Below, piece by piece: positions 1 to 64,000 of a DNA stretch of 64,000 nucleotides. The translations under genes were made by a program, and so were the position numbers. Numbering within the stretch: position 1 is the stretch's first letter; every line of letters starts with the position of its first letter. The notes beneath the pieces are model-generated. The model searched no databases and was not told where the DNA came from. It saw only the letters and a list, made by a program, of their open reading frames with translations. Source of the DNA: Paludibacteraceae bacterium (GTDB lineage Bacteria > Bacteroidota > Bacteroidia > Bacteroidales > Paludibacteraceae); NCBI GenBank assembly GCA_024405875.1, contig JAKSOA010000011.1:1-64000 (forward strand), in the 5' to 3' direction.

Positions 1-560
1 CTACCTGTGTAATACCTGTTACACTTGCTACATCTAAGGCAACTGCCCAAGTTGAGCCTGTTGATGCATCATACAAAGCAATAGACTGACCTGCGGCAAG
101 TGACTGATTTAGAACCATGTACTCTTGGAAGCCCTCCATTGGAGTTGGATTCTCTTGTCCTATCACAGGAGTTGTGCCGTCAATCATAATACCAAAACCT
201 GTTCCTCCAGGTGTTGGACCAGGTGTTGGACCAGGACCAGGGGTATCACCACAACCCGTACCTGCACCTATGTATAATTGATCATTACCCATTTGCAACT
301 TGATGTAGAAATCATAGCACCCTGTCTCTGTTACTGAATAACTCTTTTCATCTACCTGTGTAATACCTGTTACACTTGCTACATCTAAGGCAACTGCCCA
401 AGTTGAACCAGTACTCTCATCATACAAAGCAACAGTCTGACCTGCAGCAAGTGACTGATTTAGAACCATAAACTCTTGGAAACCCTCCATCGGGGTAGGA
501 TTCTCCTGCCCAATTACAGGAGTGGTACCATCAATCATAATGCCAAATGCGGCAAAAGAT
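1..560 (-). repeat. 351-bp tandem coding repeat
   Basis: The sequence starting at base 1 returns almost unchanged at base 352, giving a period of 351 bp or exactly 117 codons. Differences are few; one copy encodes DESTGSTW where the other encodes DASTGSTW. The near identity at DNA level points to recent duplication or gene conversion within the gene. Confidence 0.85.
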
Positions 561-610
561 GCAATGGTTGACAAAATAATCGCCGTGAATAACGTAAATA
601 ATTTCTTCAT
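1..610 (-). CDS. Secreted protein with tandem 117-residue repeats (3' part outside window)
   Basis: The reading frame is open from the ATG at 610 down to base 1, so about 203 codons are visible and the C-terminus lies outside. The product starts with a clear signal peptide (MKKLFTLFTAIILSTIASFA). It is followed by a module beginning FGIMIDGTTPVIG and ending NDQLYIGAGTGCG, a linker rich in Gly, Pro and Thr (PGPGPTPGPTPGG), and a second, nearly identical module. The repeat period is 351 bp. I do not recognise the family. The phrases YDFYIKL and NDQLYIG are reminiscent of small beta-sandwich carbohydrate-binding modules of Bacteroidetes surface proteins, but this is only an impression. A promoter lies just upstream. 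Confidence 0.75.
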   Translation of the reverse strand, partial: MKKLFTLFTAIILSTIASFAAFGIMIDGTTPVIGQENPTPMEGFQEFMVLNQSLAAGQTVALYDESTGSTWAVALDVASVTGITQVDEKSYSVTETGCYDFYIKLQMGNDQLYIGAGTGCGDTPGPGPTPGPTPGGTGFGIMIDGTTPVIGQENPTPMEGFQEYMVLNQSLAAGQSIALYDASTGSTWAVALDVASVTGITQV

Positions 611-663
611 TGTTTTGTAATAATTATAAGGTTAATAAATAGGTTAATTCAGAAATAGACGTA

Positions 664-694
664 CAAATTTACACATTATAACGGCATAAAACAA
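664..694 (-). promoter_or_regulatory. Promoter of the secreted repeat protein
   Basis: On the minus strand a TAAATTTG box (664-671) matches the Bacteroidetes -7 consensus TAnnTTTG. A TTG lies 20 bp upstream of it (692-694). The start codon at 610 would follow a leader of about 45 nt. Confidence 0.5.
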
Positions 695-703
695 CTATTT
701 TAC

Positions 704-711
704 TAACTTTG
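704..711 (+). promoter_or_regulatory. -7 box of the MATE gene
   Basis: TAACTTTG matches TAnnTTTG and sits 34 bp before the ATG at 746. No good -33 element is visible. It is divergent from the promoter of the repeat protein. Confidence 0.45.
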
Positions 712-745
712 TGTCGCTATAAACAAAAAAAACGCAAAAAAGACA

Positions 746-2152
746 ATGAATGACGGCATTTTAGATAACAGGACACTTGAATTGGAAGAGAAACCAATAG
801 GACAACTGCTGCTTATCTACGCTCTGCCGTCTGTTATAAGTCAGATTATCTCCTCTGTATATAATATAGCAGACCGAATCTTTATTGGGCAAGGCGTTGG
901 TCCGCTTGCCATAGCAGGTCTTGCCATAACATTTCCACTGATGAACGTCATACACGCATTCGGTGCACTTGTAGGTGTAGGTGCGGGTGCAAGAATGTCT
1001 ATTGTCTTAGGCAAGAAAGATTTATATTGGGCGGAGAAGATTTTGGGCAACGCCACCATACTCACCATTATATTCGGCGTTCTGCTGCTTGGTTTCGGAT
1101 ATGGCTTTATGGAAAAGATACTGATGCTGTTCGGTGCTACACAAGATACCATACAATACGCCCTTGAGTATATGAACATTGTAATGCCTGGTATGGTTCT
1201 CACAACGGTCACATTTAATTTAGCGTCACTTATCAGGTCAACAGGTTACCCAAAAAAGGCGATGTACATACTTGCTGGCGGAGCCATCCTCAATGTTATT
1301 TTAGACCCTATCTTCATATTTGTGTTCCATTGGGGCATTGCGGGAGCGGCTTGGGCAACAACCATCTCAATGGCAGTGACAGCCGTGGCATCCATACTTC
1401 ACTTTGTAAACAGAAGTTCATTCATAAGGTATAAACTACACGCTTGGATACCTAAACTGTTCATTTTCAAGAACGTGCTGATGATAGGATTGAGCCCGTT
1501 CCTTATGAACATTACCGCCGCTGGAGTCGTGGCTCTGCTTAACTCACAACTGCTGAAATATGGCGGAGACTACGCCGTGGGAGCATTTGGAATAGTCAAC
1601 AGTTACGCTAACTTCACATTCCTGTTCATCTTGGGAATCTGTCAGGGAATGCAGCCTATTGCCGGCTATAACTACGGGGCGGGGCATACTGACAGGCTGA
1701 AAGATATTTATGCCCTTACAAATAAGATATGTATAGCCATCGGGGTAATATGCAGTGCTATCTGCCTGATTATTCCGGAACCACTTGTACGTGTATTCAC
1801 AAAAGACCCCGACCTTATAAAAGTTAGCACCACTGCCATAAGGTTTATGATGGCAATGTTCCCGTTCATTGCATTTCACATAACCAACACAAACTTTTTT
1901 CAAGCCATTGACAAGCCTTGGGTATCAATAGTTACAAGCCTGTCACGCCAAGTAATATTCTTGTTGCCACTATGTTATGTAATTCCCACGATATTTGAAT
2001 CAATGGGAATGCCGGGGCTCAACGGTGTATGGGCGTCTTGTTCCATATCTGATGTATTAGGAGCCGTGCTTGCTGGCATACTGCTCTACAGTCAAAGAAA
2101 GGTTTTCACAACCCCATTGCCTCCAACTGCTCCTTTAAGCACTCAAGAGTAG
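746..2152 (+). CDS. MATE family efflux transporter
   Basis: This 468-residue integral membrane protein has about twelve hydrophobic segments in two homologous halves (roughly residues 20-190 and 240-420), as expected for the MATE/NorM/MepA family. Such proteins export cationic drugs or metabolites in exchange for H+ or Na+ at the inner membrane. The N-terminal PIGQLLLIYALPSVISQ segment and RIFIGQGVGPLAIAGLA are typical. Length is normal. The A-rich leader before the ATG is usual for this phylum. The 3' end overlaps the convergent HAD gene by 47 bp. The substrate cannot be deduced. Confidence 0.9.
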   Translation: MNDGILDNRTLELEEKPIGQLLLIYALPSVISQIISSVYNIADRIFIGQGVGPLAIAGLAITFPLMNVIHAFGALVGVGAGARMSIVLGKKDLYWAEKILGNATILTIIFGVLLLGFGYGFMEKILMLFGATQDTIQYALEYMNIVMPGMVLTTVTFNLASLIRSTGYPKKAMYILAGGAILNVILDPIFIFVFHWGIAGAAWATTISMAVTAVASILHFVNRSSFIRYKLHAWIPKLFIFKNVLMIGLSPFLMNITAAGVVALLNSQLLKYGGDYAVGAFGIVNSYANFTFLFILGICQGMQPIAGYNYGAGHTDRLKDIYALTNKICIAIGVICSAICLIIPEPLVRVFTKDPDLIKVSTTAIRFMMAMFPFIAFHITNTNFFQAIDKPWVSIVTSLSRQVIFLLPLCYVIPTIFESMGMPGLNGVWASCSISDVLGAVLAGILLYSQRKVFTTPLPPTAPLSTQE

Positions 2153-2708
2153 TAAATCTTATAGCCTTTATCCCCGCCTTCTCTGATGCCTCCACATTGG
2201 CAGGGTTGTCATCTATGAACAATGACTCCGATGGCTCTATCAGGAACCTTCTGATTAGTTCCTCATATATCTCAGCGTCTGGTTTAAGCATCTTTACATC
2301 ACCAGAGATAATATACCCGTCAAGCAGTTTCTCAAACTCAAAGCCATCTTTAACTTGGTTGAAAGTGACCCTCGCCCAATTACTGAGCCCCAGGATTCTG
2401 TATCCTTTAGCCTTCAGTTCCCTTATGAGGTCGGTCATTCCGGGAGTCTCATCCCCCACCATCTCCACCCAGCGGTCAAAGTACATTAAAATCTCCTTCT
2501 CCCACTCAGGGTATTTTTCTAACAACTCCCTGTTAGCATCATCAATTGAGCGTCCCTTATCAACAGTTCCGTTCCACTCAGGCGTACAAATATTCTTAAT
2601 AAACCACTCCGCCTTATCAGCATCACCAAAATATGGAGTATAGACATAGCGTGGATTCCAATCCACCAGCACCGCCCCAAAATCAAAAATTATGTTCTTA
2701 ATAGCCAT
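2106..2708 (-). CDS. HAD-superfamily phosphatase, YihX-like
   Basis: The product is about 200 residues from the ATG at 2708 (MAIKNIIFDFGAVLVDW). An upstream in-frame ATG at 2747 would add 13 unconvincing residues. HAD motifs are in order: nucleophile region IIFDFG, motif II LGLSNW, the lysine in KMLKPDAEIY, and the acidic motif LFIDDNPANVEA. The first motif is DxG instead of DxD, as in YihX-type sugar phosphatases. A small phosphorylated sugar is therefore the likely substrate, by inference. The gene converges on and overlaps the MATE gene. A TATATTCG element upstream on the minus strand could be its -7 box. Confidence 0.85.
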   Translation of the reverse strand: MAIKNIIFDFGAVLVDWNPRYVYTPYFGDADKAEWFIKNICTPEWNGTVDKGRSIDDANRELLEKYPEWEKEILMYFDRWVEMVGDETPGMTDLIRELKAKGYRILGLSNWARVTFNQVKDGFEFEKLLDGYIISGDVKMLKPDAEIYEELIRRFLIEPSESLFIDDNPANVEASEKAGIKAIRFTTLECLKEQLEAMGL

Positions 2709-2793
2709 TGTCACATTTTTTTGCGAATATAGTAATTTTTGGCACAATATTTGACATAACTATGGTAGATTATTAACCTAAAAATATTTTACA

Positions 2794-3603
2794 ATGGGCA
2801 CCACATTACTAATTTTGGCACTCCTGACACTTCTTATTGACAGTGTCGGGTGGAAAAGATTTATTTGGTTCATATCAATTGGTTACGGCTACAGTATTGC
2901 AGCCATTGCCATCGCACTTATGATTATGCACTTCAGCGCCATTACCTGGACCACTGCGGTGTTATGCGGACTAATGGCTTTTTACGGATGCCGACTGGCT
3001 ACCTATCTGTTAATTAGGGAGTTAAAAAGTACCAACTATAAACAGACTGTTGACCTTGATGCCAAGAATAACAGTGATTACCCCAAAGGTGTGTTGTTTG
3101 CCATTTGGATTAGTTGCGTTATTTTATATCTGTGCCAGATGTTTCCTCTTATTGTCAGAATACAGAATGCCGCAGACGGGCTTATAGATACACAGATTAC
3201 TGCATACATTGGCATTGCTGTTACTGTCTTTGGCATTTGGATGGAAATGTGGGCTGATAAGCAGAAGAATGACGCAAAAAAGATTAATCCCAAAAGATTT
3301 GTAGATACAGGCCTTTACAAAATTGTACGTTGTCCTAATTATTTTGGTGAAATTTTAGTGTGGACAGGCTTGTTTATCAGTGGTATAGGTTGCTATCACA
3401 CTTGGTGGCATTGGGTACTTGCCCTGCTTGGATACATTGGAATCATCTACATAATGTTCAGTGGTGCCAGAAGATTGGAGTTAAGACAAGATATAAACTA
3501 CGGAGCAGACCCGGAGTATCAAGCCTATAAAAAGCGTATTCCTATTCTAATACCATTTTTACCTATATATTCCGTATCAAAATATAAATGGCTGAAAGGC
3601 TGA
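2794..3603 (+). CDS. DUF1295 membrane protein (steroid reductase/isoprenylcysteine methyltransferase-like)
   Basis: The 269 residues include about six membrane segments. The conserved C-terminal core contains RFVDTGLYKIVRCPNYFGE, where the R-x-P-x-Y-x-GE signature of DUF1295 and the related methyltransferase and 5-alpha-reductase folds is clear. The last third (about residues 170-260) is the catalytic-type domain, thought to bind a cofactor at the membrane surface. The physiological substrate is unknown. The gene stands alone and diverges from the HAD gene. Confidence 0.8.
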   Translation: MGTTLLILALLTLLIDSVGWKRFIWFISIGYGYSIAAIAIALMIMHFSAITWTTAVLCGLMAFYGCRLATYLLIRELKSTNYKQTVDLDAKNNSDYPKGVLFAIWISCVILYLCQMFPLIVRIQNAADGLIDTQITAYIGIAVTVFGIWMEMWADKQKNDAKKINPKRFVDTGLYKIVRCPNYFGEILVWTGLFISGIGCYHTWWHWVLALLGYIGIIYIMFSGARRLELRQDINYGADPEYQAYKKRIPILIPFLPIYSVSKYKWLKG

Positions 3604-3647
3604 AAATGGAAATAGCCCCACCGGGGAACAAAAAAAATATACAGTTT

Positions 3648-3715
3648 TTATGGAGCGAAGCGACTAAGCCCTACCCTGAGGGGAGGGTTTGGGAGGGGGT
3701 CAGAAGAGGAACAAG
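3648..3715. repeat. Copy of an interspersed G/C-rich intergenic element
   Basis: The segment reads GGAGC-GAAGCGACTAAGCC, followed by GAGGGGAGGGTTTGGGAGGGGGT. The reverse complement of 8940-9005 has the same parts in the same order (GGAGC, GCGACTAAGCC, GGGAGGGGTTTGGGG). It lies between DUF1295 and tRNA-Lys and has no coding capacity that I trust. Confidence 0.6.
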
Positions 3716-3720
3716 ATCAC

Positions 3721-3750
3721 AAAGAAAAAGCAGAACCATCTGGTTCTGCT
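3721..3750 (-). terminator. Rho-independent terminator of tRNA-Lys
   Basis: The palindrome 3729-3750 (AGCAGAACCA, TC, TGGTTCTGCT) forms a strong hairpin just downstream of the tRNA on the minus strand. It is followed there by a T-rich run (TTTTCTTT). Confidence 0.8.
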
Positions 3751-3760
3751 TGAATCTTTG

Positions 3761-3833
3761 TGATCCCGGTGGGGCTCGAACCCACGACCCATTGATTAAG
3801 AGTCAATTGCTCTACCAACTGAGCTACGGAATC
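3761..3833 (-). tRNA. tRNA-Lys (anticodon CTT)
   Basis: On the minus strand the 73 nt fold as a complete cloverleaf: acceptor GATTCCG pairs with CGGGATC, D arm GCTC...GAGC, anticodon stem ATTGA/TCAAT with loop CTCTTAA, T arm GTGGG-TTCGAGC-CCCAC, discriminator A. The anticodon CTT reads AAG. The 3' CCA is not encoded. A terminator follows directly. Confidence 0.95.
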
Positions 3834-3856
3834 ATTCTCTTTGTTGATTTCGGGTG

Positions 3857-3889
3857 CAAAGATACAATAAAAAATTTAATTACATCAAT
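3857..3889 (-). promoter_or_regulatory. Promoter of tRNA-Lys
   Basis: On the minus strand TATCTTTG (3857-3864) is a perfect -7 box. ATTG lies 21 bp upstream (3886-3889). The rest of the 320-bp gap between this tRNA and hicA is AT-rich and holds only the hicAB promoter at its right end. Confidence 0.6.
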
Positions 3890-4111
3890 ATTACAGATTA
3901 TTTTTTTTGTTTTTTAATGCCACATAACGCCCCCTGAAACAGAATTCCCTACACTTTCAGTACAATTTTTGCACTTTTAGTATAATTTTGATAATCAGTG
4001 TGTTATATAAAATTTTATTTGCTCAAAAGAGATTTATAATGTATCTTTGCATTGATATCAATATGTTTAAGATGACTGTATAAGGAAATATGATTCATCT
4101 TTACAAAAAAC

Positions 4112-4142
4112 TTTGATAGTATTAAAAATAATACTATATTTG
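4112..4142 (+). promoter_or_regulatory. hicAB promoter with embedded operator palindrome
   Basis: TTTG (4112-4115), a 19-bp spacer and TATATTTG (4135-4142) match the Bacteroidetes promoter consensus exactly. The spacer carries the inverted repeat ATAGTATT (4116-4123), 6 bp, AATACTAT (4130-4137), whose right arm overlaps the -7 box. A dimeric repressor bound there would block RNA polymerase. The HicB C-terminal HTH is the obvious candidate. Confidence 0.7.
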
Positions 4143-4153
4143 CAGAGATTTAT

Positions 4154-4348
4154 ATGAAGAGATATAAAGTCAAAGAAGTAATTTCATTACTTCAAGAAAA
4201 CGGATGGTTCCTCTCGTACACAAAAGGAGACCACAGACAATTCAAGCATAATACCTACAAAGGTAAAGTAACGGTCAATGGAAAATTGAGTGATAATTTA
4301 AGTCAGGAATTACTCAATAGTATTTGGAAACAAGCAGGATGGAAATAA
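4154..4348 (+). CDS. hicA: HicA-type mRNA interferase toxin
   Basis: The 64-residue protein has the YcfA/HicA double-stranded-RNA-binding-like fold: KVKEVISLLQENGW at the start, then the catalytic His context KGDHRQFKH and KVTVNGKLSDNLSQ. HicA toxins cleave mRNA in the cytoplasm and are neutralised by HicB. The length is typical. The stop overlaps the start of hicB, so translation is probably coupled. The ATG lies 12 bp after the -7 box, giving a very short leader. Confidence 0.9.
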   Translation: MKRYKVKEVISLLQENGWFLSYTKGDHRQFKHNTYKGKVTVNGKLSDNLSQELLNSIWKQAGWK

Positions 4349-4770
4349 CAAATTCAAATATGCAGAAACTTATAATAAAAATAGATTGGTGTGAAAAGAA
4401 CTATTCAGCCTCACTGGTATCAAATGAAATAGGAGTAATTATTGCGACGGCTAAGACAGAAGCCGAAGCCAAAGATAAATTCCATGAAGCCTTAAAGTTT
4501 CATATTGATGGAATGATTGCTGACAATGACACAGTACCATCTTATCTCTCAAACAATGAATACGAATTTGTTTACGAATACACCCTATCCGCAACACTAC
4601 ATAACATTCAGCAGTACACAAGTCTTACTGCCATCAGTAAAGTCACAGGCATAAAGCACGCACAACTATCCCACTATGCAAACGCCGTAAGCAGACCAAA
4701 GCAAAAACAAAAAGATAGAATAATAAACGGACTGCACCAGATAGGCAGAGAATGTCTTGCGGTCAAATAA
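4339..4770 (+). CDS. hicB: HicB-type antitoxin with C-terminal HTH
   Basis: The start chosen is the ATG at 4339, which overlaps the hicA stop; the ATG at 4360 is an alternative. The N-terminal part (LIIKIDWCEKNYSASL, then a strand rich in Glu and Ala) is the partly degraded RNase H-like HicB fold. The C-terminal part (SLTAISKVTGIKHAQLSHYANAV) is a helix-turn-helix of the Xre type. HicB binds and blocks HicA and represses the operon. It ends 8 bp before the convergent mntP stop. Confidence 0.85.
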   Translation: MEITNSNMQKLIIKIDWCEKNYSASLVSNEIGVIIATAKTEAEAKDKFHEALKFHIDGMIADNDTVPSYLSNNEYEFVYEYTLSATLHNIQQYTSLTAISKVTGIKHAQLSHYANAVSRPKQKQKDRIINGLHQIGRECLAVK

Positions 4771-4778
4771 TGCTGATT

Positions 4779-5345
4779 TTACCCACAGCAGTGTTCAATC
4801 ACAATCTTCACCCCGATGGCGATGAGGATAACGCCACCAAGAACACCGAATTTGAAGTGCAGTTTCTGACCGGCGTACGCACCAGTGAATGAACCTATTA
4901 GAGAGATAAGAAAACTTCCTACACCTATTATAATAATGCCACGCCATAGGCTATCTGGTGCGGTAAGGAACACAAGACCTGTGGCAAGTGCGTCAATGCT
5001 TGTGGCTATGGAAAGAAGTATCACAGTACCCACTGAATATGGATTCCTAACCTCACAACTCTCATCTTCTTTTGAGAACAAATCCTCCCAAATCATCTTG
5101 CCTCCTATAAAGGCTAGTATTGCAAATGCTATCCAATGGTCATAATCCCTGATATAATCAATAAACTCATTACCAATGAAATAACCTATTAGCGGCATCA
5201 AGCCCTGAAAGAGCCCGAACATAATGGCCATAAAGAGAAACCCGCCAAAATTAACTCTGCCTACGCAACCCGCCTTGGCAAGAGATACCGCAAAGCAGTC
5301 CATTGCCAAACCGACAGAAAGCAATATCAAGGTAATATAATCCAT
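4779..5345 (-). CDS. mntP: Manganese efflux pump MntP
   Basis: The 188 residues form six membrane helices in two inverted halves. Each half carries the conserved acidic motif of the family: LAMDCFAVSLAKAG near the N-terminus and TSIDALATGL in the second half. MntP exports Mn2+ across the inner membrane. Length is standard. The gene follows transketolase on the same strand across a 64-bp array of 8-bp repeats. No yybP-ykoY type riboswitch leader is visible. Confidence 0.9.
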   Translation of the reverse strand: MDYITLILLSVGLAMDCFAVSLAKAGCVGRVNFGGFLFMAIMFGLFQGLMPLIGYFIGNEFIDYIRDYDHWIAFAILAFIGGKMIWEDLFSKEDESCEVRNPYSVGTVILLSIATSIDALATGLVFLTAPDSLWRGIIIIGVGSFLISLIGSFTGAYAGQKLHFKFGVLGGVILIAIGVKIVIEHCCG

Positions 5346-5354
5346 AAATCGGCT

Positions 5355-5414
5355 ATGCGGTGATGCGGTGATGCGGTGATACGATTCACCGATTCACCAG
5401 TTCACCGATTCAAC
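5355..5414. repeat. 8-bp tandem array between tkt and mntP
   Basis: Three ATGCGGTG units (5355-5378), ATAC, then GATTCACC, GATTCACC, AGTTCACC and GATTCAAC (5383-5414). The two blocks are related by inversion. The TGA stop of transketolase (5410-5412) lies inside the last unit. Confidence 0.9.
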
Positions 5415-7449
5415 AAAAGTTTTGAATGTAATTCAAAACTTTTGAATATACCGCCTCTCCGTTAAAGCCAAACTTCTCATCAAGAACAGTGTAAGGAGCG
5501 GAAAGTCCAAAGTGGTCAAGACCGGCGACAGTGCCTTTAAGTCCTACCGTACGCTGAAGCGTCATTGGCAAACCGGCAGTAAGTCCAAACACAGGTTTAG
5601 AGTAATCAATTACTGTGCGACGATAGGCTTCATCTTGTGCAAAGAATAGCCCTTCGCTTGGGATAGATACTATTTTTACCTTTAATCCGTTACGCTCTTC
5701 AAGAAGTGCGGCGGCATCAAACAGTGTGGCAACTTCTGAGCCACAAGCAACAAGTGTGACATCAAAATCCTTAGCATCTTTAACTATGTATGCGCCACGC
5801 TTTGCTCCCAAGCAACTCTCATACTTATTCTCACCACGAGGCAGGCTCTTAACATTCTGACGTGAAAGAATAAGACCTGTAGGTGTCTCCTTATTCTCAA
5901 GTGCCATCTGCCAAGCCACCGTTGTCTCATCAACATCGGCAGGACGCAGAACAAGCATAGAGTTCTGACCTTTGTGGTTCTTGAGAGCCTCCATAAGCCT
6001 TACCTGAAGTTCGTGCTCCACAGGCTGGTGTGTAGGACCATCTTCTCCAACACGGAAAGCATCGTGGGACCAAACATATATAACCTGCAAACGTTGCAAC
6101 GCAGACATACGGAATGCAGGCTTCATATAATCTGAGAATACAAAGAAAGTACCGCAAACAGGTATTATACCACCGTGCAGAGCCATACCGTTCATAATAC
6201 AAGCCATTGTAAGTTCACTTACACCAGCATTTAGGAATCCACCTGAAAAATCTCCCTTCTTGAACGGTTTGCTGTGTTTAAGGAATCCCTCTGTCTTATC
6301 TGAATTAGACAAGTCAGCGGAAGAAACCACCATATTCTCTATCTTCTCTGAGAAGAGAGCGAGCAGACTACCCGATGCCGAACGTGTAGGCTGGTCTTGT
6401 TTCTGTTCTATACTTGAGAAATCAATAGCAGGTAACTCCTTGCTATAGAACGACTTGAACTTCTTATACATTTCAGGCTGAGCCTTTGCGTATGCTGCCT
6501 CATCTGCCTTACGTGCGGCGGCTATTTTCCTAAGTTCCTCCTTGCGGGCGGCATATATGGCGGCAACCTCAGGGAATATTTGGAACGGGTCATCGGGGTT
6601 ACCACCAAGACCAGCGATGGTCTTAGCCACATCAACGCCAGCCTTTGAAAGCGGTTGTCCGTGGGTGGAAACTTTGTTCTCATAACTCTCCCCGTTAGGT
6701 CCAAGGGCACCTTTACCCATAATGGTCTTACCAATTATAAGTGTAGGACGCTCAGTCTCCGCCTTTGCCTTTGCAAGAGCCTCACGAATCTGAGAAGCGT
6801 CATTACCGTCAATTGTCATAACGTTCCAACCCCAAGACTTGTATTTAAGAGCGGTATCCTCATCGGTTACCTCATTTACGTATGTTGAGAGTTGGACATT
6901 ATTGGCGTCAAAGAACATTATGAGATTGCTAAGACCAAGCAGACCGGCAATTCTGCCAGCACCTTGTGAAATCTCCTCCTGAATACCACCGTCAGAGATG
7001 TACGTGTAAATCTTGTGTTTTGTCCACTCGCCGAACCTTGCAGCCATAAAACGCTCAGCGATGGCGGCGCCCACAGCCATCGTATGTCCTTGGCCAAGAG
7101 GCCCTGAAGTGTTCTCTATTCCGTGCTCAAAATCAACCTCAGGGTGTCCAGGACAGATTGTACCCCACTGACGGAATGTCTTGAGGTCATCTAATGTGTA
7201 CTTACCGGCAAGCGTAAGAGCCGAATAGAGCATTGGAGACATATGACCAGGATCAAGAAAGAAACGGTCACGGTTCACCCACAATGCGTCATCGGGGTCA
7301 TACTCAAGAAACTCAGAATAGAGGACATTAATGAAATCAGCACCACCCATAGCACCGCCAGGATGCCCTGATTTAGCCTTTTCAACCATAGCGGCGGAGA
7401 GAATTCTAATGTTGTCAGCCGCCTTGTTAAGAGAAGATATAGAGTTCAT
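5410..7449 (-). CDS. tkt: Transketolase
   Basis: This 679-residue thiamine diphosphate enzyme transfers two-carbon ketol units in the non-oxidative pentose phosphate pathway. Visible signatures are KSGHPGGAMGGA near the N-terminus, GPLGQGHTMAVG, the cofactor-binding YISDGGIQEEISQGAG region, and RVGEDGPTHQPVEHELQ in the pyrimidine domain. Length is normal for the family. The last codons and the stop run into an 8-bp repeat array. rpe of the same pathway is encoded 24 kb away. Confidence 0.97.
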   Translation of the reverse strand: MNSISSLNKAADNIRILSAAMVEKAKSGHPGGAMGGADFINVLYSEFLEYDPDDALWVNRDRFFLDPGHMSPMLYSALTLAGKYTLDDLKTFRQWGTICPGHPEVDFEHGIENTSGPLGQGHTMAVGAAIAERFMAARFGEWTKHKIYTYISDGGIQEEISQGAGRIAGLLGLSNLIMFFDANNVQLSTYVNEVTDEDTALKYKSWGWNVMTIDGNDASQIREALAKAKAETERPTLIIGKTIMGKGALGPNGESYENKVSTHGQPLSKAGVDVAKTIAGLGGNPDDPFQIFPEVAAIYAARKEELRKIAAARKADEAAYAKAQPEMYKKFKSFYSKELPAIDFSSIEQKQDQPTRSASGSLLALFSEKIENMVVSSADLSNSDKTEGFLKHSKPFKKGDFSGGFLNAGVSELTMACIMNGMALHGGIIPVCGTFFVFSDYMKPAFRMSALQRLQVIYVWSHDAFRVGEDGPTHQPVEHELQVRLMEALKNHKGQNSMLVLRPADVDETTVAWQMALENKETPTGLILSRQNVKSLPRGENKYESCLGAKRGAYIVKDAKDFDVTLVACGSEVATLFDAAALLEERNGLKVKIVSIPSEGLFFAQDEAYRRTVIDYSKPVFGLTAGLPMTLQRTVGLKGTVAGLDHFGLSAPYTVLDEKFGFNGEAVYSKVLNYIQNFC

Positions 7450-7484
7450 ATTTTGTGAATTTTATTTCCATCACGTAAACTCTA

Positions 7485-7492
7485 CAAAGTTA
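7485..7492 (-). promoter_or_regulatory. tkt: -7 box of tkt
   Basis: On the minus strand TAACTTTG lies 35 bp before the ATG at 7449. A matching -33 element at 19-21 bp is not evident. Confidence 0.45.
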
Positions 7493-7565
7493 CTCATTAT
7501 AAAAAGAAAAAACGGGAAAATCAAATAGGAGTTATTAACATTTTTCCCACCTGCACAAGAAGGTA

Positions 7566-8396
7566 TCAGAAACCGTTCTGTTCTCTGAACTGCCTGACTT
7601 TTTTTGAGGGAATACGATATGTGAGCAGATATTCAAACCCGAAGTTCACCGCCCCGTCAGAACATTGACCGAAACCTGGGACGTATGTAGGCGTGGTTAA
7701 ATGACTCTCATAAAAGTGAGCGAAGGTCTTAACCTTAGCGTTTATGCCCATAAAGAAATCTTTATAAACCTGCACCCTTACTGTAGCCATAAACTCCACC
7801 CAACCCATATTAGCGGTCTGTTTAGGAGTTGAGACTTTTGAATCCTCCTTCCAATATGAATCCCCGATGGCAACATCAGACAAAGTATATGATACATTGG
7901 AATAACCATACCTCACACCCACCCCGAACATATGGTCATACTTGCGGTCTGGTTTGGTATTAAGGAAGTTATACATTGCGCCGGCACGCACAAATAGGCC
8001 GTTAGTGGAATAACGGTATGTGTCATAGTTATGATTCTGGAACATCATACCATACTCTATAACAGGCACTAACCTATGCCATAGAGAGACATCGGCACTG
8101 ACAACAAACTCAAACCTGCCGTCACTCCACGCCGTAGCAATAGGATTGAAAATATCAAGACTTATGAATGTACCCTGATACACGGGCATCTTTAGTTTGA
8201 AAGTGTCACGCGGAGCGTCAGCGGGAGCACGGTCTATTACAAGAACAGAATCAATATGCACAGTTCCTATAGTATCTTTATGTGTATCCGCCATCAACGT
8301 TGTAGTGTCATTTACCACAACAATGGAATCAGCCTGCGCGGCAAACATTGCAACAGGTAAAATCAGCAGCAATATGTTAAAAATATATCTTGACAT
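7566..8396 (-). CDS. Outer-membrane beta-barrel protein, DUF6048-like
   Basis: The 276-residue product has a signal peptide (MSRYIFNILLLILPVAMFAAQA). A low-complexity segment rich in Asp and Thr follows, then alternating aromatic/hydrophobic strands such as YRYSTNGLFVRAGAMYNFL, consistent with an outer-membrane barrel. It resembles the Bacteroidetes DUF6048 family of unknown function, which I recall lying next to DUF6452 lipoproteins, as here. The gene starts 20 bp inside the upstream lipoprotein gene, so the two are probably translated together. Confidence 0.65.
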   Translation of the reverse strand: MSRYIFNILLLILPVAMFAAQADSIVVVNDTTTLMADTHKDTIGTVHIDSVLVIDRAPADAPRDTFKLKMPVYQGTFISLDIFNPIATAWSDGRFEFVVSADVSLWHRLVPVIEYGMMFQNHNYDTYRYSTNGLFVRAGAMYNFLNTKPDRKYDHMFGVGVRYGYSNVSYTLSDVAIGDSYWKEDSKVSTPKQTANMGWVEFMATVRVQVYKDFFMGINAKVKTFAHFYESHLTTPTYVPGFGQCSDGAVNFGFEYLLTYRIPSKKVRQFREQNGF

Positions 8397-8844
8397 TTAT
8401 ATTCTGCTCAACATTTATAACTTCAGGGCTGTATAATTCAATTGTCTTATACAATCTACCTGTATTTTTCACCTTGAATGAATCCACCTTAAATATAGGC
8501 ACACAGCCACAGGCAGGACTTACAAACTGAGTCTCCTGCTTATGAAATACAGAAATAGTGTCATTAATTACACTCTCCCCGTTTTTAAAGGAAATTGCAT
8601 AGTTAGTAGAGTCTTTAGTAGTGTGCAACGGCAGATATATGGCACTTACACTGGCATTATTATAAAGCACCGAATCACTACCCAACCCCTTGCCTGTAAC
8701 ACCAGAGACCGTAACCGGCTTTCTGTTCAATGAATCCAGAAATCCAACACCAAGCATAGAGCGTGTCGGCTGATAACACCCCTCACGGCACGATGTAAGT
8801 GCAACCGTCAAAATCAATGCAAATATGTAAACTATGCGCTTCAA
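8377..8844 (-). CDS. DUF6452-like lipoprotein
   Basis: The 155-residue protein starts with a lipoprotein signal ending in a lipobox (ALILTVALTSC), so it should be anchored in the outer membrane or periplasm. The rest is beta-rich (NYAISFKNGESVINDTISV) with QFVSPACGCVPIF near the middle. The family is conserved in Bacteroidales but has no known role. The start is a TTG (8844): no in-frame ATG precedes the signal peptide. This TTG sits at the edge of an ATTAATT repeat array. Confidence 0.7.
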   Translation of the reverse strand: MKRIVYIFALILTVALTSCREGCYQPTRSMLGVGFLDSLNRKPVTVSGVTGKGLGSDSVLYNNASVSAIYLPLHTTKDSTNYAISFKNGESVINDTISVFHKQETQFVSPACGCVPIFKVDSFKVKNTGRLYKTIELYSPEVINVEQNINVKIYF

Positions 8845-9135
8845 TTTAATTAATAATTAATAATTAATAATTAACATTTGTTAAAACTTCGTTTTAACTT
8901 TTAACTTCGCCTATCGGCTTGTAAAAGTTAAATAACCTTCTCTTACCCCACCCCAAACCCCTCCCTTGGGGAGTGGCTTAGTCGCAACTATCGTTGCTCC
9001 GTAACAGTGCTATATATAACTTTGTTAAAACTTCGTTTTAACCATGTTACTTCGTCTCTCGGCATAACTCAAGTAAACTTAGTTCTGCTCTCGTTCCTAG
9101 TAACAGTTAACTTTTCTTTTTTAACTTTTAACTTT
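8845..9135. repeat. Repeat-filled intergenic region
   Basis: This 291-bp gap holds no convincing gene. From left to right it contains a 7-bp AATTAAT array (about 8845-8874), TTTTAACTT-type motifs, an inverted copy of the interspersed element also seen at 3648 (8940-9005, with GGAGTGGCTTAGTCGCAAC), and a second block of AACTTTT units (about 9106-9135) reaching the nitroreductase stop. Confidence 0.65.
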
Positions 9136-9645
9136 TCACTCATTTATTATTACCTCACTCCTCTCCTTCTTAGTATTAACGCGTCTTATTGAGGCGTCTT
9201 TCTCATACCCCACAGGTATAAGCGCCACGACCTCTTCATCGGGGTTAAGATTTAAGATGCCAGCACACTCTGCGGCGTTAAAACTGCAAATCCAACAAGT
9301 TCCAAGACCCTGCTCAGCGGCGGCAAGCACAAGATGTTCTGTTGCAATGGCGGCGTCAATATCAGCGTGGTCTTTGTTATCATAACCACGATGCCACGAC
9401 TCTGTATGATTTACACAAACCGCTACTATCACAGGAGCGTCAGAAGCCCAAGTGAACTTGTGAGTAGAACATACTTTCTCCTTCATATCACCCTTCAGCA
9501 CAATGAATTTCCAAGGCTGGCGGTTGCAGGCAGACGGTGCCATAACGGCACAAGAGAGTATGTACTCAATTTTTTCCTGCTCCACATCATCAGTTTTGAA
9601 ACTGCGTACAGAACGGCGACTATTTACTAATTCCTGAAAGTTCAT
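9136..9645 (-). CDS. Nitroreductase family protein
   Basis: This 169-residue FMN-dependent oxidoreductase has the family opening ELVNSRRSVRSFK, the FMN-binding MAPSACNRQPWKF, and the LVLAAAEQGLGTCWICSF core. Such enzymes reduce nitro groups, quinones or flavins with NAD(P)H; the natural substrate is unknown. Its ATG overlaps the stop of the upstream gene by 4 bp, which suggests coupled translation. A paralogue lies at 16181. Confidence 0.88.
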   Translation of the reverse strand: MNFQELVNSRRSVRSFKTDDVEQEKIEYILSCAVMAPSACNRQPWKFIVLKGDMKEKVCSTHKFTWASDAPVIVAVCVNHTESWHRGYDNKDHADIDAAIATEHLVLAAAEQGLGTCWICSFNAAECAGILNLNPDEEVVALIPVGYEKDASIRRVNTKKERSEVIINE

Positions 9646-10166
9646 ACAAAATAACGCTGAATTTCGTGTTTAAGATATGATATGGCAAGAGATGTAGGAG
9701 ACTCCTCCTCATTCTGATATATTGTAAGGATAACACTTGCCAACTGCTCTGCAGGCGCTTCTGGCGGAACCTTTGCGGCACAAGCGTTAATCATTTGAAT
9801 AACATTCTCCTTAGCGTTTTTAGTTACATTCCACGCCTCATCACTAACATAAATCTGCTGAGCCACATTATGCTCAAACTCTGCCCTGATATCAACAAGA
9901 AGCGATGAATGGAACTGCAGAGCGGTGAGAGTACTGTCCTGCATACGAACAAGAAGACTGTCAGGTGTAATACGCTCCAGAAAAAGCACCAAACGCTCAT
10001 ACGCCGTAAGCCTTATGGGTATAGTGGATTTCTGAGACTCCTTTGCAAGCAGATAACGGCGTCTTGCGTCCTCCTCATTGAGGAACTTACGCATAACAAT
10101 ATATACCAGCACAAACACCACAAGTGCCGGCAGTGTGTAAGCTAATATTTGCAAAAATATATCCAT
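9642..10166 (-). CDS. Membrane-anchored conserved protein (DUF7935-like)
   Basis: The 174 residues begin with one membrane segment (ILAYTLPALVVFVLVYIVM). A charged, mostly helical cytoplasmic part follows: RLTAYERLVLFLERITPDSL, then QFHSSLLVDIRAEFEHN. Homologues are widespread in Bacteroidetes without an assigned function; I believe they are filed as DUF7935. It overlaps the nitroreductase start by 4 bp and forms a two-gene unit with it. Confidence 0.65.
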   Translation of the reverse strand: MDIFLQILAYTLPALVVFVLVYIVMRKFLNEEDARRRYLLAKESQKSTIPIRLTAYERLVLFLERITPDSLLVRMQDSTLTALQFHSSLLVDIRAEFEHNVAQQIYVSDEAWNVTKNAKENVIQMINACAAKVPPEAPAEQLASVILTIYQNEEESPTSLAISYLKHEIQRYFV

Positions 10167-10186
10167 AAAACAATGTTTAATCGTGG

Positions 10187-10248
10187 AATCGGTGAATCGG
10201 TGAATCGTTAATTATTAATTGTTAATTGTTAATTATTAATTGTTAATT
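10187..10248. repeat. 8-bp then 7-bp tandem array
   Basis: Two GGTGAATC units (10191-10206) are followed without a break by GTTAATT, ATTAATT, GTTAATT, GTTAATT, ATTAATT and GTTAATT (10207-10248). The TAA stop of the glycosyltransferase gene (10247-10249) begins in the last unit. Confidence 0.9.
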
Positions 10249-11197
10249 AAATAGTTCTCTCAATCTGATAATGGTTCCTCTCCCCTGAACTCCTTGAAAC
10301 AAGTTCACCAATGAACCCTGTGACAAAGAATTGTGTACCTAAAATCATACCAAGCATAGCAAGGTAGAAATAGGGACTATCTGTAATAAGAGGTGCCCTG
10401 TAACCCGCAATAATGGCGTGCAGTTTAATTGCAGCCACCACTATAACCATTATGAAACCTATAATAAACATTATTGAGCCCCACACACCAAAAAAGTGCA
10501 TAGGTTTCTTTCCAAATTTTGTAAGGAACCAAAGACTAAGCAGGTCAAGATAACCGTGAACAAAACGGTCAAGCCCGAACTTGCTCTGCCCGAACTTACG
10601 AGCCTGATGGTGAACCACCTTCTCCCCTATCTTATCAAAACCGGCGTTCTTTGCAAGGAACGGAATATAACGGTGCATCTCACCGTATACCTCAATATTC
10701 TTGACAACATCATTACGGTACGCCTTAAGCCCGCAGTTGAAGTCGTGCAACTTCACCCCGGACACCTTGCGAGCCGTTGCGTTGAACAACTTGCTGGGCA
10801 GGTTTTTTGTAAGTTTTGGGTCATATCTCTTCTTTTTCCACCCCGATACCAAATCATAACCCTCTTCCTTAATCATACGGTAAAGCTCCGGAATCTCATC
10901 GGGGCTGTCCTGAAGGTCAGCGTCCATAGTTATTACAACATCACCCTGAGCCTTGTCAAAACCGCAGAAAAGAGCCGGAGACTTGCCGTAGTTACGGCGG
11001 AACTTAATGCCCTTAACCTCTTTGTTGTCCTTTGACAAGTCCAAAATTGTGTTCCACGATGCATCAGAAGAACCATCATCAACAAAAATAACCTCGTATG
11101 AGAACTTGTTCTCATCCATCACCCTCTTAATCCACTGAAACAGTTCAGGGAGTGACTCCGCCTCATTATATAAAGGTATTACAACTGATAAATTCAT
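10247..11197 (-). CDS. Family 2 glycosyltransferase, polyprenyl-phosphate type
   Basis: The 316-residue protein has an N-terminal GT-A domain with VVIPLYNEAESLPEL, the nucleotide-binding VIFVDDGSSDAS, and the metal-binding TMDADLQDSPDE. Two C-terminal membrane helices (about residues 230-260 and 275-300) follow, as in GtrB/ArnC/DPM1-like enzymes that load a sugar onto a polyprenyl phosphate. It is transcribed after the DUF4199 gene across a 35-bp gap, an arrangement common in Bacteroides. The sugar is unknown. Confidence 0.9.
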   Translation of the reverse strand: MNLSVVIPLYNEAESLPELFQWIKRVMDENKFSYEVIFVDDGSSDASWNTILDLSKDNKEVKGIKFRRNYGKSPALFCGFDKAQGDVVITMDADLQDSPDEIPELYRMIKEEGYDLVSGWKKKRYDPKLTKNLPSKLFNATARKVSGVKLHDFNCGLKAYRNDVVKNIEVYGEMHRYIPFLAKNAGFDKIGEKVVHHQARKFGQSKFGLDRFVHGYLDLLSLWFLTKFGKKPMHFFGVWGSIMFIIGFIMVIVVAAIKLHAIIAGYRAPLITDSPYFYLAMLGMILGTQFFVTGFIGELVSRSSGERNHYQIERTI

Positions 11198-11232
11198 AAT
11201 ACAATTAGCAATTAGTAATTAACAATTCTCCT

Positions 11233-11763
11233 TTATCCTTTCTCCTTTATTTTATTTACTATCGCCGCAATTGGCAGACCTAAAATCAAACCTAAAAATA
11301 TGAAAATCCATATTGTCTGCACAGCCACCATTGACGCTGTGGGAGTCCCCGCCTCAGCAATCAAGGCCTTAAACTGCTCCACCTGAGCCTCCGCACCCTT
11401 TATTTGAGAGGCGGTAGAGAGAAGCAAATCAAGTTGCTGCTGAATATAATCAGGATTAATGTACTGATAATATACAAATTGTGCCACAGCAAGAAACATT
11501 GACCCAAAGAAGAAGAGGTATATTGTAAAACGCAGGAACAGACCGAACCCCGCCTCACTACCCTCAACCTTACGCTTGAAAAGCACTGCGCATTTATATG
11601 CGAAAACAGGTACCATAATAGTCAACACACCTGATATAAACGCACCAGCACCACCATCAAACGCCACCTCAAAAACAAACTTAAGAACAAGGAACAGACC
11701 AAAGAACAGACCATAATACATAGCCTGCCTGTTAGTAAACATCCTTAATTCATACTTCTCCAT
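11233..11763 (-). CDS. DUF4199 membrane protein
   Basis: The 176-residue protein has about four membrane helices: AMYYGLFFGLFLVLKFVFE, an AFISGVLTIMVPVFAYK segment, a third near YLFFFGSMFLAVAQFVYY, and the C-terminal TIWIFIFLGLILGLPIAA. This matches DUF4199, a Bacteroidetes family of unknown function usually placed before a GT2 gene, as here. A perfect promoter precedes it. Confidence 0.85.
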   Translation of the reverse strand: MEKYELRMFTNRQAMYYGLFFGLFLVLKFVFEVAFDGGAGAFISGVLTIMVPVFAYKCAVLFKRKVEGSEAGFGLFLRFTIYLFFFGSMFLAVAQFVYYQYINPDYIQQQLDLLLSTASQIKGAEAQVEQFKALIAEAGTPTASMVAVQTIWIFIFLGLILGLPIAAIVNKIKEKG

Positions 11764-11789
11764 TAATGGCTTACACTAATTCTAAACTG

Positions 11790-11821
11790 CAAATATAAGC
11801 AAACAAGAGCAAATACCCAAA
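11790..11821 (-). promoter_or_regulatory. Promoter of the DUF4199-GT2 operon
   Basis: On the minus strand TTTG (11818-11821), 20 bp and TATATTTG (11790-11797) match the Bacteroidetes consensus exactly. Confidence 0.75.
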
Positions 11822-11862
11822 AATGGTTGCGCTTTTTTGAAAAAATACTGTTGAAAACAAAA

Positions 11863-11894
11863 TTTGTATAAATTCAAATTTTATCATACCTTTG
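11863..11894 (+). promoter_or_regulatory. ffs: Promoter of the SRP RNA gene
   Basis: TTTG (11863-11866), 20 bp and TACCTTTG (11887-11894) match the consensus. The predicted transcription start, about 7 bp after the box, coincides with the first base-paired nucleotides of the SRP RNA. Confidence 0.8.
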
Positions 11895-11901
11895 CACCTC
11901 A

Positions 11902-11997
11902 GGAAAGGTACTACACGACCAGCTCCCTTCCAATCCCCCAGGGCTTGACCGCAGCAAGGGTCCGTTGGTTGAGCGGTGCGATGTAGCCAGCCTTTCC
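11902..11997 (+). ncRNA. ffs: 4.5S signal recognition particle RNA (small bacterial type)
   Basis: The terminal helix pairs GGAAAGG (11902-11908) with CCTTTCC (11991-11997), and a T-run follows directly as terminator. The apical part contains CCCAGGGCTTGACCGCAGC, which fits the CAGG/AGCA asymmetric-loop region that binds Ffh. The 3' side has GAGCGGTGCGATGTAGCC, like other bacterial SRP RNAs. At 96 nt the length is normal. The RNA works with Ffh and FtsY in co-translational targeting of membrane proteins. The tip is not the classical GGAA tetraloop. Confidence 0.85.
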
Positions 11998-12030
11998 TTT
12001 TTTTGTATAACTATTTAATATTCCACTACT

Positions 12031-12414
12031 ATGGCTCAAGAACAAAATTTGAACACAGCACACAATTTGATTGCTTCTGGAACAATTATCAAGGGTGAGA
12101 TTAATTCAGCGGTAGATATTAGAATAGACGGAAGTGTTGAGGGTACCATCTTCTCAAAAGGCAAGGTGGTTGTTGGAGAGAAGGGCGTTGTTAATGGGGA
12201 GATTAAGGCCTCAAACATTGATATAATGGGTGATGTTAAAGGCAATATAATATCAGTGAACACATTGTCATTAAAGACATCGGGGGTTATAAACGGAGAT
12301 ATAAGCACACAAACCCTGATTATAGAGCAAGGAGCCAAGTTTAATGGCAACTGCAAGATGGGTAAGGAGCAGGAAATAGCACCTCAACCCCAAAATCAAA
12401 CTCAGAAGAAATAA
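12031..12414 (+). CDS. Bactofilin (polymer-forming cytoskeletal protein)
   Basis: The 127 residues carry a central right-handed beta-helix of short hydrophobic repeats with Gly turns (IKGEINSAVDIRIDGSVEG, KVVVGEKGVVNGEI and so on), flanked by a disordered N-terminus and a Gln/Pro-rich tail. Bactofilins polymerise without nucleotide and organise envelope growth or stalks. Length and repeat pattern are typical. It lies 33 bp after the SRP RNA and converges on the next gene with an 11-bp gap. Confidence 0.93.
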   Translation: MAQEQNLNTAHNLIASGTIIKGEINSAVDIRIDGSVEGTIFSKGKVVVGEKGVVNGEIKASNIDIMGDVKGNIISVNTLSLKTSGVINGDISTQTLIIEQGAKFNGNCKMGKEQEIAPQPQNQTQKK

Positions 12415-12425
12415 AGGTGGGTTGA

Positions 12426-13814
12426 CTACCTTATTATAGATACAGAACCACGTTTCAAATACTTGACACGCTTTCCATCGGAGTCATAATCTGAACCTGT
12501 AGCCTCTATTATGTACATATAGGCGCCATCGGCCGCCGGTTTGCCGTTAATGGTGCCGTCCCAGCCTTGTGCAGGGTCAACCCATTGATATACAAGCCCA
12601 CCCCATTGGTTATATACCCAACCGTGGAACTCTATGATTGAACGGTAAGCGACTTTGAACAAATCATTCACACCATCACCGTTAGGAGTGAATACATTTG
12701 GAACATCAAGTTGAGACTCACGAACCTCTATCTGGAACTCACGCACTTGAGTGCACCCCTCCTTGTAATCTTCAGAAACAGCGTCATTGGAAACTTCCAC
12801 TTTCAAGTAATATGTTCCCTGTTCAGTGAATGTGTATCTGAAATCCTTGTCGTGAGACTTTAGTATTAAAGGAGAGTATTCCTTACTCTTTGACAGAGAC
12901 CACATATAGTGATATGCCGCCGCCGAAGAGTAGTTCAATGCTTCAAAATTAACCGGAGAAGAACCTTTTAACTGAAGTGGCTCCCCTGCCTTAGCCTCTG
13001 TAGGTTCTGTAGGTTCTCCCTTATCATTCTCATTAATAGCGTCCTCCCTTATCCTCACACTTGCAAAGACGTGGCTCTCAACTGCAAACGGCTTGAAAAG
13101 CACAGACTTCACACTATCAGCCTCATCTAATTTTACAGCGTATTGGTTAGCATATACAACAAAACGCGTGGTGTCAAGCGGTGCTTTTATAGTATGGTCT
13201 ATGACATCCTCCAATTTGTCCATAGCGGGCAGGTTATACTCTTTTTTCTCTATAACAAACTCTTTATCAGCATAATAGACTGAATCATATTTCAGAGAGA
13301 GAAACTGAGGCATAACAGCAAGTTCCGACTTTTCTGACAATCCCTTGTATTCCATAGCGGGAGCGGGTTCCTCATCAGGATAGATTTGCAATTGGGCGTA
13401 ATCACACTGGTCTTCAATTGATGTGTGCACTATTAGTGTGTCCATCTTAGGTGTGAAATCCTTACACCTGAACACCCATACGCTCTCTGAATTATCATCA
13501 TCAAATTGTAATAGATACCCCGATGTAGCCACATCATTCAACTTTACAAATGTTGTATCCGTGGCCACTTCCTCTGTTTTAAGCTCACTCTTATTTCCTT
13601 CAATGTCAAATGAGAACCACTTGAAATTGAACTTTGCATCTGATTTATATGTAAGATAGGCATCTTCTGTAGATTTTACAACCATTATAGTGTCTATACC
13701 AGACTCATCTGATGCTGAATCAGCCGCAAATTTGACGCCTGATATTGAAAAATCCGCCAATGCGGCAGTGGCGTATGTCAATAAAAACACTATTGAGAAT
13801 AGGACTCTTTTCAT
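12426..13814 (-). CDS. T9SS-sorted PKD protein with gliding-type C-terminal domain
   Basis: The 462 residues start with a signal peptide (MKRVLFSIVFLLTYATAALA). A PKD-like fold around residues 300-380 contains YHYMWSLSKSKEY and FTEQGTYYLKVEVS. The C-terminus is the gliding-motility-associated domain, beginning VPNVFTPNGDGVNDLFKV, with VYNQWGGLVYQW and YMYIIEATG. This is a type B sorting signal for the type IX secretion system, so the protein should reach the cell surface. No T9SS machinery is encoded in this window. The gene diverges from the LysM gene. Confidence 0.85.
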   Translation of the reverse strand: MKRVLFSIVFLLTYATAALADFSISGVKFAADSASDESGIDTIMVVKSTEDAYLTYKSDAKFNFKWFSFDIEGNKSELKTEEVATDTTFVKLNDVATSGYLLQFDDDNSESVWVFRCKDFTPKMDTLIVHTSIEDQCDYAQLQIYPDEEPAPAMEYKGLSEKSELAVMPQFLSLKYDSVYYADKEFVIEKKEYNLPAMDKLEDVIDHTIKAPLDTTRFVVYANQYAVKLDEADSVKSVLFKPFAVESHVFASVRIREDAINENDKGEPTEPTEAKAGEPLQLKGSSPVNFEALNYSSAAAYHYMWSLSKSKEYSPLILKSHDKDFRYTFTEQGTYYLKVEVSNDAVSEDYKEGCTQVREFQIEVRESQLDVPNVFTPNGDGVNDLFKVAYRSIIEFHGWVYNQWGGLVYQWVDPAQGWDGTINGKPAADGAYMYIIEATGSDYDSDGKRVKYLKRGSVSIIR

Positions 13815-13835
13815 TTGTTAATATAATTTGGAGTC

Positions 13836-13880
13836 CAAAGGTAGGAAAAATTTTGTAATTTTATTACCTTTGTAACTTTG
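13836..13880. promoter_or_regulatory. Divergent -7 boxes of the T9SS-cargo and LysM genes
   Basis: TACCTTTG on the minus strand (13836-13843) serves the PKD gene. On the plus strand two boxes follow each other, TACCTTTG (13865-13872) and TAACTTTG (13873-13880). A TTTG at 13852-13855 is 17 bp before the second one, slightly short of the usual spacing. Confidence 0.5.
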
Positions 13881-13912
13881 TAAAGTCTAAAATACGACAC
13901 AATTATATAACA

Positions 13913-15508
13913 ATGAGGAAACTGACACTGCTTTTTATAGCCGCACTTACCGCTTTCACTATCTCAGCGGAGGAACTGAACTACCCCACAACTGTAATTA
14001 ATGGTAAAACATACTATATTTATAAGGTACAGAAAAGTGAGGGTTACTACGCCATAAGCAAGAGGTTTAATGTTACTATAAAAGAGATAGTTGACGCAAA
14101 CGGTGACGGCGGACTGAAACTCGGACAGACGGTGTACGTTCCAGTTAAAGCAAACACCGAATCACCGAATCACCAAATCACCGCATCACCGCATCACCAA
14201 ACCACCGTTCACACTGTCCAAAAAGGTGAGACGCTCTACAGTCTCTCAAAGAGATATGATGTGACAGTTGATGAAATAAGGGCGTTGAACCCTGAATCTG
14301 ATATTCTATCTGTGGGTGAGACTCTGATAATTCCTTCCAAAACAACACCTATTGCAGTTGCGGCAACAACAGTAGCAGAGACATTTAAGAGTGTGGCTGA
14401 GAACACTGACTCCGTTACAGTAACTTATGACACAGTTGAAGAACCTGATGAACAGTTTGAGAAGGAGCCGCGAAACAGTGTTAGAATAGCCATTCTAATG
14501 CCATTCAACATAACTATGCACACTGAATCTGATGACAAATTCATTGATTTCTATCGTGGTTGCCTTATTGCCGCCGACTCACTCAAGGCATCGGGGTACA
14601 ATGTGACAATAGACACTTATGACATAGGAAAGACAAAGGAGTCTCTGTTTAACATATTGAACAAGAAGGAATTAAAGGAAGCAGACCTTATAATAGGACC
14701 AGCCTACACGGCACAAATAGAGTATGTGGCAGATTTTGCAGCAAGAAACCACATAAAGACAATAGTGCCGTTCTCAAACAATGTACCACAGGTTAAGAGA
14801 AACAAATATATATTCCAAATTGTATGCCCGCAGCAGGAACTATACGCCACTGTAATTGACAAGTGCCTGGAAGAGTGGCAAAACAAAAAGGTGCTTATAA
14901 TCACTCCAGACAGCGCTGGTATAAGATTTGACAAAAAGGAGTTCTCTGATATGCTTGCCAAAGAGTTAAGGAGCGACAACAGGTACTGTAGATATATTTC
15001 AGCAGAAAGAATGGCGGCTGAGGTAAATTTAATAACATCAATAGATTCATCTGAGTTTGTTCTTGTAATACCCACTACAAATCACGTGAAACTGACTCAG
15101 ATTTCTGACCATTTTGACGCAATCAAAAGTAACCGCATAACAATATTTGGATTCCCCGAATGGAACGATATGCTACATAAAGATTTGTACAACAGACCTT
15201 TATACACATTCACCAACTATTGGCTGAATTTCAACGATACTGAGACCCTGAAGTTTTTCCACAAATATAATTTGATATTCGGGGTTCCATACCCTCAGAA
15301 TAATCCGTCATATTCAATATTCGGATTTGACATAACCCTGTTCTTTGGCAAGGCGTGGTGTGAGAACGGCAGACATTTTGAGCAATTCTTTGACAAAGAG
15401 GGTTCTCAAATGCTTCAGATGAACTTTAATTTTGAGAAGATAAACGGTGGCGGATATACCAACCACGGAATATATTTACAAACATACGATAAGGAAGGGA
15501 TTCATTGA
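13913..15508 (+). CDS. LysM protein with periplasmic-binding-protein-like domain
   Basis: The 531 residues hold a signal peptide (1-20), a first LysM (about 33-78, YYIYKVQKSEGYYAISKRF), a short linker (83-98) encoded by an 8-bp DNA repeat array, a second LysM (about 99-143, HTVQKGETLYSLSKRYDV), and a long C-terminal region. This region starts at about 190 with NSVRIAILMPFNITM and resembles type 1 periplasmic binding proteins. LysM binds peptidoglycan; the binding-protein fold may hold a ligand or have lost that role. It is directly followed by a beta-barrel gene overlapping by 4 bp, suggesting an envelope-spanning pair. Confidence 0.85.
   Translation: MRKLTLLFIAALTAFTISAEELNYPTTVINGKTYYIYKVQKSEGYYAISKRFNVTIKEIVDANGDGGLKLGQTVYVPVKANTESPNHQITASPHHQTTVHTVQKGETLYSLSKRYDVTVDEIRALNPESDILSVGETLIIPSKTTPIAVAATTVAETFKSVAENTDSVTVTYDTVEEPDEQFEKEPRNSVRIAILMPFNITMHTESDDKFIDFYRGCLIAADSLKASGYNVTIDTYDIGKTKESLFNILNKKELKEADLIIGPAYTAQIEYVADFAARNHIKTIVPFSNNVPQVKRNKYIFQIVCPQQELYATVIDKCLEEWQNKKVLIITPDSAGIRFDKKEFSDMLAKELRSDNRYCRYISAERMAAEVNLITSIDSSEFVLVIPTTNHVKLTQISDHFDAIKSNRITIFGFPEWNDMLHKDLYNRPLYTFTNYWLNFNDTETLKFFHKYNLIFGVPYPQNNPSYSIFGFDITLFFGKAWCENGRHFEQFFDKEGSQMLQMNFNFEKINGGGYTNHGIYLQTYDKEGIH
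14159..14206 (+). repeat. 8-bp tandem array inside the LysM gene
   Basis: Six 8-bp units follow each other: GAATCACC, GAATCACC, AAATCACC, GCATCACC, GCATCACC, AAACCACC. They encode residues 83-98 (ESPNHQITASPHHQTT) between the two LysM domains. The total of 48 bp keeps frame, but gain or loss of one unit would not. Confidence 0.95.
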
Positions 15509-16194
15509 TTTTGAGAAACCGTATTAAAATATTACTTGTAATTGCCCTGCTATCTCTGTCAGGCATAGTCTCCGCACAATACAAATTCTACTACCCTGAA
15601 CTTTATGTGGGTACAAACCAGGGTGTAGCCTTATGGACAACCGTCGGTTTCTCTCCATCTGTTGAGGAGAACTTTGACGTAAGGTATCACGGCGGCATTA
15701 CCGTACGCTACATAATACAGAAGTATTTCGGCATTCAGGCTGAACTAAACTACTCACAAAGAGGTTGGTCAGAGACCTCCGCCAAGACAGGAGAGCGTTA
15801 TGAGCACCGGCTTGACTACTTGGAGTTACCACTTGTCTCTCATATATTCTTTGGAACGGAGATTTTTAAATTCTACATAAATCTTGGTCCTAAAATAAGA
15901 TATATGATATATGACAAGGTTACCGCACCCTTTTCTGACGGTTCCGGCGGTGTACAGCAATCACTTGCAATACAAAACAGATTTGACTACAGCGTATTCG
16001 GCGGCATCGGGTTTGAGTTCCGCACAAAAAAGGCGGGAAGTTTCTTCTTTGAGGCACGCTATGACTACGGATTAGGAAACATATTCCACACATCTAAATC
16101 AGACCCATTCCAACGCTCTAACAACCAAGCAATTACAATTAGTGTTGGATATTTGTTCAATGTATTAAGTAAAAAGAAAAATGACAACCTTTAA
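15505..16194 (+). CDS. PorT-like outer-membrane beta-barrel protein
   Basis: The 229 residues have a signal peptide (ILLVIALLSLSGIVSAQ), then amphipathic strands such as VGTNQGVALWTTVGFSPS and IQAELNYSQRGW, and end in YLFNVLSKKK. This fits the small beta-barrel family often called porin family or PorT. No ATG is available: the start is TTG at 15505, which overlaps the LysM stop as TTGA, or TTG at 15511. Coupled translation with the LysM gene is likely. The function is unknown. Confidence 0.8.
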   Translation: MILRNRIKILLVIALLSLSGIVSAQYKFYYPELYVGTNQGVALWTTVGFSPSVEENFDVRYHGGITVRYIIQKYFGIQAELNYSQRGWSETSAKTGERYEHRLDYLELPLVSHIFFGTEIFKFYINLGPKIRYMIYDKVTAPFSDGSGGVQQSLAIQNRFDYSVFGGIGFEFRTKKAGSFFFEARYDYGLGNIFHTSKSDPFQRSNNQAITISVGYLFNVLSKKKNDNL

Positions 16195-16708
16195 AGATTT
16201 GGCTATCAGACGCCGCAGTCACAGAAAGTTTGAAGAGAGAGTTATAGAGCAGGAGAAGATTGACTCCATTCTGCAAACAGTTTTAATGGCACCAGCAGGT
16301 AAACGTGCCAATGAGTGGCAATTCTATGTGGTCACAGACAAGGAGACCTCTTTAAAACTTTCAGAATGCAAGCAGTTTGGAGCGGCATTTGTTAAAGAGG
16401 CACCACTCAATATCGTAGTTACCGCCGACACATCAAAGAGTGACGTATGGATTGAGGATTGTGCCATAGCGGCTATCTACCTGCAACTTGCGGCGGAGGA
16501 TTTAGGGCTTGGCAGTTGCTGGAGTCAGGTTCGCTGTAGAGAGTCTCAGACAGAGGGCGTTATGGCGGAGGATTACATAAAAAAACTGCTTAATATCCCC
16601 GATGGCTTTGCCGTTGAGTGCATAATAAGCATAGGCTATCCCGCCGATGAACGCAAACCGTATGACCTTGAGAAACTTCCATACGAGAAAATAATGGTTA
16701 TTCGGTGA
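16181..16708 (+). CDS. Nitroreductase family protein (second copy)
   Basis: The 175-residue FMN oxidoreductase shows LAIRRRSHRKFEE at the start, VLMAPAGKRANEWQFYVV for FMN binding, and LQLAAEDLGLGSCWSQV. It overlaps the barrel gene by 14 bp. The end of the gene, including the stop, lies within an 8-bp repeat array that encodes the last residues MVIR. The substrate is unknown. Confidence 0.88.
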   Translation: MTTFKDLAIRRRSHRKFEERVIEQEKIDSILQTVLMAPAGKRANEWQFYVVTDKETSLKLSECKQFGAAFVKEAPLNIVVTADTSKSDVWIEDCAIAAIYLQLAAEDLGLGSCWSQVRCRESQTEGVMAEDYIKKLLNIPDGFAVECIISIGYPADERKPYDLEKLPYEKIMVIR

Positions 16709-16759
16709 TTTGGTTATTCGGTTATTCGAATCACCGCATCACCGCATCACCGCATCACC
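16696..16759. repeat. Eight-unit 8-bp tandem array
   Basis: GGTTATTC, GGTGATTT, GGTTATTC, GGTTATTC, GAATCACC, then GCATCACC three times. The array covers the last four codons and the TGA stop of the nitroreductase and ends 6 bp before the next ATG. Confidence 0.95.
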
Positions 16760-16765
16760 ATAACT

Positions 16766-17533
16766 ATGAGAGTTTTTTTAATTGGTTCCGGAAACGTAGC
16801 AACGCACTTTGCCTTGCGGCTTAAGAGTGCGGGGGCTTCTATTGCTGGCATATATAGCAAGACCTTGGAGAATGCCAAAATATTGGCAGACAAGATAGAT
16901 GTGCCCTACACCAATGATAAAACTCAAATTCCAAACGCAGACATCTACATTTGCAGTGTTAAAGATGACTCTATATCAGACGCTTTGAGCGGTATCACCT
17001 TCCCCGATTACGCCATCGTGGTACACACCGCAGGCAGCGTTGATATGAGTGTTCTAAAACCATTTGCTCAAAATATTGGGGTCATATACCCTATGCAGAC
17101 ATTCTCTAAGACTAAAAGCGTTGATTGGAATGAAGTGCCACTGTTTATTGAAGCGAATACGCAAGATAATATAAATAAATTACTACTATTCGCAAATAAT
17201 TTATCATATAAATGCACTGTGGCTTCATCGGCTCAACGTAAGATTATACATTTAGCCTCTGTATTCGCCTGCAACTTTACAAATGAGATTTACGCAATTG
17301 CAGACCGCTTGCTGACTGAGAACGGAATGGATTTCAGCATACTCCACCCTCTCATTGATGAGACTGTGGCAAAGATAAAGACAATGAGACCCGTTGACGC
17401 TCAGACAGGACCTGCCAAGCGCAATGACAAAAAAGTTATGGAGATGCAGATGAGCCTGCTTAACGGCACGGACAGAGAGATATATAAACTTATTAGTGAA
17501 GCGATAATAAAAGAATTAACAATTAACAATTAA
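16766..17533 (+). CDS. Rossmann-fold and DUF2520 protein
   Basis: The 255 residues start with an NAD(P)-binding motif (VFLIGSGNVATHFALRL). A C-terminal DUF2520 helical domain contains KIIHLASVFACNFTNEIY, HPLIDETVAKI and TGPAKRNDKKVMEMQ. It resembles F420-dependent or ketopantoate-type reductases, but its reaction is unknown. The order DUF2520, kdsC-like, UbiA-type, maf is conserved in Bacteroidales. Its last residues (ELTINN) and stop are encoded by AATTAAC repeats. Confidence 0.85.
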   Translation: MRVFLIGSGNVATHFALRLKSAGASIAGIYSKTLENAKILADKIDVPYTNDKTQIPNADIYICSVKDDSISDALSGITFPDYAIVVHTAGSVDMSVLKPFAQNIGVIYPMQTFSKTKSVDWNEVPLFIEANTQDNINKLLLFANNLSYKCTVASSAQRKIIHLASVFACNFTNEIYAIADRLLTENGMDFSILHPLIDETVAKIKTMRPVDAQTGPAKRNDKKVMEMQMSLLNGTDREIYKLISEAIIKELTINN

Positions 17534-17573
17534 CAATTATCGATTCACCGATTCACCAATTCACCGATTCACC
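17514..17573. repeat. 7-bp then 8-bp tandem array
   Basis: AATTAAC three times and AATTATC (17514-17541), then GATTCACC, GATTCACC, AATTCACC, GATTCACC (17542-17573), one base before the next ATG. The DUF2520 stop (17531-17533) is inside the third 7-bp unit. Confidence 0.95.
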
Positions 17574-17574
17574 A

Positions 17575-18093
17575 ATGAACTACAAAGAGAACTTACATAA
17601 AATAAAGGCTTTGCTGTTTGATGTTGACGGGGTGCTCTCATCAGCCACTATGCCAATGGATAATGAAGGCAGACCTATACGAACCGCTAATGTAAAAGAC
17701 GGGTACGCCTTGCAGTACGCACGTAAAAGCGGTTATATTCTTGGCGTTATAACAGGTGCTGACAACTCAATGCTGCATAATCGTTGCAAGATTTTCGGCA
17801 TAACAGACATATATACAAAATCAGCCGACAAGATAGTTGATTATGAGGATTTTAAAGCCAAGCATAATCTCAGCGACGAGGAGATTATATATGTGGGTGA
17901 TGACCTGCCGGACATTCCTGTACTGAAGAGGTGCGGCATATCCTGCTGCCCTGCCGACGCAGCCCACGAGGTTAAGGAGATTGTTCAATACATATCACAC
18001 TGCAACGGCGGTCAGGGGTGCGTGCGTGACATCATTGAACAGACAATGCGCGCTCAAGACAAGTGGATGGCAGGAGAGATGTTTGTGTGGTAG
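17575..18093 (+). CDS. KdsC-like HAD phosphatase (KDO-8-phosphate phosphatase)
   Basis: This short cap-less HAD protein of 172 residues begins with LLFDVDGVLSSATMPM. Motif II is LGVITGADN, and the acidic motif is IIYVGDDLPDIPVLK. These features and the length match KdsC, the tetrameric phosphatase that releases KDO for lipopolysaccharide synthesis. C-acylneuraminate-type or other sugar phosphates remain possible. It lies in the conserved DUF2520-UbiA-maf run. Confidence 0.85.
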   Translation: MNYKENLHKIKALLFDVDGVLSSATMPMDNEGRPIRTANVKDGYALQYARKSGYILGVITGADNSMLHNRCKIFGITDIYTKSADKIVDYEDFKAKHNLSDEEIIYVGDDLPDIPVLKRCGISCCPADAAHEVKEIVQYISHCNGGQGCVRDIIEQTMRAQDKWMAGEMFVW

Positions 18094-18132
18094 TTAAAAG
18101 TTAAAAGTTAAAAAAGAAAAGTGAAATTATAT

Positions 18133-19146
18133 ATGCGTAACTACATTAAGTTAATCCGCCCCATAAACATAGCCATAATTATTGCTGTGGTATGTTTAAT
18201 GCAGTGCTGTATCATAAACCCGATTATGGCACGATACAATGTGAGTTTTGATAATTTCTGGTTGATTTTCACACTTGAAATGGTTGCCACTGTTACCATT
18301 GCGGCATCGGGGTATGTTATAAATGACTACTTTGACACCAAGATTGATGAAATAAACCGCCCGTCAAAAGTAATTGTAGGTCACGGAGTTACAAGGGCTC
18401 AGGCAGCCACATACTTCCAAACCCTGCTCATCATAGGGAATATTGCCGGAATAGCCCTCGCCATTCTGCTCAAAAATATAACGCTGGTCTTTATTTACGC
18501 AGGCGTGTCAGGCTTGCTTTGGTTCTACTCATCAAGTTACAAACGCCAACTGCTTTTAGGGAACTTTATGATAGCCCTCTGCACATTTCTCTGCGTATTT
18601 TTAGTGGGTTATATTGCGAACAAGGCTCTGTTCCTTAAATATCAGGAAAACATTACACTACTGCCTGAATTTGAGAAAGACCTCACCACCCTGTTCCTCG
18701 GAGGAGCAATACCTTGTATATATATGTGGACAATAGGTTTCGCACTATTCGCATTCCAACTGACCCTGATGCGTGAGATGGTCAAGGATATTGAGGATAT
18801 TGAGGGAGACCGTGAGATGGAGTGCCGCACAATGCCTATTGTCTGGGGTGAGACTACGAGTAAAATTATCATAACAGTTATATCAGCCATAACCATAGCA
18901 CTTGTCGGCTTCTTTACCGCCGTTATCTGTGGGTGGACCGGAGTAAGTCCTATATTCCTCATTCCATTTGAAAATGACAACACAACACTGTCATTCTCTG
19001 TGATACTTGCTGTTTTCCTACTCTTTTTCATAGGTCAGTTATGGATGGCTCACTGCAAATCAGGGTTCGCATCGGCAAGTATGACACTTAAGATAACTAT
19101 GGTTTTGGGATTATGCTATAGCATTGTGTTCAATATACTTATTTAA
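18133..19146 (+). CDS. UbiA-type prenyltransferase (geranylgeranylglycerol-phosphate geranylgeranyltransferase-like)
   Basis: The ATG at 18133 gives MRNYIKLIRPINIAII, the usual start of the family; an in-frame GTG at 18121 falls in a GTTAAAA repeat and is less likely. The protein has eight or nine membrane helices and both Asp-rich motifs: NDYFDTKIDEINRPSK and REMVKDIEDIEGD. UbiA enzymes transfer prenyl chains to an acceptor in the membrane. Bacteroidetes homologues are annotated as geranylgeranylglycerol-phosphate geranylgeranyltransferases; the real acceptor here is uncertain. Confidence 0.88.
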   Translation: MRNYIKLIRPINIAIIIAVVCLMQCCIINPIMARYNVSFDNFWLIFTLEMVATVTIAASGYVINDYFDTKIDEINRPSKVIVGHGVTRAQAATYFQTLLIIGNIAGIALAILLKNITLVFIYAGVSGLLWFYSSSYKRQLLLGNFMIALCTFLCVFLVGYIANKALFLKYQENITLLPEFEKDLTTLFLGGAIPCIYMWTIGFALFAFQLTLMREMVKDIEDIEGDREMECRTMPIVWGETTSKIIITVISAITIALVGFFTAVICGWTGVSPIFLIPFENDNTTLSFSVILAVFLLFFIGQLWMAHCKSGFASASMTLKITMVLGLCYSIVFNILI

Positions 19147-19154
19147 AACTACAA

Positions 19155-19200
19155 GTTCCTCCCTTTGGGGAGGTTAGGAGGGAACTTTTCTTTATTCTTT
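19155..19200 (+). terminator. Terminator-like hairpin after the UbiA gene
   Basis: GTTCCTCC and GGAGGGAAC pair around a loop with inner CTCC/GGAG complementarity. A run rich in T follows (TTTTCTTTATTCTTTTTT). The CCTCCCTTTGGGGAGG core resembles the interspersed element at 8940. Confidence 0.5.
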
Positions 19201-19222
19201 TTTAACTTTTAACTCATAAAGT

Positions 19223-19819
19223 ATGTTATTGAAAAATAGACTAAAGAATTACAATGTGGTTCTTGTGTCACAATCACCACGACGACGTGAACTTTTAAAG
19301 GGATTGGAGATTGAATTCACAAGCACAAGTGTTGACACCGCTGAGTCCTACCCCGATACTCTTGAAGGCGCGCAAATTCCGGTGTTCATTGCGGAACGGA
19401 AGGCTGACGCATATATGTCACAGATGAGTGATGACACGCTTGCCATAACGGCAGACACCATTGTTCTTGCCGGCGGTAAGGTCTTAGGTAAGCCCCACGA
19501 TGCCAAAGAGGCATCAGAGATGCTTAAATCACTATCCGGCAATACTCATCAGGTAATTACTGGAGTCTGCATATTCACAAAGAAGATGAGACGCACTTTC
19601 CACGCTATGTCAGAGGTCACCTTCGCCACATTGAGAGAAGAAGAGATAGCCCACTACATAGATGTCTATAAGCCGTTTGACAAAGCCGGTTCATACGGTG
19701 TTCAGGAGTGGATAGGCTATGTTGGCATAGAGAAGATAAACGGCTCATATTTTAATGTTATGGGACTGCCCGTGCAGAGACTTTATAAAGAACTGGAACA
19801 ATTAATAATTAACAATTAA
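19223..19819 (+). CDS. maf: Maf family nucleotide pyrophosphatase
   Basis: The 198 residues show the Maf signature near the N-terminus (LVSQSPRRRELLKGL), TADTIVLAGGKVLGKP with the catalytic Asp, and the QVITGVCIF segment. Maf/YhdE enzymes hydrolyse dTTP, UTP or modified pyrimidine triphosphates and have been linked to septum formation. The C-terminal residues EQLIINN and the stop run into AATTAAC repeats. Confidence 0.92.
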   Translation: MLLKNRLKNYNVVLVSQSPRRRELLKGLEIEFTSTSVDTAESYPDTLEGAQIPVFIAERKADAYMSQMSDDTLAITADTIVLAGGKVLGKPHDAKEASEMLKSLSGNTHQVITGVCIFTKKMRRTFHAMSEVTFATLREEEIAHYIDVYKPFDKAGSYGVQEWIGYVGIEKINGSYFNVMGLPVQRLYKELEQLIINN

Positions 19820-19863
19820 CAATTAACTTTTAACAATTAACTTTTAACAATTAACTTTTAACT
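19801..19863. repeat. AATTAAC and AACTTTTAAC array
   Basis: AATTAAT, AATTAAC, AATTAAC, AATTAACTTTTAAC repeated, ending one base before the next start codon. It begins inside the last codons of maf. Confidence 0.9.
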
Positions 19864-19864
19864 A

Positions 19865-21145
19865 ATGAAAAACCTCCTACTACCCATTCTCTTATTATTC
19901 AGTGTCTCTCTGCTGGCGAAAACCGCAAGAGAGGAAATTTATGAGAATCTTAAGCTATCAGGCAATCAATATCTTGAATATCCTGTTCCAGAAGGTGTGC
20001 AATATACAAAAGCACCAAAGGGCTACAAACCATTCTATCTGAGCGCATACATCAGGCACGGTTCCAGATACCTTATAGGTGCCAAAGATTATACTGAGCC
20101 GCAAGCACTGCTAAGCACCGCTGATTCATTGGGGTTGCTGACCGAGCAGGGCAGATACGCCAAGATGGTTGTTGATTCAGTTGCGAGACTTGCAGCCGAC
20201 AGATACGGGGAACTTACACAAAAAGGCTATATGCAACATCGTGGTATAGCAACACGTATGTACAATAACTTTCCGGAGATATTCAAAGGCAAGGGCAAGC
20301 GGGTTGACGCACGTTCCACTATAGTGATAAGGTGTATATTATCTATGATGAGTGAGTGTAACACACTTATGTCTCTGAACCCAGACCTTGATTTCTTTAT
20401 TGACGCCTCAAACGCTGATATGTACTATATGAACAACGGCAAGTCAAAATACCATAAACTATACGGTAATGAGCCGGAGACAAAGCAGGCGAAGGCTGAT
20501 TTCAGCAAGAAAAACACTGACAGCGGAAGATTTACAGCCGCCTTGTTCACATCATACGCACCACTTGAGAGTCAACTTGACAGCACAAAAATGTTCAGCC
20601 GCCTGATGGAGATTGCACAATCAATGCAAGGATTGGACACAGAACTTGAACTATTCTCAATATTCACACCTGAGGAGTGCTATAAATATTGGGCTAAATC
20701 TACATTCAACTGGTACACAGGTCACGGTTTCTGCCCACTGTCAAAAAATATGAAGCCATACGCTCAAATCAATCTGCTGAAAAACATAATATCAAGTGCC
20801 GATGAGGTAATTGAAACCGGTGGTACTGAGGCACATCTGCGTTTCGGCCACGATGGCATATTATTACCACTCGCCGCACTTATGAATCTTGACTCCGTGA
20901 ATTACTCCACCGCTGACCCGGAGGAACTTATTGAGCATTGGCGTCCGTACAACTATTTCCCTATGGCTTGTAACATACAACTAATCTTCTTTAAGAGTAA
21001 GAAGGCGGGCGAGCCAGTGCTTGTGAAAATTATGCTTAATGAACGTGAGTGTCATCTGCCCCTACAGGCAATTAACGACGTATTTTACAAATGGGATGAC
21101 ATCAAACAGCTCTATTTTTCAATAATCAATAATTTTTCAGAGTAA
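19865..21145 (+). CDS. Histidine-type acid phosphatase, secreted
   Basis: The 426-residue protein has a signal peptide (LLLPILLLFSVSLLAKT), the catalytic RHG motif in AYIRHGSRYLIG, and the late HD proton donor in RFGHDGILLPLAALM. These mark the histidine acid phosphatase branch that includes phytases and MINPP. It should act in the periplasm or at the surface on phosphomonoesters; inositol phosphates are one possibility. It ends 74 bp before atpD. Confidence 0.85.
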   Translation: MKNLLLPILLLFSVSLLAKTAREEIYENLKLSGNQYLEYPVPEGVQYTKAPKGYKPFYLSAYIRHGSRYLIGAKDYTEPQALLSTADSLGLLTEQGRYAKMVVDSVARLAADRYGELTQKGYMQHRGIATRMYNNFPEIFKGKGKRVDARSTIVIRCILSMMSECNTLMSLNPDLDFFIDASNADMYYMNNGKSKYHKLYGNEPETKQAKADFSKKNTDSGRFTAALFTSYAPLESQLDSTKMFSRLMEIAQSMQGLDTELELFSIFTPEECYKYWAKSTFNWYTGHGFCPLSKNMKPYAQINLLKNIISSADEVIETGGTEAHLRFGHDGILLPLAALMNLDSVNYSTADPEELIEHWRPYNYFPMACNIQLIFFKSKKAGEPVLVKIMLNERECHLPLQAINDVFYKWDDIKQLYFSIINNFSE

Positions 21146-21149
21146 ATTC

Positions 21150-21180
21150 TTTGTTCTGTAAAAAAATAACTGTAACTTTG
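21150..21180 (+). promoter_or_regulatory. Promoter of the ATP synthase operon
   Basis: TTTG (21150-21153), 19 bp and TAACTTTG (21173-21180) match the Bacteroidetes consensus. atpD starts 39 bp further on. Confidence 0.75.
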
Positions 21181-21207
21181 GACTTGGTTTTTAGTAAAAA
21201 TATATAA

Positions 21208-22737
<1,530 letters not shown>

Positions 22738-22754
22738 ATTCATAACGCAAGATT

Positions 22755-23012
22755 ATGCAAGTTTCAATTATAGCACCAGACAAAAGCGTATATTCAGGCA
22801 GCGCATACTCCGTAACAGTTCCCTCTGTACAAGGTAGTTTCACCGCTCTGGAAAATCACGCTCCTATTGTCTCAATTCTTGAGAAGGGAGTAATCTCTGT
22901 TCAAGAGAAAGAGGGCGGAGAGAAACTTTCATTCAATATTAAGGGTGGATTTGTGGAGATAAGTGACAATGTAGCCACGGCTTGTATTGAATTAGACAGC
23001 AATGAGCGGTAA
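22755..23012 (+). CDS. atpC: ATP synthase subunit epsilon, short form
   Basis: Only 85 residues long, it keeps the N-terminal beta-sandwich (VSIIAPDKSVYSGSAYSV, GSFTALENHAPIVSIL, IKGGFVEISDNVATA). It lacks the C-terminal helical domain that inhibits ATP hydrolysis in longer forms. Epsilon belongs to the central stalk and joins gamma to the c ring. The stop overlaps the next gene by 11 bp. Confidence 0.93.
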   Translation: MQVSIIAPDKSVYSGSAYSVTVPSVQGSFTALENHAPIVSILEKGVISVQEKEGGEKLSFNIKGGFVEISDNVATACIELDSNER

Positions 23013-23409
23013 AATCGCAGGCAGACATATCTTAACCATCGTGGTGATATTAGGGTTGGAGATTATCCTGTGTGGGATAGAGCAAATTGCACTGTCAAAG
23101 CCATATTCAATATATTACGCAGTCATAACATTTGTTTTTGCTGCAATTCAAATAATATATTGTCTTAACATTGACACTTTTACTAACGGAAGAAAAGGAA
23201 TCAGGGATTTCTTCATATATAAAGCGGTTAAGTTACTCATTGTAATACTGCCACTTTTCATATATGTTGTTATAGCAGAGACAATTGATGTCTGGATTCC
23301 AATAAGGATTGCCGCTTACTATTTCACTTTTCTGATAATAGAGACAGCAATTACGTCAAAGCATTTGAAAGAGAATAAAATTCAAACGGCTACAGCAGAA
23401 AATGATTAA
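23002..23409 (+). CDS. Small membrane protein of the atp operon (AtpI-like position)
   Basis: The 135 residues contain four predicted membrane helices (LTIVVILGLEIILCG, YYAVITFVFAAIQIIYCL, LLIVILPLFIYVVIA, YYFTFLIIETAI). It sits between epsilon and subunit a, overlapping both neighbours. A gene in this position is conserved in Bacteroides atp operons. By position it may act like AtpI in c-ring assembly, but sequence similarity is not evident. Confidence 0.75.
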   Translation: MSGKIAGRHILTIVVILGLEIILCGIEQIALSKPYSIYYAVITFVFAAIQIIYCLNIDTFTNGRKGIRDFFIYKAVKLLIVILPLFIYVVIAETIDVWIPIRIAAYYFTFLIIETAITSKHLKENKIQTATAEND

Positions 23410-24469
23410 ATATATAAAGTACATATCATTATTTTTCACCGCACTTCTGTTTTCCAACGGTGCGTTCGCCGCTCAGGAGGCGGAGACAGAGGCAAAGGAG
23501 GAGTTTAATGTGGTAGAGACCATTTTCTCTCACATTGGTGACGCATACGAGTACCATATAACAGAGATTAACGGACACCCTATCTCAGTACCTCTGCCCG
23601 TCATTGTCAGAAGTGAGGAGAGGGGCTGGTTTATATTCTGTTCAAACAAGGTTGCCCACGGAGAGACATACGAAGGGTTCCATATTGCAAAAGGCGGTTC
23701 CCACGATGGTAAAATAGTTGAACTGAACGCCGCCGGTGAGGAGGTGCGTCCGTTTGACCTCTCAATAACAAGAAACGTATTCGCTCTGCTGCTCTCCTGC
23801 ACAATACTTATTATAATATTTGTGCCAATGGGCTGTTGGTATAAGAAAAATCCATACGGAGTTCCTTCAAAAGGGCACAATATGCTTGAGGCTGTGATAC
23901 TTTATCTTGACGCAGACATACTTGAACCGGCTCTTGGTTCAAACAAGACAAGGTTCGCTCCATACCTTCTAACGGTATTCTTCTTTATTTTGATTAATAA
24001 CCTTATGGGATTGATTCCAATATTCCCGTTCGGTGCCAACCTTACAGGTAACATCTCTGTGACAATGGTTCTGGCTCTGTTCACATACCTTATAACAAAT
24101 GTGTTCGGGTCTCGTGAGTATTGGAAAGATGTGCTTTGGCCCGATGTTCCTACATTCCTTAAGGCTCCTATACCGTTGATGCCTCTAATTGAGATTATAT
24201 CAACCCTTACAAAACCAATAGCCCTTATGATAAGGTTATTCGCCAACATATTTGCGGGGCATATGATAATTTTAGTGTTAATCTGTCTGATATTCATATT
24301 CTCAGCCGCTATGGGTGTAGCCGTGGGAGCAGGAGTGTCAGTGGTATCCATAGCATTCTCTCTGTTTATGTACTGTCTGGAATTGCTTGTGGCGTTCATT
24401 CAGGCATACGTATTCACAATGCTTTCAGCCATATTCATTGGATTGGCACACGAAGGAAATGAGAAATGA
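23402..24469 (+). CDS. atpB: ATP synthase subunit a, with extended N-terminus
   Basis: The 355 residues begin with a signal-like segment (FFTALLFSNGAFAA) and about 110 extra residues before the usual core, as seen in other Bacteroidetes. The essential arginine is in the fourth core helix (ALMIRLFANIFAGHMI), and the C-terminal helix has FIQAYVFTMLSAIF. Subunit a forms the ion half-channels against the c ring in the inner membrane. Confidence 0.96.
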   Translation: MIKYIKYISLFFTALLFSNGAFAAQEAETEAKEEFNVVETIFSHIGDAYEYHITEINGHPISVPLPVIVRSEERGWFIFCSNKVAHGETYEGFHIAKGGSHDGKIVELNAAGEEVRPFDLSITRNVFALLLSCTILIIIFVPMGCWYKKNPYGVPSKGHNMLEAVILYLDADILEPALGSNKTRFAPYLLTVFFFILINNLMGLIPIFPFGANLTGNISVTMVLALFTYLITNVFGSREYWKDVLWPDVPTFLKAPIPLMPLIEIISTLTKPIALMIRLFANIFAGHMIILVLICLIFIFSAAMGVAVGAGVSVVSIAFSLFMYCLELLVAFIQAYVFTMLSAIFIGLAHEGNEK

Positions 24470-24489
24470 GAAAGGAGAAAGGAGAATTT

Positions 24490-24530
24490 GTTAATTGTTA
24501 ATTGTTAATTGTTAATTATTAATTACTAAT
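24490..24530. repeat. GTTAATT array before atpE
   Basis: GTTAATT occurs four times in direct succession, then ATTAATT and degenerate units, reaching close to the atpE start. It follows an AGAAAGGAGAAAGGAGAA stretch just after atpB. Confidence 0.85.
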
Positions 24531-24546
24531 TTTTAATTATATTATT

Positions 24547-24801
24547 ATGTTAAACGTTATTCTAGAAGCCGCCTTAGCAGGCGCAGCATTAGCAAAAGTA
24601 GGTGCCAGCCTTGGTGCGGCAATAGCTATTATCGGTGCAGGACTTGGTATCGGACGTATTGGTAGTACAGCAATGGAGGCCATCTCACGTCAACCGGCAT
24701 CCGCTGGAGATATCCGTTCCAGTATGATTATCGCCGCTGCTCTTATTGAGGGTGTGACACTGTTTGCTATCATTATCTGTGCATTGGCAATTTTGATGTA
24801 A
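24547..24801 (+). CDS. atpE: ATP synthase subunit c
   Basis: This 84-residue hairpin of two helices has the Gly-rich first helix (GAAIAIIGAGLGIGRIG), the conserved polar loop SRQPAS, and the ion-binding Glu68 in AALIEGVTLFAI. Glu68 is followed by Gly, and the Gln of sodium-type c subunits is replaced by Ile, so the ring should bind H+, not Na+. Several copies per enzyme are needed, and a hairpin follows the gene. Confidence 0.96.
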   Translation: MLNVILEAALAGAALAKVGASLGAAIAIIGAGLGIGRIGSTAMEAISRQPASAGDIRSSMIIAAALIEGVTLFAIIICALAILM

Positions 24802-24822
24802 TGCGACAGAACTCCATATTCA

Positions 24823-24844
24823 AGGCGGAGTATCCGCTCCGCCT
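24823..24844 (+). other. Intra-operon RNA hairpin after atpE
   Basis: AGGCGGAG (24823-24830), six bases and CTCCGCCT (24837-24844) form a perfect 8-bp stem in the 80-bp gap between atpE and atpF. No T-run follows, so it is not a classical terminator. It could slow 3' exonucleases and stabilise the atpE message. Confidence 0.75.
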
Positions 24845-24881
24845 GATTTGTGGAAATTCAATTAAATTAAAAAAGTAGTTT

Positions 24882-25388
24882 ATGAATCTTTTCCTACCTG
24901 AGTCAGGACTGGTTATCTGGATGCTTGTGGCATTCAGCATACTGTTCTTCGTACTCGCAAAATTCGCTTGGCCTGGAATAATGCAATCTATAACCAAGCG
25001 TCAGGAGCATATTGCAGACTCTCTCCGTAAGGCTGATGAGGCTGTAAAAACTCTGGAATCATTGCAAGAGAAGGGAAATAAGATTATAGCGGAGGCTCAG
25101 GCAGAGCAAGTCAAGATGGTTCAAGAGACAAAAGAGTTGAACCAGAAGATGATTGCGGAGGCTAAGGCTAAGGCTGAATCTGAAGCGGCTAAGATTATTG
25201 AAGCCGCAAATGAGCAAATCAAGCGTGACAAGGAGGATGCTATAAAAGAGTTGAGACAAGAGGTGGCGGCTCTCTCAATTGAGATGGCAGAGAAAGTTCT
25301 TAAAAAAGAACTGGCTGACAAAAAAGCCCAGAGCAACTATGTAAGTTCACTGCTCTCATCAATGGAGAAAAACACTCCCGCAAGTTAA
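24882..25388 (+). CDS. atpF: ATP synthase subunit b
   Basis: The 168 residues have one N-terminal membrane helix (GLVIWMLVAFSILFFVLAKFAW), then a long charged coiled coil rich in Ala, Glu and Lys (IAEAQAEQVKMVQETKEL) forming the peripheral stalk. Length is normal. It binds delta at the top of F1. It ends 6 bp before atpH. Confidence 0.95.
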   Translation: MNLFLPESGLVIWMLVAFSILFFVLAKFAWPGIMQSITKRQEHIADSLRKADEAVKTLESLQEKGNKIIAEAQAEQVKMVQETKELNQKMIAEAKAKAESEAAKIIEAANEQIKRDKEDAIKELRQEVAALSIEMAEKVLKKELADKKAQSNYVSSLLSSMEKNTPAS

Positions 25389-25394
25389 TTTTAT

Positions 25395-25931
25395 ATGAAT
25401 AGCGGAAAAATATCCATACGGTACGCACGAGCACTTCTGATGAGTGCGAATGAGAAAAAGGTTGCTGAGACTGTCTATAATGAGATGATAGCGCTTGGTA
25501 AGGTGTTTGAGGATTTTCCTCAGATAAAAGAGGCTCTTGCCTCCCCTACCATATCAAAAAAAGATAAACAGGATTTACTCTCATCGGCGTTGGTCAAACC
25601 AAGCAAGGAGACAACAGCCTTTATTAAATTTGTCATAGAGGAGAATCGTGAGGATTATATGCCTGCCATAGCACGTATGTATGAGAAACTGTACCGTGAG
25701 GAGAATAAAATTGTAATCAGTAATCTTACTTGTGCCGCAGAACTCTCAAAAGAGGCTGTTGACGCAATTAAGAAATATATATCTGACCTGAGCGGTTCCA
25801 CAAAAGTAGAGATACGCACCCGTATTGATGAGAGTCTTATCGGGGGTTTTGTTCTTGACATTGAGGATAAACGCTTAGATGCAAGCATTAAGGAACAATT
25901 AAAGAAACTGGAATATTATGCCGGACATTAA
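25395..25931 (+). CDS. atpH: ATP synthase subunit delta
   Basis: The 178 residues match the OSCP/delta family: [13 protein letters not shown] at the start and the C-terminal [22 protein letters not shown]. Delta links the b stalk to the alpha subunits. It overlaps atpA by 14 bp. Confidence 0.95.
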
Positions 25932-27498
25932 ACCAAGTGAAATATCAAGTGTTCTTAAACAGAAACTTGATGGTTTCAAAGAGAAACTAGAGTTTGAAGA
26001 GATTGGCAAGGTTCTTCAAGTGAGTGATGGTGTTGCTCGTGTATTCGGATTGAATAACGTTCAAGCCAGTGAACTTGTTGAATTTGAAAACGGCACAATG
26101 GGTATTGTCCAAAACCTTGAAGAGGACAATGTTGGTATTGTGCTACTTGGTGTCACATCTCAAATCAAAGAGGGTTTCACAGTTAAAAGAACTAAGAGAA
26201 TTGCCTCTATAATGGCGTCAGAGGGTATGCTTGGTCGTGTTATCAACACGTTAGGCCAACCTATTGACGGTAAGGGACCTATTGAGGGCAAGGCGTATGA
26301 GATGCCTCTGGAGCGTAAGGCTCCGGGAGTTATTTTCCGTCAGCCTGTAAAAGAACCTCTTCAAACAGGTATCAAGGCAATTGACGCTATGATTCCAATT
26401 GGTCGCGGACAGCGTGAGCTTATAATAGGAGACCGCCAGACAGGTAAAACCGCCATTGCAATAGATACAATCATCAATCAAAAATCAAATTATGAGAGCG
26501 GTGACCCAATCTATTGTGTATATGTAGGTATTGGTCAGAAAGGTTCAACTATAGCCAACCTTGTTCAGACATTGGAGAAACACGACGCAATGAAGTACAC
26601 CATTGTTGTCTCTGCAACAGCATCTGACCCTGCCGCAATGCAGTTCTACGCTCCATACGCAGGTGTCGCCATAGCGGAGTATTTCAGAGATACAGGCCGC
26701 CACGTGCTTATTATATATGATGATTTGTCAAAACAGGCTGTGGCATATCGTGAAGTCTCATTGATTCTTCGTCGTCCACCTGGCCGTGAGGCTTATCCTG
26801 GTGATATATTCTACCTGCACTCCCGTCTGCTTGAGCGCGCCGCTAAGATTATAGCCAATGATAATGTGGCTCGCACAATGAATGACGTACCTGAGTCAAT
26901 CAAGGATATAGTGAAAGGTGGTGGTTCCATAACCGCGCTTCCTATTATTGAGACGCAGGCTGGTGACGTTTCAGCCTATATTCCAACCAATGTGATTTCA
27001 ATTACAGATGGTCAGATATTCCTTGAATCAGGTCTGTTTAACGCAGGTGTTCGTCCGGCTATCAATGTTGGTATATCTGTATCACGTGTAGGTGGTAACG
27101 CACAGATTAAATCAATGAAGAAGGTGGCTGGTACATTGAAACTTGACCAGGCTCAATACCGCGAGTTGGAGGCATTCAGCAAGTTCGGTGCCGAACTTGA
27201 CGCCGCTACAGTGGCTATTCTTGACAAGGGAAGAAAGAATGTTGAGTTGCTTAAACAACCACAATACTCACCTCTTGCAACTGAAGACCAGATTGCAATC
27301 CTATTCTGCGGTACTAACGGACTTCTCCGTGACATACCAGAGGAAAAGGTTGCCGATTTTGAAAAGAAATACCTTGAGTTGCTAAATGTCAAGCACAGAA
27401 AAGATGTTCTTGATGTTTTGAAAGCAGGTAACATTGATGATAATATAAAAGAGATTCTGACGAGCGAGGCTTCAAACCTGGCAAAGCAATATAAATAA
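25918..27498 (+). CDS. atpA: ATP synthase subunit alpha
   Basis: This 526-residue non-catalytic nucleotide-binding subunit has Walker [34 protein letters not shown], and the C-terminal signature [14 protein letters not shown]. It alternates with beta in the F1 hexamer. The start lies within atpH and the stop overlaps the atpG start (TAATG), so the genes are translationally coupled. Confidence 0.98.
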
Positions 27499-28385
27499 TG
27501 GCATCATTAAAAGAGATACGTTTAAGAATCGGCTCGGTAAACTCCACTTATAAGATTACCTCAGCTATGAAGATGGTCTCCTCCGCCAAACTACATCAGG
27601 CGCAGGACAAGACTCTTCAGACTGTGCCGTATAAGAACAAACTCACAGAGGTGCTTGCCAGATATCTTGGTTCAATTGATGATGAGAACTTCCGTGTGTC
27701 TTTATCTGTTGAACGTGAGGTAAAGAGAGTGGCTTTATTAGCAATCTCCTCAAGCACAGGGCTTTGTGGAGCATTTAATTCAAGCATAAACAAGTTGCTC
27801 AACAAAACTGTTGCTGAAAAGCAGGAAAAAGGCCAGCAGATTCTAATTATACCAATAGGTAAAAAGGTTGCAGACTACGCAAAAAATAATTTCACTGGCA
27901 AAGATGGTATTGAGATAGATTATTCATACATTCATCTTTGTGAGAAGCCAAATTACCAATCAGCAAGTGAGGTGGCTGTAAAACTTACAGATATGTTTGT
28001 CAGTGGTGATTGTGACCGTGTTGAACTTTTGTACAACCACTTTAAAAATGCTGGTGTACAGATTCCAACCGCAGACCAATTCCTGCCATTGCCTACAATA
28101 AACACAGAGGCGGGTAATTCAAGTCGCTTGTACTTTGTTGAGCCTGACGCTAAGGTATTTGTTGAGAGTCTTGTTCCTATTGTTGTAAGAATGATGCTTT
28201 ACGCAACACTGCTTGACTCCTCTACCGCCGAATTCGGGGCACGTACAACCGCTATGCAGGTTGCTTCTGACAATGCTCAGAAACTGCTTGCTGAGATTAC
28301 TCAACAATATAACCGTGCCAGACAAGAGGTTATCACAAATGATCTAATTGATATAGTTGGAGGTTCTGAAGCATTGAAAAATTAG
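27498..28385 (+). CDS. atpG: ATP synthase subunit gamma
   Basis: The 295 residues start with the conserved helix LKEIRLRIGSVNSTYKITSAMKMVSS and end with TTAMQVASDNAQKLL and QEVITNDLIDIVGGSEAL, the two halves of the rotor coiled coil. It is the last gene of the ATP synthase operon. The acyl-CoA ligase starts 4 bp later and may be cotranscribed. Confidence 0.97.
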   Translation: MASLKEIRLRIGSVNSTYKITSAMKMVSSAKLHQAQDKTLQTVPYKNKLTEVLARYLGSIDDENFRVSLSVEREVKRVALLAISSSTGLCGAFNSSINKLLNKTVAEKQEKGQQILIIPIGKKVADYAKNNFTGKDGIEIDYSYIHLCEKPNYQSASEVAVKLTDMFVSGDCDRVELLYNHFKNAGVQIPTADQFLPLPTINTEAGNSSRLYFVEPDAKVFVESLVPIVVRMMLYATLLDSSTAEFGARTTAMQVASDNAQKLLAEITQQYNRARQEVITNDLIDIVGGSEALKN

Positions 28386-28389
28386 TTGA

Positions 28390-30159
28390 ATGGAAGTAAC
28401 CAGGCTATTTGACATATTAGAGAGATACAAAGATATTTATCCGGAGCAACAAAAGGCACTCTCATTCAAAAGAGATGGAGAGTGGCATAGTTATTCACTG
28501 GATGAATATGTTACTACCACTGATTACATCAGTGCCGGACTTTTAGAGATTGGCGTAAAACCTGGCGACAAAATTGCCATCATCAGTTCTTCAAGACCTG
28601 AGTACAATATGATTGATATGGGTATTATGCAGATTGGTGCCATACCGGTACCCATCTACCCTACAATCAGCGTTGATGACTACAAATATATTCTCAATCA
28701 CGCAGAAATAGTATATGTCTTTTCAGAAGGAGAGGAGTTGCTACGTAAAATAGAGAGTATCCTGCCTACAGTCCCTACCATTAAGGGCATTTACACTTTC
28801 AAAGACCGCGGGCGTCATAAATATCTTGCCGAACTGACTGAGTTGGGTCAAAAGAGCCTTGACAAACATCGGGGTAAGATTGCTGAACTTAAAAATTCTG
28901 TAAAGGAGGACGACACTTGCTGCATTATTTACACCTCTGGCACAACCGGACTTCCTAAGGGTGTTATGCTCTCTCACAAGAACATTCTGATGCAGGTTAA
29001 GGTTATTACAAAAATATTCGCACCTTGGTGTAAGACGGCGTTCAGTTTTCTTCCTCTATGCCACGCGTATGAGAAACTTATGGTCTATGCCTATCAGTAC
29101 AATGGTATTTCCATCTATTATGCTGAGAGTCTGGGAACCATAACAGAGAACATAAAGGAGGTCAACCCTAATATAATGACCTGTGTGCCACGTGTTCTTG
29201 AGAAGATGTATGACAAGATTTTTGCGGCAGGTAAGAAACTTCCGTTTGCAAAACGTCAGATTTATTATTGGGCTATAAAACTTGCTGTAAACTATAAGAG
29301 AGAGATGCACCTGCACGCATATACAGGGCTATACAAAATTGCCGATGACCTTGTATTCTCTAAATGGAGAGCGGCCATAGGTGGCAACTTTGATATTGTT
29401 GTCTCTGGCGGAGCGGCTTTGCAACCTAAACTTTGCGCCTTCTTTACGGCAATTGGAATGCCTATTTATGAGGGATACGGACTTACTGAGACCGCACCTG
29501 TTATTGCTGTAAGCAACAAAGAGCCTGACGGTCTTGCATTTGGAACCGTTGGAAAACCGTTGAATGGTGTTGAAGTAAAGATTGACGAGGAGAGTGGTGA
29601 GATTCTCTGTCGTGGCGACAATGTTATGAAGGGTTATTATAAAGACCCGCAACTTACCGCTCAGGTTATTGATAAGGATGGCTGGTTCCATACAGGCGAT
29701 ACCGGTGTGATTAACAGCAAGGGGCAGTTGAGCGTGAAGGGAAGGCTGAAAGGTATCTTCAAAACATCGATGGGTAAATATGTGAACCCGTTTGTAATTG
29801 AGGAGTTGTTCGCTCAATCTCCGTTCATTGATAATATTATGGTTGTCGGTGAGAACCAGAAATTCGCCGCCGCCGTTATATCGCCAAGTTTCCACTTTCT
29901 TAAATCGTGGTGCAAGTCACACAAGGTTCCATACGGGTCTGATGAGAAGATAATTGAGGACTCCCGCATTAAGGCAAGGATTGGTGAGGAGGTGAAGAAA
30001 TATAACGAGTTCCTTGGTGAGACAGAGAAGATTAAGAGATTCTGCCTGGTGCCGGAAGAGTGGACTGTGAAAAATAAACTACTGACCCCTACTCTTAAAG
30101 TCAAGAGAAACAAGGCGGCGGAAGTCTATAAAGATGAGATTGATAAAATGTTTGTTTAA
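28390..30159 (+). CDS. Long-chain acyl-CoA synthetase (AMP-forming)
   Basis: The 589-residue adenylating enzyme has the P-loop CIIYTSGTTGLPKGVMLSH, YEGYGLTETAPVIAVSN and GWFHTGDTGVINSKG, with the C-terminal lysine region absent from its usual form but VKRNKAAEVYKDEID present. It activates fatty acids to acyl-CoA on the cytoplasmic side. It directly follows atpG. The exact chain length is unknown. Confidence 0.9.
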   Translation: MEVTRLFDILERYKDIYPEQQKALSFKRDGEWHSYSLDEYVTTTDYISAGLLEIGVKPGDKIAIISSSRPEYNMIDMGIMQIGAIPVPIYPTISVDDYKYILNHAEIVYVFSEGEELLRKIESILPTVPTIKGIYTFKDRGRHKYLAELTELGQKSLDKHRGKIAELKNSVKEDDTCCIIYTSGTTGLPKGVMLSHKNILMQVKVITKIFAPWCKTAFSFLPLCHAYEKLMVYAYQYNGISIYYAESLGTITENIKEVNPNIMTCVPRVLEKMYDKIFAAGKKLPFAKRQIYYWAIKLAVNYKREMHLHAYTGLYKIADDLVFSKWRAAIGGNFDIVVSGGAALQPKLCAFFTAIGMPIYEGYGLTETAPVIAVSNKEPDGLAFGTVGKPLNGVEVKIDEESGEILCRGDNVMKGYYKDPQLTAQVIDKDGWFHTGDTGVINSKGQLSVKGRLKGIFKTSMGKYVNPFVIEELFAQSPFIDNIMVVGENQKFAAAVISPSFHFLKSWCKSHKVPYGSDEKIIEDSRIKARIGEEVKKYNEFLGETEKIKRFCLVPEEWTVKNKLLTPTLKVKRNKAAEVYKDEIDKMFV

Positions 30160-30190
30160 CCATTAAAACCGTATTGCCTATAAGTCAAAA

Positions 30191-30222
30191 TACTTTACCC
30201 TGAAAACCACTATTGTAAAGTA
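30191..30222 (+). promoter_or_regulatory. Inverted repeat just before the sigma-factor start
   Basis: TACTTTAC (30191-30198) and GTAAAGTA (30215-30222) are perfect 8-bp arms 16 bp apart. The right arm ends 2 bp before the ATG at 30225. It could be an operator or an RNA hairpin covering the initiation region. Confidence 0.5.
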
Positions 30223-30224
30223 GT

Positions 30225-30809
30225 ATGACATCTATGAAAAAAATGTCTGACGAAGAGTTGGTAAAACTCTACGCAGACGGTTGTAATGAGGCATTCGGAT
30301 ATTTACTCCTTAGGCATAAGGATTATATCTACACCTACATTTTCAGTTATATAAAGAATGAGGATGACAGCAATGACATCTTCCAGGAGACCTTTATAAA
30401 GGTTATAACCTCCATACGCTCATCGGCGTATAATGAGGTTGGAAAATTCCGTTTCTGGGTTATGAGAATAGCGCACAACCTTATTATGGACTATATGCGC
30501 GCAAAAGCCTCAAATAATACGGTATCGGCTGAAAATGAGGATTTTACACTGCTCAACAACAAAGATATCTGTGACTGGAACATTGAGGATTTCATAATTG
30601 AAGACCAGACTCAAAGAGAACTTCTCAGCCTGGTTAATGAACTTCCTGAGAGTCAGAGACAGATTGTACATCTGCGTTTCTATGAGAATAAGAGTTTCAA
30701 GGAGATATCTGACCACCTTGGTTGCAGCATAAACACATCACTTGGCAGAATGCGTTACGCCATATTGAATATGAGAAAAATGGCGAAAGAAAAAAATTAT
30801 TTGAACTGA
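30225..30809 (+). CDS. ECF-type RNA polymerase sigma factor
   Basis: The 194 residues have sigma region 2 (LLRHKDYIYTYIFSYIKNEDD, DIFQETFIKV, GKFRFWVMRIAHN) and region 4 (LPESQRQIVHLRFYENKSFKEISDHLGCSINTS read in order). The start may be 30225 or the ATG at 30234. No anti-sigma factor gene is adjacent, only a 56-residue ORF. Target promoters are unknown. Confidence 0.88.
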   Translation: MTSMKKMSDEELVKLYADGCNEAFGYLLLRHKDYIYTYIFSYIKNEDDSNDIFQETFIKVITSIRSSAYNEVGKFRFWVMRIAHNLIMDYMRAKASNNTVSAENEDFTLLNNKDICDWNIEDFIIEDQTQRELLSLVNELPESQRQIVHLRFYENKSFKEISDHLGCSINTSLGRMRYAILNMRKMAKEKNYLN

Positions 30810-30862
30810 TGCAATAATTTGCGTGGCATCGCCGTTATTATACAAAATATAAACCGATGCCT

Positions 30863-31033
30863 ATGACAAAAAATTACTCCGCTACTTTACACTCACATTC
30901 TGATTTCAAAATTACGTCAATGCTCTCACCCCGTCAGAGTACAATTGACTCATTACTTATGTTTGCTGAAATTTTTCAAGCAAAAAAAAGTGAAAACGCT
31001 CTATTTTTGAGCACAAATCCTTATCTTTGCTGA
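30863..31033 (+). CDS. Small ORF after the sigma factor (56 residues)
   Basis: From the ATG at 30863 a 56-codon frame runs to TGA at 31031. The product contains HSDFKITSMLSPRQSTIDS and LLMFAEIF. Small proteins with a similar S-x-x-Q-S-T-I-x-x-h-x-x-F-A pattern following sigma factor genes are, from memory, a recurrent feature of Bacteroidales. No function is known. The 3' end overlaps the -7 box of rpe. Confidence 0.55.
   Translation: MTKNYSATLHSHSDFKITSMLSPRQSTIDSLLMFAEIFQAKKSENALFLSTNPYLC
31022..31029 (+). promoter_or_regulatory. rpe: -7 box of rpe
   Basis: TATCTTTG matches TAnnTTTG, 25 bp before the rpe ATG. The upstream 20 bp lacks a clear TTTG. It lies in the last codons of the small ORF. 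Confidence 0.5.
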
Positions 31034-31054
31034 TAATATAAAATTTCAGGAATT

Positions 31055-31702
31055 ATGAGTTTGATTGCGCCTTCTCTATTATCAGCAAATTTCGCCAGAC
31101 TTGCTGAAGATATTGATATGATTAACCGCAGTGAGGCTGATATGCTTCACCTTGACATTATGGACGGAGTGTTCGTACCTAATATCTCATTCGGGTTTCC
31201 TGTTATTGAATCATTCAAGGATATGTGCAAGAAACCTCTTGACGTACACCTTATGATTGTAGAGCCTGACAAGTTCATTGAGAACTTCGCCAAGGCTGGC
31301 GCAAGTTATATAAATGTTCACTATGAGGCTTGCACACACCTGCACCGCACTATTCAGAAGATTAAGGCGACAGGAGTGAAAGCGGCCGTCACGCTGAATC
31401 CTCACACCCCTGTCTCCCTACTTGAGGATATTGTCTCTGATGTTGATATGGTTCTCTTAATGTCTGTCAACCCCGGTTACGGAGGTCAGAAATTCATTGA
31501 GAATACCATAAGCAAAACCAAACAACTGCGTGAACTTATTGATAGAAAGAACGCCAAGGCAATAATTGAAATTGACGGAGGCGTTAATCTTGAGACCGGC
31601 AAAAGACTCATAGAGAGCGGAGCAGATGCTCTTGTGGCTGGTAATTTTGTATTCAAGTCTGTGGACCCTGTACAAACAATACACCAACTGAAGCAACTTT
31701 AG
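31055..31702 (+). CDS. rpe: Ribulose-phosphate 3-epimerase
   Basis: This 215-residue TIM barrel has the family motifs IAPSLLSANFARL, LHLDIMDGVFVPNISFG with the metal-binding His and Asp, VHYEAC, LLMSVNPGYGGQKF and IEIDGGVNLET. It interconverts ribulose 5-phosphate and xylulose 5-phosphate, feeding transketolase. Length is standard. Confidence 0.97.
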   Translation: MSLIAPSLLSANFARLAEDIDMINRSEADMLHLDIMDGVFVPNISFGFPVIESFKDMCKKPLDVHLMIVEPDKFIENFAKAGASYINVHYEACTHLHRTIQKIKATGVKAAVTLNPHTPVSLLEDIVSDVDMVLLMSVNPGYGGQKFIENTISKTKQLRELIDRKNAKAIIEIDGGVNLETGKRLIESGADALVAGNFVFKSVDPVQTIHQLKQL

Positions 31703-31747
31703 ACATTTTCTTATTTAAAGTCAGCACCAAGACTAAGAATTTAGAGA

Positions 31748-32998
31748 TTGAATATCCATCAAGTTCCTTGTTTAAGGATTCTTCTTCCGTTTATTAGCGG
31801 TATTATATTGGGTTGGCTCTTCCTGAGCGACACCCTCGCCTTGTTTTTTGCCATAACGGGTTTGACTGTATGGTTAATAGCCTTGTTCAAAGAGCGTTAC
31901 CGTCTCTATAACAACCGCCACATTAAAGGCATTGCCATCACGCTGCTCTTCATAGCCGCGGGCATCGGGGTATATAACAATACATTACCGCTGAGTTTTG
32001 AAAAAGAGCATACAAACAAGCATAGCACTCTGGAAATAAAGGCATTACAAATAAGGGAGAATTTAATTGAAATATACCGCCGTTATGTCAGTGATGAGAA
32101 TATTCCTATTTTGTCTGCAATAACGCTTGGTAAGAAAGATGAGATTAGCAAAGAGACTAAGAATAACTTCTCACTCTCTGGTGGCTCTCACGTACTTGCC
32201 GTAAGCGGACTGCACGTTGGCATAATCTATATGATTCTGCTTTGGCTTGCCAGTTTGCTTCCATACCGCCGATGGCTCTTTGTAACGGCTCACATATCTG
32301 TTATTCTCTGCCTTTGGCTTTACGCCTTCATCTGCGGACTGCCGGCAAGCGTTGTACGCTCATCACTTATGTTCAGTCTGGTGTCAGGGGCGTTTATAAC
32401 TGAACGTCAGAATCTTAGCCTCAATTCTGTATTTGTGTCAGCATTCATTATGTTGCTCTACAAGCCACTCTATCTTTTTGACATAGGTTTCCAACTAAGT
32501 TACAGTGCGGTTATAAGTATTCTGCTCTTCTACCCCAAGATATCGGCTCTGTTTGCATTCAAAAACAAAATTTTAGTGTGGGTGTGGGGAATGATTGCTG
32601 TCTCAGTCGCCGCACAAATAGGAACATTGCCACTCACTCTGTTCTATTTCCATAAAATGCCCGTATATTCACTTCTCACAAATTTCCTGGTAATTCCGGC
32701 AGCGTTCTTCATTATCTACTCAGGAGCCTCACTACTTGCTCTAAACTGGTGGAATGATGTGGCTGAGTATATCGGGCGTATCATTAATTTCCTTACCACG
32801 ATGCTACAAGAGGGGGTGCGGACCATAGTGGAACTGCCCTATTCTGTAATTGATGGTATATACATTATGCCCTGCACAGTGGCGGCACTCTATTCCATAA
32901 TAATTTCCACGTGGTTTTTCATTGAGACAAAAAAATGCAGGTTCCTGCAAACTGCACTTTGTCTTATAATTTCTATTCAAGTTGCAGATTTGATATGA
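31748..32998 (+). CDS. ComEC/Rec2 family DNA-uptake channel, short form
   Basis: The 416-residue membrane protein contains the competence core HVLAVSGLHVGIIYMILL and CGLPASVVRSSLMFSLVSG, with about ten helices. Between the first helices and this core there are only about 40 residues, so the OB-fold DUF4131 domain is largely missing. The C-terminal metallo-beta-lactamase domain is also absent. The start is TTG at 31748; no upstream ATG is in frame. ComEC moves single-stranded DNA across the inner membrane in competent cells. Confidence 0.85.
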   Translation: MNIHQVPCLRILLPFISGIILGWLFLSDTLALFFAITGLTVWLIALFKERYRLYNNRHIKGIAITLLFIAAGIGVYNNTLPLSFEKEHTNKHSTLEIKALQIRENLIEIYRRYVSDENIPILSAITLGKKDEISKETKNNFSLSGGSHVLAVSGLHVGIIYMILLWLASLLPYRRWLFVTAHISVILCLWLYAFICGLPASVVRSSLMFSLVSGAFITERQNLSLNSVFVSAFIMLLYKPLYLFDIGFQLSYSAVISILLFYPKISALFAFKNKILVWVWGMIAVSVAAQIGTLPLTLFYFHKMPVYSLLTNFLVIPAAFFIIYSGASLLALNWWNDVAEYIGRIINFLTTMLQEGVRTIVELPYSVIDGIYIMPCTVAALYSIIISTWFFIETKKCRFLQTALCLIISIQVADLI

Positions 32999-33004
32999 AA
33001 ATAG

Positions 33005-33012
33005 TATCTTTG
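33005..33012 (+). promoter_or_regulatory. -7 box before the DHH gene
   Basis: TATCTTTG matches the consensus and overlaps the region just after the comEC stop. A TTG about 20 bp upstream may serve as the -33 element. Confidence 0.45.
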
Positions 33013-33034
33013 TAGGTTAATACTGAGCGTGAAT

Positions 33035-34051
33035 ATGATTACAAAAGTTATCCCGGAAGAGAAGATTACAGCCGTTCTGAAACTTATTAAAAAGTCTTCA
33101 AAAATTGTTATCGTGGCACATAAGAGACCCGACGGTGACGCAATAGGCTCTACTTTGGCTCTGTGCAATTTCCTTATCGGACAAGGCAAGAGCGCCACTG
33201 TAATACTCCCTGACGCCATACCAAGTTTTCATTCCGGTTTGCCAGGTGCTAAAGATGTAGTCTGCTTTGAGACTCAGGAGACCGAGGCAAGAGCGCTTAT
33301 AAATGAGTGTGACCTTATTTTCTGCCTTGATTTCAATTTCCCAAGCCGTATAGGTGCGTTGGAGGCTCCAATAACTGAGAGCCGTGCTAAGAAGGTTCTT
33401 ATAGACCATCACTTAAACCACGGAGAGTTCACTGACGTTATAATATCACACCCTGAGATTGCCTCCACTTGCGAGTTGATATTCCGTCTTATCTGCCGTA
33501 TGGGTTACTACCCCGATATGTCACTTGAGACAGCACAGTGCATCTGTACAGGTATGCTCACAGACACAGGCGGACTCGCCTTTAACTCAAACAGTCCTGA
33601 AATCTATACAATCATATCAGAACTTTTGAAAAAGGGAGTTGACAAGGACGCCATATACCGTAACGCATTCAACAACTACTCTGAAAGCAGAATGAAGTTG
33701 CTTGGCTATGTGCTCTATAAAAAGATGAGGGTTCTTAAAGAGTATCACACGGCAATAATAACTCTCACCCACGATGAGATGCTCCGTTTCAATTACCAAC
33801 CTGGTGATACAGAAGGGTTTGTAAACCAACCTCTCTCCATTGACCACGTATTCTGCAGCATCTTCATAAAGGAGGAGAAAGATGTCATTAAACTCTCATT
33901 CCGCTCACAAGGTGATATGGACGTGAACATTATGGCAAAGGAACTCTTTGGTGGCGGCGGACATAAAAACGCATCCGGAGCGGAGAGTCATTTCTCTATG
34001 GAGGAGACAGAGAAGATTATTGAGAAGGCGATACCGGAATACGTAAAATAG
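33035..34051 (+). CDS. DHH/DHHA1 phosphoesterase, NrnA-like
   Basis: The ATG at 33035 is preferred over an in-frame GTG at 33029. Motifs are HKRPDGDAIGSTLAL, CLDFN, the DHH in LIDHHLNHGE, TDTGGLAFNS, and the DHHA1 signature GGGGHKNASG. This arrangement matches NrnA, which degrades very short RNA oligonucleotides and dephosphorylates 3'-phosphoadenosine 5'-phosphate. Length (338 residues) is normal. Confidence 0.9.
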   Translation: MITKVIPEEKITAVLKLIKKSSKIVIVAHKRPDGDAIGSTLALCNFLIGQGKSATVILPDAIPSFHSGLPGAKDVVCFETQETEARALINECDLIFCLDFNFPSRIGALEAPITESRAKKVLIDHHLNHGEFTDVIISHPEIASTCELIFRLICRMGYYPDMSLETAQCICTGMLTDTGGLAFNSNSPEIYTIISELLKKGVDKDAIYRNAFNNYSESRMKLLGYVLYKKMRVLKEYHTAIITLTHDEMLRFNYQPGDTEGFVNQPLSIDHVFCSIFIKEEKDVIKLSFRSQGDMDVNIMAKELFGGGGHKNASGAESHFSMEETEKIIEKAIPEYVK

Positions 34052-34092
34052 TGAAAAGTGAAAAGTTAAAAAAGAAAAGTTAAAAGTGAAAG
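34052..34092. repeat. GTGAAAA/GTTAAAA array containing a GTG start
   Basis: Units AGTGAAA, AGTGAAA, AGTTAAA, then AAAGAAA, AGTTAAA, AGTGAAA follow the DHH stop. The GTG at 34086 in the last unit is the start codon of the next gene. Confidence 0.8.
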
Positions 34093-35309
34093 CAATAATA
34101 ATTTTAGGCGATGGGATGGCAGATGAGCCTATTTCTAAATTAGGCGGGCGTACTGTAATTGAGGCGGCAAAGACTCCGTATATGGATATGCTTGCAAAAA
34201 TGGGCAAGTGCGGCACATTCGCCACTGTTCCAGCGGGATTCAAGCCTGGCAGTGAGATTGCCAATATGGAGGTTCTGGGCTACAGTGTGGCAAAGTGCTT
34301 TGAGGGCAGGGGCTCACTTGAGGCGGCGAGTATGGGTGTTGAAATAGAGCCTGGTGAGATGGCAATGCGTTGCAATCTTATATGCATTGAGAATGAGAAA
34401 ATCAAGAACCATTCAGCTGGCTACATATCCACGCCTGAGGCAAAAGTTCTTATAGAATACCTACAGGAGAAACTTGGCGGAGATGAGTTCTCCTTTCATC
34501 CGGGCATTACATTCAAGCACCTGCTTAAGATGAAAGGCGGTGACAAGCGTATCTCCTGCACTCCACCCCACGATGTTCCGGGCACACCATTCCGTAGCGT
34601 TATGATAAAGGCACAAGTTCCTGAGGCTGAGGAAACTGCCGACAAACTGAATGAACTTACGCTTAAGAGTCAGCAACTGCTTAAAGAGCACCCTGTAAAC
34701 CTTAAACGCATTGCAGAGGGGAAAGACCCTGCAAACAGTATCTGGGTATGGTCTCCTGGTTACAAGCCAAGTATGCCTACCCTTGCTGTGAAATTCGGCA
34801 TAAAGAGCGGCTCTGTAATTTCAGCTGTTGACCTTATCAAAGGCATCGGGGTATATGCAGGGCTTAAAAGCATTGATGTGAAGGGCGCCACGGGTCTCTA
34901 TGACACAAATTATGAGGGTAAGGCACAAGCAGCCATCGAGGCACTTAAAACAGATGAATTTGTGTTCCTGCACATTGAGGCGAGTGATGAGGCAGGCCAC
35001 GAGGGCGATGTTGACCTCAAAGTCAAGACAGTTGAGTACCTTGACAGCCGTATAGTGGGACCTATCTATGAGGAAGTGAAAAGTTGGAAGGAGCCTGTAA
35101 CTATCGCCATTCTTCCTGACCACCCTACGCCTTGCGCCATTAAAACTCACACAGCGAATCCTGTTCCGTTCATCATCTATTATCCGGGTATAACCCCTGA
35201 TGCCACAGAGTGTTACAGTGAGCGGGAGGCACTTAAAGGAGAGTACGGACTTGTTAGCGGAGAGCAGTTTATTAAGCGAGTGCTTAATATAGTGAAGAGT
35301 GAAGAGTGA
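34086..35309 (+). CDS. ApgM-type phosphoglycerate mutase homologue, possible homoserine kinase
   Basis: This 407-residue alkaline-phosphatase-fold protein starts IIILGDGMADEPISKLGG and has VPAGFKPGSEIANMEVLGY, the pattern of archaeal-type cofactor-independent phosphoglycerate mutase. It starts at a GTG. In Bacteroidales this gene typically stands beside thrA and thrC, and members have been proposed to act as the homoserine kinase (ThrB2) instead of in glycolysis. Here it directly precedes thrC, 71 bp apart, which supports that role by context. Confidence 0.85.
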   Translation: MKAIIILGDGMADEPISKLGGRTVIEAAKTPYMDMLAKMGKCGTFATVPAGFKPGSEIANMEVLGYSVAKCFEGRGSLEAASMGVEIEPGEMAMRCNLICIENEKIKNHSAGYISTPEAKVLIEYLQEKLGGDEFSFHPGITFKHLLKMKGGDKRISCTPPHDVPGTPFRSVMIKAQVPEAEETADKLNELTLKSQQLLKEHPVNLKRIAEGKDPANSIWVWSPGYKPSMPTLAVKFGIKSGSVISAVDLIKGIGVYAGLKSIDVKGATGLYDTNYEGKAQAAIEALKTDEFVFLHIEASDEAGHEGDVDLKVKTVEYLDSRIVGPIYEEVKSWKEPVTIAILPDHPTPCAIKTHTANPVPFIIYYPGITPDATECYSEREALKGEYGLVSGEQFIKRVLNIVKSEE

Positions 35310-35380
35310 ATAAAGAAAAGTTAACTTTTATTTTTTCTTTTTTAACTTTTAACTTTAAATTAACCGATTAAACTATTTAT

Positions 35381-36682
35381 ATGAAATACTACAGTACAAA
35401 TAAGAAAGTTAGTGGCGTATCTCTTGAGGACGCCGTAGTTAAAGGTCTGGCAAGTGACAAGGGGCTCTTTATGCCTGATGTTATTAAAAAGATGCCCGCT
35501 GAGTTTTTTGATACAATTGACAAACTCTCTTTTCAAGAGATTGCATACGCTGTTGCCGATGCTTTCTTTGGTGAGGACGTTGACGCAGAGAGTTTGAAAA
35601 AGATAGTATATGACACCCTCTCATTTGATGTTCCACTTGTAAAGGTTGAGGATAACATCTACTCTCTTGAACTATTCCACGGTCCTACCCTCGCCTTCAA
35701 AGATGTAGGCGCAAGATTTATGTCTCGTCTGCTCGGATATTTCATCAAGAAAGAGAACAAAGGAGGTTTGGTCAATGTTTTGGTAGCCACAAGCGGAGAT
35801 ACAGGCAGTGCCGTTGCGAATGGCTTCTTAGGAGTTGAAGGGATACGTGTATTCGTACTATATCCTAAGGGCAAGGTAAGTAAAATTCAGGAGTGCCAGT
35901 TCACCACCCTTGGAAAGAACATAACAGCAATAGAGGTAGATGGCACATTTGATGATTGCCAACGTCTTGTCAAGAGCGCCTTTATGGATGAGGCTCTTAA
36001 CGCCAAAATGAAACTCACATCGGCTAACTCCATTAATGTGGCGCGATTCCTGCCACAGGCATTCTACTACTTCTATGGTTATGCTCAATTAAAGCGTCTG
36101 GGACTTGCTGATAACTGCGTAATCTGCGTTCCAAGCGGCAATTTCGGTAACATTACGGCTGGTCTCTTCGGCAAGCGTATGGGACTTCCTGTAAAGCGTT
36201 TCATAGCGGCAAACAACAGCAATGACATATTCCTACAGTATCTGAACACAGGTGTCTATACCCCTCGTCCGTCTGTTGCCACACTTGCCAACGCAATGGA
36301 CGTTGGAGACCCAAGTAACTTTGCCCGTGTTCTTGACCTTTATGGCTCACACGCAGCCATTTGCGCAGACATTGCCGGCTGCCGTTACTCTGACCCACAG
36401 ATTGCGGAGGCAATACAGAATTGCTACAAAGCAAACAAATATATACTTGACCCGCACGGTGCTTGCGGTTGGCAGGCACTTAAAGATGGCTTAAAGCCAG
36501 GTGAGACAGGTATATTCCTTGAGACAGCCCACCCTGCCAAATTCCTTGAGAAGGTGGAGTCAATCTTAGGCATCGTGGTTGAGATACCTCAGAAACTTCA
36601 AGAGTTTATGAAAGGCACAAAACAGTCTGTTCCTATGACTAAGGAGTTTACTGATTTCAAAGCGTATTTGATGAGCAAGTAA
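35381..36682 (+). CDS. thrC: Threonine synthase
   Basis: This 433-residue PLP enzyme turns O-phosphohomoserine into threonine. It shows the PLP lysine in HGPTLAFKDVGARF, ATSGDTGSAVANGF, VPSGNFGNITAGLFGKRMG and ETAHPAKFLEKVE near the C-terminus. The apgM-like gene upstream may provide its substrate. An AACTTTTAACTT repeat block separates the two. It converges on terC with an 8-bp gap. Confidence 0.96.
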   Translation: MKYYSTNKKVSGVSLEDAVVKGLASDKGLFMPDVIKKMPAEFFDTIDKLSFQEIAYAVADAFFGEDVDAESLKKIVYDTLSFDVPLVKVEDNIYSLELFHGPTLAFKDVGARFMSRLLGYFIKKENKGGLVNVLVATSGDTGSAVANGFLGVEGIRVFVLYPKGKVSKIQECQFTTLGKNITAIEVDGTFDDCQRLVKSAFMDEALNAKMKLTSANSINVARFLPQAFYYFYGYAQLKRLGLADNCVICVPSGNFGNITAGLFGKRMGLPVKRFIAANNSNDIFLQYLNTGVYTPRPSVATLANAMDVGDPSNFARVLDLYGSHAAICADIAGCRYSDPQIAEAIQNCYKANKYILDPHGACGWQALKDGLKPGETGIFLETAHPAKFLEKVESILGIVVEIPQKLQEFMKGTKQSVPMTKEFTDFKAYLMSK

Positions 36683-36690
36683 CAGCCACA

Positions 36691-37617
36691 CTATTTCTTT
36701 AGGCTTGAGGCAATCATTGCGGCGGTAACAAGAACCACTATAACAGTAAGGGAGGCAACATTACTAATCTCAACGCCCCACGCAAGTTCCTTGCTCAGTT
36801 CATTAAAGCACATCTTAACCCCGATGAATGTAAGTATGCCCGCAAGTGCGTATTTAATGTAACGGAAACGCCACATAATGCCGCTGATGGCAAAGTAGAG
36901 TTGGCGAAGCCCAAGTATGGCGAATATGTTTGAAGTATATACTATAAAGGCGTCTGTAGTGACAGAGAGTGCCGCAGGTACTGAATCAACGGCAAACATA
37001 ATGTCTGACATTTCTATAACAACCAATGCGGCAAGCAGAGGTGTTGCAACCACTTTGCCATTAAGTTTTGTAAAGAAATTATGACCGTCAATCACTTCTG
37101 AGATATGAAGGAACTTTTTCACTACACGTATGGCGCCACTCTCCTCATCGGGGTTAGCGCTCTTCTTTTCAGGAATCCCCGATTTAACACCTGAATATAT
37201 AAGGAACGCACCAAATATATACATAGTCCAGGAGAAACTGCTGACAATGGCGGCTCCGGCAAAAATAAATACCGCACGCAGCACAATGGCACATAATATA
37301 CCCCAGAAGAGCACTCTGTGCTGATATTCAGCAGGAATCTTAAAGGCGTTGAAAAGCAGAATGAAAACAAACAGATTATCAATGCTCAGTGACTTCTCAA
37401 GCAGGTAACACGTTAGAAAATCAAGAGCCTTGCCGTGGTCCATCCACACATATACCCCACCACAGAAAACAAGTGAGAGAACAATCCAGAAGAGAGTCCA
37501 AAGCAATGATGACTTTACTGTAGGCACAGCGTCCCTCTTATGGAACACGCCCAAATCAAGTGCCAGCGCCACCAGTACAAAAGCGTTAAATAATATCCAA
37601 TATAACGGACCCTCCAT
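36691..37617 (-). CDS. TerC family membrane protein
   Basis: The 308 residues span about nine helices and carry both family motifs with acidic residues: LLEKSLSIDNLFVFILLF and EMSDIMFAVDSVPAALSVT. TerC proteins (for example Alx) are thought to export manganese or support metallation of exoenzymes. There is no recognisable manganese riboswitch in the 120 bp upstream. Together with mntP it suggests attention to metal balance. Confidence 0.92.
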   Translation of the reverse strand: MEGPLYWILFNAFVLVALALDLGVFHKRDAVPTVKSSLLWTLFWIVLSLVFCGGVYVWMDHGKALDFLTCYLLEKSLSIDNLFVFILLFNAFKIPAEYQHRVLFWGILCAIVLRAVFIFAGAAIVSSFSWTMYIFGAFLIYSGVKSGIPEKKSANPDEESGAIRVVKKFLHISEVIDGHNFFTKLNGKVVATPLLAALVVIEMSDIMFAVDSVPAALSVTTDAFIVYTSNIFAILGLRQLYFAISGIMWRFRYIKYALAGILTFIGVKMCFNELSKELAWGVEISNVASLTVIVVLVTAAMIASSLKK

Positions 37618-37830
37618 CTATGTTAATTTTCCAATGCAAAATTATATTGTTTTAGTTACTTTTCCAATTTTAATAATTGAACTATGGCAAGAGTGCTTCT
37701 TTCTTCCTAACTAATCCAAACAAAATTATAACCTATACTGATGATAATGGCATCACCTATACAGGACTTTTCAACTTTCTATTGCAGGGATAATCTCCCC
37801 ATTTGCCACACTGATTGCAAGCAAACTTTG

Positions 37831-38207
37831 TTACCAGTGAAATCGTACTGCTACAAAGGTGCGCATAATGGCTATGTTAACCTCTATGGCTATCTTACTA
37901 TTAAGTATTCCGGAAAGCATTGCAACTCCTTGCTCTGTGAATGCGTACGGGAGGTAACGTCTCCCTCCTTTAGTCTTTGAGGTTTCAATTTTAAACCTCA
38001 AAGACCTCCATTCTTCTATATTAAGTTAAGTTGAAACATAAAATCTGTAGGGAATCTATTAATATTCCTCTTTACAGAAAGGTTTAATGACTTAGTCTCT
38101 ATGCCATAAAGTTCCGCCAAATCATAATCAAGCATCACCTTCTGCCCTCGTATCTCATATATCTTCCTTTCTATAGATGCCAATGTTATCTCTGTTTTCT
38201 GTTCCAT
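37831..38207 (-). pseudogene. Frameshifted ORF6N-domain gene
   Basis: The minus strand begins [19 protein letters not shown] and continues [15 protein letters not shown] and [10 protein letters not shown], a clear ORF6N domain, then hits a stop at 38016. The next bases, in another frame, encode the expected continuation [35 protein letters not shown] and [11 protein letters not shown]. The join is a 5-bp tandem duplication (CTTAACTTAA on the minus strand, 38021-38030); one copy alone would restore FQLNIEEW. The C-terminus is cut short at 37831. ORF6N proteins occur in phages and mobile islands. Confidence 0.85.
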
Positions 38208-38341
38208 AATTACTTCCTATTAAACTTACAATGTATGGGGCAAAGAATAAGTGTTTTATATAATCTGACCAAATGCAACTATTCCTGGACAAGCACTCTG
38301 CTATGGCAGTTCAAATTGTCTTGCACTCTGTGTTTCCAAGG

Positions 38342-39145
38342 CTAAAGAAGAAGTCCTCTGTTGGTGTTCTCAAGTATACGCATTTGCTGAATTGCTATTT
38401 GATTCAGTTTAATAAGGCGTTCTGACTGCGGTATACCATCATTGATGAACACAGCGTTTAGGCTCTCCATATTAGACAAACAAATAAGCTCATTCATACT
38501 TGCATAGTCTCGTATATTGCCTTTCTTGTTTGGATTTAATTTTCTCCACTGTTTTGCGGTAATCCCGAACATTGCCATATTTAAGACATCCGCTTCATCT
38601 GCGTATGTAATAGAGGCTTGTTCCTTTGTAACTTCTTGAGGAATCAAGTTTGCTTTTATTGCATCTGTGTGTATATGATAGTTAATTCTGGATAATTCGC
38701 GCTTTGCCGACCATCCTAGTAGTTTTTGCTCACTTTCCTTTAGCCGCTGGAATTCCTCAATGAGGTACAACTTGAACGGAACACTTATGGCTGTGCCAAA
38801 TTCAAATGCTATATCTTTATATGCGTATGTCCCACCATATTTCCCCTTTTTTACAATAATTCCTATTGCATTCGTTTTTTCTATCCACTCTGAAACACTA
38901 AGAACAAATGAATGTAATCCAGCCTGCATCCTAAAGTGGTCGAATTCGACCACTTTAAAATCTGGATTATGTATAATTTCCCAAGTTCCAAGAAATTCAA
39001 TAGTATAGCGATTTCTTAACCAATTCTTTATTATATCAGCAGCTCTGCTCTCTTTTCCCTTAGCATTTGCCATATCAGTCGTAAGCGTCTTCCATATGCA
39101 ACCCTTGTGTTTGGAACAGCACACTAATCCCTTAAACTCTTGCAA
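38342..39145 (-). CDS. KilA-N domain protein with altered N-terminus
   Basis: Residues from about 22 onward (TDMANAKGKESRAADIIKN, RNRYTIEFLGTWEIIHNPD, KYGGTYAYKDIAFEFG, LGWSAKRELSRINYHIHTD) match Bacteroidetes KilA-N proteins to the end. The first 22 residues do not. The expected start (EDAY before TDMA) appears in a neighbouring frame and ends at once in a stop. The only start covering the whole frame is TTG at 39145; the ATG at 39073 would give 243 residues. KilA-N is a DNA-binding domain of phages and islands. It may be a pseudogene. Confidence 0.7.
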   Translation of the reverse strand: MQEFKGLVCCSKHKGCIWKTLTTDMANAKGKESRAADIIKNWLRNRYTIEFLGTWEIIHNPDFKVVEFDHFRMQAGLHSFVLSVSEWIEKTNAIGIIVKKGKYGGTYAYKDIAFEFGTAISVPFKLYLIEEFQRLKESEQKLLGWSAKRELSRINYHIHTDAIKANLIPQEVTKEQASITYADEADVLNMAMFGITAKQWRKLNPNKKGNIRDYASMNELICLSNMESLNAVFINDGIPQSERLIKLNQIAIQQMRILENTNRGLLL

Positions 39146-39253
39146 AAACTTTATTGTATTTGCACCTGTTATGGCAACTCCATCAGAAAATATGTCACAA
39201 TAATTGCGTCAAATAAACCGCACCGCAGTTTATTATCTATTGCATAATTTATT

Positions 39254-39261
39254 TAACTTTG
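39254..39261 (+). promoter_or_regulatory. -7 box of the DUF975 gene
   Basis: TAACTTTG lies 26 bp before the ATG at 39288. The upstream spacer is AT-rich without a clear TTTG. Confidence 0.5.
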
Positions 39262-39287
39262 CACCGTAAAACAAAAACACACAAATT

Positions 39288-39929
39288 ATGCTTACACAAA
39301 ATTCAGAATTAAGACAGAGTGCCTGGGAAGCTATGACAGGCAACTGGAAACCGGCGGTTATAGCCTCACTGGTAATTGGAGTAATCTTTTACATCGGGGC
39401 GGGAGTCTTTACTGGATGCGGAGTGTCATCATCATTCGGCATCTCATCATTCATCTATTGGGTGTTCATTTTTGCGTTGGTAATGCCAATACATTATGCG
39501 TTCACCATTATTATGCAGAATTTCCTTAATGGTGCAAGAGAGAATGTGCTTGAGGATACCTATAACTACTTCAAGTCAAACTACTCACGTGCTGTCATAA
39601 CATCAGTTTTGGTTGCTGTTTACACCGCACTGTGGTCTATGCTTTTCATTATCCCGGGCATAATAAAGTCATACTCTTACGCTATGACATTCTACATTGC
39701 GAATGAAATGCCTGAGAAGAGTTCTGAGGAGTGCGTTCAACTTAGTATGAAGATGATGTATGGTAATAAGGCAAAATTATTCTGGCTTGATATGAGTTTC
39801 ATAGGCTGGTTCCTGCTTTGCGCCATAACATTTGGTATTGCGGCACTCTTTGTAGAGCCATACTGGTTCACAGCACGCGCCGCCTTCTATGAAGACCTCA
39901 AGAAAGAGACTATTTCAATCCCTCAATAA
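39288..39929 (+). CDS. DUF975 integral membrane protein
   Basis: The 213 residues begin QNSELRQSAWEAMTGNWKPA, the usual opening of DUF975. Membrane segments follow, with MPIHYAFTIIMQNFLNGARE and the late VEPYWFTARAAFYEDLKK characteristic of the family. The function is unknown. It overlaps the convergent gene by 20 bp. Confidence 0.88.
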   Translation: MLTQNSELRQSAWEAMTGNWKPAVIASLVIGVIFYIGAGVFTGCGVSSSFGISSFIYWVFIFALVMPIHYAFTIIMQNFLNGARENVLEDTYNYFKSNYSRAVITSVLVAVYTALWSMLFIIPGIIKSYSYAMTFYIANEMPEKSSEECVQLSMKMMYGNKAKLFWLDMSFIGWFLLCAITFGIAALFVEPYWFTARAAFYEDLKKETISIPQ

Positions 39930-41424
39930 TATTGAGCATCTTACGGGTTGCGGTGATGGCGGCTTCGGTCTGGTCAGCATCAAACCCGTGAGTTTTGAAA
40001 ATGGTTCCGTTCATATTCCAAGTTATGACGGTCTGCACAAACGCATCGGTGCGTCCGCCCGGAGGAATGGAGACTATGTAGTCTGCAAGTATAGGATGCG
40101 GCTTCCCAAGTGAGTCATAAATTTTCCACAACGCTTTCATAAAGGCGTCATACTGACCGTCTCCTGAGGCTGATTGCTGATAGGGGTTTCCCTCTATCTC
40201 CACAGCAACATTGGCAACAGGCTTGAGCCCTTGTGCAAGTGATAGCGAATAGTTAGTAATTCTTACTTTTTCTTCGGTATTCGCACTCTTTAACACGTCA
40301 GAAACTATATATGGCAGGTCATCTTGCGTAACTATCTGTTTTTTGTCTCCAAGTTCTGTTATACGCTCAGTAATCTTCTTCATTTGAGCCTCATCAAGTT
40401 CTATGCCAAGTGCCTGCAAATTTTTCTGTATGGTTGCCTTGCCTGACATTTTGCCAAGAGCATACTCACGTGTACGCCCGAAACGCTCCGGTATGAGGTC
40501 ATTATAATAAAGGTGGTCTTTGACATCGCCGTCAGCGTGCACTCCGCTCACTTGAGTAAATACGTTCTCCCCCACCACAGGCTCATTCTTAGGTATGTGT
40601 ATGCCGGAATAGGTCTCAACCAACTTGCTCACACGGTTTATCTGTGTCTCATTCACAGATGTCTTCTCTTTGAGTTGGTCTGTGAGAACGGGTATAACGC
40701 TTGATAGTGAGGCGTTTCCTGCTCGCTCTCCAAGACCGTTTACCGTAGTGTGAACACAATCAATGCCAGCCTTGACGGCGGCGAATATGTTTGCCACGGC
40801 AAGTCCGTAGTCATTATGCGGGTGCAAATCAAAGTGAAGGTCAGGATAACGCTCCACCATCTCACGGCAGAAGTTATATGTGTCATCGGGGTTAAGGACA
40901 CCAAGAGTGTCAGCAAGCATAAAACGGTTTACGTTCTTATGACGCAACCTCTCAATAAAGCGGAAGATATACTCCTTGTCCTGCATCATTCCGTGGCTCC
41001 AGTCCTCAAGGTAGAGATTAACGCGTATGCCCTTCTGACAAGCGCAGTCAAGCGTGTCCTCCACATCTCCCAGATGCTCCTCCTCACTCTTGCCGAGTTG
41101 CATTTCACAATGCTTTGAAGAGCCTTTGCACAGTAGGTTCATAACTTTGAACCCTGTGTTATATATCCAATTAACAGACTCATTGCCATCAACAAAACCA
41201 AGCACCTCAATACGGTCAAGAAGCCCCTTGCCGACAGCCCACTTTGAGATTTTCTCCGCTGTAAGAAACTCCCCTTTTGAGACGCGCGCCGATGTTACCT
41301 CAATACGGTCAACACCCACATCCTCAAGCAGAAGACGCGCTATGCTTAGTTTCTCCTGAGTGGCAAAAGAGACTCCGGAGGTCTGCTCCCCGTCACGCAG
41401 TGTTGTGTCAAGAATCTGTATCAT
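39910..41424 (-). CDS. Isopropylmalate/citramalate synthase family enzyme, probable citramalate synthase
   Basis: The 504 residues contain the DRE-TIM barrel signature at the start ([18 protein letters not shown]), HPHNDYGLAVANIFAAV and the TTVNGLGERAGNASL motif. A C-terminal LeuA-type allosteric domain ends at QTEAAITATRKML. It differs from the adjacent leuA and corresponds to the second paralogue of Bacteroides leu clusters, annotated as an isopropylmalate/homocitrate synthase family member. Citramalate synthesis from pyruvate and acetyl-CoA (isoleucine route) is the most likely role by inference. It follows leuA by 3 bp. Confidence 0.8.
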   Translation of the reverse strand: MIQILDTTLRDGEQTSGVSFATQEKLSIARLLLEDVGVDRIEVTSARVSKGEFLTAEKISKWAVGKGLLDRIEVLGFVDGNESVNWIYNTGFKVMNLLCKGSSKHCEMQLGKSEEEHLGDVEDTLDCACQKGIRVNLYLEDWSHGMMQDKEYIFRFIERLRHKNVNRFMLADTLGVLNPDDTYNFCREMVERYPDLHFDLHPHNDYGLAVANIFAAVKAGIDCVHTTVNGLGERAGNASLSSVIPVLTDQLKEKTSVNETQINRVSKLVETYSGIHIPKNEPVVGENVFTQVSGVHADGDVKDHLYYNDLIPERFGRTREYALGKMSGKATIQKNLQALGIELDEAQMKKITERITELGDKKQIVTQDDLPYIVSDVLKSANTEEKVRITNYSLSLAQGLKPVANVAVEIEGNPYQQSASGDGQYDAFMKALWKIYDSLGKPHPILADYIVSIPPGGRTDAFVQTVITWNMNGTIFKTHGFDADQTEAAITATRKMLNIIEGLK

Positions 41425-41427
41425 ACT

Positions 41428-42921
41428 CTAAATAAATTGATTAACTGCGTCAATATATGCTTGCAATGATGCAAGTACAATATCTGACGATGCTGAAAAT
41501 CCGTAATAGAGTCCATCATTATAGAGGACCTGCATATATACCTTACCTATGTCATCACTGCCACGGTCCACTGACTGAATTGTGAACTCCTGCAGTGTCA
41601 TATCCACTCCAAGAATCTGCTTGAGTGCCTTGATGGAAGCGTCAACGGGTCCGTTGCCCACGGCTGTAGCCTCCTTCTCAGAACCTTTGACACTCAGTTT
41701 CAAATATGCCACGGCACCATCGCCAAGAGCGGAAGATACCTTATGCTCCAAAATCTGAACCGCCATTACGGCGTTATGGTCAATGCCAGAGATGGCTACT
41801 ATGTCATCATCTGTTATATATGTCTGACGGTCAGCAAGTTTTAGAAATTTTGAATATATGGAATCAACCATTTTGGAATCTGACACATCAACACCCAGAC
41901 GTTTCAAGCGGGTTTTAAGCGCCGCCCTGCCACTGCGTGCCGTAAGAACAATGTTTGACTTGTCAGCCCCCACATCCTTAGGGTCAATAATCTCATACGT
42001 CTCCTTATGCTTGAGCACTCCGTCCTGGTGTATCCCCGATGAATGAGAGAAGGCGTTTCTGCCAACCACAGCCTTGTTAGCCTGTACGGGAGAATTCATC
42101 AGATTTGAGACCAAATGACTGGTTTTTACAATATTACGCGTCACAATACCAGTATCAAGTCCGAGATTCTTATGACATTTGAGAATCATACAAATCTCCT
42201 CCATAGCGGTATTACCGGCACGCTCACCCACCCCGTTCACGGTACACTCTACCTGACGGGCTCCGTTTCTCACACCCTCAAAAGCACAAGCCGTAGCCAT
42301 ACCTAAATCATTATGGCAGTGGACAGAGAGTATTACATTATCTATGCCCTTGACATTACCTTTAAGGTACGCAATCTTCTCTCCAAATTCATTTGGCAGG
42401 CAGTAGCCGGTAGTGTCAGGAATGTTCACAACAGTGGCACCAGCCTTTATCACAGCCTCTACCACCTCTGCAAGAAACTGATTATCTGTGCGTCCCGCAT
42501 CTTCACAGTAGAACTCCACATCGGGGACAAAACGGCGGGCGTACCTCACAGACTCAACGGCACGACGCAGAATCTCCTTACGTGTGGTCTCAAACTTATA
42601 CTTTATATGATAGTCTGATGTTCCTATACCAGTATGAATACGTTTCTCAGAGGCATACCTCAGAGCCTCAACCGCCACATCAATATCTGATTTCAGGCAT
42701 CGGGTAAGGGCACATATAACAGGTCCTTTGACAGCCTTTGAAATCTCAACCACAGAGTTGAAATCACCTGGCGACGATACAGGAAAACCAGCCTCAATAA
42801 CGTCCACGCCCAAACGTCCGAGCGCACCGGCAATCTGAATCTTCTCAACGGTTGATAGATGACAGCCTGCCGCCTGCTCCCCGTCACGCAGTGTGGTATC
42901 AAAGATATAGACCCTCTCCAT
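41428..42921 (-). CDS. leuA: 2-isopropylmalate synthase
   Basis: The 497 residues begin [19 protein letters not shown] and include [50 protein letters not shown] and [16 protein letters not shown], with the regulatory domain at the C-terminus. This is the classical LeuA pattern. The enzyme condenses acetyl-CoA and 2-oxoisovalerate, the first step to leucine. leuC, leuD and leuB, usually adjacent in Bacteroides, are not in the window. Confidence 0.94.
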
Positions 42922-42944
42922 TGTTGTGTTGATAATATAGGGTG

Positions 42945-42973
42945 CGAATTTACGAAAATTATTAGTAACTTCG
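42945..42973. promoter_or_regulatory. Divergent -7-like boxes of leuA and the M23 gene
   Basis: TAAATTCG on the minus strand (42945-42952) and TAACTTCG on the plus strand (42966-42973) are variants of TAnnTTTG with T to C at the same position. They face opposite directions 13 bp apart. No attenuator-like leader is seen before leuA. Confidence 0.4.
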
Positions 42974-42993
42974 GTGCAAAATTCAAAAAAGCG

Positions 42994-44232
42994 ATGAAAT
43001 CAACACTATTGAAAATTAGAAATTTAGTTACCACGATGGCTGTGACCGCACTATTTGCGGCGTGTGGCGGCAGTGAAAAGAGTGATGAGACCGCTGAGCC
43101 TCAGCCTGCCGCAGAGCCTACGTATGAGTATGGAATCTGCGTTGACAGCCTGACAAAAGTTGAAGGAATAGTAGGCAGCGGAGAGAGCGTCTCTGTTCTG
43201 TTCGACAATCTTGGAATTGACGCAGGTACCGCATACAAGGTTCAGTTCTTGCCCGACTCTCTCTTCAACGCAAAGCGTGTGAGAGCAGGCAACCGCTACA
43301 CGGTCTATTTCTCAAATGAGGGAGACACACTACATAACGCACTTGAGAATCCACAATACTTTGTCTATCAGAACACCTTTATAGACTACACGGTTATCAA
43401 ACTCGGAGATTCTCTTACGGCATACCGCTACCGCAAGCCTGTGGAGGTTAGGGAGCGTGTGTCAGAGGCTCAGATAGAGTCATCACTGTGGAACGCCATC
43501 ACAGGCAACAACCTTAACGTAGCCCTTGCAGGTGACCTCTCTGACATTTACGCCTGGACTATTGACTTCTTCGGCATTCAGAAAGGAGATGGGTTCAAAG
43601 TCTATTATACAGAACAGTTTGTTGACGGCGAATGCATAGGCATCGGGGAGATAAAGGCGGCTGTATTCCACCATAATGACAGCAACTACCTTGCGTTCAA
43701 ATATGACACGCTTGACTTCCACGGATATTGGGACGCAACGGGTCACAGCCTGCGTAAGGCGTTCCTTAAGGCTCCGCTAAACTTCAGACGCATTTCATCA
43801 ACATTCACCTACACACGCCGTCACCCTATCTATAAGACAGTGCGTCCGCATACAGGCGTTGACTACGCCGCCCCTAAAGGAACTCCCGTATGGAGCATAG
43901 GAGACGGAAAGGTTGTTTTCAAGGCATACAAGGGAGGTGGCGGCAACACTGTCAAAATAAAGCACAACAGCGTCTATTCCACCGCCTACCTGCACCTTAG
44001 CGGCTATGCAAAGGGGCTGAAAGTCGGTGACCACGTAAAGCAGGGTCAGGTTATTGGATATGTAGGAAGCACAGGAGCCTCCACAGGTCCTCATCTTGAT
44101 TTCCGTGTGTGGAAGAATGACAAGCCCATAAACCCGCTCACAATGGAATCACCCTCAGTTGAGCCGCTTCCTGAGAAGTATATGAGTGGATTCAACACAG
44201 CAAAGGATAAATATCTTGACAAATTGAAATAA
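42994..44232 (+). CDS. M23 family metallopeptidase, lipoprotein
   Basis: The start at 42994 gives a lipoprotein signal ending VTALFAAC, then an acidic linker, a LysM-free middle domain, and a C-terminal lysostaphin-like domain. This domain has [34 protein letters not shown] and [11 protein letters not shown]. The zinc ligands His and Asp in HTGVD are present. The usual HxH motif reads HLD, with Asp in place of the second His. The protein probably cuts peptidoglycan cross-links in the periplasm. Length is 412 residues. Confidence 0.9.
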
Positions 44233-44249
44233 CCTGTTTTTATATTTAT

Positions 44250-44257
44250 TAACTTTG
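44250..44257 (+). promoter_or_regulatory. -7 box of the rnf operon
   Basis: TAACTTTG lies 43 bp before the TTG start of the RseC-like gene. An ATTG is found 23 bp upstream. A 7-bp repeat array occupies the leader. Confidence 0.5.
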
Positions 44258-44270
44258 CAACGCAACAACT

Positions 44271-44303
44271 AATTACTAATTGCTAATTACTAATTGCTAA
44301 TTG
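44271..44303. repeat. AATTACT/AATTGCT array with TTG start
   Basis: AATTACT, AATTGCT, AATTACT, AATTGCT, AATTG. The last unit contains the TTG start codon (44301-44303) of the RseC-like gene. Confidence 0.9.
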
Positions 44304-44711
44304 AACAAATCTGGTACCATAACAGCCATAACTGACAATACGCTGACAATAGCCATCTGTCAGGAGGAGGCTTGCCAAGGTTGCGGTGCCAAACTTATAT
44401 GCAACGCCTCAAACAGCAAGATAAAGCATATTGAGTGTTCTGTAAGTAATGCTGCGGCGTACAATGTGGGAGAGAGAGTGACAGTAGGCGTTTCAGGAGT
44501 ATTCAGTCTGAAGGCTGTGACACTTGCGTTCATCGTACCGCTTATCATACTCTTTGCCGTGCTTTTTATGTTGGAGCACGGAGGCGCGCTCAGTGAGGCG
44601 GCAAACGCTCTTTTGGCACTATGTGCCGTTTTAGCATATTACGGATTATTATATCTGTTGAGAGATTCAATAAGAAGAAAATTCATTTTTAATATAGAAA
44701 AACAGAAGTAA
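44301..44711 (+). CDS. RseC/SoxR-reducing family membrane protein
   Basis: The 136 residues show MNKSGTITAITDNTLTI, the cysteine cluster CQEEACQGCGAKLIC, and two C-terminal membrane helices (AVTLAFIVPLIILFAVLFM and LLALCAVLAYYGLLYLL). RseC-like proteins open rnf operons in Bacteroidetes and are thought to assist Rnf assembly or iron-sulfur function. The start is TTG; no in-frame ATG precedes the conserved part. It overlaps rnfB by one base (TAATG). Confidence 0.85.
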   Translation: MNKSGTITAITDNTLTIAICQEEACQGCGAKLICNASNSKIKHIECSVSNAAAYNVGERVTVGVSGVFSLKAVTLAFIVPLIILFAVLFMLEHGGALSEAANALLALCAVLAYYGLLYLLRDSIRRKFIFNIEKQK

Positions 44712-45532
44712 TGGTTTTATCATCTGTATTAGTATTAACAATAATCGGCTTGGTTTCAGCGGTGCTGCTCTACTTTCTGTTGCAGAAGTTCAAAGTGGAG
44801 GAAGACCCACGCATAGACCAGGTTCAAGAGGTGCTTCCCGGAGCCAACTGCGGCGGATGTGGAAGTGCCGGCTGCCGTAACTTTGCTGAACGTTGCGTCA
44901 AGGCAGACTCACTTGAAGGACTCAACTGCCCCGTAGGAGGTGCTGAGACTATGAAGAAGGTTGGCGGCATACTTGGTCTTGCAGCGGCGGAGTCCACCCC
45001 GATGGTTGCCGTTGTAAAGTGTCAGACAGTTTGCAATGAGCGTCCTGTGACAAGCAAATATGACGGAGCGCTGAACTGCCATATATCACAGACTCTGTTC
45101 ACAGGTGAGAGCACATGCCCATACTCCTGTCTTGGTTACGGAGACTGCGTGAACGCCTGTAAGTTCGGTGCTCTGAGTATCAGCCCTAAGACAGGAAGCA
45201 TAGTTGTTGACCCCGACAAGTGCACGGGCTGCGGTTCCTGCGTGAAGGCTTGCCCTAAACATATAATGGAGTTACGCAAGAAATGGCCTAAGAACCGTCA
45301 GATTTATGTTAAATGCACAAATGAGGACAAGGGCGGCATAGCACGCAAAGATTGTGCCACCGCTTGCATAGGTTGTTCAAAATGTGTTAAGGAGTGTCAG
45401 TTTGAGGCTATAACCGTAACCAATAATCTTGCACACATTGACACAATGAAGTGCCGTCTGTGCCGCAAATGCGTTGCAGTATGCCCTACGGGAGCCATTG
45501 TGGCGGAAAACTTTCCTAAAATTAATAATTAA
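44711..45532 (+). CDS. rnfB: Rnf complex subunit B (ferredoxin-type)
   Basis: The 273 residues have one N-terminal membrane helix, then the Fe-S domain CGGCGSAGCRNFAERC. Three further cysteine groups follow: CTGCGSCVKACPKH, CIGCSKCVKEC and CRLCRKCVAVCPTG. RnfB takes electrons from ferredoxin and passes them into the complex. The C-terminal ferredoxin part is of normal length. A triple hairpin separates it from rnfC. Confidence 0.96.
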   Translation: MVLSSVLVLTIIGLVSAVLLYFLLQKFKVEEDPRIDQVQEVLPGANCGGCGSAGCRNFAERCVKADSLEGLNCPVGGAETMKKVGGILGLAAAESTPMVAVVKCQTVCNERPVTSKYDGALNCHISQTLFTGESTCPYSCLGYGDCVNACKFGALSISPKTGSIVVDPDKCTGCGSCVKACPKHIMELRKKWPKNRQIYVKCTNEDKGGIARKDCATACIGCSKCVKECQFEAITVTNNLAHIDTMKCRLCRKCVAVCPTGAIVAENFPKINN

Positions 45533-45539
45533 TAATAAA

Positions 45540-45585
45540 GCCCGCTTCTGCGGGCCGTGCGGAGCACGAATAGCGGCGTAGCCGC
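45540..45585 (+). other. Three consecutive hairpins between rnfB and rnfC
   Basis: GCCCGC-TTCT-GCGGGC (45540-45555), GTGC-GGA-GCAC (45557-45567) and GCGGC-GTA-GCCGC (45573-45585) follow each other in the 79-bp gap. AAAAAG follows, not a T-run. They may act in RNA processing or in partial attenuation between rnfB and rnfC. Confidence 0.75.
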
Positions 45586-45611
45586 AAAAAGAAATGTGAG
45601 TATAAAAATTT

Positions 45612-46955
45612 ATGAAGACATTTAGGTTAGGTGGTGTACATCCACATGATAATAAAATAACGGCGGCGGTGCCATTTCGGAAAGTTCCCGTGCCTGAAGA
45701 GGTTACAATTCCTCTTGACCAGCACATAGGAGCGCCCGCTACAGTTTGCATAGCCGTAGGAGACAAGGTTAAGGCGGGACAGACAATAGGCAACCCCGGT
45801 GGATTTGTGTCAGCGGCTGTCCACAGTTCTGTAAGCGGTACAGTCAAAAGAATTGACCGTGTGCGTGACGCTTGGGGAGTTTATCACCCTTGCGTAATAA
45901 TAACTGTTGAGGGTGATGAGTGGCTTGAAGGCATAGATACCTCTGACACACTTGTCAAGGAGTGCGCGCTTGAGCCAAAGGAGATTCTTGATAAGATTAC
46001 CGCATCGGGCATAGTTGGTTTGGGCGGAGCCTGCTTCCCTACTCAGGTGAAACTTATGCCGCCAAAAGATTGCAAGATTGACACTCTTATAGTTAACGCC
46101 GTTGAATGCGAACCATATCTTACTCATAACCACCGTCTTATGCTTGAGAAGGGCGATGAGATTATGGTCGGTGTCCAGATTCTTCTAAAGGCTTTAGGCA
46201 TTAAGAAAGCCATTATTGGCGTTGAGAATAACAAGAGAGACGCTATTGAGCATTTGCAGTCACTGCTGCCCACATATAATATAAGTGGCTATGACATAGA
46301 GGTTACGCCACTCAAACTTAAATATCCGCAAGGTGGTGAGAAGCAACTTATACAGGCTCTGACAGGTCGTGTGGTACGTAGCGGAGCCATTCCGGCGGCT
46401 ACAGGTGCGGTGGTTCAAAACGTAGCCACAGTATTTGCCGTTTATGAAGCGGTTCAGAAAAACAAGCCAATAACAGAGATTGCCCTTACCGTAAGTGGTA
46501 AGAGAGTGGCTAATCCTGGCAACTTCATTCTAAGAATAGGAACCCCTTTAAGTGCCGCAGTTGATATGGCTGGCGGTATCCCCGATGGCACAGGCAAACT
46601 TATATGCGGTGGTCCTATGATGGGACGCTCAATGGTTCACCTGAACACACCTGCAAACAAACGCACATCAGCGGTTGTAATGCTTGATGAGAGTGAGGCG
46701 GTGCGTGGCAAGGTTGAGAACTGCATACGCTGCGGAAAGTGTGTTGAGGCGTGCCCTATGGGGCTTGAGCCATATCTGCTTTCCAAGATGAGCAAGATGG
46801 AGATGTATGATGAGGCTGAGCAGCATCAGATTTTTGACTGTATTGAGTGCGGTTGCTGCGCATTCTCCTGCCCAAGTAACCGTCCCCTCCTTGATTATGT
46901 ACGCTTAGGCAAAGCACAAGTAATGTCTATAATGAAATCCAGAAACAATAAATAA
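45612..46955 (+). CDS. rnfC: Rnf complex subunit C
   Basis: The 447 residues have the N-terminal domain VHPHDNKITAA, the NADH/FMN-binding region GLGGACFPTQVKLMP and VNAVECEPYLTHNH, the SLBB-like middle part, and two 4Fe-4S motifs (CIRCGKCVEACPMG and CIECGCCAFSCPS). RnfC binds NADH and FMN at the cytoplasmic face. Length is normal. Confidence 0.97.
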   Translation: MKTFRLGGVHPHDNKITAAVPFRKVPVPEEVTIPLDQHIGAPATVCIAVGDKVKAGQTIGNPGGFVSAAVHSSVSGTVKRIDRVRDAWGVYHPCVIITVEGDEWLEGIDTSDTLVKECALEPKEILDKITASGIVGLGGACFPTQVKLMPPKDCKIDTLIVNAVECEPYLTHNHRLMLEKGDEIMVGVQILLKALGIKKAIIGVENNKRDAIEHLQSLLPTYNISGYDIEVTPLKLKYPQGGEKQLIQALTGRVVRSGAIPAATGAVVQNVATVFAVYEAVQKNKPITEIALTVSGKRVANPGNFILRIGTPLSAAVDMAGGIPDGTGKLICGGPMMGRSMVHLNTPANKRTSAVVMLDESEAVRGKVENCIRCGKCVEACPMGLEPYLLSKMSKMEMYDEAEQHQIFDCIECGCCAFSCPSNRPLLDYVRLGKAQVMSIMKSRNNK

Positions 46956-46962
46956 TTGAATA

Positions 46963-47970
46963 ATGTACATCTCCCCTTCCCCACATACTCACGCTAATGT
47001 AAGTGTACAGAAATGTATGCGAAACGTGCTTATAGCGCTGCTGCCTGCATACATTGCGTCACTCTACTATTTTGGCATCGGGGCGCTTGTTGTGAGTCTT
47101 ATAAGTGTAGCCTCCTGCGTAATCTTTGAGTTTCTGATTACAAAATATCTGCTGAAGAGAGAGAACACTATCTCTGACCTATCAGCAGTGGTCACAGGAT
47201 TACTGCTTGCGTTCAATCTGCCGTCAAACCTTCCTTGGTGGATTGTGGTACTTGGAGCGTTGTTTGCAATAGGCATAGGCAAGATGGCGTTCGGCGGACT
47301 TGGCAACAACCCGTTCAACCCCGCTCTTGTAGGACGTGTGTTCCTGCTTATATCATTCCCCGCTCAAATGACAACGTGGCCACGCCCCATACCTTTTAAC
47401 ACAGCATATCTTGATGCTGAGACGGGAGCAACGCCACTCTCATATATGAAAGAACTTGCACAATTAGATGTTGACACCACATCATCAGCCACGGCACTGA
47501 GAAACGCCGCTTCAACCCTTGAATCTGTCCCTGACTACCTGCACCTGCTTACAGGTAATATAGGAGGCAGTATGGGTGAGGTTTGCGCCGTAGCCTTGAT
47601 TATTGGTTTCATCTATCTGCTTTGCACCAAGACAATAACATGGCACATACCGGTAAGCATACTTGCCACAGTGGCACTGTTCACCTGGCCTCTGCACGCC
47701 TGCAATCCTTTGACAATGGTTGACCCTCTTACACAGATTCTTACAGGAGGTCTGCTGCTTGGCTCAATATTTATGGCTACAGACTACGCCACATCACCAA
47801 TGACACATTGCGGGCAGATAATATACGGCATAGGCATTGGGGTAATAACAGTTGTCATAAGAACCTGGGGCAGTTACCCTGAGGGTATGTCATTCGCCAT
47901 ACTCATTATGAACGGCATTACACCGCTTATTAACCATTATGTCAGACCTAAACAGTTTTCAAAATTATGA
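46963..47970 (+). CDS. rnfD: Rnf complex subunit D
   Basis: The 335 residues span about nine membrane helices, beginning ISPSPHTHANVSVQKCMRNV. The covalent FMN attachment motif is in DAETGATPLSYMK. NPFNPALVGRVFLL and MATDYATSPMTHCG are conserved. It is homologous to NqrB and forms part of the ion-pumping core. Confidence 0.97.
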   Translation: MYISPSPHTHANVSVQKCMRNVLIALLPAYIASLYYFGIGALVVSLISVASCVIFEFLITKYLLKRENTISDLSAVVTGLLLAFNLPSNLPWWIVVLGALFAIGIGKMAFGGLGNNPFNPALVGRVFLLISFPAQMTTWPRPIPFNTAYLDAETGATPLSYMKELAQLDVDTTSSATALRNAASTLESVPDYLHLLTGNIGGSMGEVCAVALIIGFIYLLCTKTITWHIPVSILATVALFTWPLHACNPLTMVDPLTQILTGGLLLGSIFMATDYATSPMTHCGQIIYGIGIGVITVVIRTWGSYPEGMSFAILIMNGITPLINHYVRPKQFSKL

Positions 47971-48554
47971 GCAAAGCACAAGATAAATTCTGGCCAATGG
48001 TTCTCTCCCTGACCCTGATAGCACTTATCTCAGGAGGTCTGCTTGCCGTTGTCTATGACCTTACAAAGGAGCCTATTGAAAATTCAAAAGAGATTTCAAG
48101 ACAGAAGAACCTGAAGATGGTTCTGCCTGAGTTTGACACAATTAAAGATACTGTGTTTTCATTTAAGAGTTATGACACAAATCTTGAGATTCCAGCCTCA
48201 ATAGCCTATAAAGACGGAGAGGTCTCCGGTTACGCCTTTTACACTGAAGAGAACGGCTATGGTGGCGCTGTTAAGGTTCTTACCGGTTTCTCCCCCGATG
48301 GCACAATAGTTAATTACGCCATTATGGAGCATCAGGAGACTCCGGGTCTTGGCGCCAAGGCAGACAAATGGTTTAAAGTTTCAATTGCAGGCGGAAACGC
48401 ATATACAACATACACAGTCACAAAAGATGGCGGCAATGTTGACGGAATAACAGCCGCTACAATAACCTCAAGAGCGTTTTTGAAGGCTGTAAACAGAGCA
48501 GGTTACACCTACAGGTCAATAACCGTGATAGAAAAGGAGGCGACAGATGAATAA
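47967..48554 (+). CDS. rnfG: Rnf complex subunit G
   Basis: The 195 residues have one N-terminal membrane helix and a periplasmic FMN-binding domain. The flavinylation site is DGITAATITSRAFL, and YGGAVKVLTGFSPDG and QETPGLGAKA are typical. Flavinylation would require ApbE, not encoded in this window. It overlaps rnfD by 4 bp and rnfE by 8 bp. Confidence 0.96.
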   Translation: MSKAQDKFWPMVLSLTLIALISGGLLAVVYDLTKEPIENSKEISRQKNLKMVLPEFDTIKDTVFSFKSYDTNLEIPASIAYKDGEVSGYAFYTEENGYGGAVKVLTGFSPDGTIVNYAIMEHQETPGLGAKADKWFKVSIAGGNAYTTYTVTKDGGNVDGITAATITSRAFLKAVNRAGYTYRSITVIEKEATDE

Positions 48555-49134
48555 ATTAAAAATTATAGCGAACGGTCTCATTAAAGAGAACCCCACATTT
48601 GTACTTATGCTGGGTATGTGCCCTACTCTTGGCACCACCACAAGCGCGCTTAACGGAATGGGAATGGGTCTTGCCACTATGTTTGTGCTTATATGCTCAA
48701 ACGCGGCAATATCATCGGTACGTAATCTAATACCCGACAAGGTTCACATTCCAGCCTATGTAATTATAATAGCCGCCTTTGTAACAATACTTCAACTATG
48801 TATGCAGGCTTACCTGCCACTACTCTACGCAAGTCTCGGACTCTTCATACCTCTTATAGTTGTGAACTGTATAGTACTTGGGCGTGCGGAGGCGTTTGCC
48901 GCAAAGAACGGCGTTTTTGATTCCGCACTTGACGGTCTTGGCATAGGGCTTGGATTCACATTAGCACTGACAATTCTTGGTGCCGTGCGTGAACTGCTTG
49001 GCACAGGAATGATTTTCGGGCTCTCCGTATTCCCTGAGGATTATGGAATGCTGCTCTTCATTCTCGCTCCAGGAGCGTTTATTACACTTGGGTTATTGAT
49101 AGCACTTAAAAATATATGGTTCACTACGTATTGA
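48547..49134 (+). CDS. rnfE: Rnf complex subunit E
   Basis: This 195-residue six-helix protein shows ENPTFVLMLGMCPTLGTTT, LFIPLIVVNCIVLGRAEAFA and FTLALTILGAVRELLGTG. It is homologous to NqrD and shares a buried Fe-S site with RnfA. The 3' end overlaps rnfA by 19 bp. Confidence 0.97.
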   Translation: MNKLKIIANGLIKENPTFVLMLGMCPTLGTTTSALNGMGMGLATMFVLICSNAAISSVRNLIPDKVHIPAYVIIIAAFVTILQLCMQAYLPLLYASLGLFIPLIVVNCIVLGRAEAFAAKNGVFDSALDGLGIGLGFTLALTILGAVRELLGTGMIFGLSVFPEDYGMLLFILAPGAFITLGLLIALKNIWFTTY

Positions 49135-49691
49135 TATTCATCGCCGCAGTATTTGTTAACAACATAGTACTGGCTCAGTTCTTAGGAATTTGTCCGTTCC
49201 TCGGTGTCTCAAAAAAGATTGACACAGCGCTTGGAATGACAGCCGCCGTCGCATTTGTAATGGTGCTCTCAACACTATGCACATTCCTGTTGCAAAAATA
49301 TGTTCTTGACCCGCTTGGGCTTGCATTTTTGCAAACACTTGCCTACATACTTGTTATTGCGGCGCTTGTGCAAATGGTTGAGATTATACTTAAGAAGGTC
49401 TCCCCTGCCCTTTACAGTGCCTTGGGTATATTCCTACCTCTGATAACCACAAACTGCACCATTCTTGGCGTTGCCATTATGGTTATACAAAAAGATTTCA
49501 CAATGCTTGAGAGCCTTGTATTCGCATTCTCAACAGCAGTTGGCTTTGGTCTCGCCCTGACAATTTTCGCAGGCATACGTGAGCAGTTGCGATTCTCTGA
49601 ACTGCCAAAATCAATGGAAGGTACCCCCATAGCACTTATTACAGCCGGCATACTTGCTATGGCGTTTATGGGATTCAGCGGAGTGGTTTAA
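49116..49691 (+). CDS. rnfA: Rnf complex subunit A
   Basis: This 191-residue six-helix protein shows NNIVLAQFLGICPFLGVSK, FLPLITTNCTILGVAIM and GLALTIFAGIREQLRFSE. It is homologous to NqrE and completes the complex. The TAA stop is followed immediately by a long AATTAAC/AATTAAT array. Confidence 0.97.
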   Translation: MVHYVLIFIAAVFVNNIVLAQFLGICPFLGVSKKIDTALGMTAAVAFVMVLSTLCTFLLQKYVLDPLGLAFLQTLAYILVIAALVQMVEIILKKVSPALYSALGIFLPLITTNCTILGVAIMVIQKDFTMLESLVFAFSTAVGFGLALTIFAGIREQLRFSELPKSMEGTPIALITAGILAMAFMGFSGVV

Positions 49692-49772
49692 TTAACAATT
49701 AACAATTAATAATTAATAATTAATAATTAATAATTAGCAATTAACCGATTAACCAGTTAACCGATTAACCAG
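49690..49772. repeat. Long 7-bp array turning into an 8-bp array
   Basis: AATTAAC twice, AATTAAT four times, AATTAGC, then AATTAACC, GATTAACC, AGTTAACC, GATTAACC. The array runs from the rnfA stop almost to the next start codon. Confidence 0.95.
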
Positions 49773-49778
49773 TAAAAT

Positions 49779-50141
49779 ATGAGTAAAAACCTGATAATAT
49801 TATTAACACTTCTACTCTTTGTGGCATCGGGGTACGCAAAAAAGAAGGCGGCTGACACTGACGCTGAGGTGACTGTGACTTTTCTTGTAATGATGGACAA
49901 AGATGCCAAAAGCAAGATTTCCAAAGCGTTGGACGGGCAGGACGGCATACTTAGCAGTAAGATTGACACGCAGAAACAGGAGGTTGTGGTTACTTTTGAC
50001 GCCTATAAGAACACGGTAAGTAACCTGCAAAATATGTTCAAAGAGGCTGGTTACACAGCAAGCGCCCTTGAGGTCGGCTGTTTCGGTTCACCTGAGGGCT
50101 GCCTCAATGCAAAGCACTACATAAACAACTCTATGCCGTAA
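49779..50141 (+). CDS. Secreted HMA-like small protein without CxxC
   Basis: The 120 residues have a signal peptide (LIILLTLLLFVASGYA). A ferredoxin-like alpha-beta domain follows (VTVTFLVMMDKDAKSKISK, QKQEVVVTFDAYK, MFKEAGYTASALE), resembling heavy-metal-associated domains. The metal-binding CxxC after the first strand is absent; the only cysteines are late (GCFGSPEGCL). Whether it binds a metal is therefore open. It follows the rnf operon and could be cotranscribed. Confidence 0.65.
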   Translation: MSKNLIILLTLLLFVASGYAKKKAADTDAEVTVTFLVMMDKDAKSKISKALDGQDGILSSKIDTQKQEVVVTFDAYKNTVSNLQNMFKEAGYTASALEVGCFGSPEGCLNAKHYINNSMP

Positions 50142-50298
50142 AATAATTAGTAATTAGTAATTAACGTGCAAGCCGAATACAGACAAACTTGTTTGTATGT
50201 TGAGGCGAAGCCGTTAATCACGAGCGAAGCGAGTAATTAAGATTTTTTTGCAATTGTTTTTATTTTTATTAACTTTACGAGGTTAAAATTCATTTACT
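50142..50298. promoter_or_regulatory. phoH promoter region with small palindromes
   Basis: AATTAGT repeats, ACAAAC-TT-GTTTGT (50183-50196), GGC-GAA-GCC (50204-50212) and outer arms TTAACG (50161-50166) and CGTTAA (50212-50217) form a compact palindromic element. Then TTTG (50247-50250), 19 bp and TAACTTTA (50270-50277) give a near-consensus promoter 22 bp before phoH. Confidence 0.6.
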
Positions 50299-51624
50299 AT
50301 GGGGGCAAAGAAAAATTTTGTGCTTGACACAAACGTAATCCTGCATGATTTCAAGTGCATCTACAATTTCCAGGAGAATGACATCTATATTCCAATGGTG
50401 GTTCTTGAGGAACTTGACAAGTTCAAGAAAGGCAATGATGAGATTAACTATAATGCACGTCAGTTTGCCCGTGAACTTGATGAAATATCTGATAATGACT
50501 TCTTTAAGAAAGGAGCATCACTTGGCGAGGGGTTAGGCAGACTCTTCATAGCACTACCTCATCAGGCATCAGAGAGAGTACAGAACGCATTTATTGACAA
50601 GATTCCTGACCACCGTATTCTTGCGTTCACTGACTACCTCACACAATCAGACAAGAAGCACAAGACTATACTTGTTACCAAAGATATAAATCTTAGAATG
50701 AAGGCTCGCGCCCTTGACCTACCTTCAGAGGATTATTATAATGACAAGATTACAAGCAAAGATATATTTGAGAAGGCGCACGAGGTGTTTGAAGGCATTG
50801 ACGGCAATGTTATTGACCGTATGTACAGCACCGCCGCAGGTGTTCCCATCACTACGTTTGATTTTCACAAAGACATACTTCCAAACCAATATTTTGTATT
50901 AAAGAGTGAGCGTAACTCTATAATGGCTCGCTATAATCCTGAGTATGACACTGTTGTAAAAGTTGCAAAGGAACGTGCATTTGGCATTGAGCCACGCAAC
51001 TCAGAGCAGGCGTTTGCAATGAACGCACTCCTTGATGACAATGTAAAACTTGTTTGCATAACAGGTAAGGCTGGTACAGGCAAGACCCTTCTTGCCCTTG
51101 CGGCGGCAATTGAAAAGCGTAATGAGTACAAGCAGATACTTCTTGCCCGTCCTATCATTGCATTGGGAAACAAAGATTTAGGTTATCTTCCTGGAACAGA
51201 GAAAGAGAAAATCACTCCTTATATGCAGCCTCTTTTTGACAACTTGAACGTCATAAAAAACCAATTCGGCTCTGACAGTCGTGAGAATCTTGCCATAATG
51301 GATATGCAGGCATCGGGGCAACTTGTGATAGAGGCGTTAGCCTACATAAGAGGACGCAGCCTGAGCAACGCCTACATAATAGTTGACGAGGCGCAAAACC
51401 TCACCCCACACGAGATTAAGACCATAATAACACGTGCCGGAGAGAACACAAAGGTTGTCTTTACCGGTGACGTACAGCAAATTGACCAACCGTACCTTGA
51501 TATGCTCTCAAACGGATTGGTCTATACTATTGATAAAATGCGCGGACAAGAGATATTCGCTCACGTTAACCTTGTAAAGGGAGAGAGAAGTTACCTGTCT
51601 GAATTGGCAAGCAACCTTTTATAA
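50299..51624 (+). CDS. PhoH family protein with PIN domain
   Basis: The 441 residues combine an N-terminal PIN domain (FVLDTNVILHD, VVLEELDKFKKG, ILVTKDINLRMKARAL) with a C-terminal PhoH ATPase. The latter has Walker A CITGKAGTGKTLLALAA and Walker B NAYIIVDEAQNLTPHE. Such PIN-PhoH proteins couple RNA unwinding with nuclease activity. It starts at ATG 50299 after a near-consensus promoter. Confidence 0.94.
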   Translation: MGAKKNFVLDTNVILHDFKCIYNFQENDIYIPMVVLEELDKFKKGNDEINYNARQFARELDEISDNDFFKKGASLGEGLGRLFIALPHQASERVQNAFIDKIPDHRILAFTDYLTQSDKKHKTILVTKDINLRMKARALDLPSEDYYNDKITSKDIFEKAHEVFEGIDGNVIDRMYSTAAGVPITTFDFHKDILPNQYFVLKSERNSIMARYNPEYDTVVKVAKERAFGIEPRNSEQAFAMNALLDDNVKLVCITGKAGTGKTLLALAAAIEKRNEYKQILLARPIIALGNKDLGYLPGTEKEKITPYMQPLFDNLNVIKNQFGSDSRENLAIMDMQASGQLVIEALAYIRGRSLSNAYIIVDEAQNLTPHEIKTIITRAGENTKVVFTGDVQQIDQPYLDMLSNGLVYTIDKMRGQEIFAHVNLVKGERSYLSELASNLL

Positions 51625-51632
51625 TTTTTTTT

Positions 51633-52847
51633 ATGAGAACATCACTCCTAAAGGGACTAATCCTTTCTATTTGTATAATCTGCGGAATTTCAACAACTTA
51701 CGCAGAAGAGCAACGCCTGTTGAGTGACAGCGCCACGGTATCTCTGCTAACTTGCTCTCCCGGCACTGAGATTTATGAGCTTTTCGGGCATTCAGGAATC
51801 CGTGTGTTTGACAAGGAGAAGAACATTGACGTAACATTCAACTACGGACTGTTTGACTTCAACCAAGATGACTTCATTTACCGCTTTGTACGTGGCAAGA
51901 CAGATTATGAGGTTGGCGTAACATCTACAGACTACTTCCTCCATACCTATATAGAACGTGGTTCAGGCGTTATGGAGAGCGTTCTAAATCTTACACAGAG
52001 TGAGAAAGAGAGCATCTGGCTCTATCTTATGGAGAATATCCAGCCAGAGAACAAGACCTACCGCTATAATTTCATATTCAATAACTGTGCCACCAAACTG
52101 CGTGATATATTTGACCAGAATGTGTCAGGCGTAAAATCCTACCCCGATGTCTCAGGCTCACTGTCATTCCGTGAGGCGGTTGGGCTATATACTAAGACTT
52201 CTCCGTGGAGTCAGTTCGGCGTTGACATCTGCCTTGGCAGAGGAATGGACCGCGACGCCACTACATACGAGAAAATGTTCCTGCCAGAGATACTCGGCAA
52301 TACAATAAACCAAAGTACCGTTATGGTTGGTGACTCAACATTCAACCTTGTGAGCCAGATAAACACCATTAATGAGAATACGCTTGAGAACCCCGCACCT
52401 TTCATATCACCACTTGCATTGGGTATAATTCTGTGCGTTTTGGTTCTGATTCTCTCACTCTACGGATTGTGGAAGAAATTGGATTTAAGATGGTTTGATG
52501 CCATAATATTCAGCATTAACGGACTTTTCGGATGTTTGGTGTTATTCCTCATTCTATTCTCAAAGCACCCGTTCACATTCGCCAACTTCAATATAATATG
52601 GTTGAATCCGCTCTTCTTCTGCCCTCTGTTATTCGTCATATTCAAGAGGTTACAGAAATATGAGTTCATATATTACGCAATTGTGAGCATTGTCCTTGTT
52701 CTATTCCTGTTCGGAAGCAATATGCTAAGTCAGGAGTTCAATGACGCTGTTTATCCGTTCACAATAATATTCCTACTCAGAGCACTTTCATACGTCATTA
52801 ACTGGGGTTACAGATTAGATGCTCAGAAGGAGCATACCCTGTCATAA
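51633..52847 (+). CDS. Lnb-like periplasmic DUF4105 membrane protein
   Basis: The 404 residues have a signal peptide, then a periplasmic DUF4105 domain: SPGTEIYELFGHSGIRVFD, NYGLFDFNQDDFIYRFVRG, and the likely catalytic cysteine in FIFNNCATKLRDIFD. About five C-terminal membrane helices follow. The domain is related to Lnb, which moves an acyl chain on bacterial lipoproteins; that role is possible here but not shown. It lies 8 bp after phoH. Confidence 0.85.
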   Translation: MRTSLLKGLILSICIICGISTTYAEEQRLLSDSATVSLLTCSPGTEIYELFGHSGIRVFDKEKNIDVTFNYGLFDFNQDDFIYRFVRGKTDYEVGVTSTDYFLHTYIERGSGVMESVLNLTQSEKESIWLYLMENIQPENKTYRYNFIFNNCATKLRDIFDQNVSGVKSYPDVSGSLSFREAVGLYTKTSPWSQFGVDICLGRGMDRDATTYEKMFLPEILGNTINQSTVMVGDSTFNLVSQINTINENTLENPAPFISPLALGIILCVLVLILSLYGLWKKLDLRWFDAIIFSINGLFGCLVLFLILFSKHPFTFANFNIIWLNPLFFCPLLFVIFKRLQKYEFIYYAIVSIVLVLFLFGSNMLSQEFNDAVYPFTIIFLLRALSYVINWGYRLDAQKEHTLS

Positions 52848-52865
52848 TCATACACAACATTACAT

Positions 52866-52902
52866 AAAAGAAGCGGAACTTAATAAAAGTCCCGCTTCTT
52901 TT
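52866..52902. terminator. Bidirectional terminator
   Basis: AAAAGAAGCGG-AACTT and AAGTC-CCGCTTCTTTT pair with one mismatch around a short loop. A-rich and T-rich flanks lie on both sides, so it can serve both the DUF4105 gene and the convergent winged-helix gene. Confidence 0.8.
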
Positions 52903-52919
52903 ATATCTTAAAGAGAAAA

Positions 52920-53117
52920 TTAAGAGAGAGCGACAAATACCTCTTTCTCATTCTCCTCAATAGAGATTTTACCCTCACGGAGTAACCAACCGAAAGCAGC
53001 GTAAGCCTCTTTATCAGTAAGCTTGGTTGCCTTCTTGATTTGTTTAACTTCTACAGCCTTGCCAGCTGCGTTAAGACATTGCCATACAAGGCCTGCATTT
53101 GCACCAACGTTTTGCAT
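52920..53117 (-). CDS. Winged-helix DUF2582 protein
   Basis: The 65 residues (GANAGLVWQCLNAAGKAVEV, IKKATKLTDKEAYAAFGWL, REGKISIEE) form a small winged helix of the DUF2582 type. It is presumably a DNA- or RNA-binding protein, and is common in Bacteroidetes. Its -7 box TACTTTTG is at 53155-53162 on the minus strand. Confidence 0.85.
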   Translation of the reverse strand: MQNVGANAGLVWQCLNAAGKAVEVKQIKKATKLTDKEAYAAFGWLLREGKISIEENEKEVFVALS

Positions 53118-53267
53118 AATAAAAATGTTTTTTATAGTTCTATTAATTCGGGGGCAAAAGTATATATATTTTTTTTATTTCAATGAATTTCAATTGTTAA
53201 AATTCAAAAATCTCAAAATCAAATACTTTTTTATTACAAAATAGTTTCTTAATAGAGGTAATTTTAC

Positions 53268-53275
53268 TACTTTTG
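53268..53275 (+). promoter_or_regulatory. -7 box of tRNA-Thr
   Basis: TACTTTTG fits TAnnTTTG, 22 bp before the tRNA. TTTC lies 19 bp upstream (53245-53248). Confidence 0.6.
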
Positions 53276-53297
53276 CACTGCCTTTATAAAGGCAAAC

Positions 53298-53370
53298 GCC
53301 TCATTAGCTCAGTCGGTAGAGCAACTCATTCGTAATGAGTAGGTCCGGGGTTCGAGTCCCCGATGAGGCT
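53298..53370 (+). tRNA. tRNA-Thr (anticodon CGT)
   Basis: This 73-nt cloverleaf has acceptor GCCTCAT/ATGAGGC, D arm GCTC...GAGC, anticodon stem ACTCA/TGAGT with loop TTCGTAA, T arm CGGGG-TTCGAGT-CCCCG, discriminator T. The anticodon CGT reads ACG. CCA is not encoded. Confidence 0.95.
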
Positions 53371-53400
53371 CTAAGCCACCTGTTTATGCATACCACCTAT

Positions 53401-53862
53401 TTATCTGTTGTCAACCTTCTCAGGGTATAAATCGTGGTTTTGAAGACGGAAGAACGCCATCTGCTCAAATTTGGTGCCGGGTTTTCCGTAGTTGCAGTAA
53501 GGGTCAATGCTCAAGCCTCCGCGTGGCATAAACTTACCCCACACCTCTATATATTTAGGGTCAAGAAGTTTTATTAAATCCTTCATAATTGTATTCACGC
53601 AGTTCTCGTGAAAATCACCGTGATTGCGATAACTGAAAAGATACAGTTTCAGAGATTTACTCTCTACAATTTTCTCATCAGGAATATAACTTATGTAGAT
53701 TGTGGCAAAATCTGGTTGTGACGTTATAGGGCACAGTGATGTGAACTCCGGGCAATTGAACTTAATGAAATAGTCATTGCCCTTGTGCCTGTTCTCAAAC
53801 GCCTCCAGCACCTGCGGTGCGTACTGCGTTGGGTACTCTGTATTTCCTGAACCTAATAGCAT
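53401..53862 (-). CDS. queF: preQ0 reductase QueF
   Basis: The 153 residues show [20 protein letters not shown] with the active-site cysteine, [21 protein letters not shown] (the QueF motif ES-K-K-Y), and [19 protein letters not shown]. This is the short single-domain form. It reduces preQ0 to preQ1 with NADPH in queuosine synthesis. It is 9 bp downstream of queC, with an AATTAAT array in the gap region. Confidence 0.95.
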
Positions 53863-53871
53863 AATTAATAA

Positions 53872-54555
53872 TTAATAATTAATATTTCTCCTTTTTCCTT
53901 TCTCCTTTCTCATATACTCCTCCAGCCCTCTGCGTCTCAAGGTGCACGCCGGGCAATGTCCGCAGCCGTCACCTTTAATGCCGTTATAACAAGTCAACGT
54001 ATTCTCTCTAACATACTCCAAACGCCCCATCTTGTCTGCAAGTGCCCAAGTCTGAGCCTTATTGAGCCACATAAGAGGCGTGTGAATCTGAAAATTATAA
54101 TCCATTGCAAGGTTAAGTGTTGTGTTGAGTGACTTTATAAAGACGTCACGGCAATCTGGGTAGCCACTGAAATCTGTCTCACACACACCTGTAACTATGT
54201 TATCAATACCATTCACCTTTGCAAGAACAGCGGCAAAGGTAAGGAAAAGCATATTTCTGCCCTCAACGTATGAATTTGGCACCGATGCTCCATCGGGGAT
54301 TTTTTCATCAACCTCTATATCACTGCGGGTAAGAGAATTTGGGGCAAGTTGTGAGAGTAGTTCCATATCAAGAATATGGTGTTTCACACCTAAATCTTGT
54401 GCTATAGCGGCAGCACACTCTATCTCAGCCTTATGCCTCTGACCATAGTCAAAGGTAACTGCCTCAACATAATCAAAATTCTTCAACGCCCAAAACAGAC
54501 ACGTTGTAGAATCCTGACCACCACTAAACACTACTAATGATTTATTGCTTCTCAC
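53872..54555 (-). CDS. queC: 7-cyano-7-deazaguanine synthase QueC
   Basis: The 227 residues have the PP-loop [14 protein letters not shown] and the C-terminal zinc motif [38 protein letters not shown] is typical. The enzyme makes preQ0 from carboxydeazaguanine, ATP and ammonia. The C-terminus ([12 protein letters not shown]) is partly encoded by the AATTAAT repeat tract. The upstream gap carries AACTTTT repeats. Confidence 0.96.
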
Positions 54556-54584
54556 TTTTAACTTTTCTTTTTTAACTTTTAACT

Positions 54585-55367
54585 CTACTCATACGAGCCC
54601 ATTTTAAGCATTGCAACCTCTTCATCTGTGAGGAAACGCCAACGCCCGCGAGGAAGTTTGTATTTTGTAAGACCCGCAAAATATACGCGGTCAAGTTTCT
54701 CAATAGTGTAGCCGAAATGCTCAAACATACGGCGTACTATACGGTTACGCCCTGAATGAATCTCAATGCCTAATGTCATACGTTTTGTATCAGGAATATA
54801 TTCAAGCGCGTCTGCGTGAATAGGACCGTCTTCCAGAACAATGCCTTTAAGAAGTGCGTCAACGTGCTCCTGCTCCACAGGTTTGTCAAGAGTCACCTCA
54901 TAAATCTTTTTCTTTTCAAACTTAGGGTGTGTCAGTTTAGCGGTGAGTTCGCCATCGTTGGTAAGAAGAAGCACTCCCATAGTATTACGGTCAAGACGTC
55001 CTACCGGGTATAGCCTCTCCTTGCACGCCCCGGCAATTATATCAAGAACCGTTGTGCGTCCGTGCGGGTCAGTAACCGTTGACACACAGTTTTTCGGCTT
55101 ATTCAAAAGCACATAAACCATCTTCTGTGATTTTAGAAGTTGGTCGTGGAAATGAACAGTGTCTGTTGGCATCACCTTGGTACCCAACTCAGTAACAACC
55201 TTACCGTTTATACGCACTACACCAGCCTGAATAAGAGTGTCAGCCTCACGGCGTGAACAAACCCCGGCATTACCTAAAAAGCGGTTCAGGCGTATGCTTC
55301 CGTCATCAGCGTGCTTCACCACTGTCCTGCGACTGCGGTGCGCATTATTTCTTTCTTCACTTTTCAC
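54585..55367 (-). CDS. rRNA pseudouridine synthase (RluB/RsuA type)
   Basis: The 260 residues combine a basic N-terminus, an S4 domain ([21 protein letters not shown]), and a RsuA-type catalytic domain with the active Asp in [20 protein letters not shown] and later [18 protein letters not shown]. It isomerises a specific uridine in rRNA. The start is GTG at 55367, lying in an AAAGTGA repeat; no upstream ATG is in frame. Confidence 0.92.
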
Positions 55368-55394
55368 TTTTCTTTTTTCACTTTAAACTATCCT

Positions 55395-56843
55395 CTACCC
55401 TCTCATTTTCTTCTCAAGTTCCACCAATTTCTGTCTCAGTTCCTCCTTCTCCTTCCTCATCTTCTCTATCTGAGCCTCCATTTGCTTGAGCAATGGATTC
55501 TTATCACCTTTGGAACCAAAATTCAGGAAAGACATATTATTTTCTCTTGTAGTAAGGTCTGCCACTAATTTGTCATAGGCACGGCGAAGTTTCTCATACT
55601 CCTTTGAAATTGAAACCACACCCTCTGTAGCGGCTTTCTTCTGTTCAAAGAAATAGTCACACGCACTCTTGAAAGCGTTCCATATCTGGTCACTCACACG
55701 TTTTGACACAGGTCCTACCGCCTTCCACTCCTTCTGCAGTTTCACAAAGGCGTCTGTCGCCTCCTTCCACTCCTTGCTATCCTTCAAAGCCTCCGCGGCG
55801 GCAACCAACTCCTTCTTCTTTTGCAAATTAATTGCGAATGCCTCCTTTGTACTCTTATAGAATTCGTTCTTCGCTTTGAATATCTCATCACAAGCGGAAC
55901 GGAAACGCTCATATATCCTATTATTCACCTTCTTAGGTGCGAAACCACTCTTTTTCCACTCTTCCTGCAACTCCAGAACCTTAGCCGTTATCTCATCCCA
56001 AGCCTTATATGACTTAGCCTTTGCAATATCAATAGCCTCAATAGCCTCACACAGGGCTGTCTTCTTAGAGAGGTTTTCCTCTTCCTCCGCCTTCTTTGCC
56101 TGATAGAAATCAGCGTGCTTATGGTTCACAATATCTGTGGCTGCCTTGAACCTGTTCCACAGTTCATCTCTTAGTTCCTTAGCCACAGGACCCGTCTCAC
56201 GCCACTCCTGATGCAGTTTCTGCAACTTCTGGAAAGCGTCATTGAGTTGTTTTGACTCTGTAAGTTTCTCAGCCTCCTCACAAAGACGAGTCTTTATCTC
56301 AAGATTCTTCTTAAAGTCATAGTCACGCAGTTCATTGCTTATCCTCACATCATCATAGAACTGAGTCATCAGGGTCTGATACTTCTTAACTATCTCATTA
56401 TATTTGCTCTGAGCAACCTCTCCCGCCTCTTTCCACTCAGCCTGAAGTTTGCGGACCTCAGCAAATATCTTATCCACGTCACCGCCATCTAAGAGAGAGG
56501 TCAGTTTGTCAACTATACCCTTCTTAATCTCATACGCACGCTCCTGCATAGCCTCAATTTTCTTTAGTTCCTCAGCGCGCTTCTGCTTATAAGCCTGCAA
56601 AAGTGCCTTGAACTCAGCCTCCTCAGCAAATGAATGTGCGAACTCACTGATGTCCTTTCCGTCATCAATCCAAGCCTGCTTCATCTCATCAAGCAACGCA
56701 CTGTGACGTTTATAGAATTGTGATTTCAACTGTGCGACCTTCTCCTTTGCCTGGTCACCATCTAAAACTGCCTTCAATTGCTCTACAATCTCAGCAAGAG
56801 ACAACTCATCTTTTCTCTCTTCTTTTTCAATATTCTCTTCCAT
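55395..56843 (-). CDS. DUF349 repeat coiled-coil protein
   Basis: The 482 residues are almost entirely helical and built from about five DUF349 repeats, each with a Trp-containing core such as LQKLHQEWRETGPVAKEL or FVKLQKEWKAVGPVSKR. The C-terminus is a short coiled coil rich in Lys and Glu. DUF349 proteins are widespread in Bacteroidetes; their role is unknown. A well-formed promoter precedes the gene. Confidence 0.9.
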   Translation of the reverse strand: MEENIEKEERKDELSLAEIVEQLKAVLDGDQAKEKVAQLKSQFYKRHSALLDEMKQAWIDDGKDISEFAHSFAEEAEFKALLQAYKQKRAEELKKIEAMQERAYEIKKGIVDKLTSLLDGGDVDKIFAEVRKLQAEWKEAGEVAQSKYNEIVKKYQTLMTQFYDDVRISNELRDYDFKKNLEIKTRLCEEAEKLTESKQLNDAFQKLQKLHQEWRETGPVAKELRDELWNRFKAATDIVNHKHADFYQAKKAEEEENLSKKTALCEAIEAIDIAKAKSYKAWDEITAKVLELQEEWKKSGFAPKKVNNRIYERFRSACDEIFKAKNEFYKSTKEAFAINLQKKKELVAAAEALKDSKEWKEATDAFVKLQKEWKAVGPVSKRVSDQIWNAFKSACDYFFEQKKAATEGVVSISKEYEKLRRAYDKLVADLTTRENNMSFLNFGSKGDKNPLLKQMEAQIEKMRKEKEELRQKLVELEKKMRG

Positions 56844-56891
56844 ATCTTATAATTTTTTACCCCGATGACACCTCGTGGATATACAAAGTAG

Positions 56892-56922
56892 CAAAGTTAT
56901 GAAAAAATTCAGTTAAATACAA
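56892..56922 (-). promoter_or_regulatory. Promoter of the DUF349 gene
   Basis: On the minus strand TTG (56920-56922), 20 bp and TAACTTTG (56892-56899) fit the Bacteroidetes consensus. Confidence 0.65.
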
Positions 56923-56931
56923 TACAATCCA

Positions 56932-57828
56932 CTATTTTTGTCTGGCACGGCTACGTTGCACTATCCAAACACCAGAGAGAACCATCAGGGCGGCTGTGAG
57001 TTTTAAGATACTGAATGTGTCCATACCTGTGCAAATACCTACTACAGACGCTATTATAGGTTGCAGATAGCCATACATACTTATTATTGTAGGTCGTATG
57101 CGTTTCTGAGCCACAGGAATAAGAAAATAGGAGACAAACGTAGCCATAACAACAGTAAATAGCAAATCACCTATTATGTTAAGCGGAATAGAGGTATAAT
57201 CTATCTTCAATAGATGCGGTAATGAGAAAGGCAGACTCATAACGGCAGAGAATAGGAACATCCACTTCATAAAAGTTATGACGCTGTACTTTTTTATAAG
57301 CGGAGAGAACACACCCAAATATATGGCGAATGAGAGTCCGTTCACAAGCATAAGCACAATGCCCAAAGGTTGCGTTGTCTGTACTCCACCATTTGATACG
57401 GTATTGGCTATCAATATATTGACACCCGTAAGACTCACAAACACACCGGTAACCTTCTTCACAGTTATAGGCTCCTTAATGGCAATGGCGGCGACTATCA
57501 TTGTAAACACAGGAGTGAAAGATGTTATTATGGCACAATCAAAAGGAGTTGTTATTTGCACCGCCTTAAGAAAGACAATCTGGCATAGGAACAACCCCAC
57601 CATAGCGGCGGCGAAGATCTTAGGGAAGTCTCGTGGCTCAACCCTCTCTTTTTTTGTGAACGCCGATGCTATCCAGAACAGTACTGTAGCACCTACCGCC
57701 CTTAATGTAAAGACATCCAATGGCGCTATGGTACCGTCAACGGCAATGGCGCGGCAGGTCAGAATATTAACCCCGAATATAATGTACGCCACAGCGGCTG
57801 CTATATGCCCTGTTATTGTCTGATTCAC
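56932..57828 (-). CDS. DMT-superfamily EamA transporter
   Basis: This ten-helix protein of about 298 residues has two EamA halves, for example VAYIIFGVNILTCRAIAV and MYGYLQPIIASVVGICTG. It is an inner-membrane drug/metabolite transporter of unknown substrate. No ATG exists near the start. Longer starts up to 57900 would lie upstream of a -7 box, so GTG at 57828 or TTG at 57834 is preferred. The stop abuts the DUF349 promoter. Confidence 0.85.
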   Translation of the reverse strand: MNQTITGHIAAAVAYIIFGVNILTCRAIAVDGTIAPLDVFTLRAVGATVLFWIASAFTKKERVEPRDFPKIFAAAMVGLFLCQIVFLKAVQITTPFDCAIITSFTPVFTMIVAAIAIKEPITVKKVTGVFVSLTGVNILIANTVSNGGVQTTQPLGIVLMLVNGLSFAIYLGVFSPLIKKYSVITFMKWMFLFSAVMSLPFSLPHLLKIDYTSIPLNIIGDLLFTVVMATFVSYFLIPVAQKRIRPTIISMYGYLQPIIASVVGICTGMDTFSILKLTAALMVLSGVWIVQRSRARQK

Positions 57829-57860
57829 ACTCAACACACTCTGTTTTAAGAATATCGCCG

Positions 57861-57868
57861 CAAAATTA
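57861..57868 (-). promoter_or_regulatory. -7 box of the EamA gene
   Basis: TAATTTTG on the minus strand fits TAnnTTTG, and sets the likely translation start downstream at 57834 or 57828. Confidence 0.45.
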
Positions 57869-57914
57869 ATACTAATTTTGCAAAAATTATTTAGCCGCAA
57901 TCATAGTTTTTTTG

Positions 57915-57922
57915 TAACTTTG
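57915..57922 (+). promoter_or_regulatory. -7 box of the paaK operon
   Basis: TAACTTTG lies 34 bp before the paaK ATG. No convincing -33 element is found. Confidence 0.5.
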
Positions 57923-57956
57923 TCACTTATTTGAAATCTAAAGAATAATAACAACA

Positions 57957-59267
57957 ATGGACAAAAGTCAATTTTACAATCCTGTGGAGACAATAAGCAG
58001 GGCGGATTTGAAAAAATTACAGTTTGAACGTCTTCAAAAGACAATTTTGAGAGCACTGAATGTGCCTTTCTATCAGAAAGCATTCAAGGAGAGAGGAATA
58101 GCGGCATCAGACATAAGAAGCCTTGATGACATAAGAAAACTTCCATTCACAACAAAAGATGATTTAAGGAACAACTACCCTTTCGGGATGGCTGCCATTC
58201 CACTAAAAGAGTGTGTCAGAGTACACTCATCAAGCGGTACCACAGGCAACCCTACAGTTGTGCTTCATAGTAAGAATGACCTTGACGCCTGGGCTGAGCT
58301 TGTGGCTCGCAACCTCTATATGGTAGGCGTGAGAGACACAGATGTGTTCCAGAACACCTCAGGATACGGAATGTTCACTGGTGGTCTTGGATTCCAATAT
58401 GGCGCTGAGAAACTTGGCTGTCTCACAGTTCCCGCCGCCGCCGGCAACAGCAAGCGTCAGATTAAGTTTATGAAAGACTTTGGCACAACAGTTGTGCACA
58501 TTATACCGTCATACGCCACTCGTCTGGCAGAAGTTATGCAGGAGGAGGGCGTTGACCCACGCAAGGATTTGAAGATAAAGATTCTTGCCATCGGGGCTGA
58601 GCCACACACAGAGGAACAGCGTAAGCGCATAGAGGAACTGCTTGGCGTAAAGGCCTACAACTCATTCGGAATGAGTGAGATGTGCGGTCCTGGCGTGGCT
58701 TTTGAGTGCAAGGAGCAGAACGGAATGCATATTTGGGAGGATAATGTTATAGTTGAGATTGTTGACCCTGTGACACTTGAGCCTGTGCCTGACGGAGAGA
58801 TTGGCGAACTTGTTTTGACAACCCTCAACCGTGAGGCAATGCCACTTATCCGTTACCGCACACGTGACCTTACCCGCATTATTCCGGGAGAGTGCCCTTG
58901 CGGACGCACACACCGCCGTCTGGCTCGTTTCCAAGGACGTAGTGATGATATGATGATATTAAAAGGTGTAAACATCTTCCCTATCCAGATTGAGAAGATT
59001 CTTATGGGTTACAAAGAGTTAGGCAGTAATTTCCTTATTACATTGGAGACAATAAACAACAATGATGAAATGACTGTAGAGGTTGAACTTGGTGAGTTGG
59101 GCACTGACAATGTAGGAGACCTTAAGGATTTGGTTAAGAACATCACCCGCCAACTTAAAGATGAGATACTTATAACACCAAAAGTAAAACTTGTACCTAA
59201 AAATTCCCTACCTTCAGCAGAAGGTGGAAAAGCAGTCAGAGTTAAGGATTTAAGAAAACTATTCTAA
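57957..59267 (+). CDS. paaK: Phenylacetate-CoA ligase
   Basis: The 436-residue adenylating enzyme shows VHSSSGTTGNPTVVLHSKND (P-loop), YNSFGMSEMCGPGVAFEC, and the C-terminal FQGRSDDMMILKGVNIFP. This is the PaaK branch, not the fatty-acid branch. It activates phenylacetate or indoleacetate to its CoA thioester. In gut Bacteroidetes it is usually linked to indolepyruvate ferredoxin oxidoreductase; here the symporter, aminotransferase and ACT genes follow instead. Confidence 0.95.
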   Translation: MDKSQFYNPVETISRADLKKLQFERLQKTILRALNVPFYQKAFKERGIAASDIRSLDDIRKLPFTTKDDLRNNYPFGMAAIPLKECVRVHSSSGTTGNPTVVLHSKNDLDAWAELVARNLYMVGVRDTDVFQNTSGYGMFTGGLGFQYGAEKLGCLTVPAAAGNSKRQIKFMKDFGTTVVHIIPSYATRLAEVMQEEGVDPRKDLKIKILAIGAEPHTEEQRKRIEELLGVKAYNSFGMSEMCGPGVAFECKEQNGMHIWEDNVIVEIVDPVTLEPVPDGEIGELVLTTLNREAMPLIRYRTRDLTRIIPGECPCGRTHRRLARFQGRSDDMMILKGVNIFPIQIEKILMGYKELGSNFLITLETINNNDEMTVEVELGELGTDNVGDLKDLVKNITRQLKDEILITPKVKLVPKNSLPSAEGGKAVRVKDLRKLF

Positions 59268-59285
59268 TCACCGAACCACCATATA

Positions 59286-60791
59286 ATGACATTAGTAGCA
59301 CTGATATTATATTTCGCAGTCCTATTAGGCATAGGATTCTATTGCCGTAAGCACTCAACTGATGTGAATGGTTTTGTGCTTGGTGGCAGAAGCGTCGGTC
59401 CCTGGCTTACAGCATTCGCCTACGGAACCTCCTACTTCTCTGCGGTTATTTTTGTAGGCTATGCCGGTCAGTTTGGCTGGAGGTATGGCCTGTCATCATC
59501 GTGGATAGGAGTGGGCAACGCCATAATAGGCTCACTACTTGCCTGGGTGATACTTGGCAAACGTACAAGAGTTATGAGCCAGCATCTGAACTCCTCCACA
59601 ATGCCTGAGTTCTTTGGAGCCAGATTTGACAGCAACGCACTGAAAATCTGCGCATCTGTAATTGTCTTTGTGTTTATGATACCCTACACGGCGTCACTCT
59701 ACAACGGACTCTCACGCCTCTTTGGAATGGCGTTCAGCATTGACTATTCAGCCTGCATAATACTTATGGCGGTTCTTACAGCCATTTATGTAATTGCCGG
59801 CGGATATATGGCTACGGCTATAAATGATTTTATACAAGGTATAATAATGCTCTTTGGCATAGTAATAATAATAATTGCGGTACTAAAGACACAAGGCGGA
59901 CTTGTTGAAGCCGTTAACAAGATGGCTCTTATTGAGGACGCTGGTGCCGGTGTTGCAAAGGGTGAGTTCGCGTCTGTGTTCGGCCCCGATGTCATAGGCT
60001 TGACATTTGTGGTGCTGCTCACCTCTCTTGGCACGTGGGGGCTTCCGCAGATGGTTCAGAAATTCTACGCCATCCGTGATGAGAAGTCAATTCTCAAGGG
60101 AACCATAGTCTCAACCATATTCGCTCTAATAGTTGCCGGAGGCTGCTACTTTATGGGAGGTTTCGGACGTCTGTTTGACGGTCCCGCACTCTATAATGCG
60201 GAAGGTAAGATAATTTATGACGCCATAGTGCCTGAAATGCTCTCAACACTCTCCCCCGCCCTTATAGGTTTGGTTGTGATATTAGTGCTGTCAGCAAGTA
60301 TGAGCACACTATCATCTCTTGTAATAACCTCATCATCAACGCTTACAATTGACTTTCTGAAAGACAATTTCATTAAGAATATGAGTGACAGGAAGCAGGT
60401 AAGGTGCATACGGGTGTTCATCGTGGTGTTCATAGCCATAAGTGCGGTAATAGCACTTATACAATACAGCAGTTCAGTCACATTCATAGCACAACTTATG
60501 GGTGTGAGTTGGGGCGCTATGGCGGGAGCGTTCCTCGCCCCGTTCCTATATTCACTCTATGGCAAGTGGGTGTCAAGGGCGTCTTGCTGGGTCTGCTTCA
60601 TATTCAGCACCACACTTATGCTTGCCAATATGATTATCCGCCCATATTTCCCGGAACTGTTCCAATCCCCCATCAACTGCGGTGTACTTGCTATGGTGGC
60701 AGGCTTTGTAATAGTTCCCGTAGTCAGTGCGTTCACTAAAAAACAAGATAAAAACAGGTTAGAGCAAATATTTGAATGCTACTATAATTAA
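59286..60791 (+). CDS. Sodium:solute symporter (SSS family)
   Basis: The 501 residues span about thirteen helices. The opening has VNGFVLGGRSVGPWLTAFAYG, then STMPEFFGARFDS, and later VLVLSASMSTLSSLVITSSS with the sodium-site serines. SSS proteins import organic acids, amino acids or sugars with Na+. Its place after paaK makes an aromatic acid a reasonable guess. An AATCACC-GAACCACC repeat lies in the 18-bp gap before it. Confidence 0.9.
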   Translation: MTLVALILYFAVLLGIGFYCRKHSTDVNGFVLGGRSVGPWLTAFAYGTSYFSAVIFVGYAGQFGWRYGLSSSWIGVGNAIIGSLLAWVILGKRTRVMSQHLNSSTMPEFFGARFDSNALKICASVIVFVFMIPYTASLYNGLSRLFGMAFSIDYSACIILMAVLTAIYVIAGGYMATAINDFIQGIIMLFGIVIIIIAVLKTQGGLVEAVNKMALIEDAGAGVAKGEFASVFGPDVIGLTFVVLLTSLGTWGLPQMVQKFYAIRDEKSILKGTIVSTIFALIVAGGCYFMGGFGRLFDGPALYNAEGKIIYDAIVPEMLSTLSPALIGLVVILVLSASMSTLSSLVITSSSTLTIDFLKDNFIKNMSDRKQVRCIRVFIVVFIAISAVIALIQYSSSVTFIAQLMGVSWGAMAGAFLAPFLYSLYGKWVSRASCWVCFIFSTTLMLANMIIRPYFPELFQSPINCGVLAMVAGFVIVPVVSAFTKKQDKNRLEQIFECYYN

Positions 60792-60828
60792 TTGAAAATT
60801 AATTACTAATTATTAATTGCTAATTAAA

Positions 60829-62136
60829 ATGAACACTCCTATTAGCAGAGAATTGATAGATAAATCCATTGAGGAGTTTGGCATTAAAGACTTCTCAAAG
60901 GCTACCATACGTGAGGTGAAGGCTATAGCAGCCCTTGCAGAGAAGAAGTCTGGCGTTGAATTTATAAAGATGGAGATGGGTGTCCCCGGTCTTCCGCCTT
61001 CAAAAGTTGGCGTAGAGGCACAGGTAAAGGCGCTACAAGGTGGCATAGCCCGTCTCTACCCCGATATAAACGGACTTGCTGAACTCAAGAGTGAGGCTGC
61101 GCGTTTTGGCAGTCTATTTATTGACACCGATGTAAAGCCAGAGGGTTGTGTTCCTGTAACAGGCTCAATGCAAGGCACTTACGCATCATTCCTTACCGCT
61201 TCACAGTGTGTTGAGGGCAAAGATACCATTCTCTTTATTGACCCTGGTTTCCCTGTTCAGAAGCAGCAGATTGTGGTTATGGGTGCAAAATACAAGACAT
61301 TTGACGTTTACCATCATCGTGGTGAGAAGTTGAGAGCCAAACTTGAGGAGTTTCTCAAGCAGGGAGATATTGCGGCAATTGTATATAGCAACCCTAACAA
61401 CCCTTCCTGGGTATGCCTGAGAGATGAGGAACTGCGCATAATAGGAGACCTTGCAAATAGATATGATGTTATTGTGTTTGAAGACCTCGCCTACTTTGCA
61501 ATGGATTTCCGCAAAGATTTGAGCAAGCCGGGCAAAGCACCGTTCCAACCATCAGTGTCACACTATACAGATAACTGCGCAATGCTCATAAGCGGTTCAA
61601 AAGCATTTAGTTATGCAGGAGAGCGCATTGGCGTTGTTTGTATGACAGACAAACTCTATCACCGTGCATATCCGGGTCTCACAAAGAGATACGGCGGCGG
61701 CACATTCGGAACAGTATTTGTTCACAGAGTGCTCTACGCCCTTTCAAGCGGAACAAGCCACAGTGCCCAATACGCTATGGCAGCAATGCTTAAGGCGGCT
61801 AATGACGGCACATACAATTTCCTTGATGAGGTTAAGGTTTATGGAGAGCGAGCGCACAAACTAAAGGAGATTTTCTGCAAGCACGGCTTCCACATTGTAT
61901 ATGATATGGATATGGACCAGAAAGTTGCTGACGGGTTCTACTTTACAATAGGATATAAGAATATGACATCGGGGCAACTTGCAAAAGAGTTGATGTACTA
62001 TGGAATATCAGCCATAACACTCACCACAACAGGCAGTGAGCAGGAGGGACTCAGAGCCTGCACTTCATTCATTGAAGACCATCAATATGAGGAACTTGAT
62101 AAGAGATTGACAATTTTTGAGGAAAATAATAAATAA
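60829..62136 (+). CDS. PLP-dependent class I/II aminotransferase
   Basis: The ATG at 60829 gives MNTPISRELIDKSIEEFG; an upstream in-frame TTG lies in an ATTAATT repeat. The 435 residues show SNPNNPSWVCLRDEELRI, VFEDLAYFAMDF and the PLP lysine in ISGSKAFSYAGERIGVV. It belongs to fold type I. Its operon neighbours suggest an aromatic amino acid or its arylpyruvate as substrate, by inference. Confidence 0.88.
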   Translation: MNTPISRELIDKSIEEFGIKDFSKATIREVKAIAALAEKKSGVEFIKMEMGVPGLPPSKVGVEAQVKALQGGIARLYPDINGLAELKSEAARFGSLFIDTDVKPEGCVPVTGSMQGTYASFLTASQCVEGKDTILFIDPGFPVQKQQIVVMGAKYKTFDVYHHRGEKLRAKLEEFLKQGDIAAIVYSNPNNPSWVCLRDEELRIIGDLANRYDVIVFEDLAYFAMDFRKDLSKPGKAPFQPSVSHYTDNCAMLISGSKAFSYAGERIGVVCMTDKLYHRAYPGLTKRYGGGTFGTVFVHRVLYALSSGTSHSAQYAMAAMLKAANDGTYNFLDEVKVYGERAHKLKEIFCKHGFHIVYDMDMDQKVADGFYFTIGYKNMTSGQLAKELMYYGISAITLTTTGSEQEGLRACTSFIEDHQYEELDKRLTIFEENNK

Positions 62137-62143
62137 TTGAATT

Positions 62144-62530
62144 ATGATAGTTGAACAAATTTCTGTTTTTGTTGAGAACAAGGCAGGCAGTATTGAGAAA
62201 GTTACAAAAGTATTAGCCGATGCAAACATTGGTATTCGCACATTCTGTACAGAAGACGGTTCTGATTTTGGCATATTGAGAATGCTTGTATCAGACCCGG
62301 GGAAAGCCGAAACTGTATTGAAAGAGAACGGATTCAGTGCTTTCCGCAATAAAGTTGTAGCGGCAAAATGCGCAAACAAGACTGGTTCTTTGTCATATCT
62401 GCTCAATAAATTATCAGAAAAAAACATATCTGTTGAATATATGTATGCCTTTCAAGATAATGATGAGGCAAAGGTGGTTCTTAGAACAAAGGACATTGAA
62501 TTGTGCAACACAATAATAGAAGAAGAGTAA
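62144..62530 (+). CDS. Tandem ACT domain protein
   Basis: The 128 residues contain two ACT domains (EQISVFVENKAGSIEKVTKV and VVAAKCANKTGSLSYLLNKL), which bind amino acids. Small stand-alone ACT proteins next to paaK are known in Bacteroidetes. It probably senses an aromatic amino acid and regulates a neighbour. It starts 7 bp after the aminotransferase stop. Confidence 0.9.
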   Translation: MIVEQISVFVENKAGSIEKVTKVLADANIGIRTFCTEDGSDFGILRMLVSDPGKAETVLKENGFSAFRNKVVAAKCANKTGSLSYLLNKLSEKNISVEYMYAFQDNDEAKVVLRTKDIELCNTIIEEE

Positions 62531-62536
62531 ACGCTT

Positions 62537-62560
62537 GGCGTAGGGGTTTGGGGATACGCC
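62537..62560 (+). other. Hairpin with G-rich loop before thrA
   Basis: GGCGTA (62537-62542) and TACGCC (62555-62560) enclose GGGGTTTGGGGA. The loop shares AGGGGTTTGGGG with the interspersed element at 3648 and 8940. It lies just after the ACT stop and could be a weak terminator or part of a thrA leader. Confidence 0.55.
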
Positions 62561-62666
62561 CCAATAGAAAAGGTAAAATTACTTTCATTTTACATTAGCC
62601 ATACAAGCCAATGTAAATGAAGTGAATAATATACAAAAAGCAATATATTACTAATTGAAAAGTAAA

Positions 62667-64000
62667 ATGAAAGTATTAAAATTTGGAGGAACGTCAGTTG
62701 GTTCCGCAGAGAATATCCTTAAAGTCAAGGATATTGTTGAGAGCACTGGCACTGAAGCCATTGTTGTAGTTTCCGCTATGAGCGGAGTAACAGATCTGCT
62801 CATCAAGACTGCTGAGACAGCAGCCAAAGGTGACGCTACATACACAACTCTTTTCACAGAGTTGACACAACGCCACACTACAACAGCCACTGCTGTAACT
62901 CCAAAACAAAGTGTCAGTGAGGCGTTAAAAGGTCTTGAAAATTATTTTTCAGAGTTAAAGGCACTCTATGACAACATATTCAAGACAAAGCAACTGAGTC
63001 CTGAGACATTACGCACAGTTGTAAGTTACGGAGAAAAAATGAGTTCTCTGTTCCTTGCCTTTGTTCTTGGGGCAAAACACTTTAACTCACCTGACATAAT
63101 TAAGACAACAGAATATCATAAAAAGACCGTTCTTGACAAGAGCGTAACCTATCAGAACATTGCAAAGGCGTTTGAGAGAGTGCCAGCAAAAAGTATTATG
63201 GGTGGGTTCATATCATCTGACTCCAAGAGTGGTGACATAACAAATCTTGGTAGAGGCGGCTCTGACTACACTGCGGCGATAGTTGCAGGGGCTCTTGAGG
63301 CGGAGGCTCTTGAAATATGGACCGATGTTGACGGCTTTATGACGGCAGACCCCCGACTTGTACCTAACGCATACACTATTGAGGAACTCTCATACATTGA
63401 GGCTATGGAACTCTCCAACTTTGGAGCCAAGGTACTCTACCCTCCCACCATATATCCTGTGTATGAGCGTAATATACCTATATTTATTAAGAATACTAAC
63501 AATCCGTCATTCAGAGGCACAAGAATATCAAATATTCAGAACCCGGAGGGCAAGGCAATCAAGGGTATCTCATCAATAAATGACACCTGCCTTATAACAC
63601 TTCAGGGAATGGGTATGGTTGGTGTGCTTGGAATCAGTTCAAGAACATTCAAGGCACTTGCCGATGAGGGCATAAGCGTATTTCTTATCTCACAAGCGTC
63701 ATCAGAGAACTCAACCACATTTGCGGTTATGAATTCAGAGGCTGACGCAGCCGTCAAGGCTCTTACAAAGGAGTTCAAGGCTGAACTTGAAAGGGGTGAG
63801 ATTTGGTCTATAACACCAAAGATGAATCTTGCCACAGTTGCCATCGTGGGAGAGAATATGAGATTCAATACAGGACTTGCAGGCAAGTTGTTTGACACTC
63901 TTGGCCGTAGCGGCATTAATATCATAGCCTGCGCTCAAGGTGCGTCAGAGACCAATATTTCATTTGTTATTACTCAAAAATATCTTCAAAAAGCTTTAAA
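62667..64000 (+). CDS. thrA: Aspartokinase / homoserine dehydrogenase (3' part outside window)
   Basis: The visible 444 residues start VLKFGGTSVGSAENILKV. They have the aspartokinase core NLGRGGSDYTAAIVAGAL and EIWTDVDGFMTADPRLVP, and then two ACT domains (FLISQASSENSTTFAV and IIACAQGASETNISFVI). This spacing is that of ThrA, where a homoserine dehydrogenase domain follows; that part is beyond the window, so the bifunctional nature is inferred. The enzyme opens threonine and methionine synthesis. It is 27 kb from apgM-thrC. Confidence 0.92.
   Translation, partial: MKVLKFGGTSVGSAENILKVKDIVESTGTEAIVVVSAMSGVTDLLIKTAETAAKGDATYTTLFTELTQRHTTTATAVTPKQSVSEALKGLENYFSELKALYDNIFKTKQLSPETLRTVVSYGEKMSSLFLAFVLGAKHFNSPDIIKTTEYHKKTVLDKSVTYQNIAKAFERVPAKSIMGGFISSDSKSGDITNLGRGGSDYTAAIVAGALEAEALEIWTDVDGFMTADPRLVPNAYTIEELSYIEAMELSNFGAKVLYPPTIYPVYERNIPIFIKNTNNPSFRGTRISNIQNPEGKAIKGISSINDTCLITLQGMGMVGVLGISSRTFKALADEGISVFLISQASSENSTTFAVMNSEADAAVKALTKEFKAELERGEIWSITPKMNLATVAIVGENMRFNTGLAGKLFDTLGRSGINIIACAQGASETNISFVITQKYLQKAL

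Follow-up and report, generated by a model that had tools for sequence, protein, structure and literature searches.

A strongly iterated octamer with dialects as a DNA-level genome signal in part of one Bacteroidales genus

Strongly iterated genome words are, in our judgement, few, and their origins are usually too old to trace. Chi of E. coli is GCTGGTGG, HIP1 of cyanobacteria is GCGATCGC, present at about one copy per kb, and the uptake systems of Neisseria and Haemophilus use type IV pili. Extracts of published work describe the Neisseriaceae DUS as requiring a CTG core and existing in dialects (PMC3630211), polarity as a property used for recognising Chi (PMC8022716), and a ratchet model proposed for cyanobacterial HIP1 (PMC4390886). 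Little literature on Bacteroidota turned up for the motif, for Chi or for uptake words, an extract of PMC1193525 included; competence is described for P. gingivalis, in which neither a T2SS nor a T4SS has been identified and the T4P-like pilus plays no part (PMC11532111), and a preference for own DNA is described for R. columbina (PMC7965970).

The window, the whole stretch of 64,000 nt analysed here, contains 37 copies of the octamer CATCGGGG by word count, 24 on the plus strand and 13 on the minus strand (Table 1), versus 0.90 ± 0.94 copies, and 4 at most, in 100 dinucleotide shuffles. CATCGGGG is the highest-scoring 8-mer of the window in an order-3 Markov model, and also the top-scoring 8-mer in 464 kb of its own genome, with 181 copies seen versus 4.5 expected. 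A sequence-only reading of the window had reported at least 37 copies, about 24 plus and 13 minus, with about one expected, and had proposed the 8-mer count against a Markov model as a check; this observation is confirmed, including the copy in tRNA-Thr, with 14 of the 15 example coordinates matching and one (31973) wrong. The 1.85-Mb draft genome of this uncultured bacterium contains 665 copies, versus 16 (7 + 9) of the reversed control word. The orientation skew of the window is absent genome-wide (334 plus and 331 minus, the orientation of draft contigs being arbitrary), and, at 5.8 copies per 10 kb, the window exceeds the genome average of 3.6 by a factor of about 1.6.

Consistent with a signal carried by the DNA itself, the ORFs of the 464 kb contain 173 copies, versus 6.3 ± 2.5 (maximum 14) in 100 synonymous codon shuffles, while the reversed word is at expectation in the same test (4 seen, 4.6 expected). 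These copies, 92 sense and 81 antisense, occupy five of the six strand/phase contexts. The codon pairs TCG-GGG, ATC-GGG and CCC-GAT are enriched (TCG-GGG, with both codons rare, is seen 62 times versus 2.4 expected by shuffle), as would be the case if codon or codon-pair usage, or chance, produced the word, yet these pairs are the motif itself. Because the synonymous shuffles fall far below the observed count, codon or codon-pair preference provides no explanation; together with the copies on both strands, the five contexts and the reversed word, this refutes the codon or chance reading, which we regard as hardly credible. The codon-pair control had been suggested by the sequence-only reading, whose claim that one codon-pair preference cannot explain all copies survives it. 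Its further claim of a selected genome signal is borne out by the codon shuffles, both strands, the five contexts, one empty prophage and the dialects, and there is good support for the octamer being a genome signal at the DNA level, whether selected or driven.

The motif is approximately G-N-[C/T]ATCG[G/T]GG-T; its ATCG core is strict, its ends are tolerant, and it lacks palindromy (CATCGGGG versus CCCCGATG). In the 464 kb, the information in the flanks drops off past positions −3 and +2, and a fragment of a longer mobile repeat was therefore rejected as the source. The C-to-T neighbour TATCGGGG is seen 33 times versus 5.0 expected, while the remaining seven transition neighbours are found at 0.4 to 2.5 times expectation. 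Two other words were dropped: TGACGGCA, prominent in shuffles, has as its commonest contexts in the same genome a sense-strand Asp-Gly codon pair, and CATCGAGG, enriched by the Markov model, is at expectation by shuffles.

Nearly all copies reside in genes, 173 of 181 lying within ORFs in the 464 kb, and the eight copies between genes represent no intergenic excess (13.9 expected by length). On the sampled contigs, spacing is random rather than regular (gap CV 1.06), and adjacent copies lie on the same strand in 77 cases and on opposite strands in 91. Strand polarity of the KOPS or Chi type was seen in none of 13 sampled contig pieces of the draft genome (lowest p 0.23). Close inverted pairs are not in excess, with two opposite pairs within 120 bp among the 181 CATCGGGG copies; the 262 copies of CATCGKGG include 11 close pairs, eight opposite and three same-strand, which is not significant. 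A stretch containing a Mu-like prophage (C1:110173-146531) has no CATCGGGG at all. Regional counts of CATCGKGG range between 3 and 19 in 20 kb (p 2.6e-4 by chi-square), while the high density of the window is not retained in five relatives (0.32 to 1.56 of the genome mean) and no regional hot-spot common to relatives was found. By two crude proxies, conserved genes are not enriched in copies (p 0.67 for 83 versus 223 genes; p 0.55 to 0.75 in the second, with only 19 to 24 conserved genes).

Table 1. Copies of the octamer, copies of its dialect variant and the competence-related gene in the window
Feature	Position	Strand	Remark
CATCGGGG copy	488..495	+	
CATCGGGG copy	1738..1745	+	
CATCGGGG copy	4811..4818	-	
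CATCGGGG copy	6591..6598	+	
CATCGGGG copy	7290..7297	+	
CATCGGGG copy	7862..7869	-	
CATCGGGG copy	9237..9244	+	
CATCGGGG copy	10897..10904	+	
CATCGGGG copy	12278..12285	+	
CATCGGGG copy	13518..13525	-	
CATCGGGG copy	14589..14596	+	
CATCGGGG copy	16597..16604	-	
CATCGGGG copy	18305..18312	+	
CATCGGGG copy	21372..21379	+	
CATCGGGG copy	28867..28874	+	
CATCGGGG copy	31963..31970	+	given as 31973 in the sequence-only reading
CATCGGGG copy	34844..34851	+	
CATCGGGG copy	36819..36826	-	
CATCGGGG copy	37146..37153	+	
CATCGGGG copy	39392..39399	+	
CATCGGGG copy	40884..40891	+	
CATCGGGG copy	42034..42041	-	
CATCGGGG copy	42519..42526	+	
CATCGGGG copy	43641..43648	+	
CATCGGGG copy	44997..45004	-	
CATCGGGG copy	46580..46587	-	
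CATCGGGG copy	47076..47083	+	
CATCGGGG copy	48293..48300	-	
CATCGGGG copy	49825..49832	+	
CATCGGGG copy	51311..51318	+	
CATCGGGG copy	52142..52149	-	
CATCGGGG copy	53358..53365	-	within tRNA-Thr (53298-53371), not independent
CATCGGGG copy	54291..54298	+	
CATCGGGG copy	56860..56867	-	outside called ORFs
CATCGGGG copy	58589..58596	+	
CATCGGGG copy	59984..59991	-	
CATCGGGG copy	61967..61974	+	
Dialect variant CATCGTGG, 19 copies	6060..63849	both	1.25 ± 1.07 expected
CATCGTGG plus-strand starts	6060, 17014, 20237, 23037, 36571, 59497, 60419, 61315, 63842	+	
CATCGTGG minus-strand starts	9386, 11054, 19495, 20848, 21309, 23701, 32796, 33769, 34568, 43031	-	
Short ComEC-like gene, 416 aa	31748..32998	+	Competence domain PF03772 only

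Of the 16 genus genomes, six are strongly enriched: none of these has fewer than 199 copies, and their counts exceed the control 9- to 42-fold. The five of them placed on an AtpA tree form one clade (support 100/99); G005 and G015 have just 77 and 73 copies. In whole genomes, the variant CATCGTGG is found 312 times (control 37) in the genome of the window, G000, and, in the remaining five enriched genomes, 77 to 134 times against control counts of 47 to 59, while the variant CATCGGGT is found 544 times (control 76) in G002, 580 times (53) in G010 and 74 times (45) in G000. The CATCGGGT dialect is thus common to the sister species G002 and G010, and dialects follow the species phylogeny, as judged from six genomes only. 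Some motif-poor genomes likewise have a high ratio of CATCGTGG to control (91:10 in G014, 163:22 in G029); in 58 kb of G029 coding DNA, CATCGTGG shows no excess (1 seen, 2.0 expected by shuffles). No comparable word was found in small samples of coding DNA from G009 and G011 (71 and 75 kb), or in 37-70 kb of coding DNA from each of the other Bacteroidales G029, G043, G057, G058 and G060. The whole genome of G060 has 237 copies versus 56 of the control, and in 417 kb of its coding DNA 28 are seen where 11.5 are expected, which places the word 205th among 32033; a roughly fourfold count over the backward control is therefore not by itself a signal. We infer that the word was gained in the enriched group rather than lost by the others. 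It apparently serves as a recognition mark, one whose form has already diverged between sister species and which near relatives lack.

In our reading, the word serves to recognise self DNA, and an uptake-sequence-like role is slightly preferred over a Chi-like one. The octamer would form the centre of a site through which own DNA is recognised by the cell or by its recombination route, and we propose that copies accumulate because DNA bearing them is preferred at some DNA-handling step, the driving force probably being preferential uptake or recombination. By a simple equilibrium model, we estimate that the 24- to 40-fold excess corresponds roughly to a 2Ns of 3 to 4 per copy. Tentatively, we favor a word akin to an uptake sequence, with kin DNA preferentially taken up and recombined through a pilus-independent Bacteroidota competence route and a putative surface or periplasmic DNA-binding protein as the reader. 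DprA is present in 13 of the 16 genus genomes, and the ComEC gene named by the sequence-only reading is real, though short; it scores over the NCBIfam cut-off for the N-terminal domain and under that for full ComEC/Rec2, and its part in the uptake route is possible but unproven. No genome among the 16 has a PilB/PilT/GspE-type ATPase (PF00437) over the cut-off, two matches staying below it. This speaks against an uptake sequence that depends on a pilus, although some Bacteroidota are competent with no pilus route known, P. gingivalis being the precedent; the uptake candidate of the sequence-only reading fits the distribution and the dialects, but no T4P/T2SS-type ATPase passes the cut-off. We also count against uptake that close inverted pairs, intergenic copies and copies in conserved genes are not in excess, that the CATCGTGG ratio is high in some motif-poor genomes, and that the R. 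columbina k-mer table, in the extract of PMC7965970, holds A-rich words only. In aligned samples, few copies are common to orthologous positions across species, and this poor sharing gives no preference for uptake over other readings.

The word could alternatively be Chi-like, with an AddAB-type helicase-nuclease of the clade switching from degradation to recombination at it, own DNA being repaired and foreign DNA degraded; we consider this possible, although with real doubt. In its favor, the word is GC-rich with a GKGG end, lies almost entirely in genes, recurs about every 2 to 3 kb and is missing from the one prophage, and the genome encodes a helicase-nuclease of 1030 aa resembling AddA/RecB and a PD-(D/E)XK protein resembling AddB (973-aa frame, of which 794 residues were scanned), with strong AddB-type PF12705 matches in 15 of the 16 genus genomes, G015 excepted. 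However, AddA and AddB score below the NCBIfam equivalog cut-offs, and the same enzyme type occurs in motif-poor relatives, yet the small samples of G009 and G011 yielded no comparable word. The lack of polarity along the sampled contigs argues against an ordinary Chi, a candidate that the sequence-only reading had raised, and a dialect change within one genus would, in our judgement, be unusual for Chi. RecBCD was set aside as the partner: RecC was matched in none of the 16 genomes, though by a model that matches only E. coli among 14 controls.

Explanations in which the word is neither taken up nor read in recombination fare less well. Modification of the word or its core by a DNA methyltransferase, with mismatch repair, selection or both ratcheting copies up, is quite unlikely, a methylation target having been another candidate of the sequence-only reading: the word resembles HIP1 in being highly iterated, strand-neutral and sporadic among relatives, but it is non-palindromic, whereas the HIPs in the extract of PMC4390886 are palindromic, and per-base identity at its sites (0.555 versus 0.688 nearby, in comparison with G001) reflects differences at several bases, for which a single biased step is insufficient. 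Binding by a nucleoid- or chromosome-organising protein would agree with many strand-neutral copies and with the regional differences in CATCGKGG density, but the random spacing, and a window density not kept in the five relatives, make it improbable. Vsr-type very-short-patch mismatch repair turning near-misses into the word, a form of the mismatch-repair bias suggested by the sequence-only reading, is very improbable and largely contradicted by gene distribution. The Vsr gene is present in G000 and G002, and also in G005 and G015 despite their few copies; no match was found in the motif-rich G003 (95% complete), G012 (96%), G001 and G010, genes missed in drafts leaving a small loophole. The C-to-T neighbour is common, though raised rather than depleted, and the other seven transition neighbours also speak against Vsr. 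Altogether, the interpretation given by the sequence-only reading is partly supported.

One genus here holds species with the word, without it and with differing dialects, and the start, spread and change of the signal are therefore directly testable by comparison. If the word is an uptake signal, it would point to dialects that keep Bacteroidales sexually isolated and to a new DNA receptor; if the Chi-like alternative is true, the word would be a candidate Chi for the group that breaks the polarity rule. It is also conceivable, if somewhat doubtful, that this is the first dialect-bearing uptake-sequence system in Bacteroidota, with a pilus-independent receptor, born within one genus whose close relatives are still in the state before its origin, in which case the origin of an uptake sequence would be observable.

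Compared with known systems, the word resembles the Neisseriaceae DUS in its strict core (ATCG here, CTG there), tolerant ends and dialects, and resembles both DUS and the Pasteurellaceae USS in its hundreds of strand-neutral copies and in dialects common to sister species. Unlike DUS and USS, it occurs in a different phylum and in a genus where no ATPase of the type IV pilus kind passes the cut-off, shows no excess of inverted close pairs or intergenic copies, and has a putative uptake function. Like Chi of E. coli and its AddAB equivalents, it is a GC-rich, mostly intragenic 8-mer with a GKGG end, one empty prophage and an AddAB-type enzyme; unlike Chi, it shows no polarity, its enrichment and dialects are limited to part of one genus, and the enzyme is also found in motif-poor relatives. 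Like HIP1, it is a highly iterated octamer of obscure purpose that comes with variants and is sporadically distributed, although HIP1 is palindromic at about one copy per kb, whereas the word described here is non-palindromic at about one copy per 2.8 kb.

The window contains 37 copies of CATCGGGG, 24 on the plus strand and 13 on the minus strand, as the sequence-only reading had counted by eye, vs 0.90 ± 0.94 in 100 dinucleotide shuffles; one of the example positions in that reading is wrong by ten (31963, given as 31973). The whole-genome count that it suggested bears out the over-representation. In the draft genome that holds the window as C3:1-64000 (G000; 1,853,289 bases, 38 contigs, 78.7% completeness), CATCGGGG occurs 334 + 331 times and the backward control word 7 + 9 times. 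CATCGGGG is the top exceptional 8-mer in 464 kb of G000, comprising the window and 20 stretches of 20 kb (181 copies vs 4.5 expected from an order-3 Markov model). The five nearest relatives of the G000 AtpA, among 80 loci kept, are uncultured Bacteroidia or Bacteroidales MAGs (79–82% identity), placing G000 in Bacteroidales; water buffalo cecum is named as the source for one of them, and two others carry the prefix RUG, which we take to denote rumen genomes.

CATCGGGG is a real DNA-level signal, and a codon effect is ruled out as its cause by synonymous shuffles. Called ORFs, which make up 92% of the 464-kb sample, contain 173 copies, with 8 outside. Copies in ORFs lie in sense (92; xSG 53, xIGx 37, HRG 2) and antisense (81; xPDx 70, xPM 11) orientation, while the sixth strand and phase context is empty. 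Shuffling synonymous codons within each gene (100 shuffles) yields 6.3 ± 2.5 copies with a maximum of 14, so that the excess survives this control, in line with the earlier argument that one codon-pair preference could not explain all copies; the backward word is seen 4 times vs 4.6 expected. Furthermore, the codon pair TCG-GGG occurs 62 times vs 2.4 expected, despite the rarity of both codons in G000 (TCG, 3.9% of serine codons; GGG, 9.7% of glycine codons), which together with the shuffles indicates that copies are sited against codon preference.

Measured against the same synonymous shuffles, single changes in the ATCG core (positions 2–5) reach only 0 to 1.3 times expectation, and some tolerance is found at position 1 (T 6.6-fold, A 2.0-fold), position 6 (T 8.1-fold), position 7 (any change, 1.8- to 2.5-fold) and position 8 (T or C, 4.0-fold each). 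The second position 5' of CATCGKGG is enriched for G in the three commonest contexts, at 61 of 99, 38 of 64 and 34 of 55 copies (21, 14 and 18 expected), with no clear excess in the fourth context (6 of 20 vs 4.3 expected) or among intergenic copies (5 of 16). T directly after CATCGKGG is above expectation, including in intergenic copies (11 of 16), and the full motif is thus written G-N-YATCGKGG-T. Flanks past −3 and +2 carry no strong signal in the 464 kb, indicating a bare word and no fragment of a longer repeat. Two further sets of words were noted. GCATCGG and GGCATCGG words are likewise raised in the congeneric genomes G001 and G003 (sampled stretches L101-L104, L109-L112 and L148-L158), and may be additional dialect variants or reflect an extension of the motif on its upstream side. 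TGACGGCA/TGCCGTCA exceed synonymous shuffles in G000, G001, G003 and G012, and were rejected as a second signal, their commonest contexts in G000 being the sense-strand Asp-Gly codon pair.

No strand bias is detected for CATCGKGG in 13 sampled contig pieces (lowest p 0.23; plus:minus counts 25:25 in C1, 10:17 in C2, 33:23 in C3 and 22:16 in C4). In the sampled pieces, neighbouring CATCGGGG copies share a strand in 77 cases and lie on opposite strands in 91, with a gap CV of 1.06 and two opposite-strand pairs within 120 bp; for CATCGKGG, 8 of 11 pairs within 120 bp are opposite, which is not significant. The density of CATCGKGG is uneven (3 to 19 per 20 kb over 20 stretches; chi-square 48, p 2.6e-4) and climbs with GC (rho 0.64). 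By eye, and in one stretch each, a poor stretch (L014) carries adhesins, repeats and toxin-type genes and a rich one (L015) housekeeping-like genes. Motif content does not differ between conserved and other genes by a first proxy (83 vs 223 genes, p 0.67) or a second (24 vs 345 genes, p 0.55-0.61; 19 vs 287 genes, p 0.73-0.75, with the window left out), and core enrichment is therefore not established. Genes longer than 2.5 kb (19 of 392) are poorer in the motif (2.4 vs about 6.4 per 10 kb). The longest CATCGGGG-free gap of C1, 36 kb chosen for its length, would hold 13 copies at the mean density of the genome; the putative prophage there has no CATCGGGG, no CATCGTGG and one TATCGGGG. The putative Cas9-like gene past it is called as two ORFs, of 1036 and 305 aa, which overlap and differ in frame.

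Features of contig C1, assigned by eye where putative
Feature	Location	Strand	Remarks
Longest CATCGGGG-free gap	C1 110173-146531		
Putative Mu-like prophage	C1 about 110.4-136.6 kb (L141 408 to L142 6607)		transposase pair, terminase, portal, tail sheath, tape-measure-like ORFs, from translations
Putative Cas9-like gene	L142 8952-12873	minus	past prophage, within gap

Several hexamers are strongly avoided in the same 464 kb: CATATG (33 vs 291 expected), GTATAC (16 vs 111), GTAGAC/GTCTAC (15 vs 109) and CATCCG (57 vs 149). This looks like shunning of restriction sites, presumably of NdeI, AccI and FokI type. AT-rich words are iterated, of GTTAATT/AATTAAC type in the window and AGTTAGGA type in G009 (L117-L120), and are probably short tandem repeats.

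CATCGGGG is strongly enriched in 6 of 16 genomes of the genus (G000, 665 copies; G002, 367; G010, 303; G001, 287; G012, 282; G003, 199; controls 15 to 33), while counts in the remaining ten range from 10 to 77 and do not exceed 4.3 times those of their controls. Among 250 family genomes in 33 genera and 24 order-level genomes, no other genome combines more than 4.5 times the control with more than 100 copies; a few with fewer than 30 copies each reach 6 to 7 times. One order-level genome (G060; 237 copies, control 56) was rejected as enriched, with 28 vs 11.5 expected in 417 kb of coding sequence and rank 205 among 8-mers. The five enriched relatives match the window at 88 to 91% AtpA identity, the remaining genomes at 81 to 86%. 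In the AtpA tree, which leaves out G012 and four motif-poor genomes, G000, G001, G002, G003 and G010 form one clade (100/99), adjoined by G011 with 15 copies (92/94).

The enriched genomes differ in dialect. CATCGTGG occurs 312 times in G000 (control 37) and 77 to 134 times in the other five (controls 47 to 59), while CATCGGGT is raised in the sister species G002 (544, control 76) and G010 (580, control 53), slightly raised in G003 (98, control 35), and little or not raised in G000 (74, control 45), G001 (65, control 52) and G012 (71, control 58). Synonymous shuffles uphold the dialects in G000, G001, G002, G003 and G010; in G012, with only 52 kb of coding sequence, 4 copies are seen vs 0.5 expected, and the word is not the top one. 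CATCGTGG also reaches 6 to 9 times the backward control in motif-poor G014 (91:10), G007 (94:16) and G029 (163:22), and in 58 kb of G029 coding sequence it shows no excess over shuffles (1 vs 2.0 expected), so the ratio alone is no proof. At orthologous aligned sites, the G000 word is identical in 9 of 52 cases in G003, 3 of 19 in G010, 1 of 20 in G002, 2 of 25 in G001, 0 of 15 in G012 and 0 of 9 in G011, vs 15, 7, 9, 8, 7 and 3% of same-phase neighbour 8-mers, in that order. Any YATCGKGK is found at 12, 8, 6, 2, 0 and 0 of these sites, respectively, and part of the set is therefore common in dialect form. In five of the six genomes compared, the sites match G000 less well per base than the surrounding sequence does (for example, 0.555 vs 0.688 in G001); in G010 the two per-base identities are equal. 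Within the aligned sample, most G000 copies are not common to relatives, and the motif-poor relatives point to gain in G000 rather than loss elsewhere. Most simply, the signal was gained inside this genus.

PMC4390886 names Chi sites, uptake sequences and HIP1 as three kinds of such words, and the sequence-only reading had also raised mismatch-repair bias. The latter, in its Vsr form, is very unlikely, as Vsr is present in 4 of 16 genus genomes and does not follow the motif. A Chi-like site is possible, if somewhat doubtful: the sequence of CATCGGGG and its location in genes suit, and an AddAB-like enzyme is present, but polarity is absent from the sampled contig pieces, and it is by core-genome over-representation and polarity that Chi is recognised in PMC8022716. 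G000 encodes a helicase-nuclease resembling RecB/AddA (1030 aa) and a nuclease resembling AddB, of which 794 residues were scanned; both score below the NCBIfam equivalog cut-offs. The AddB-type PF12705 matches strongly in 15 of 16 genus genomes, motif-rich or poor (G015, weak only); RecC is found in none of the 16, its model matching only E. coli among controls.

An uptake-like signal is our tentative preference, slightly ahead of Chi. DprA is present in 13 of 16 genus genomes, and the three others, including motif-rich G010, are at most 83% complete. The ComEC gene noted in the window does encode a ComEC-like protein, a short one of 416 aa, with alignable counterparts in all five enriched relatives and a partial one in G011. 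PF00437 ATPases, which we take to comprise the PilB, PilT, GspE and TadA types, are over the cut-off in 0 of 16 genomes, with two sub-threshold matches (controls, 13 of 14). Poor position sharing is neutral between the uptake and Chi readings, and CATCGGGG is assigned to neither family. Searches of open-licence papers for Bacteroidota Chi sites or uptake signals, and for CATCGGGG itself, turned up no report of the motif.

Like uptake sequences, CATCGGGG is strand-neutral, has dialects and is confined to one clade; DUS dialects have a common required CTG core and track phylogeny, according to PMC3630211. Unlike in uptake systems, the pilus ATPase is missing in the genus, an objection weakened by Bacteroidota precedents. 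P. gingivalis (PMC11532111) and R. anatipestifer (PMC8459023) are competent without a known pilus route, the latter requiring ComEC, DprA, ComF, RecA and four further proteins that are not homologous to any known transformation protein (PMC8459023); PilB, PilC, PilQ and PilT homologues are reported in F. johnsoniae, and R. columbina favours uptake of its own DNA, with only A-rich words in the k-mer table (PMC7965970).
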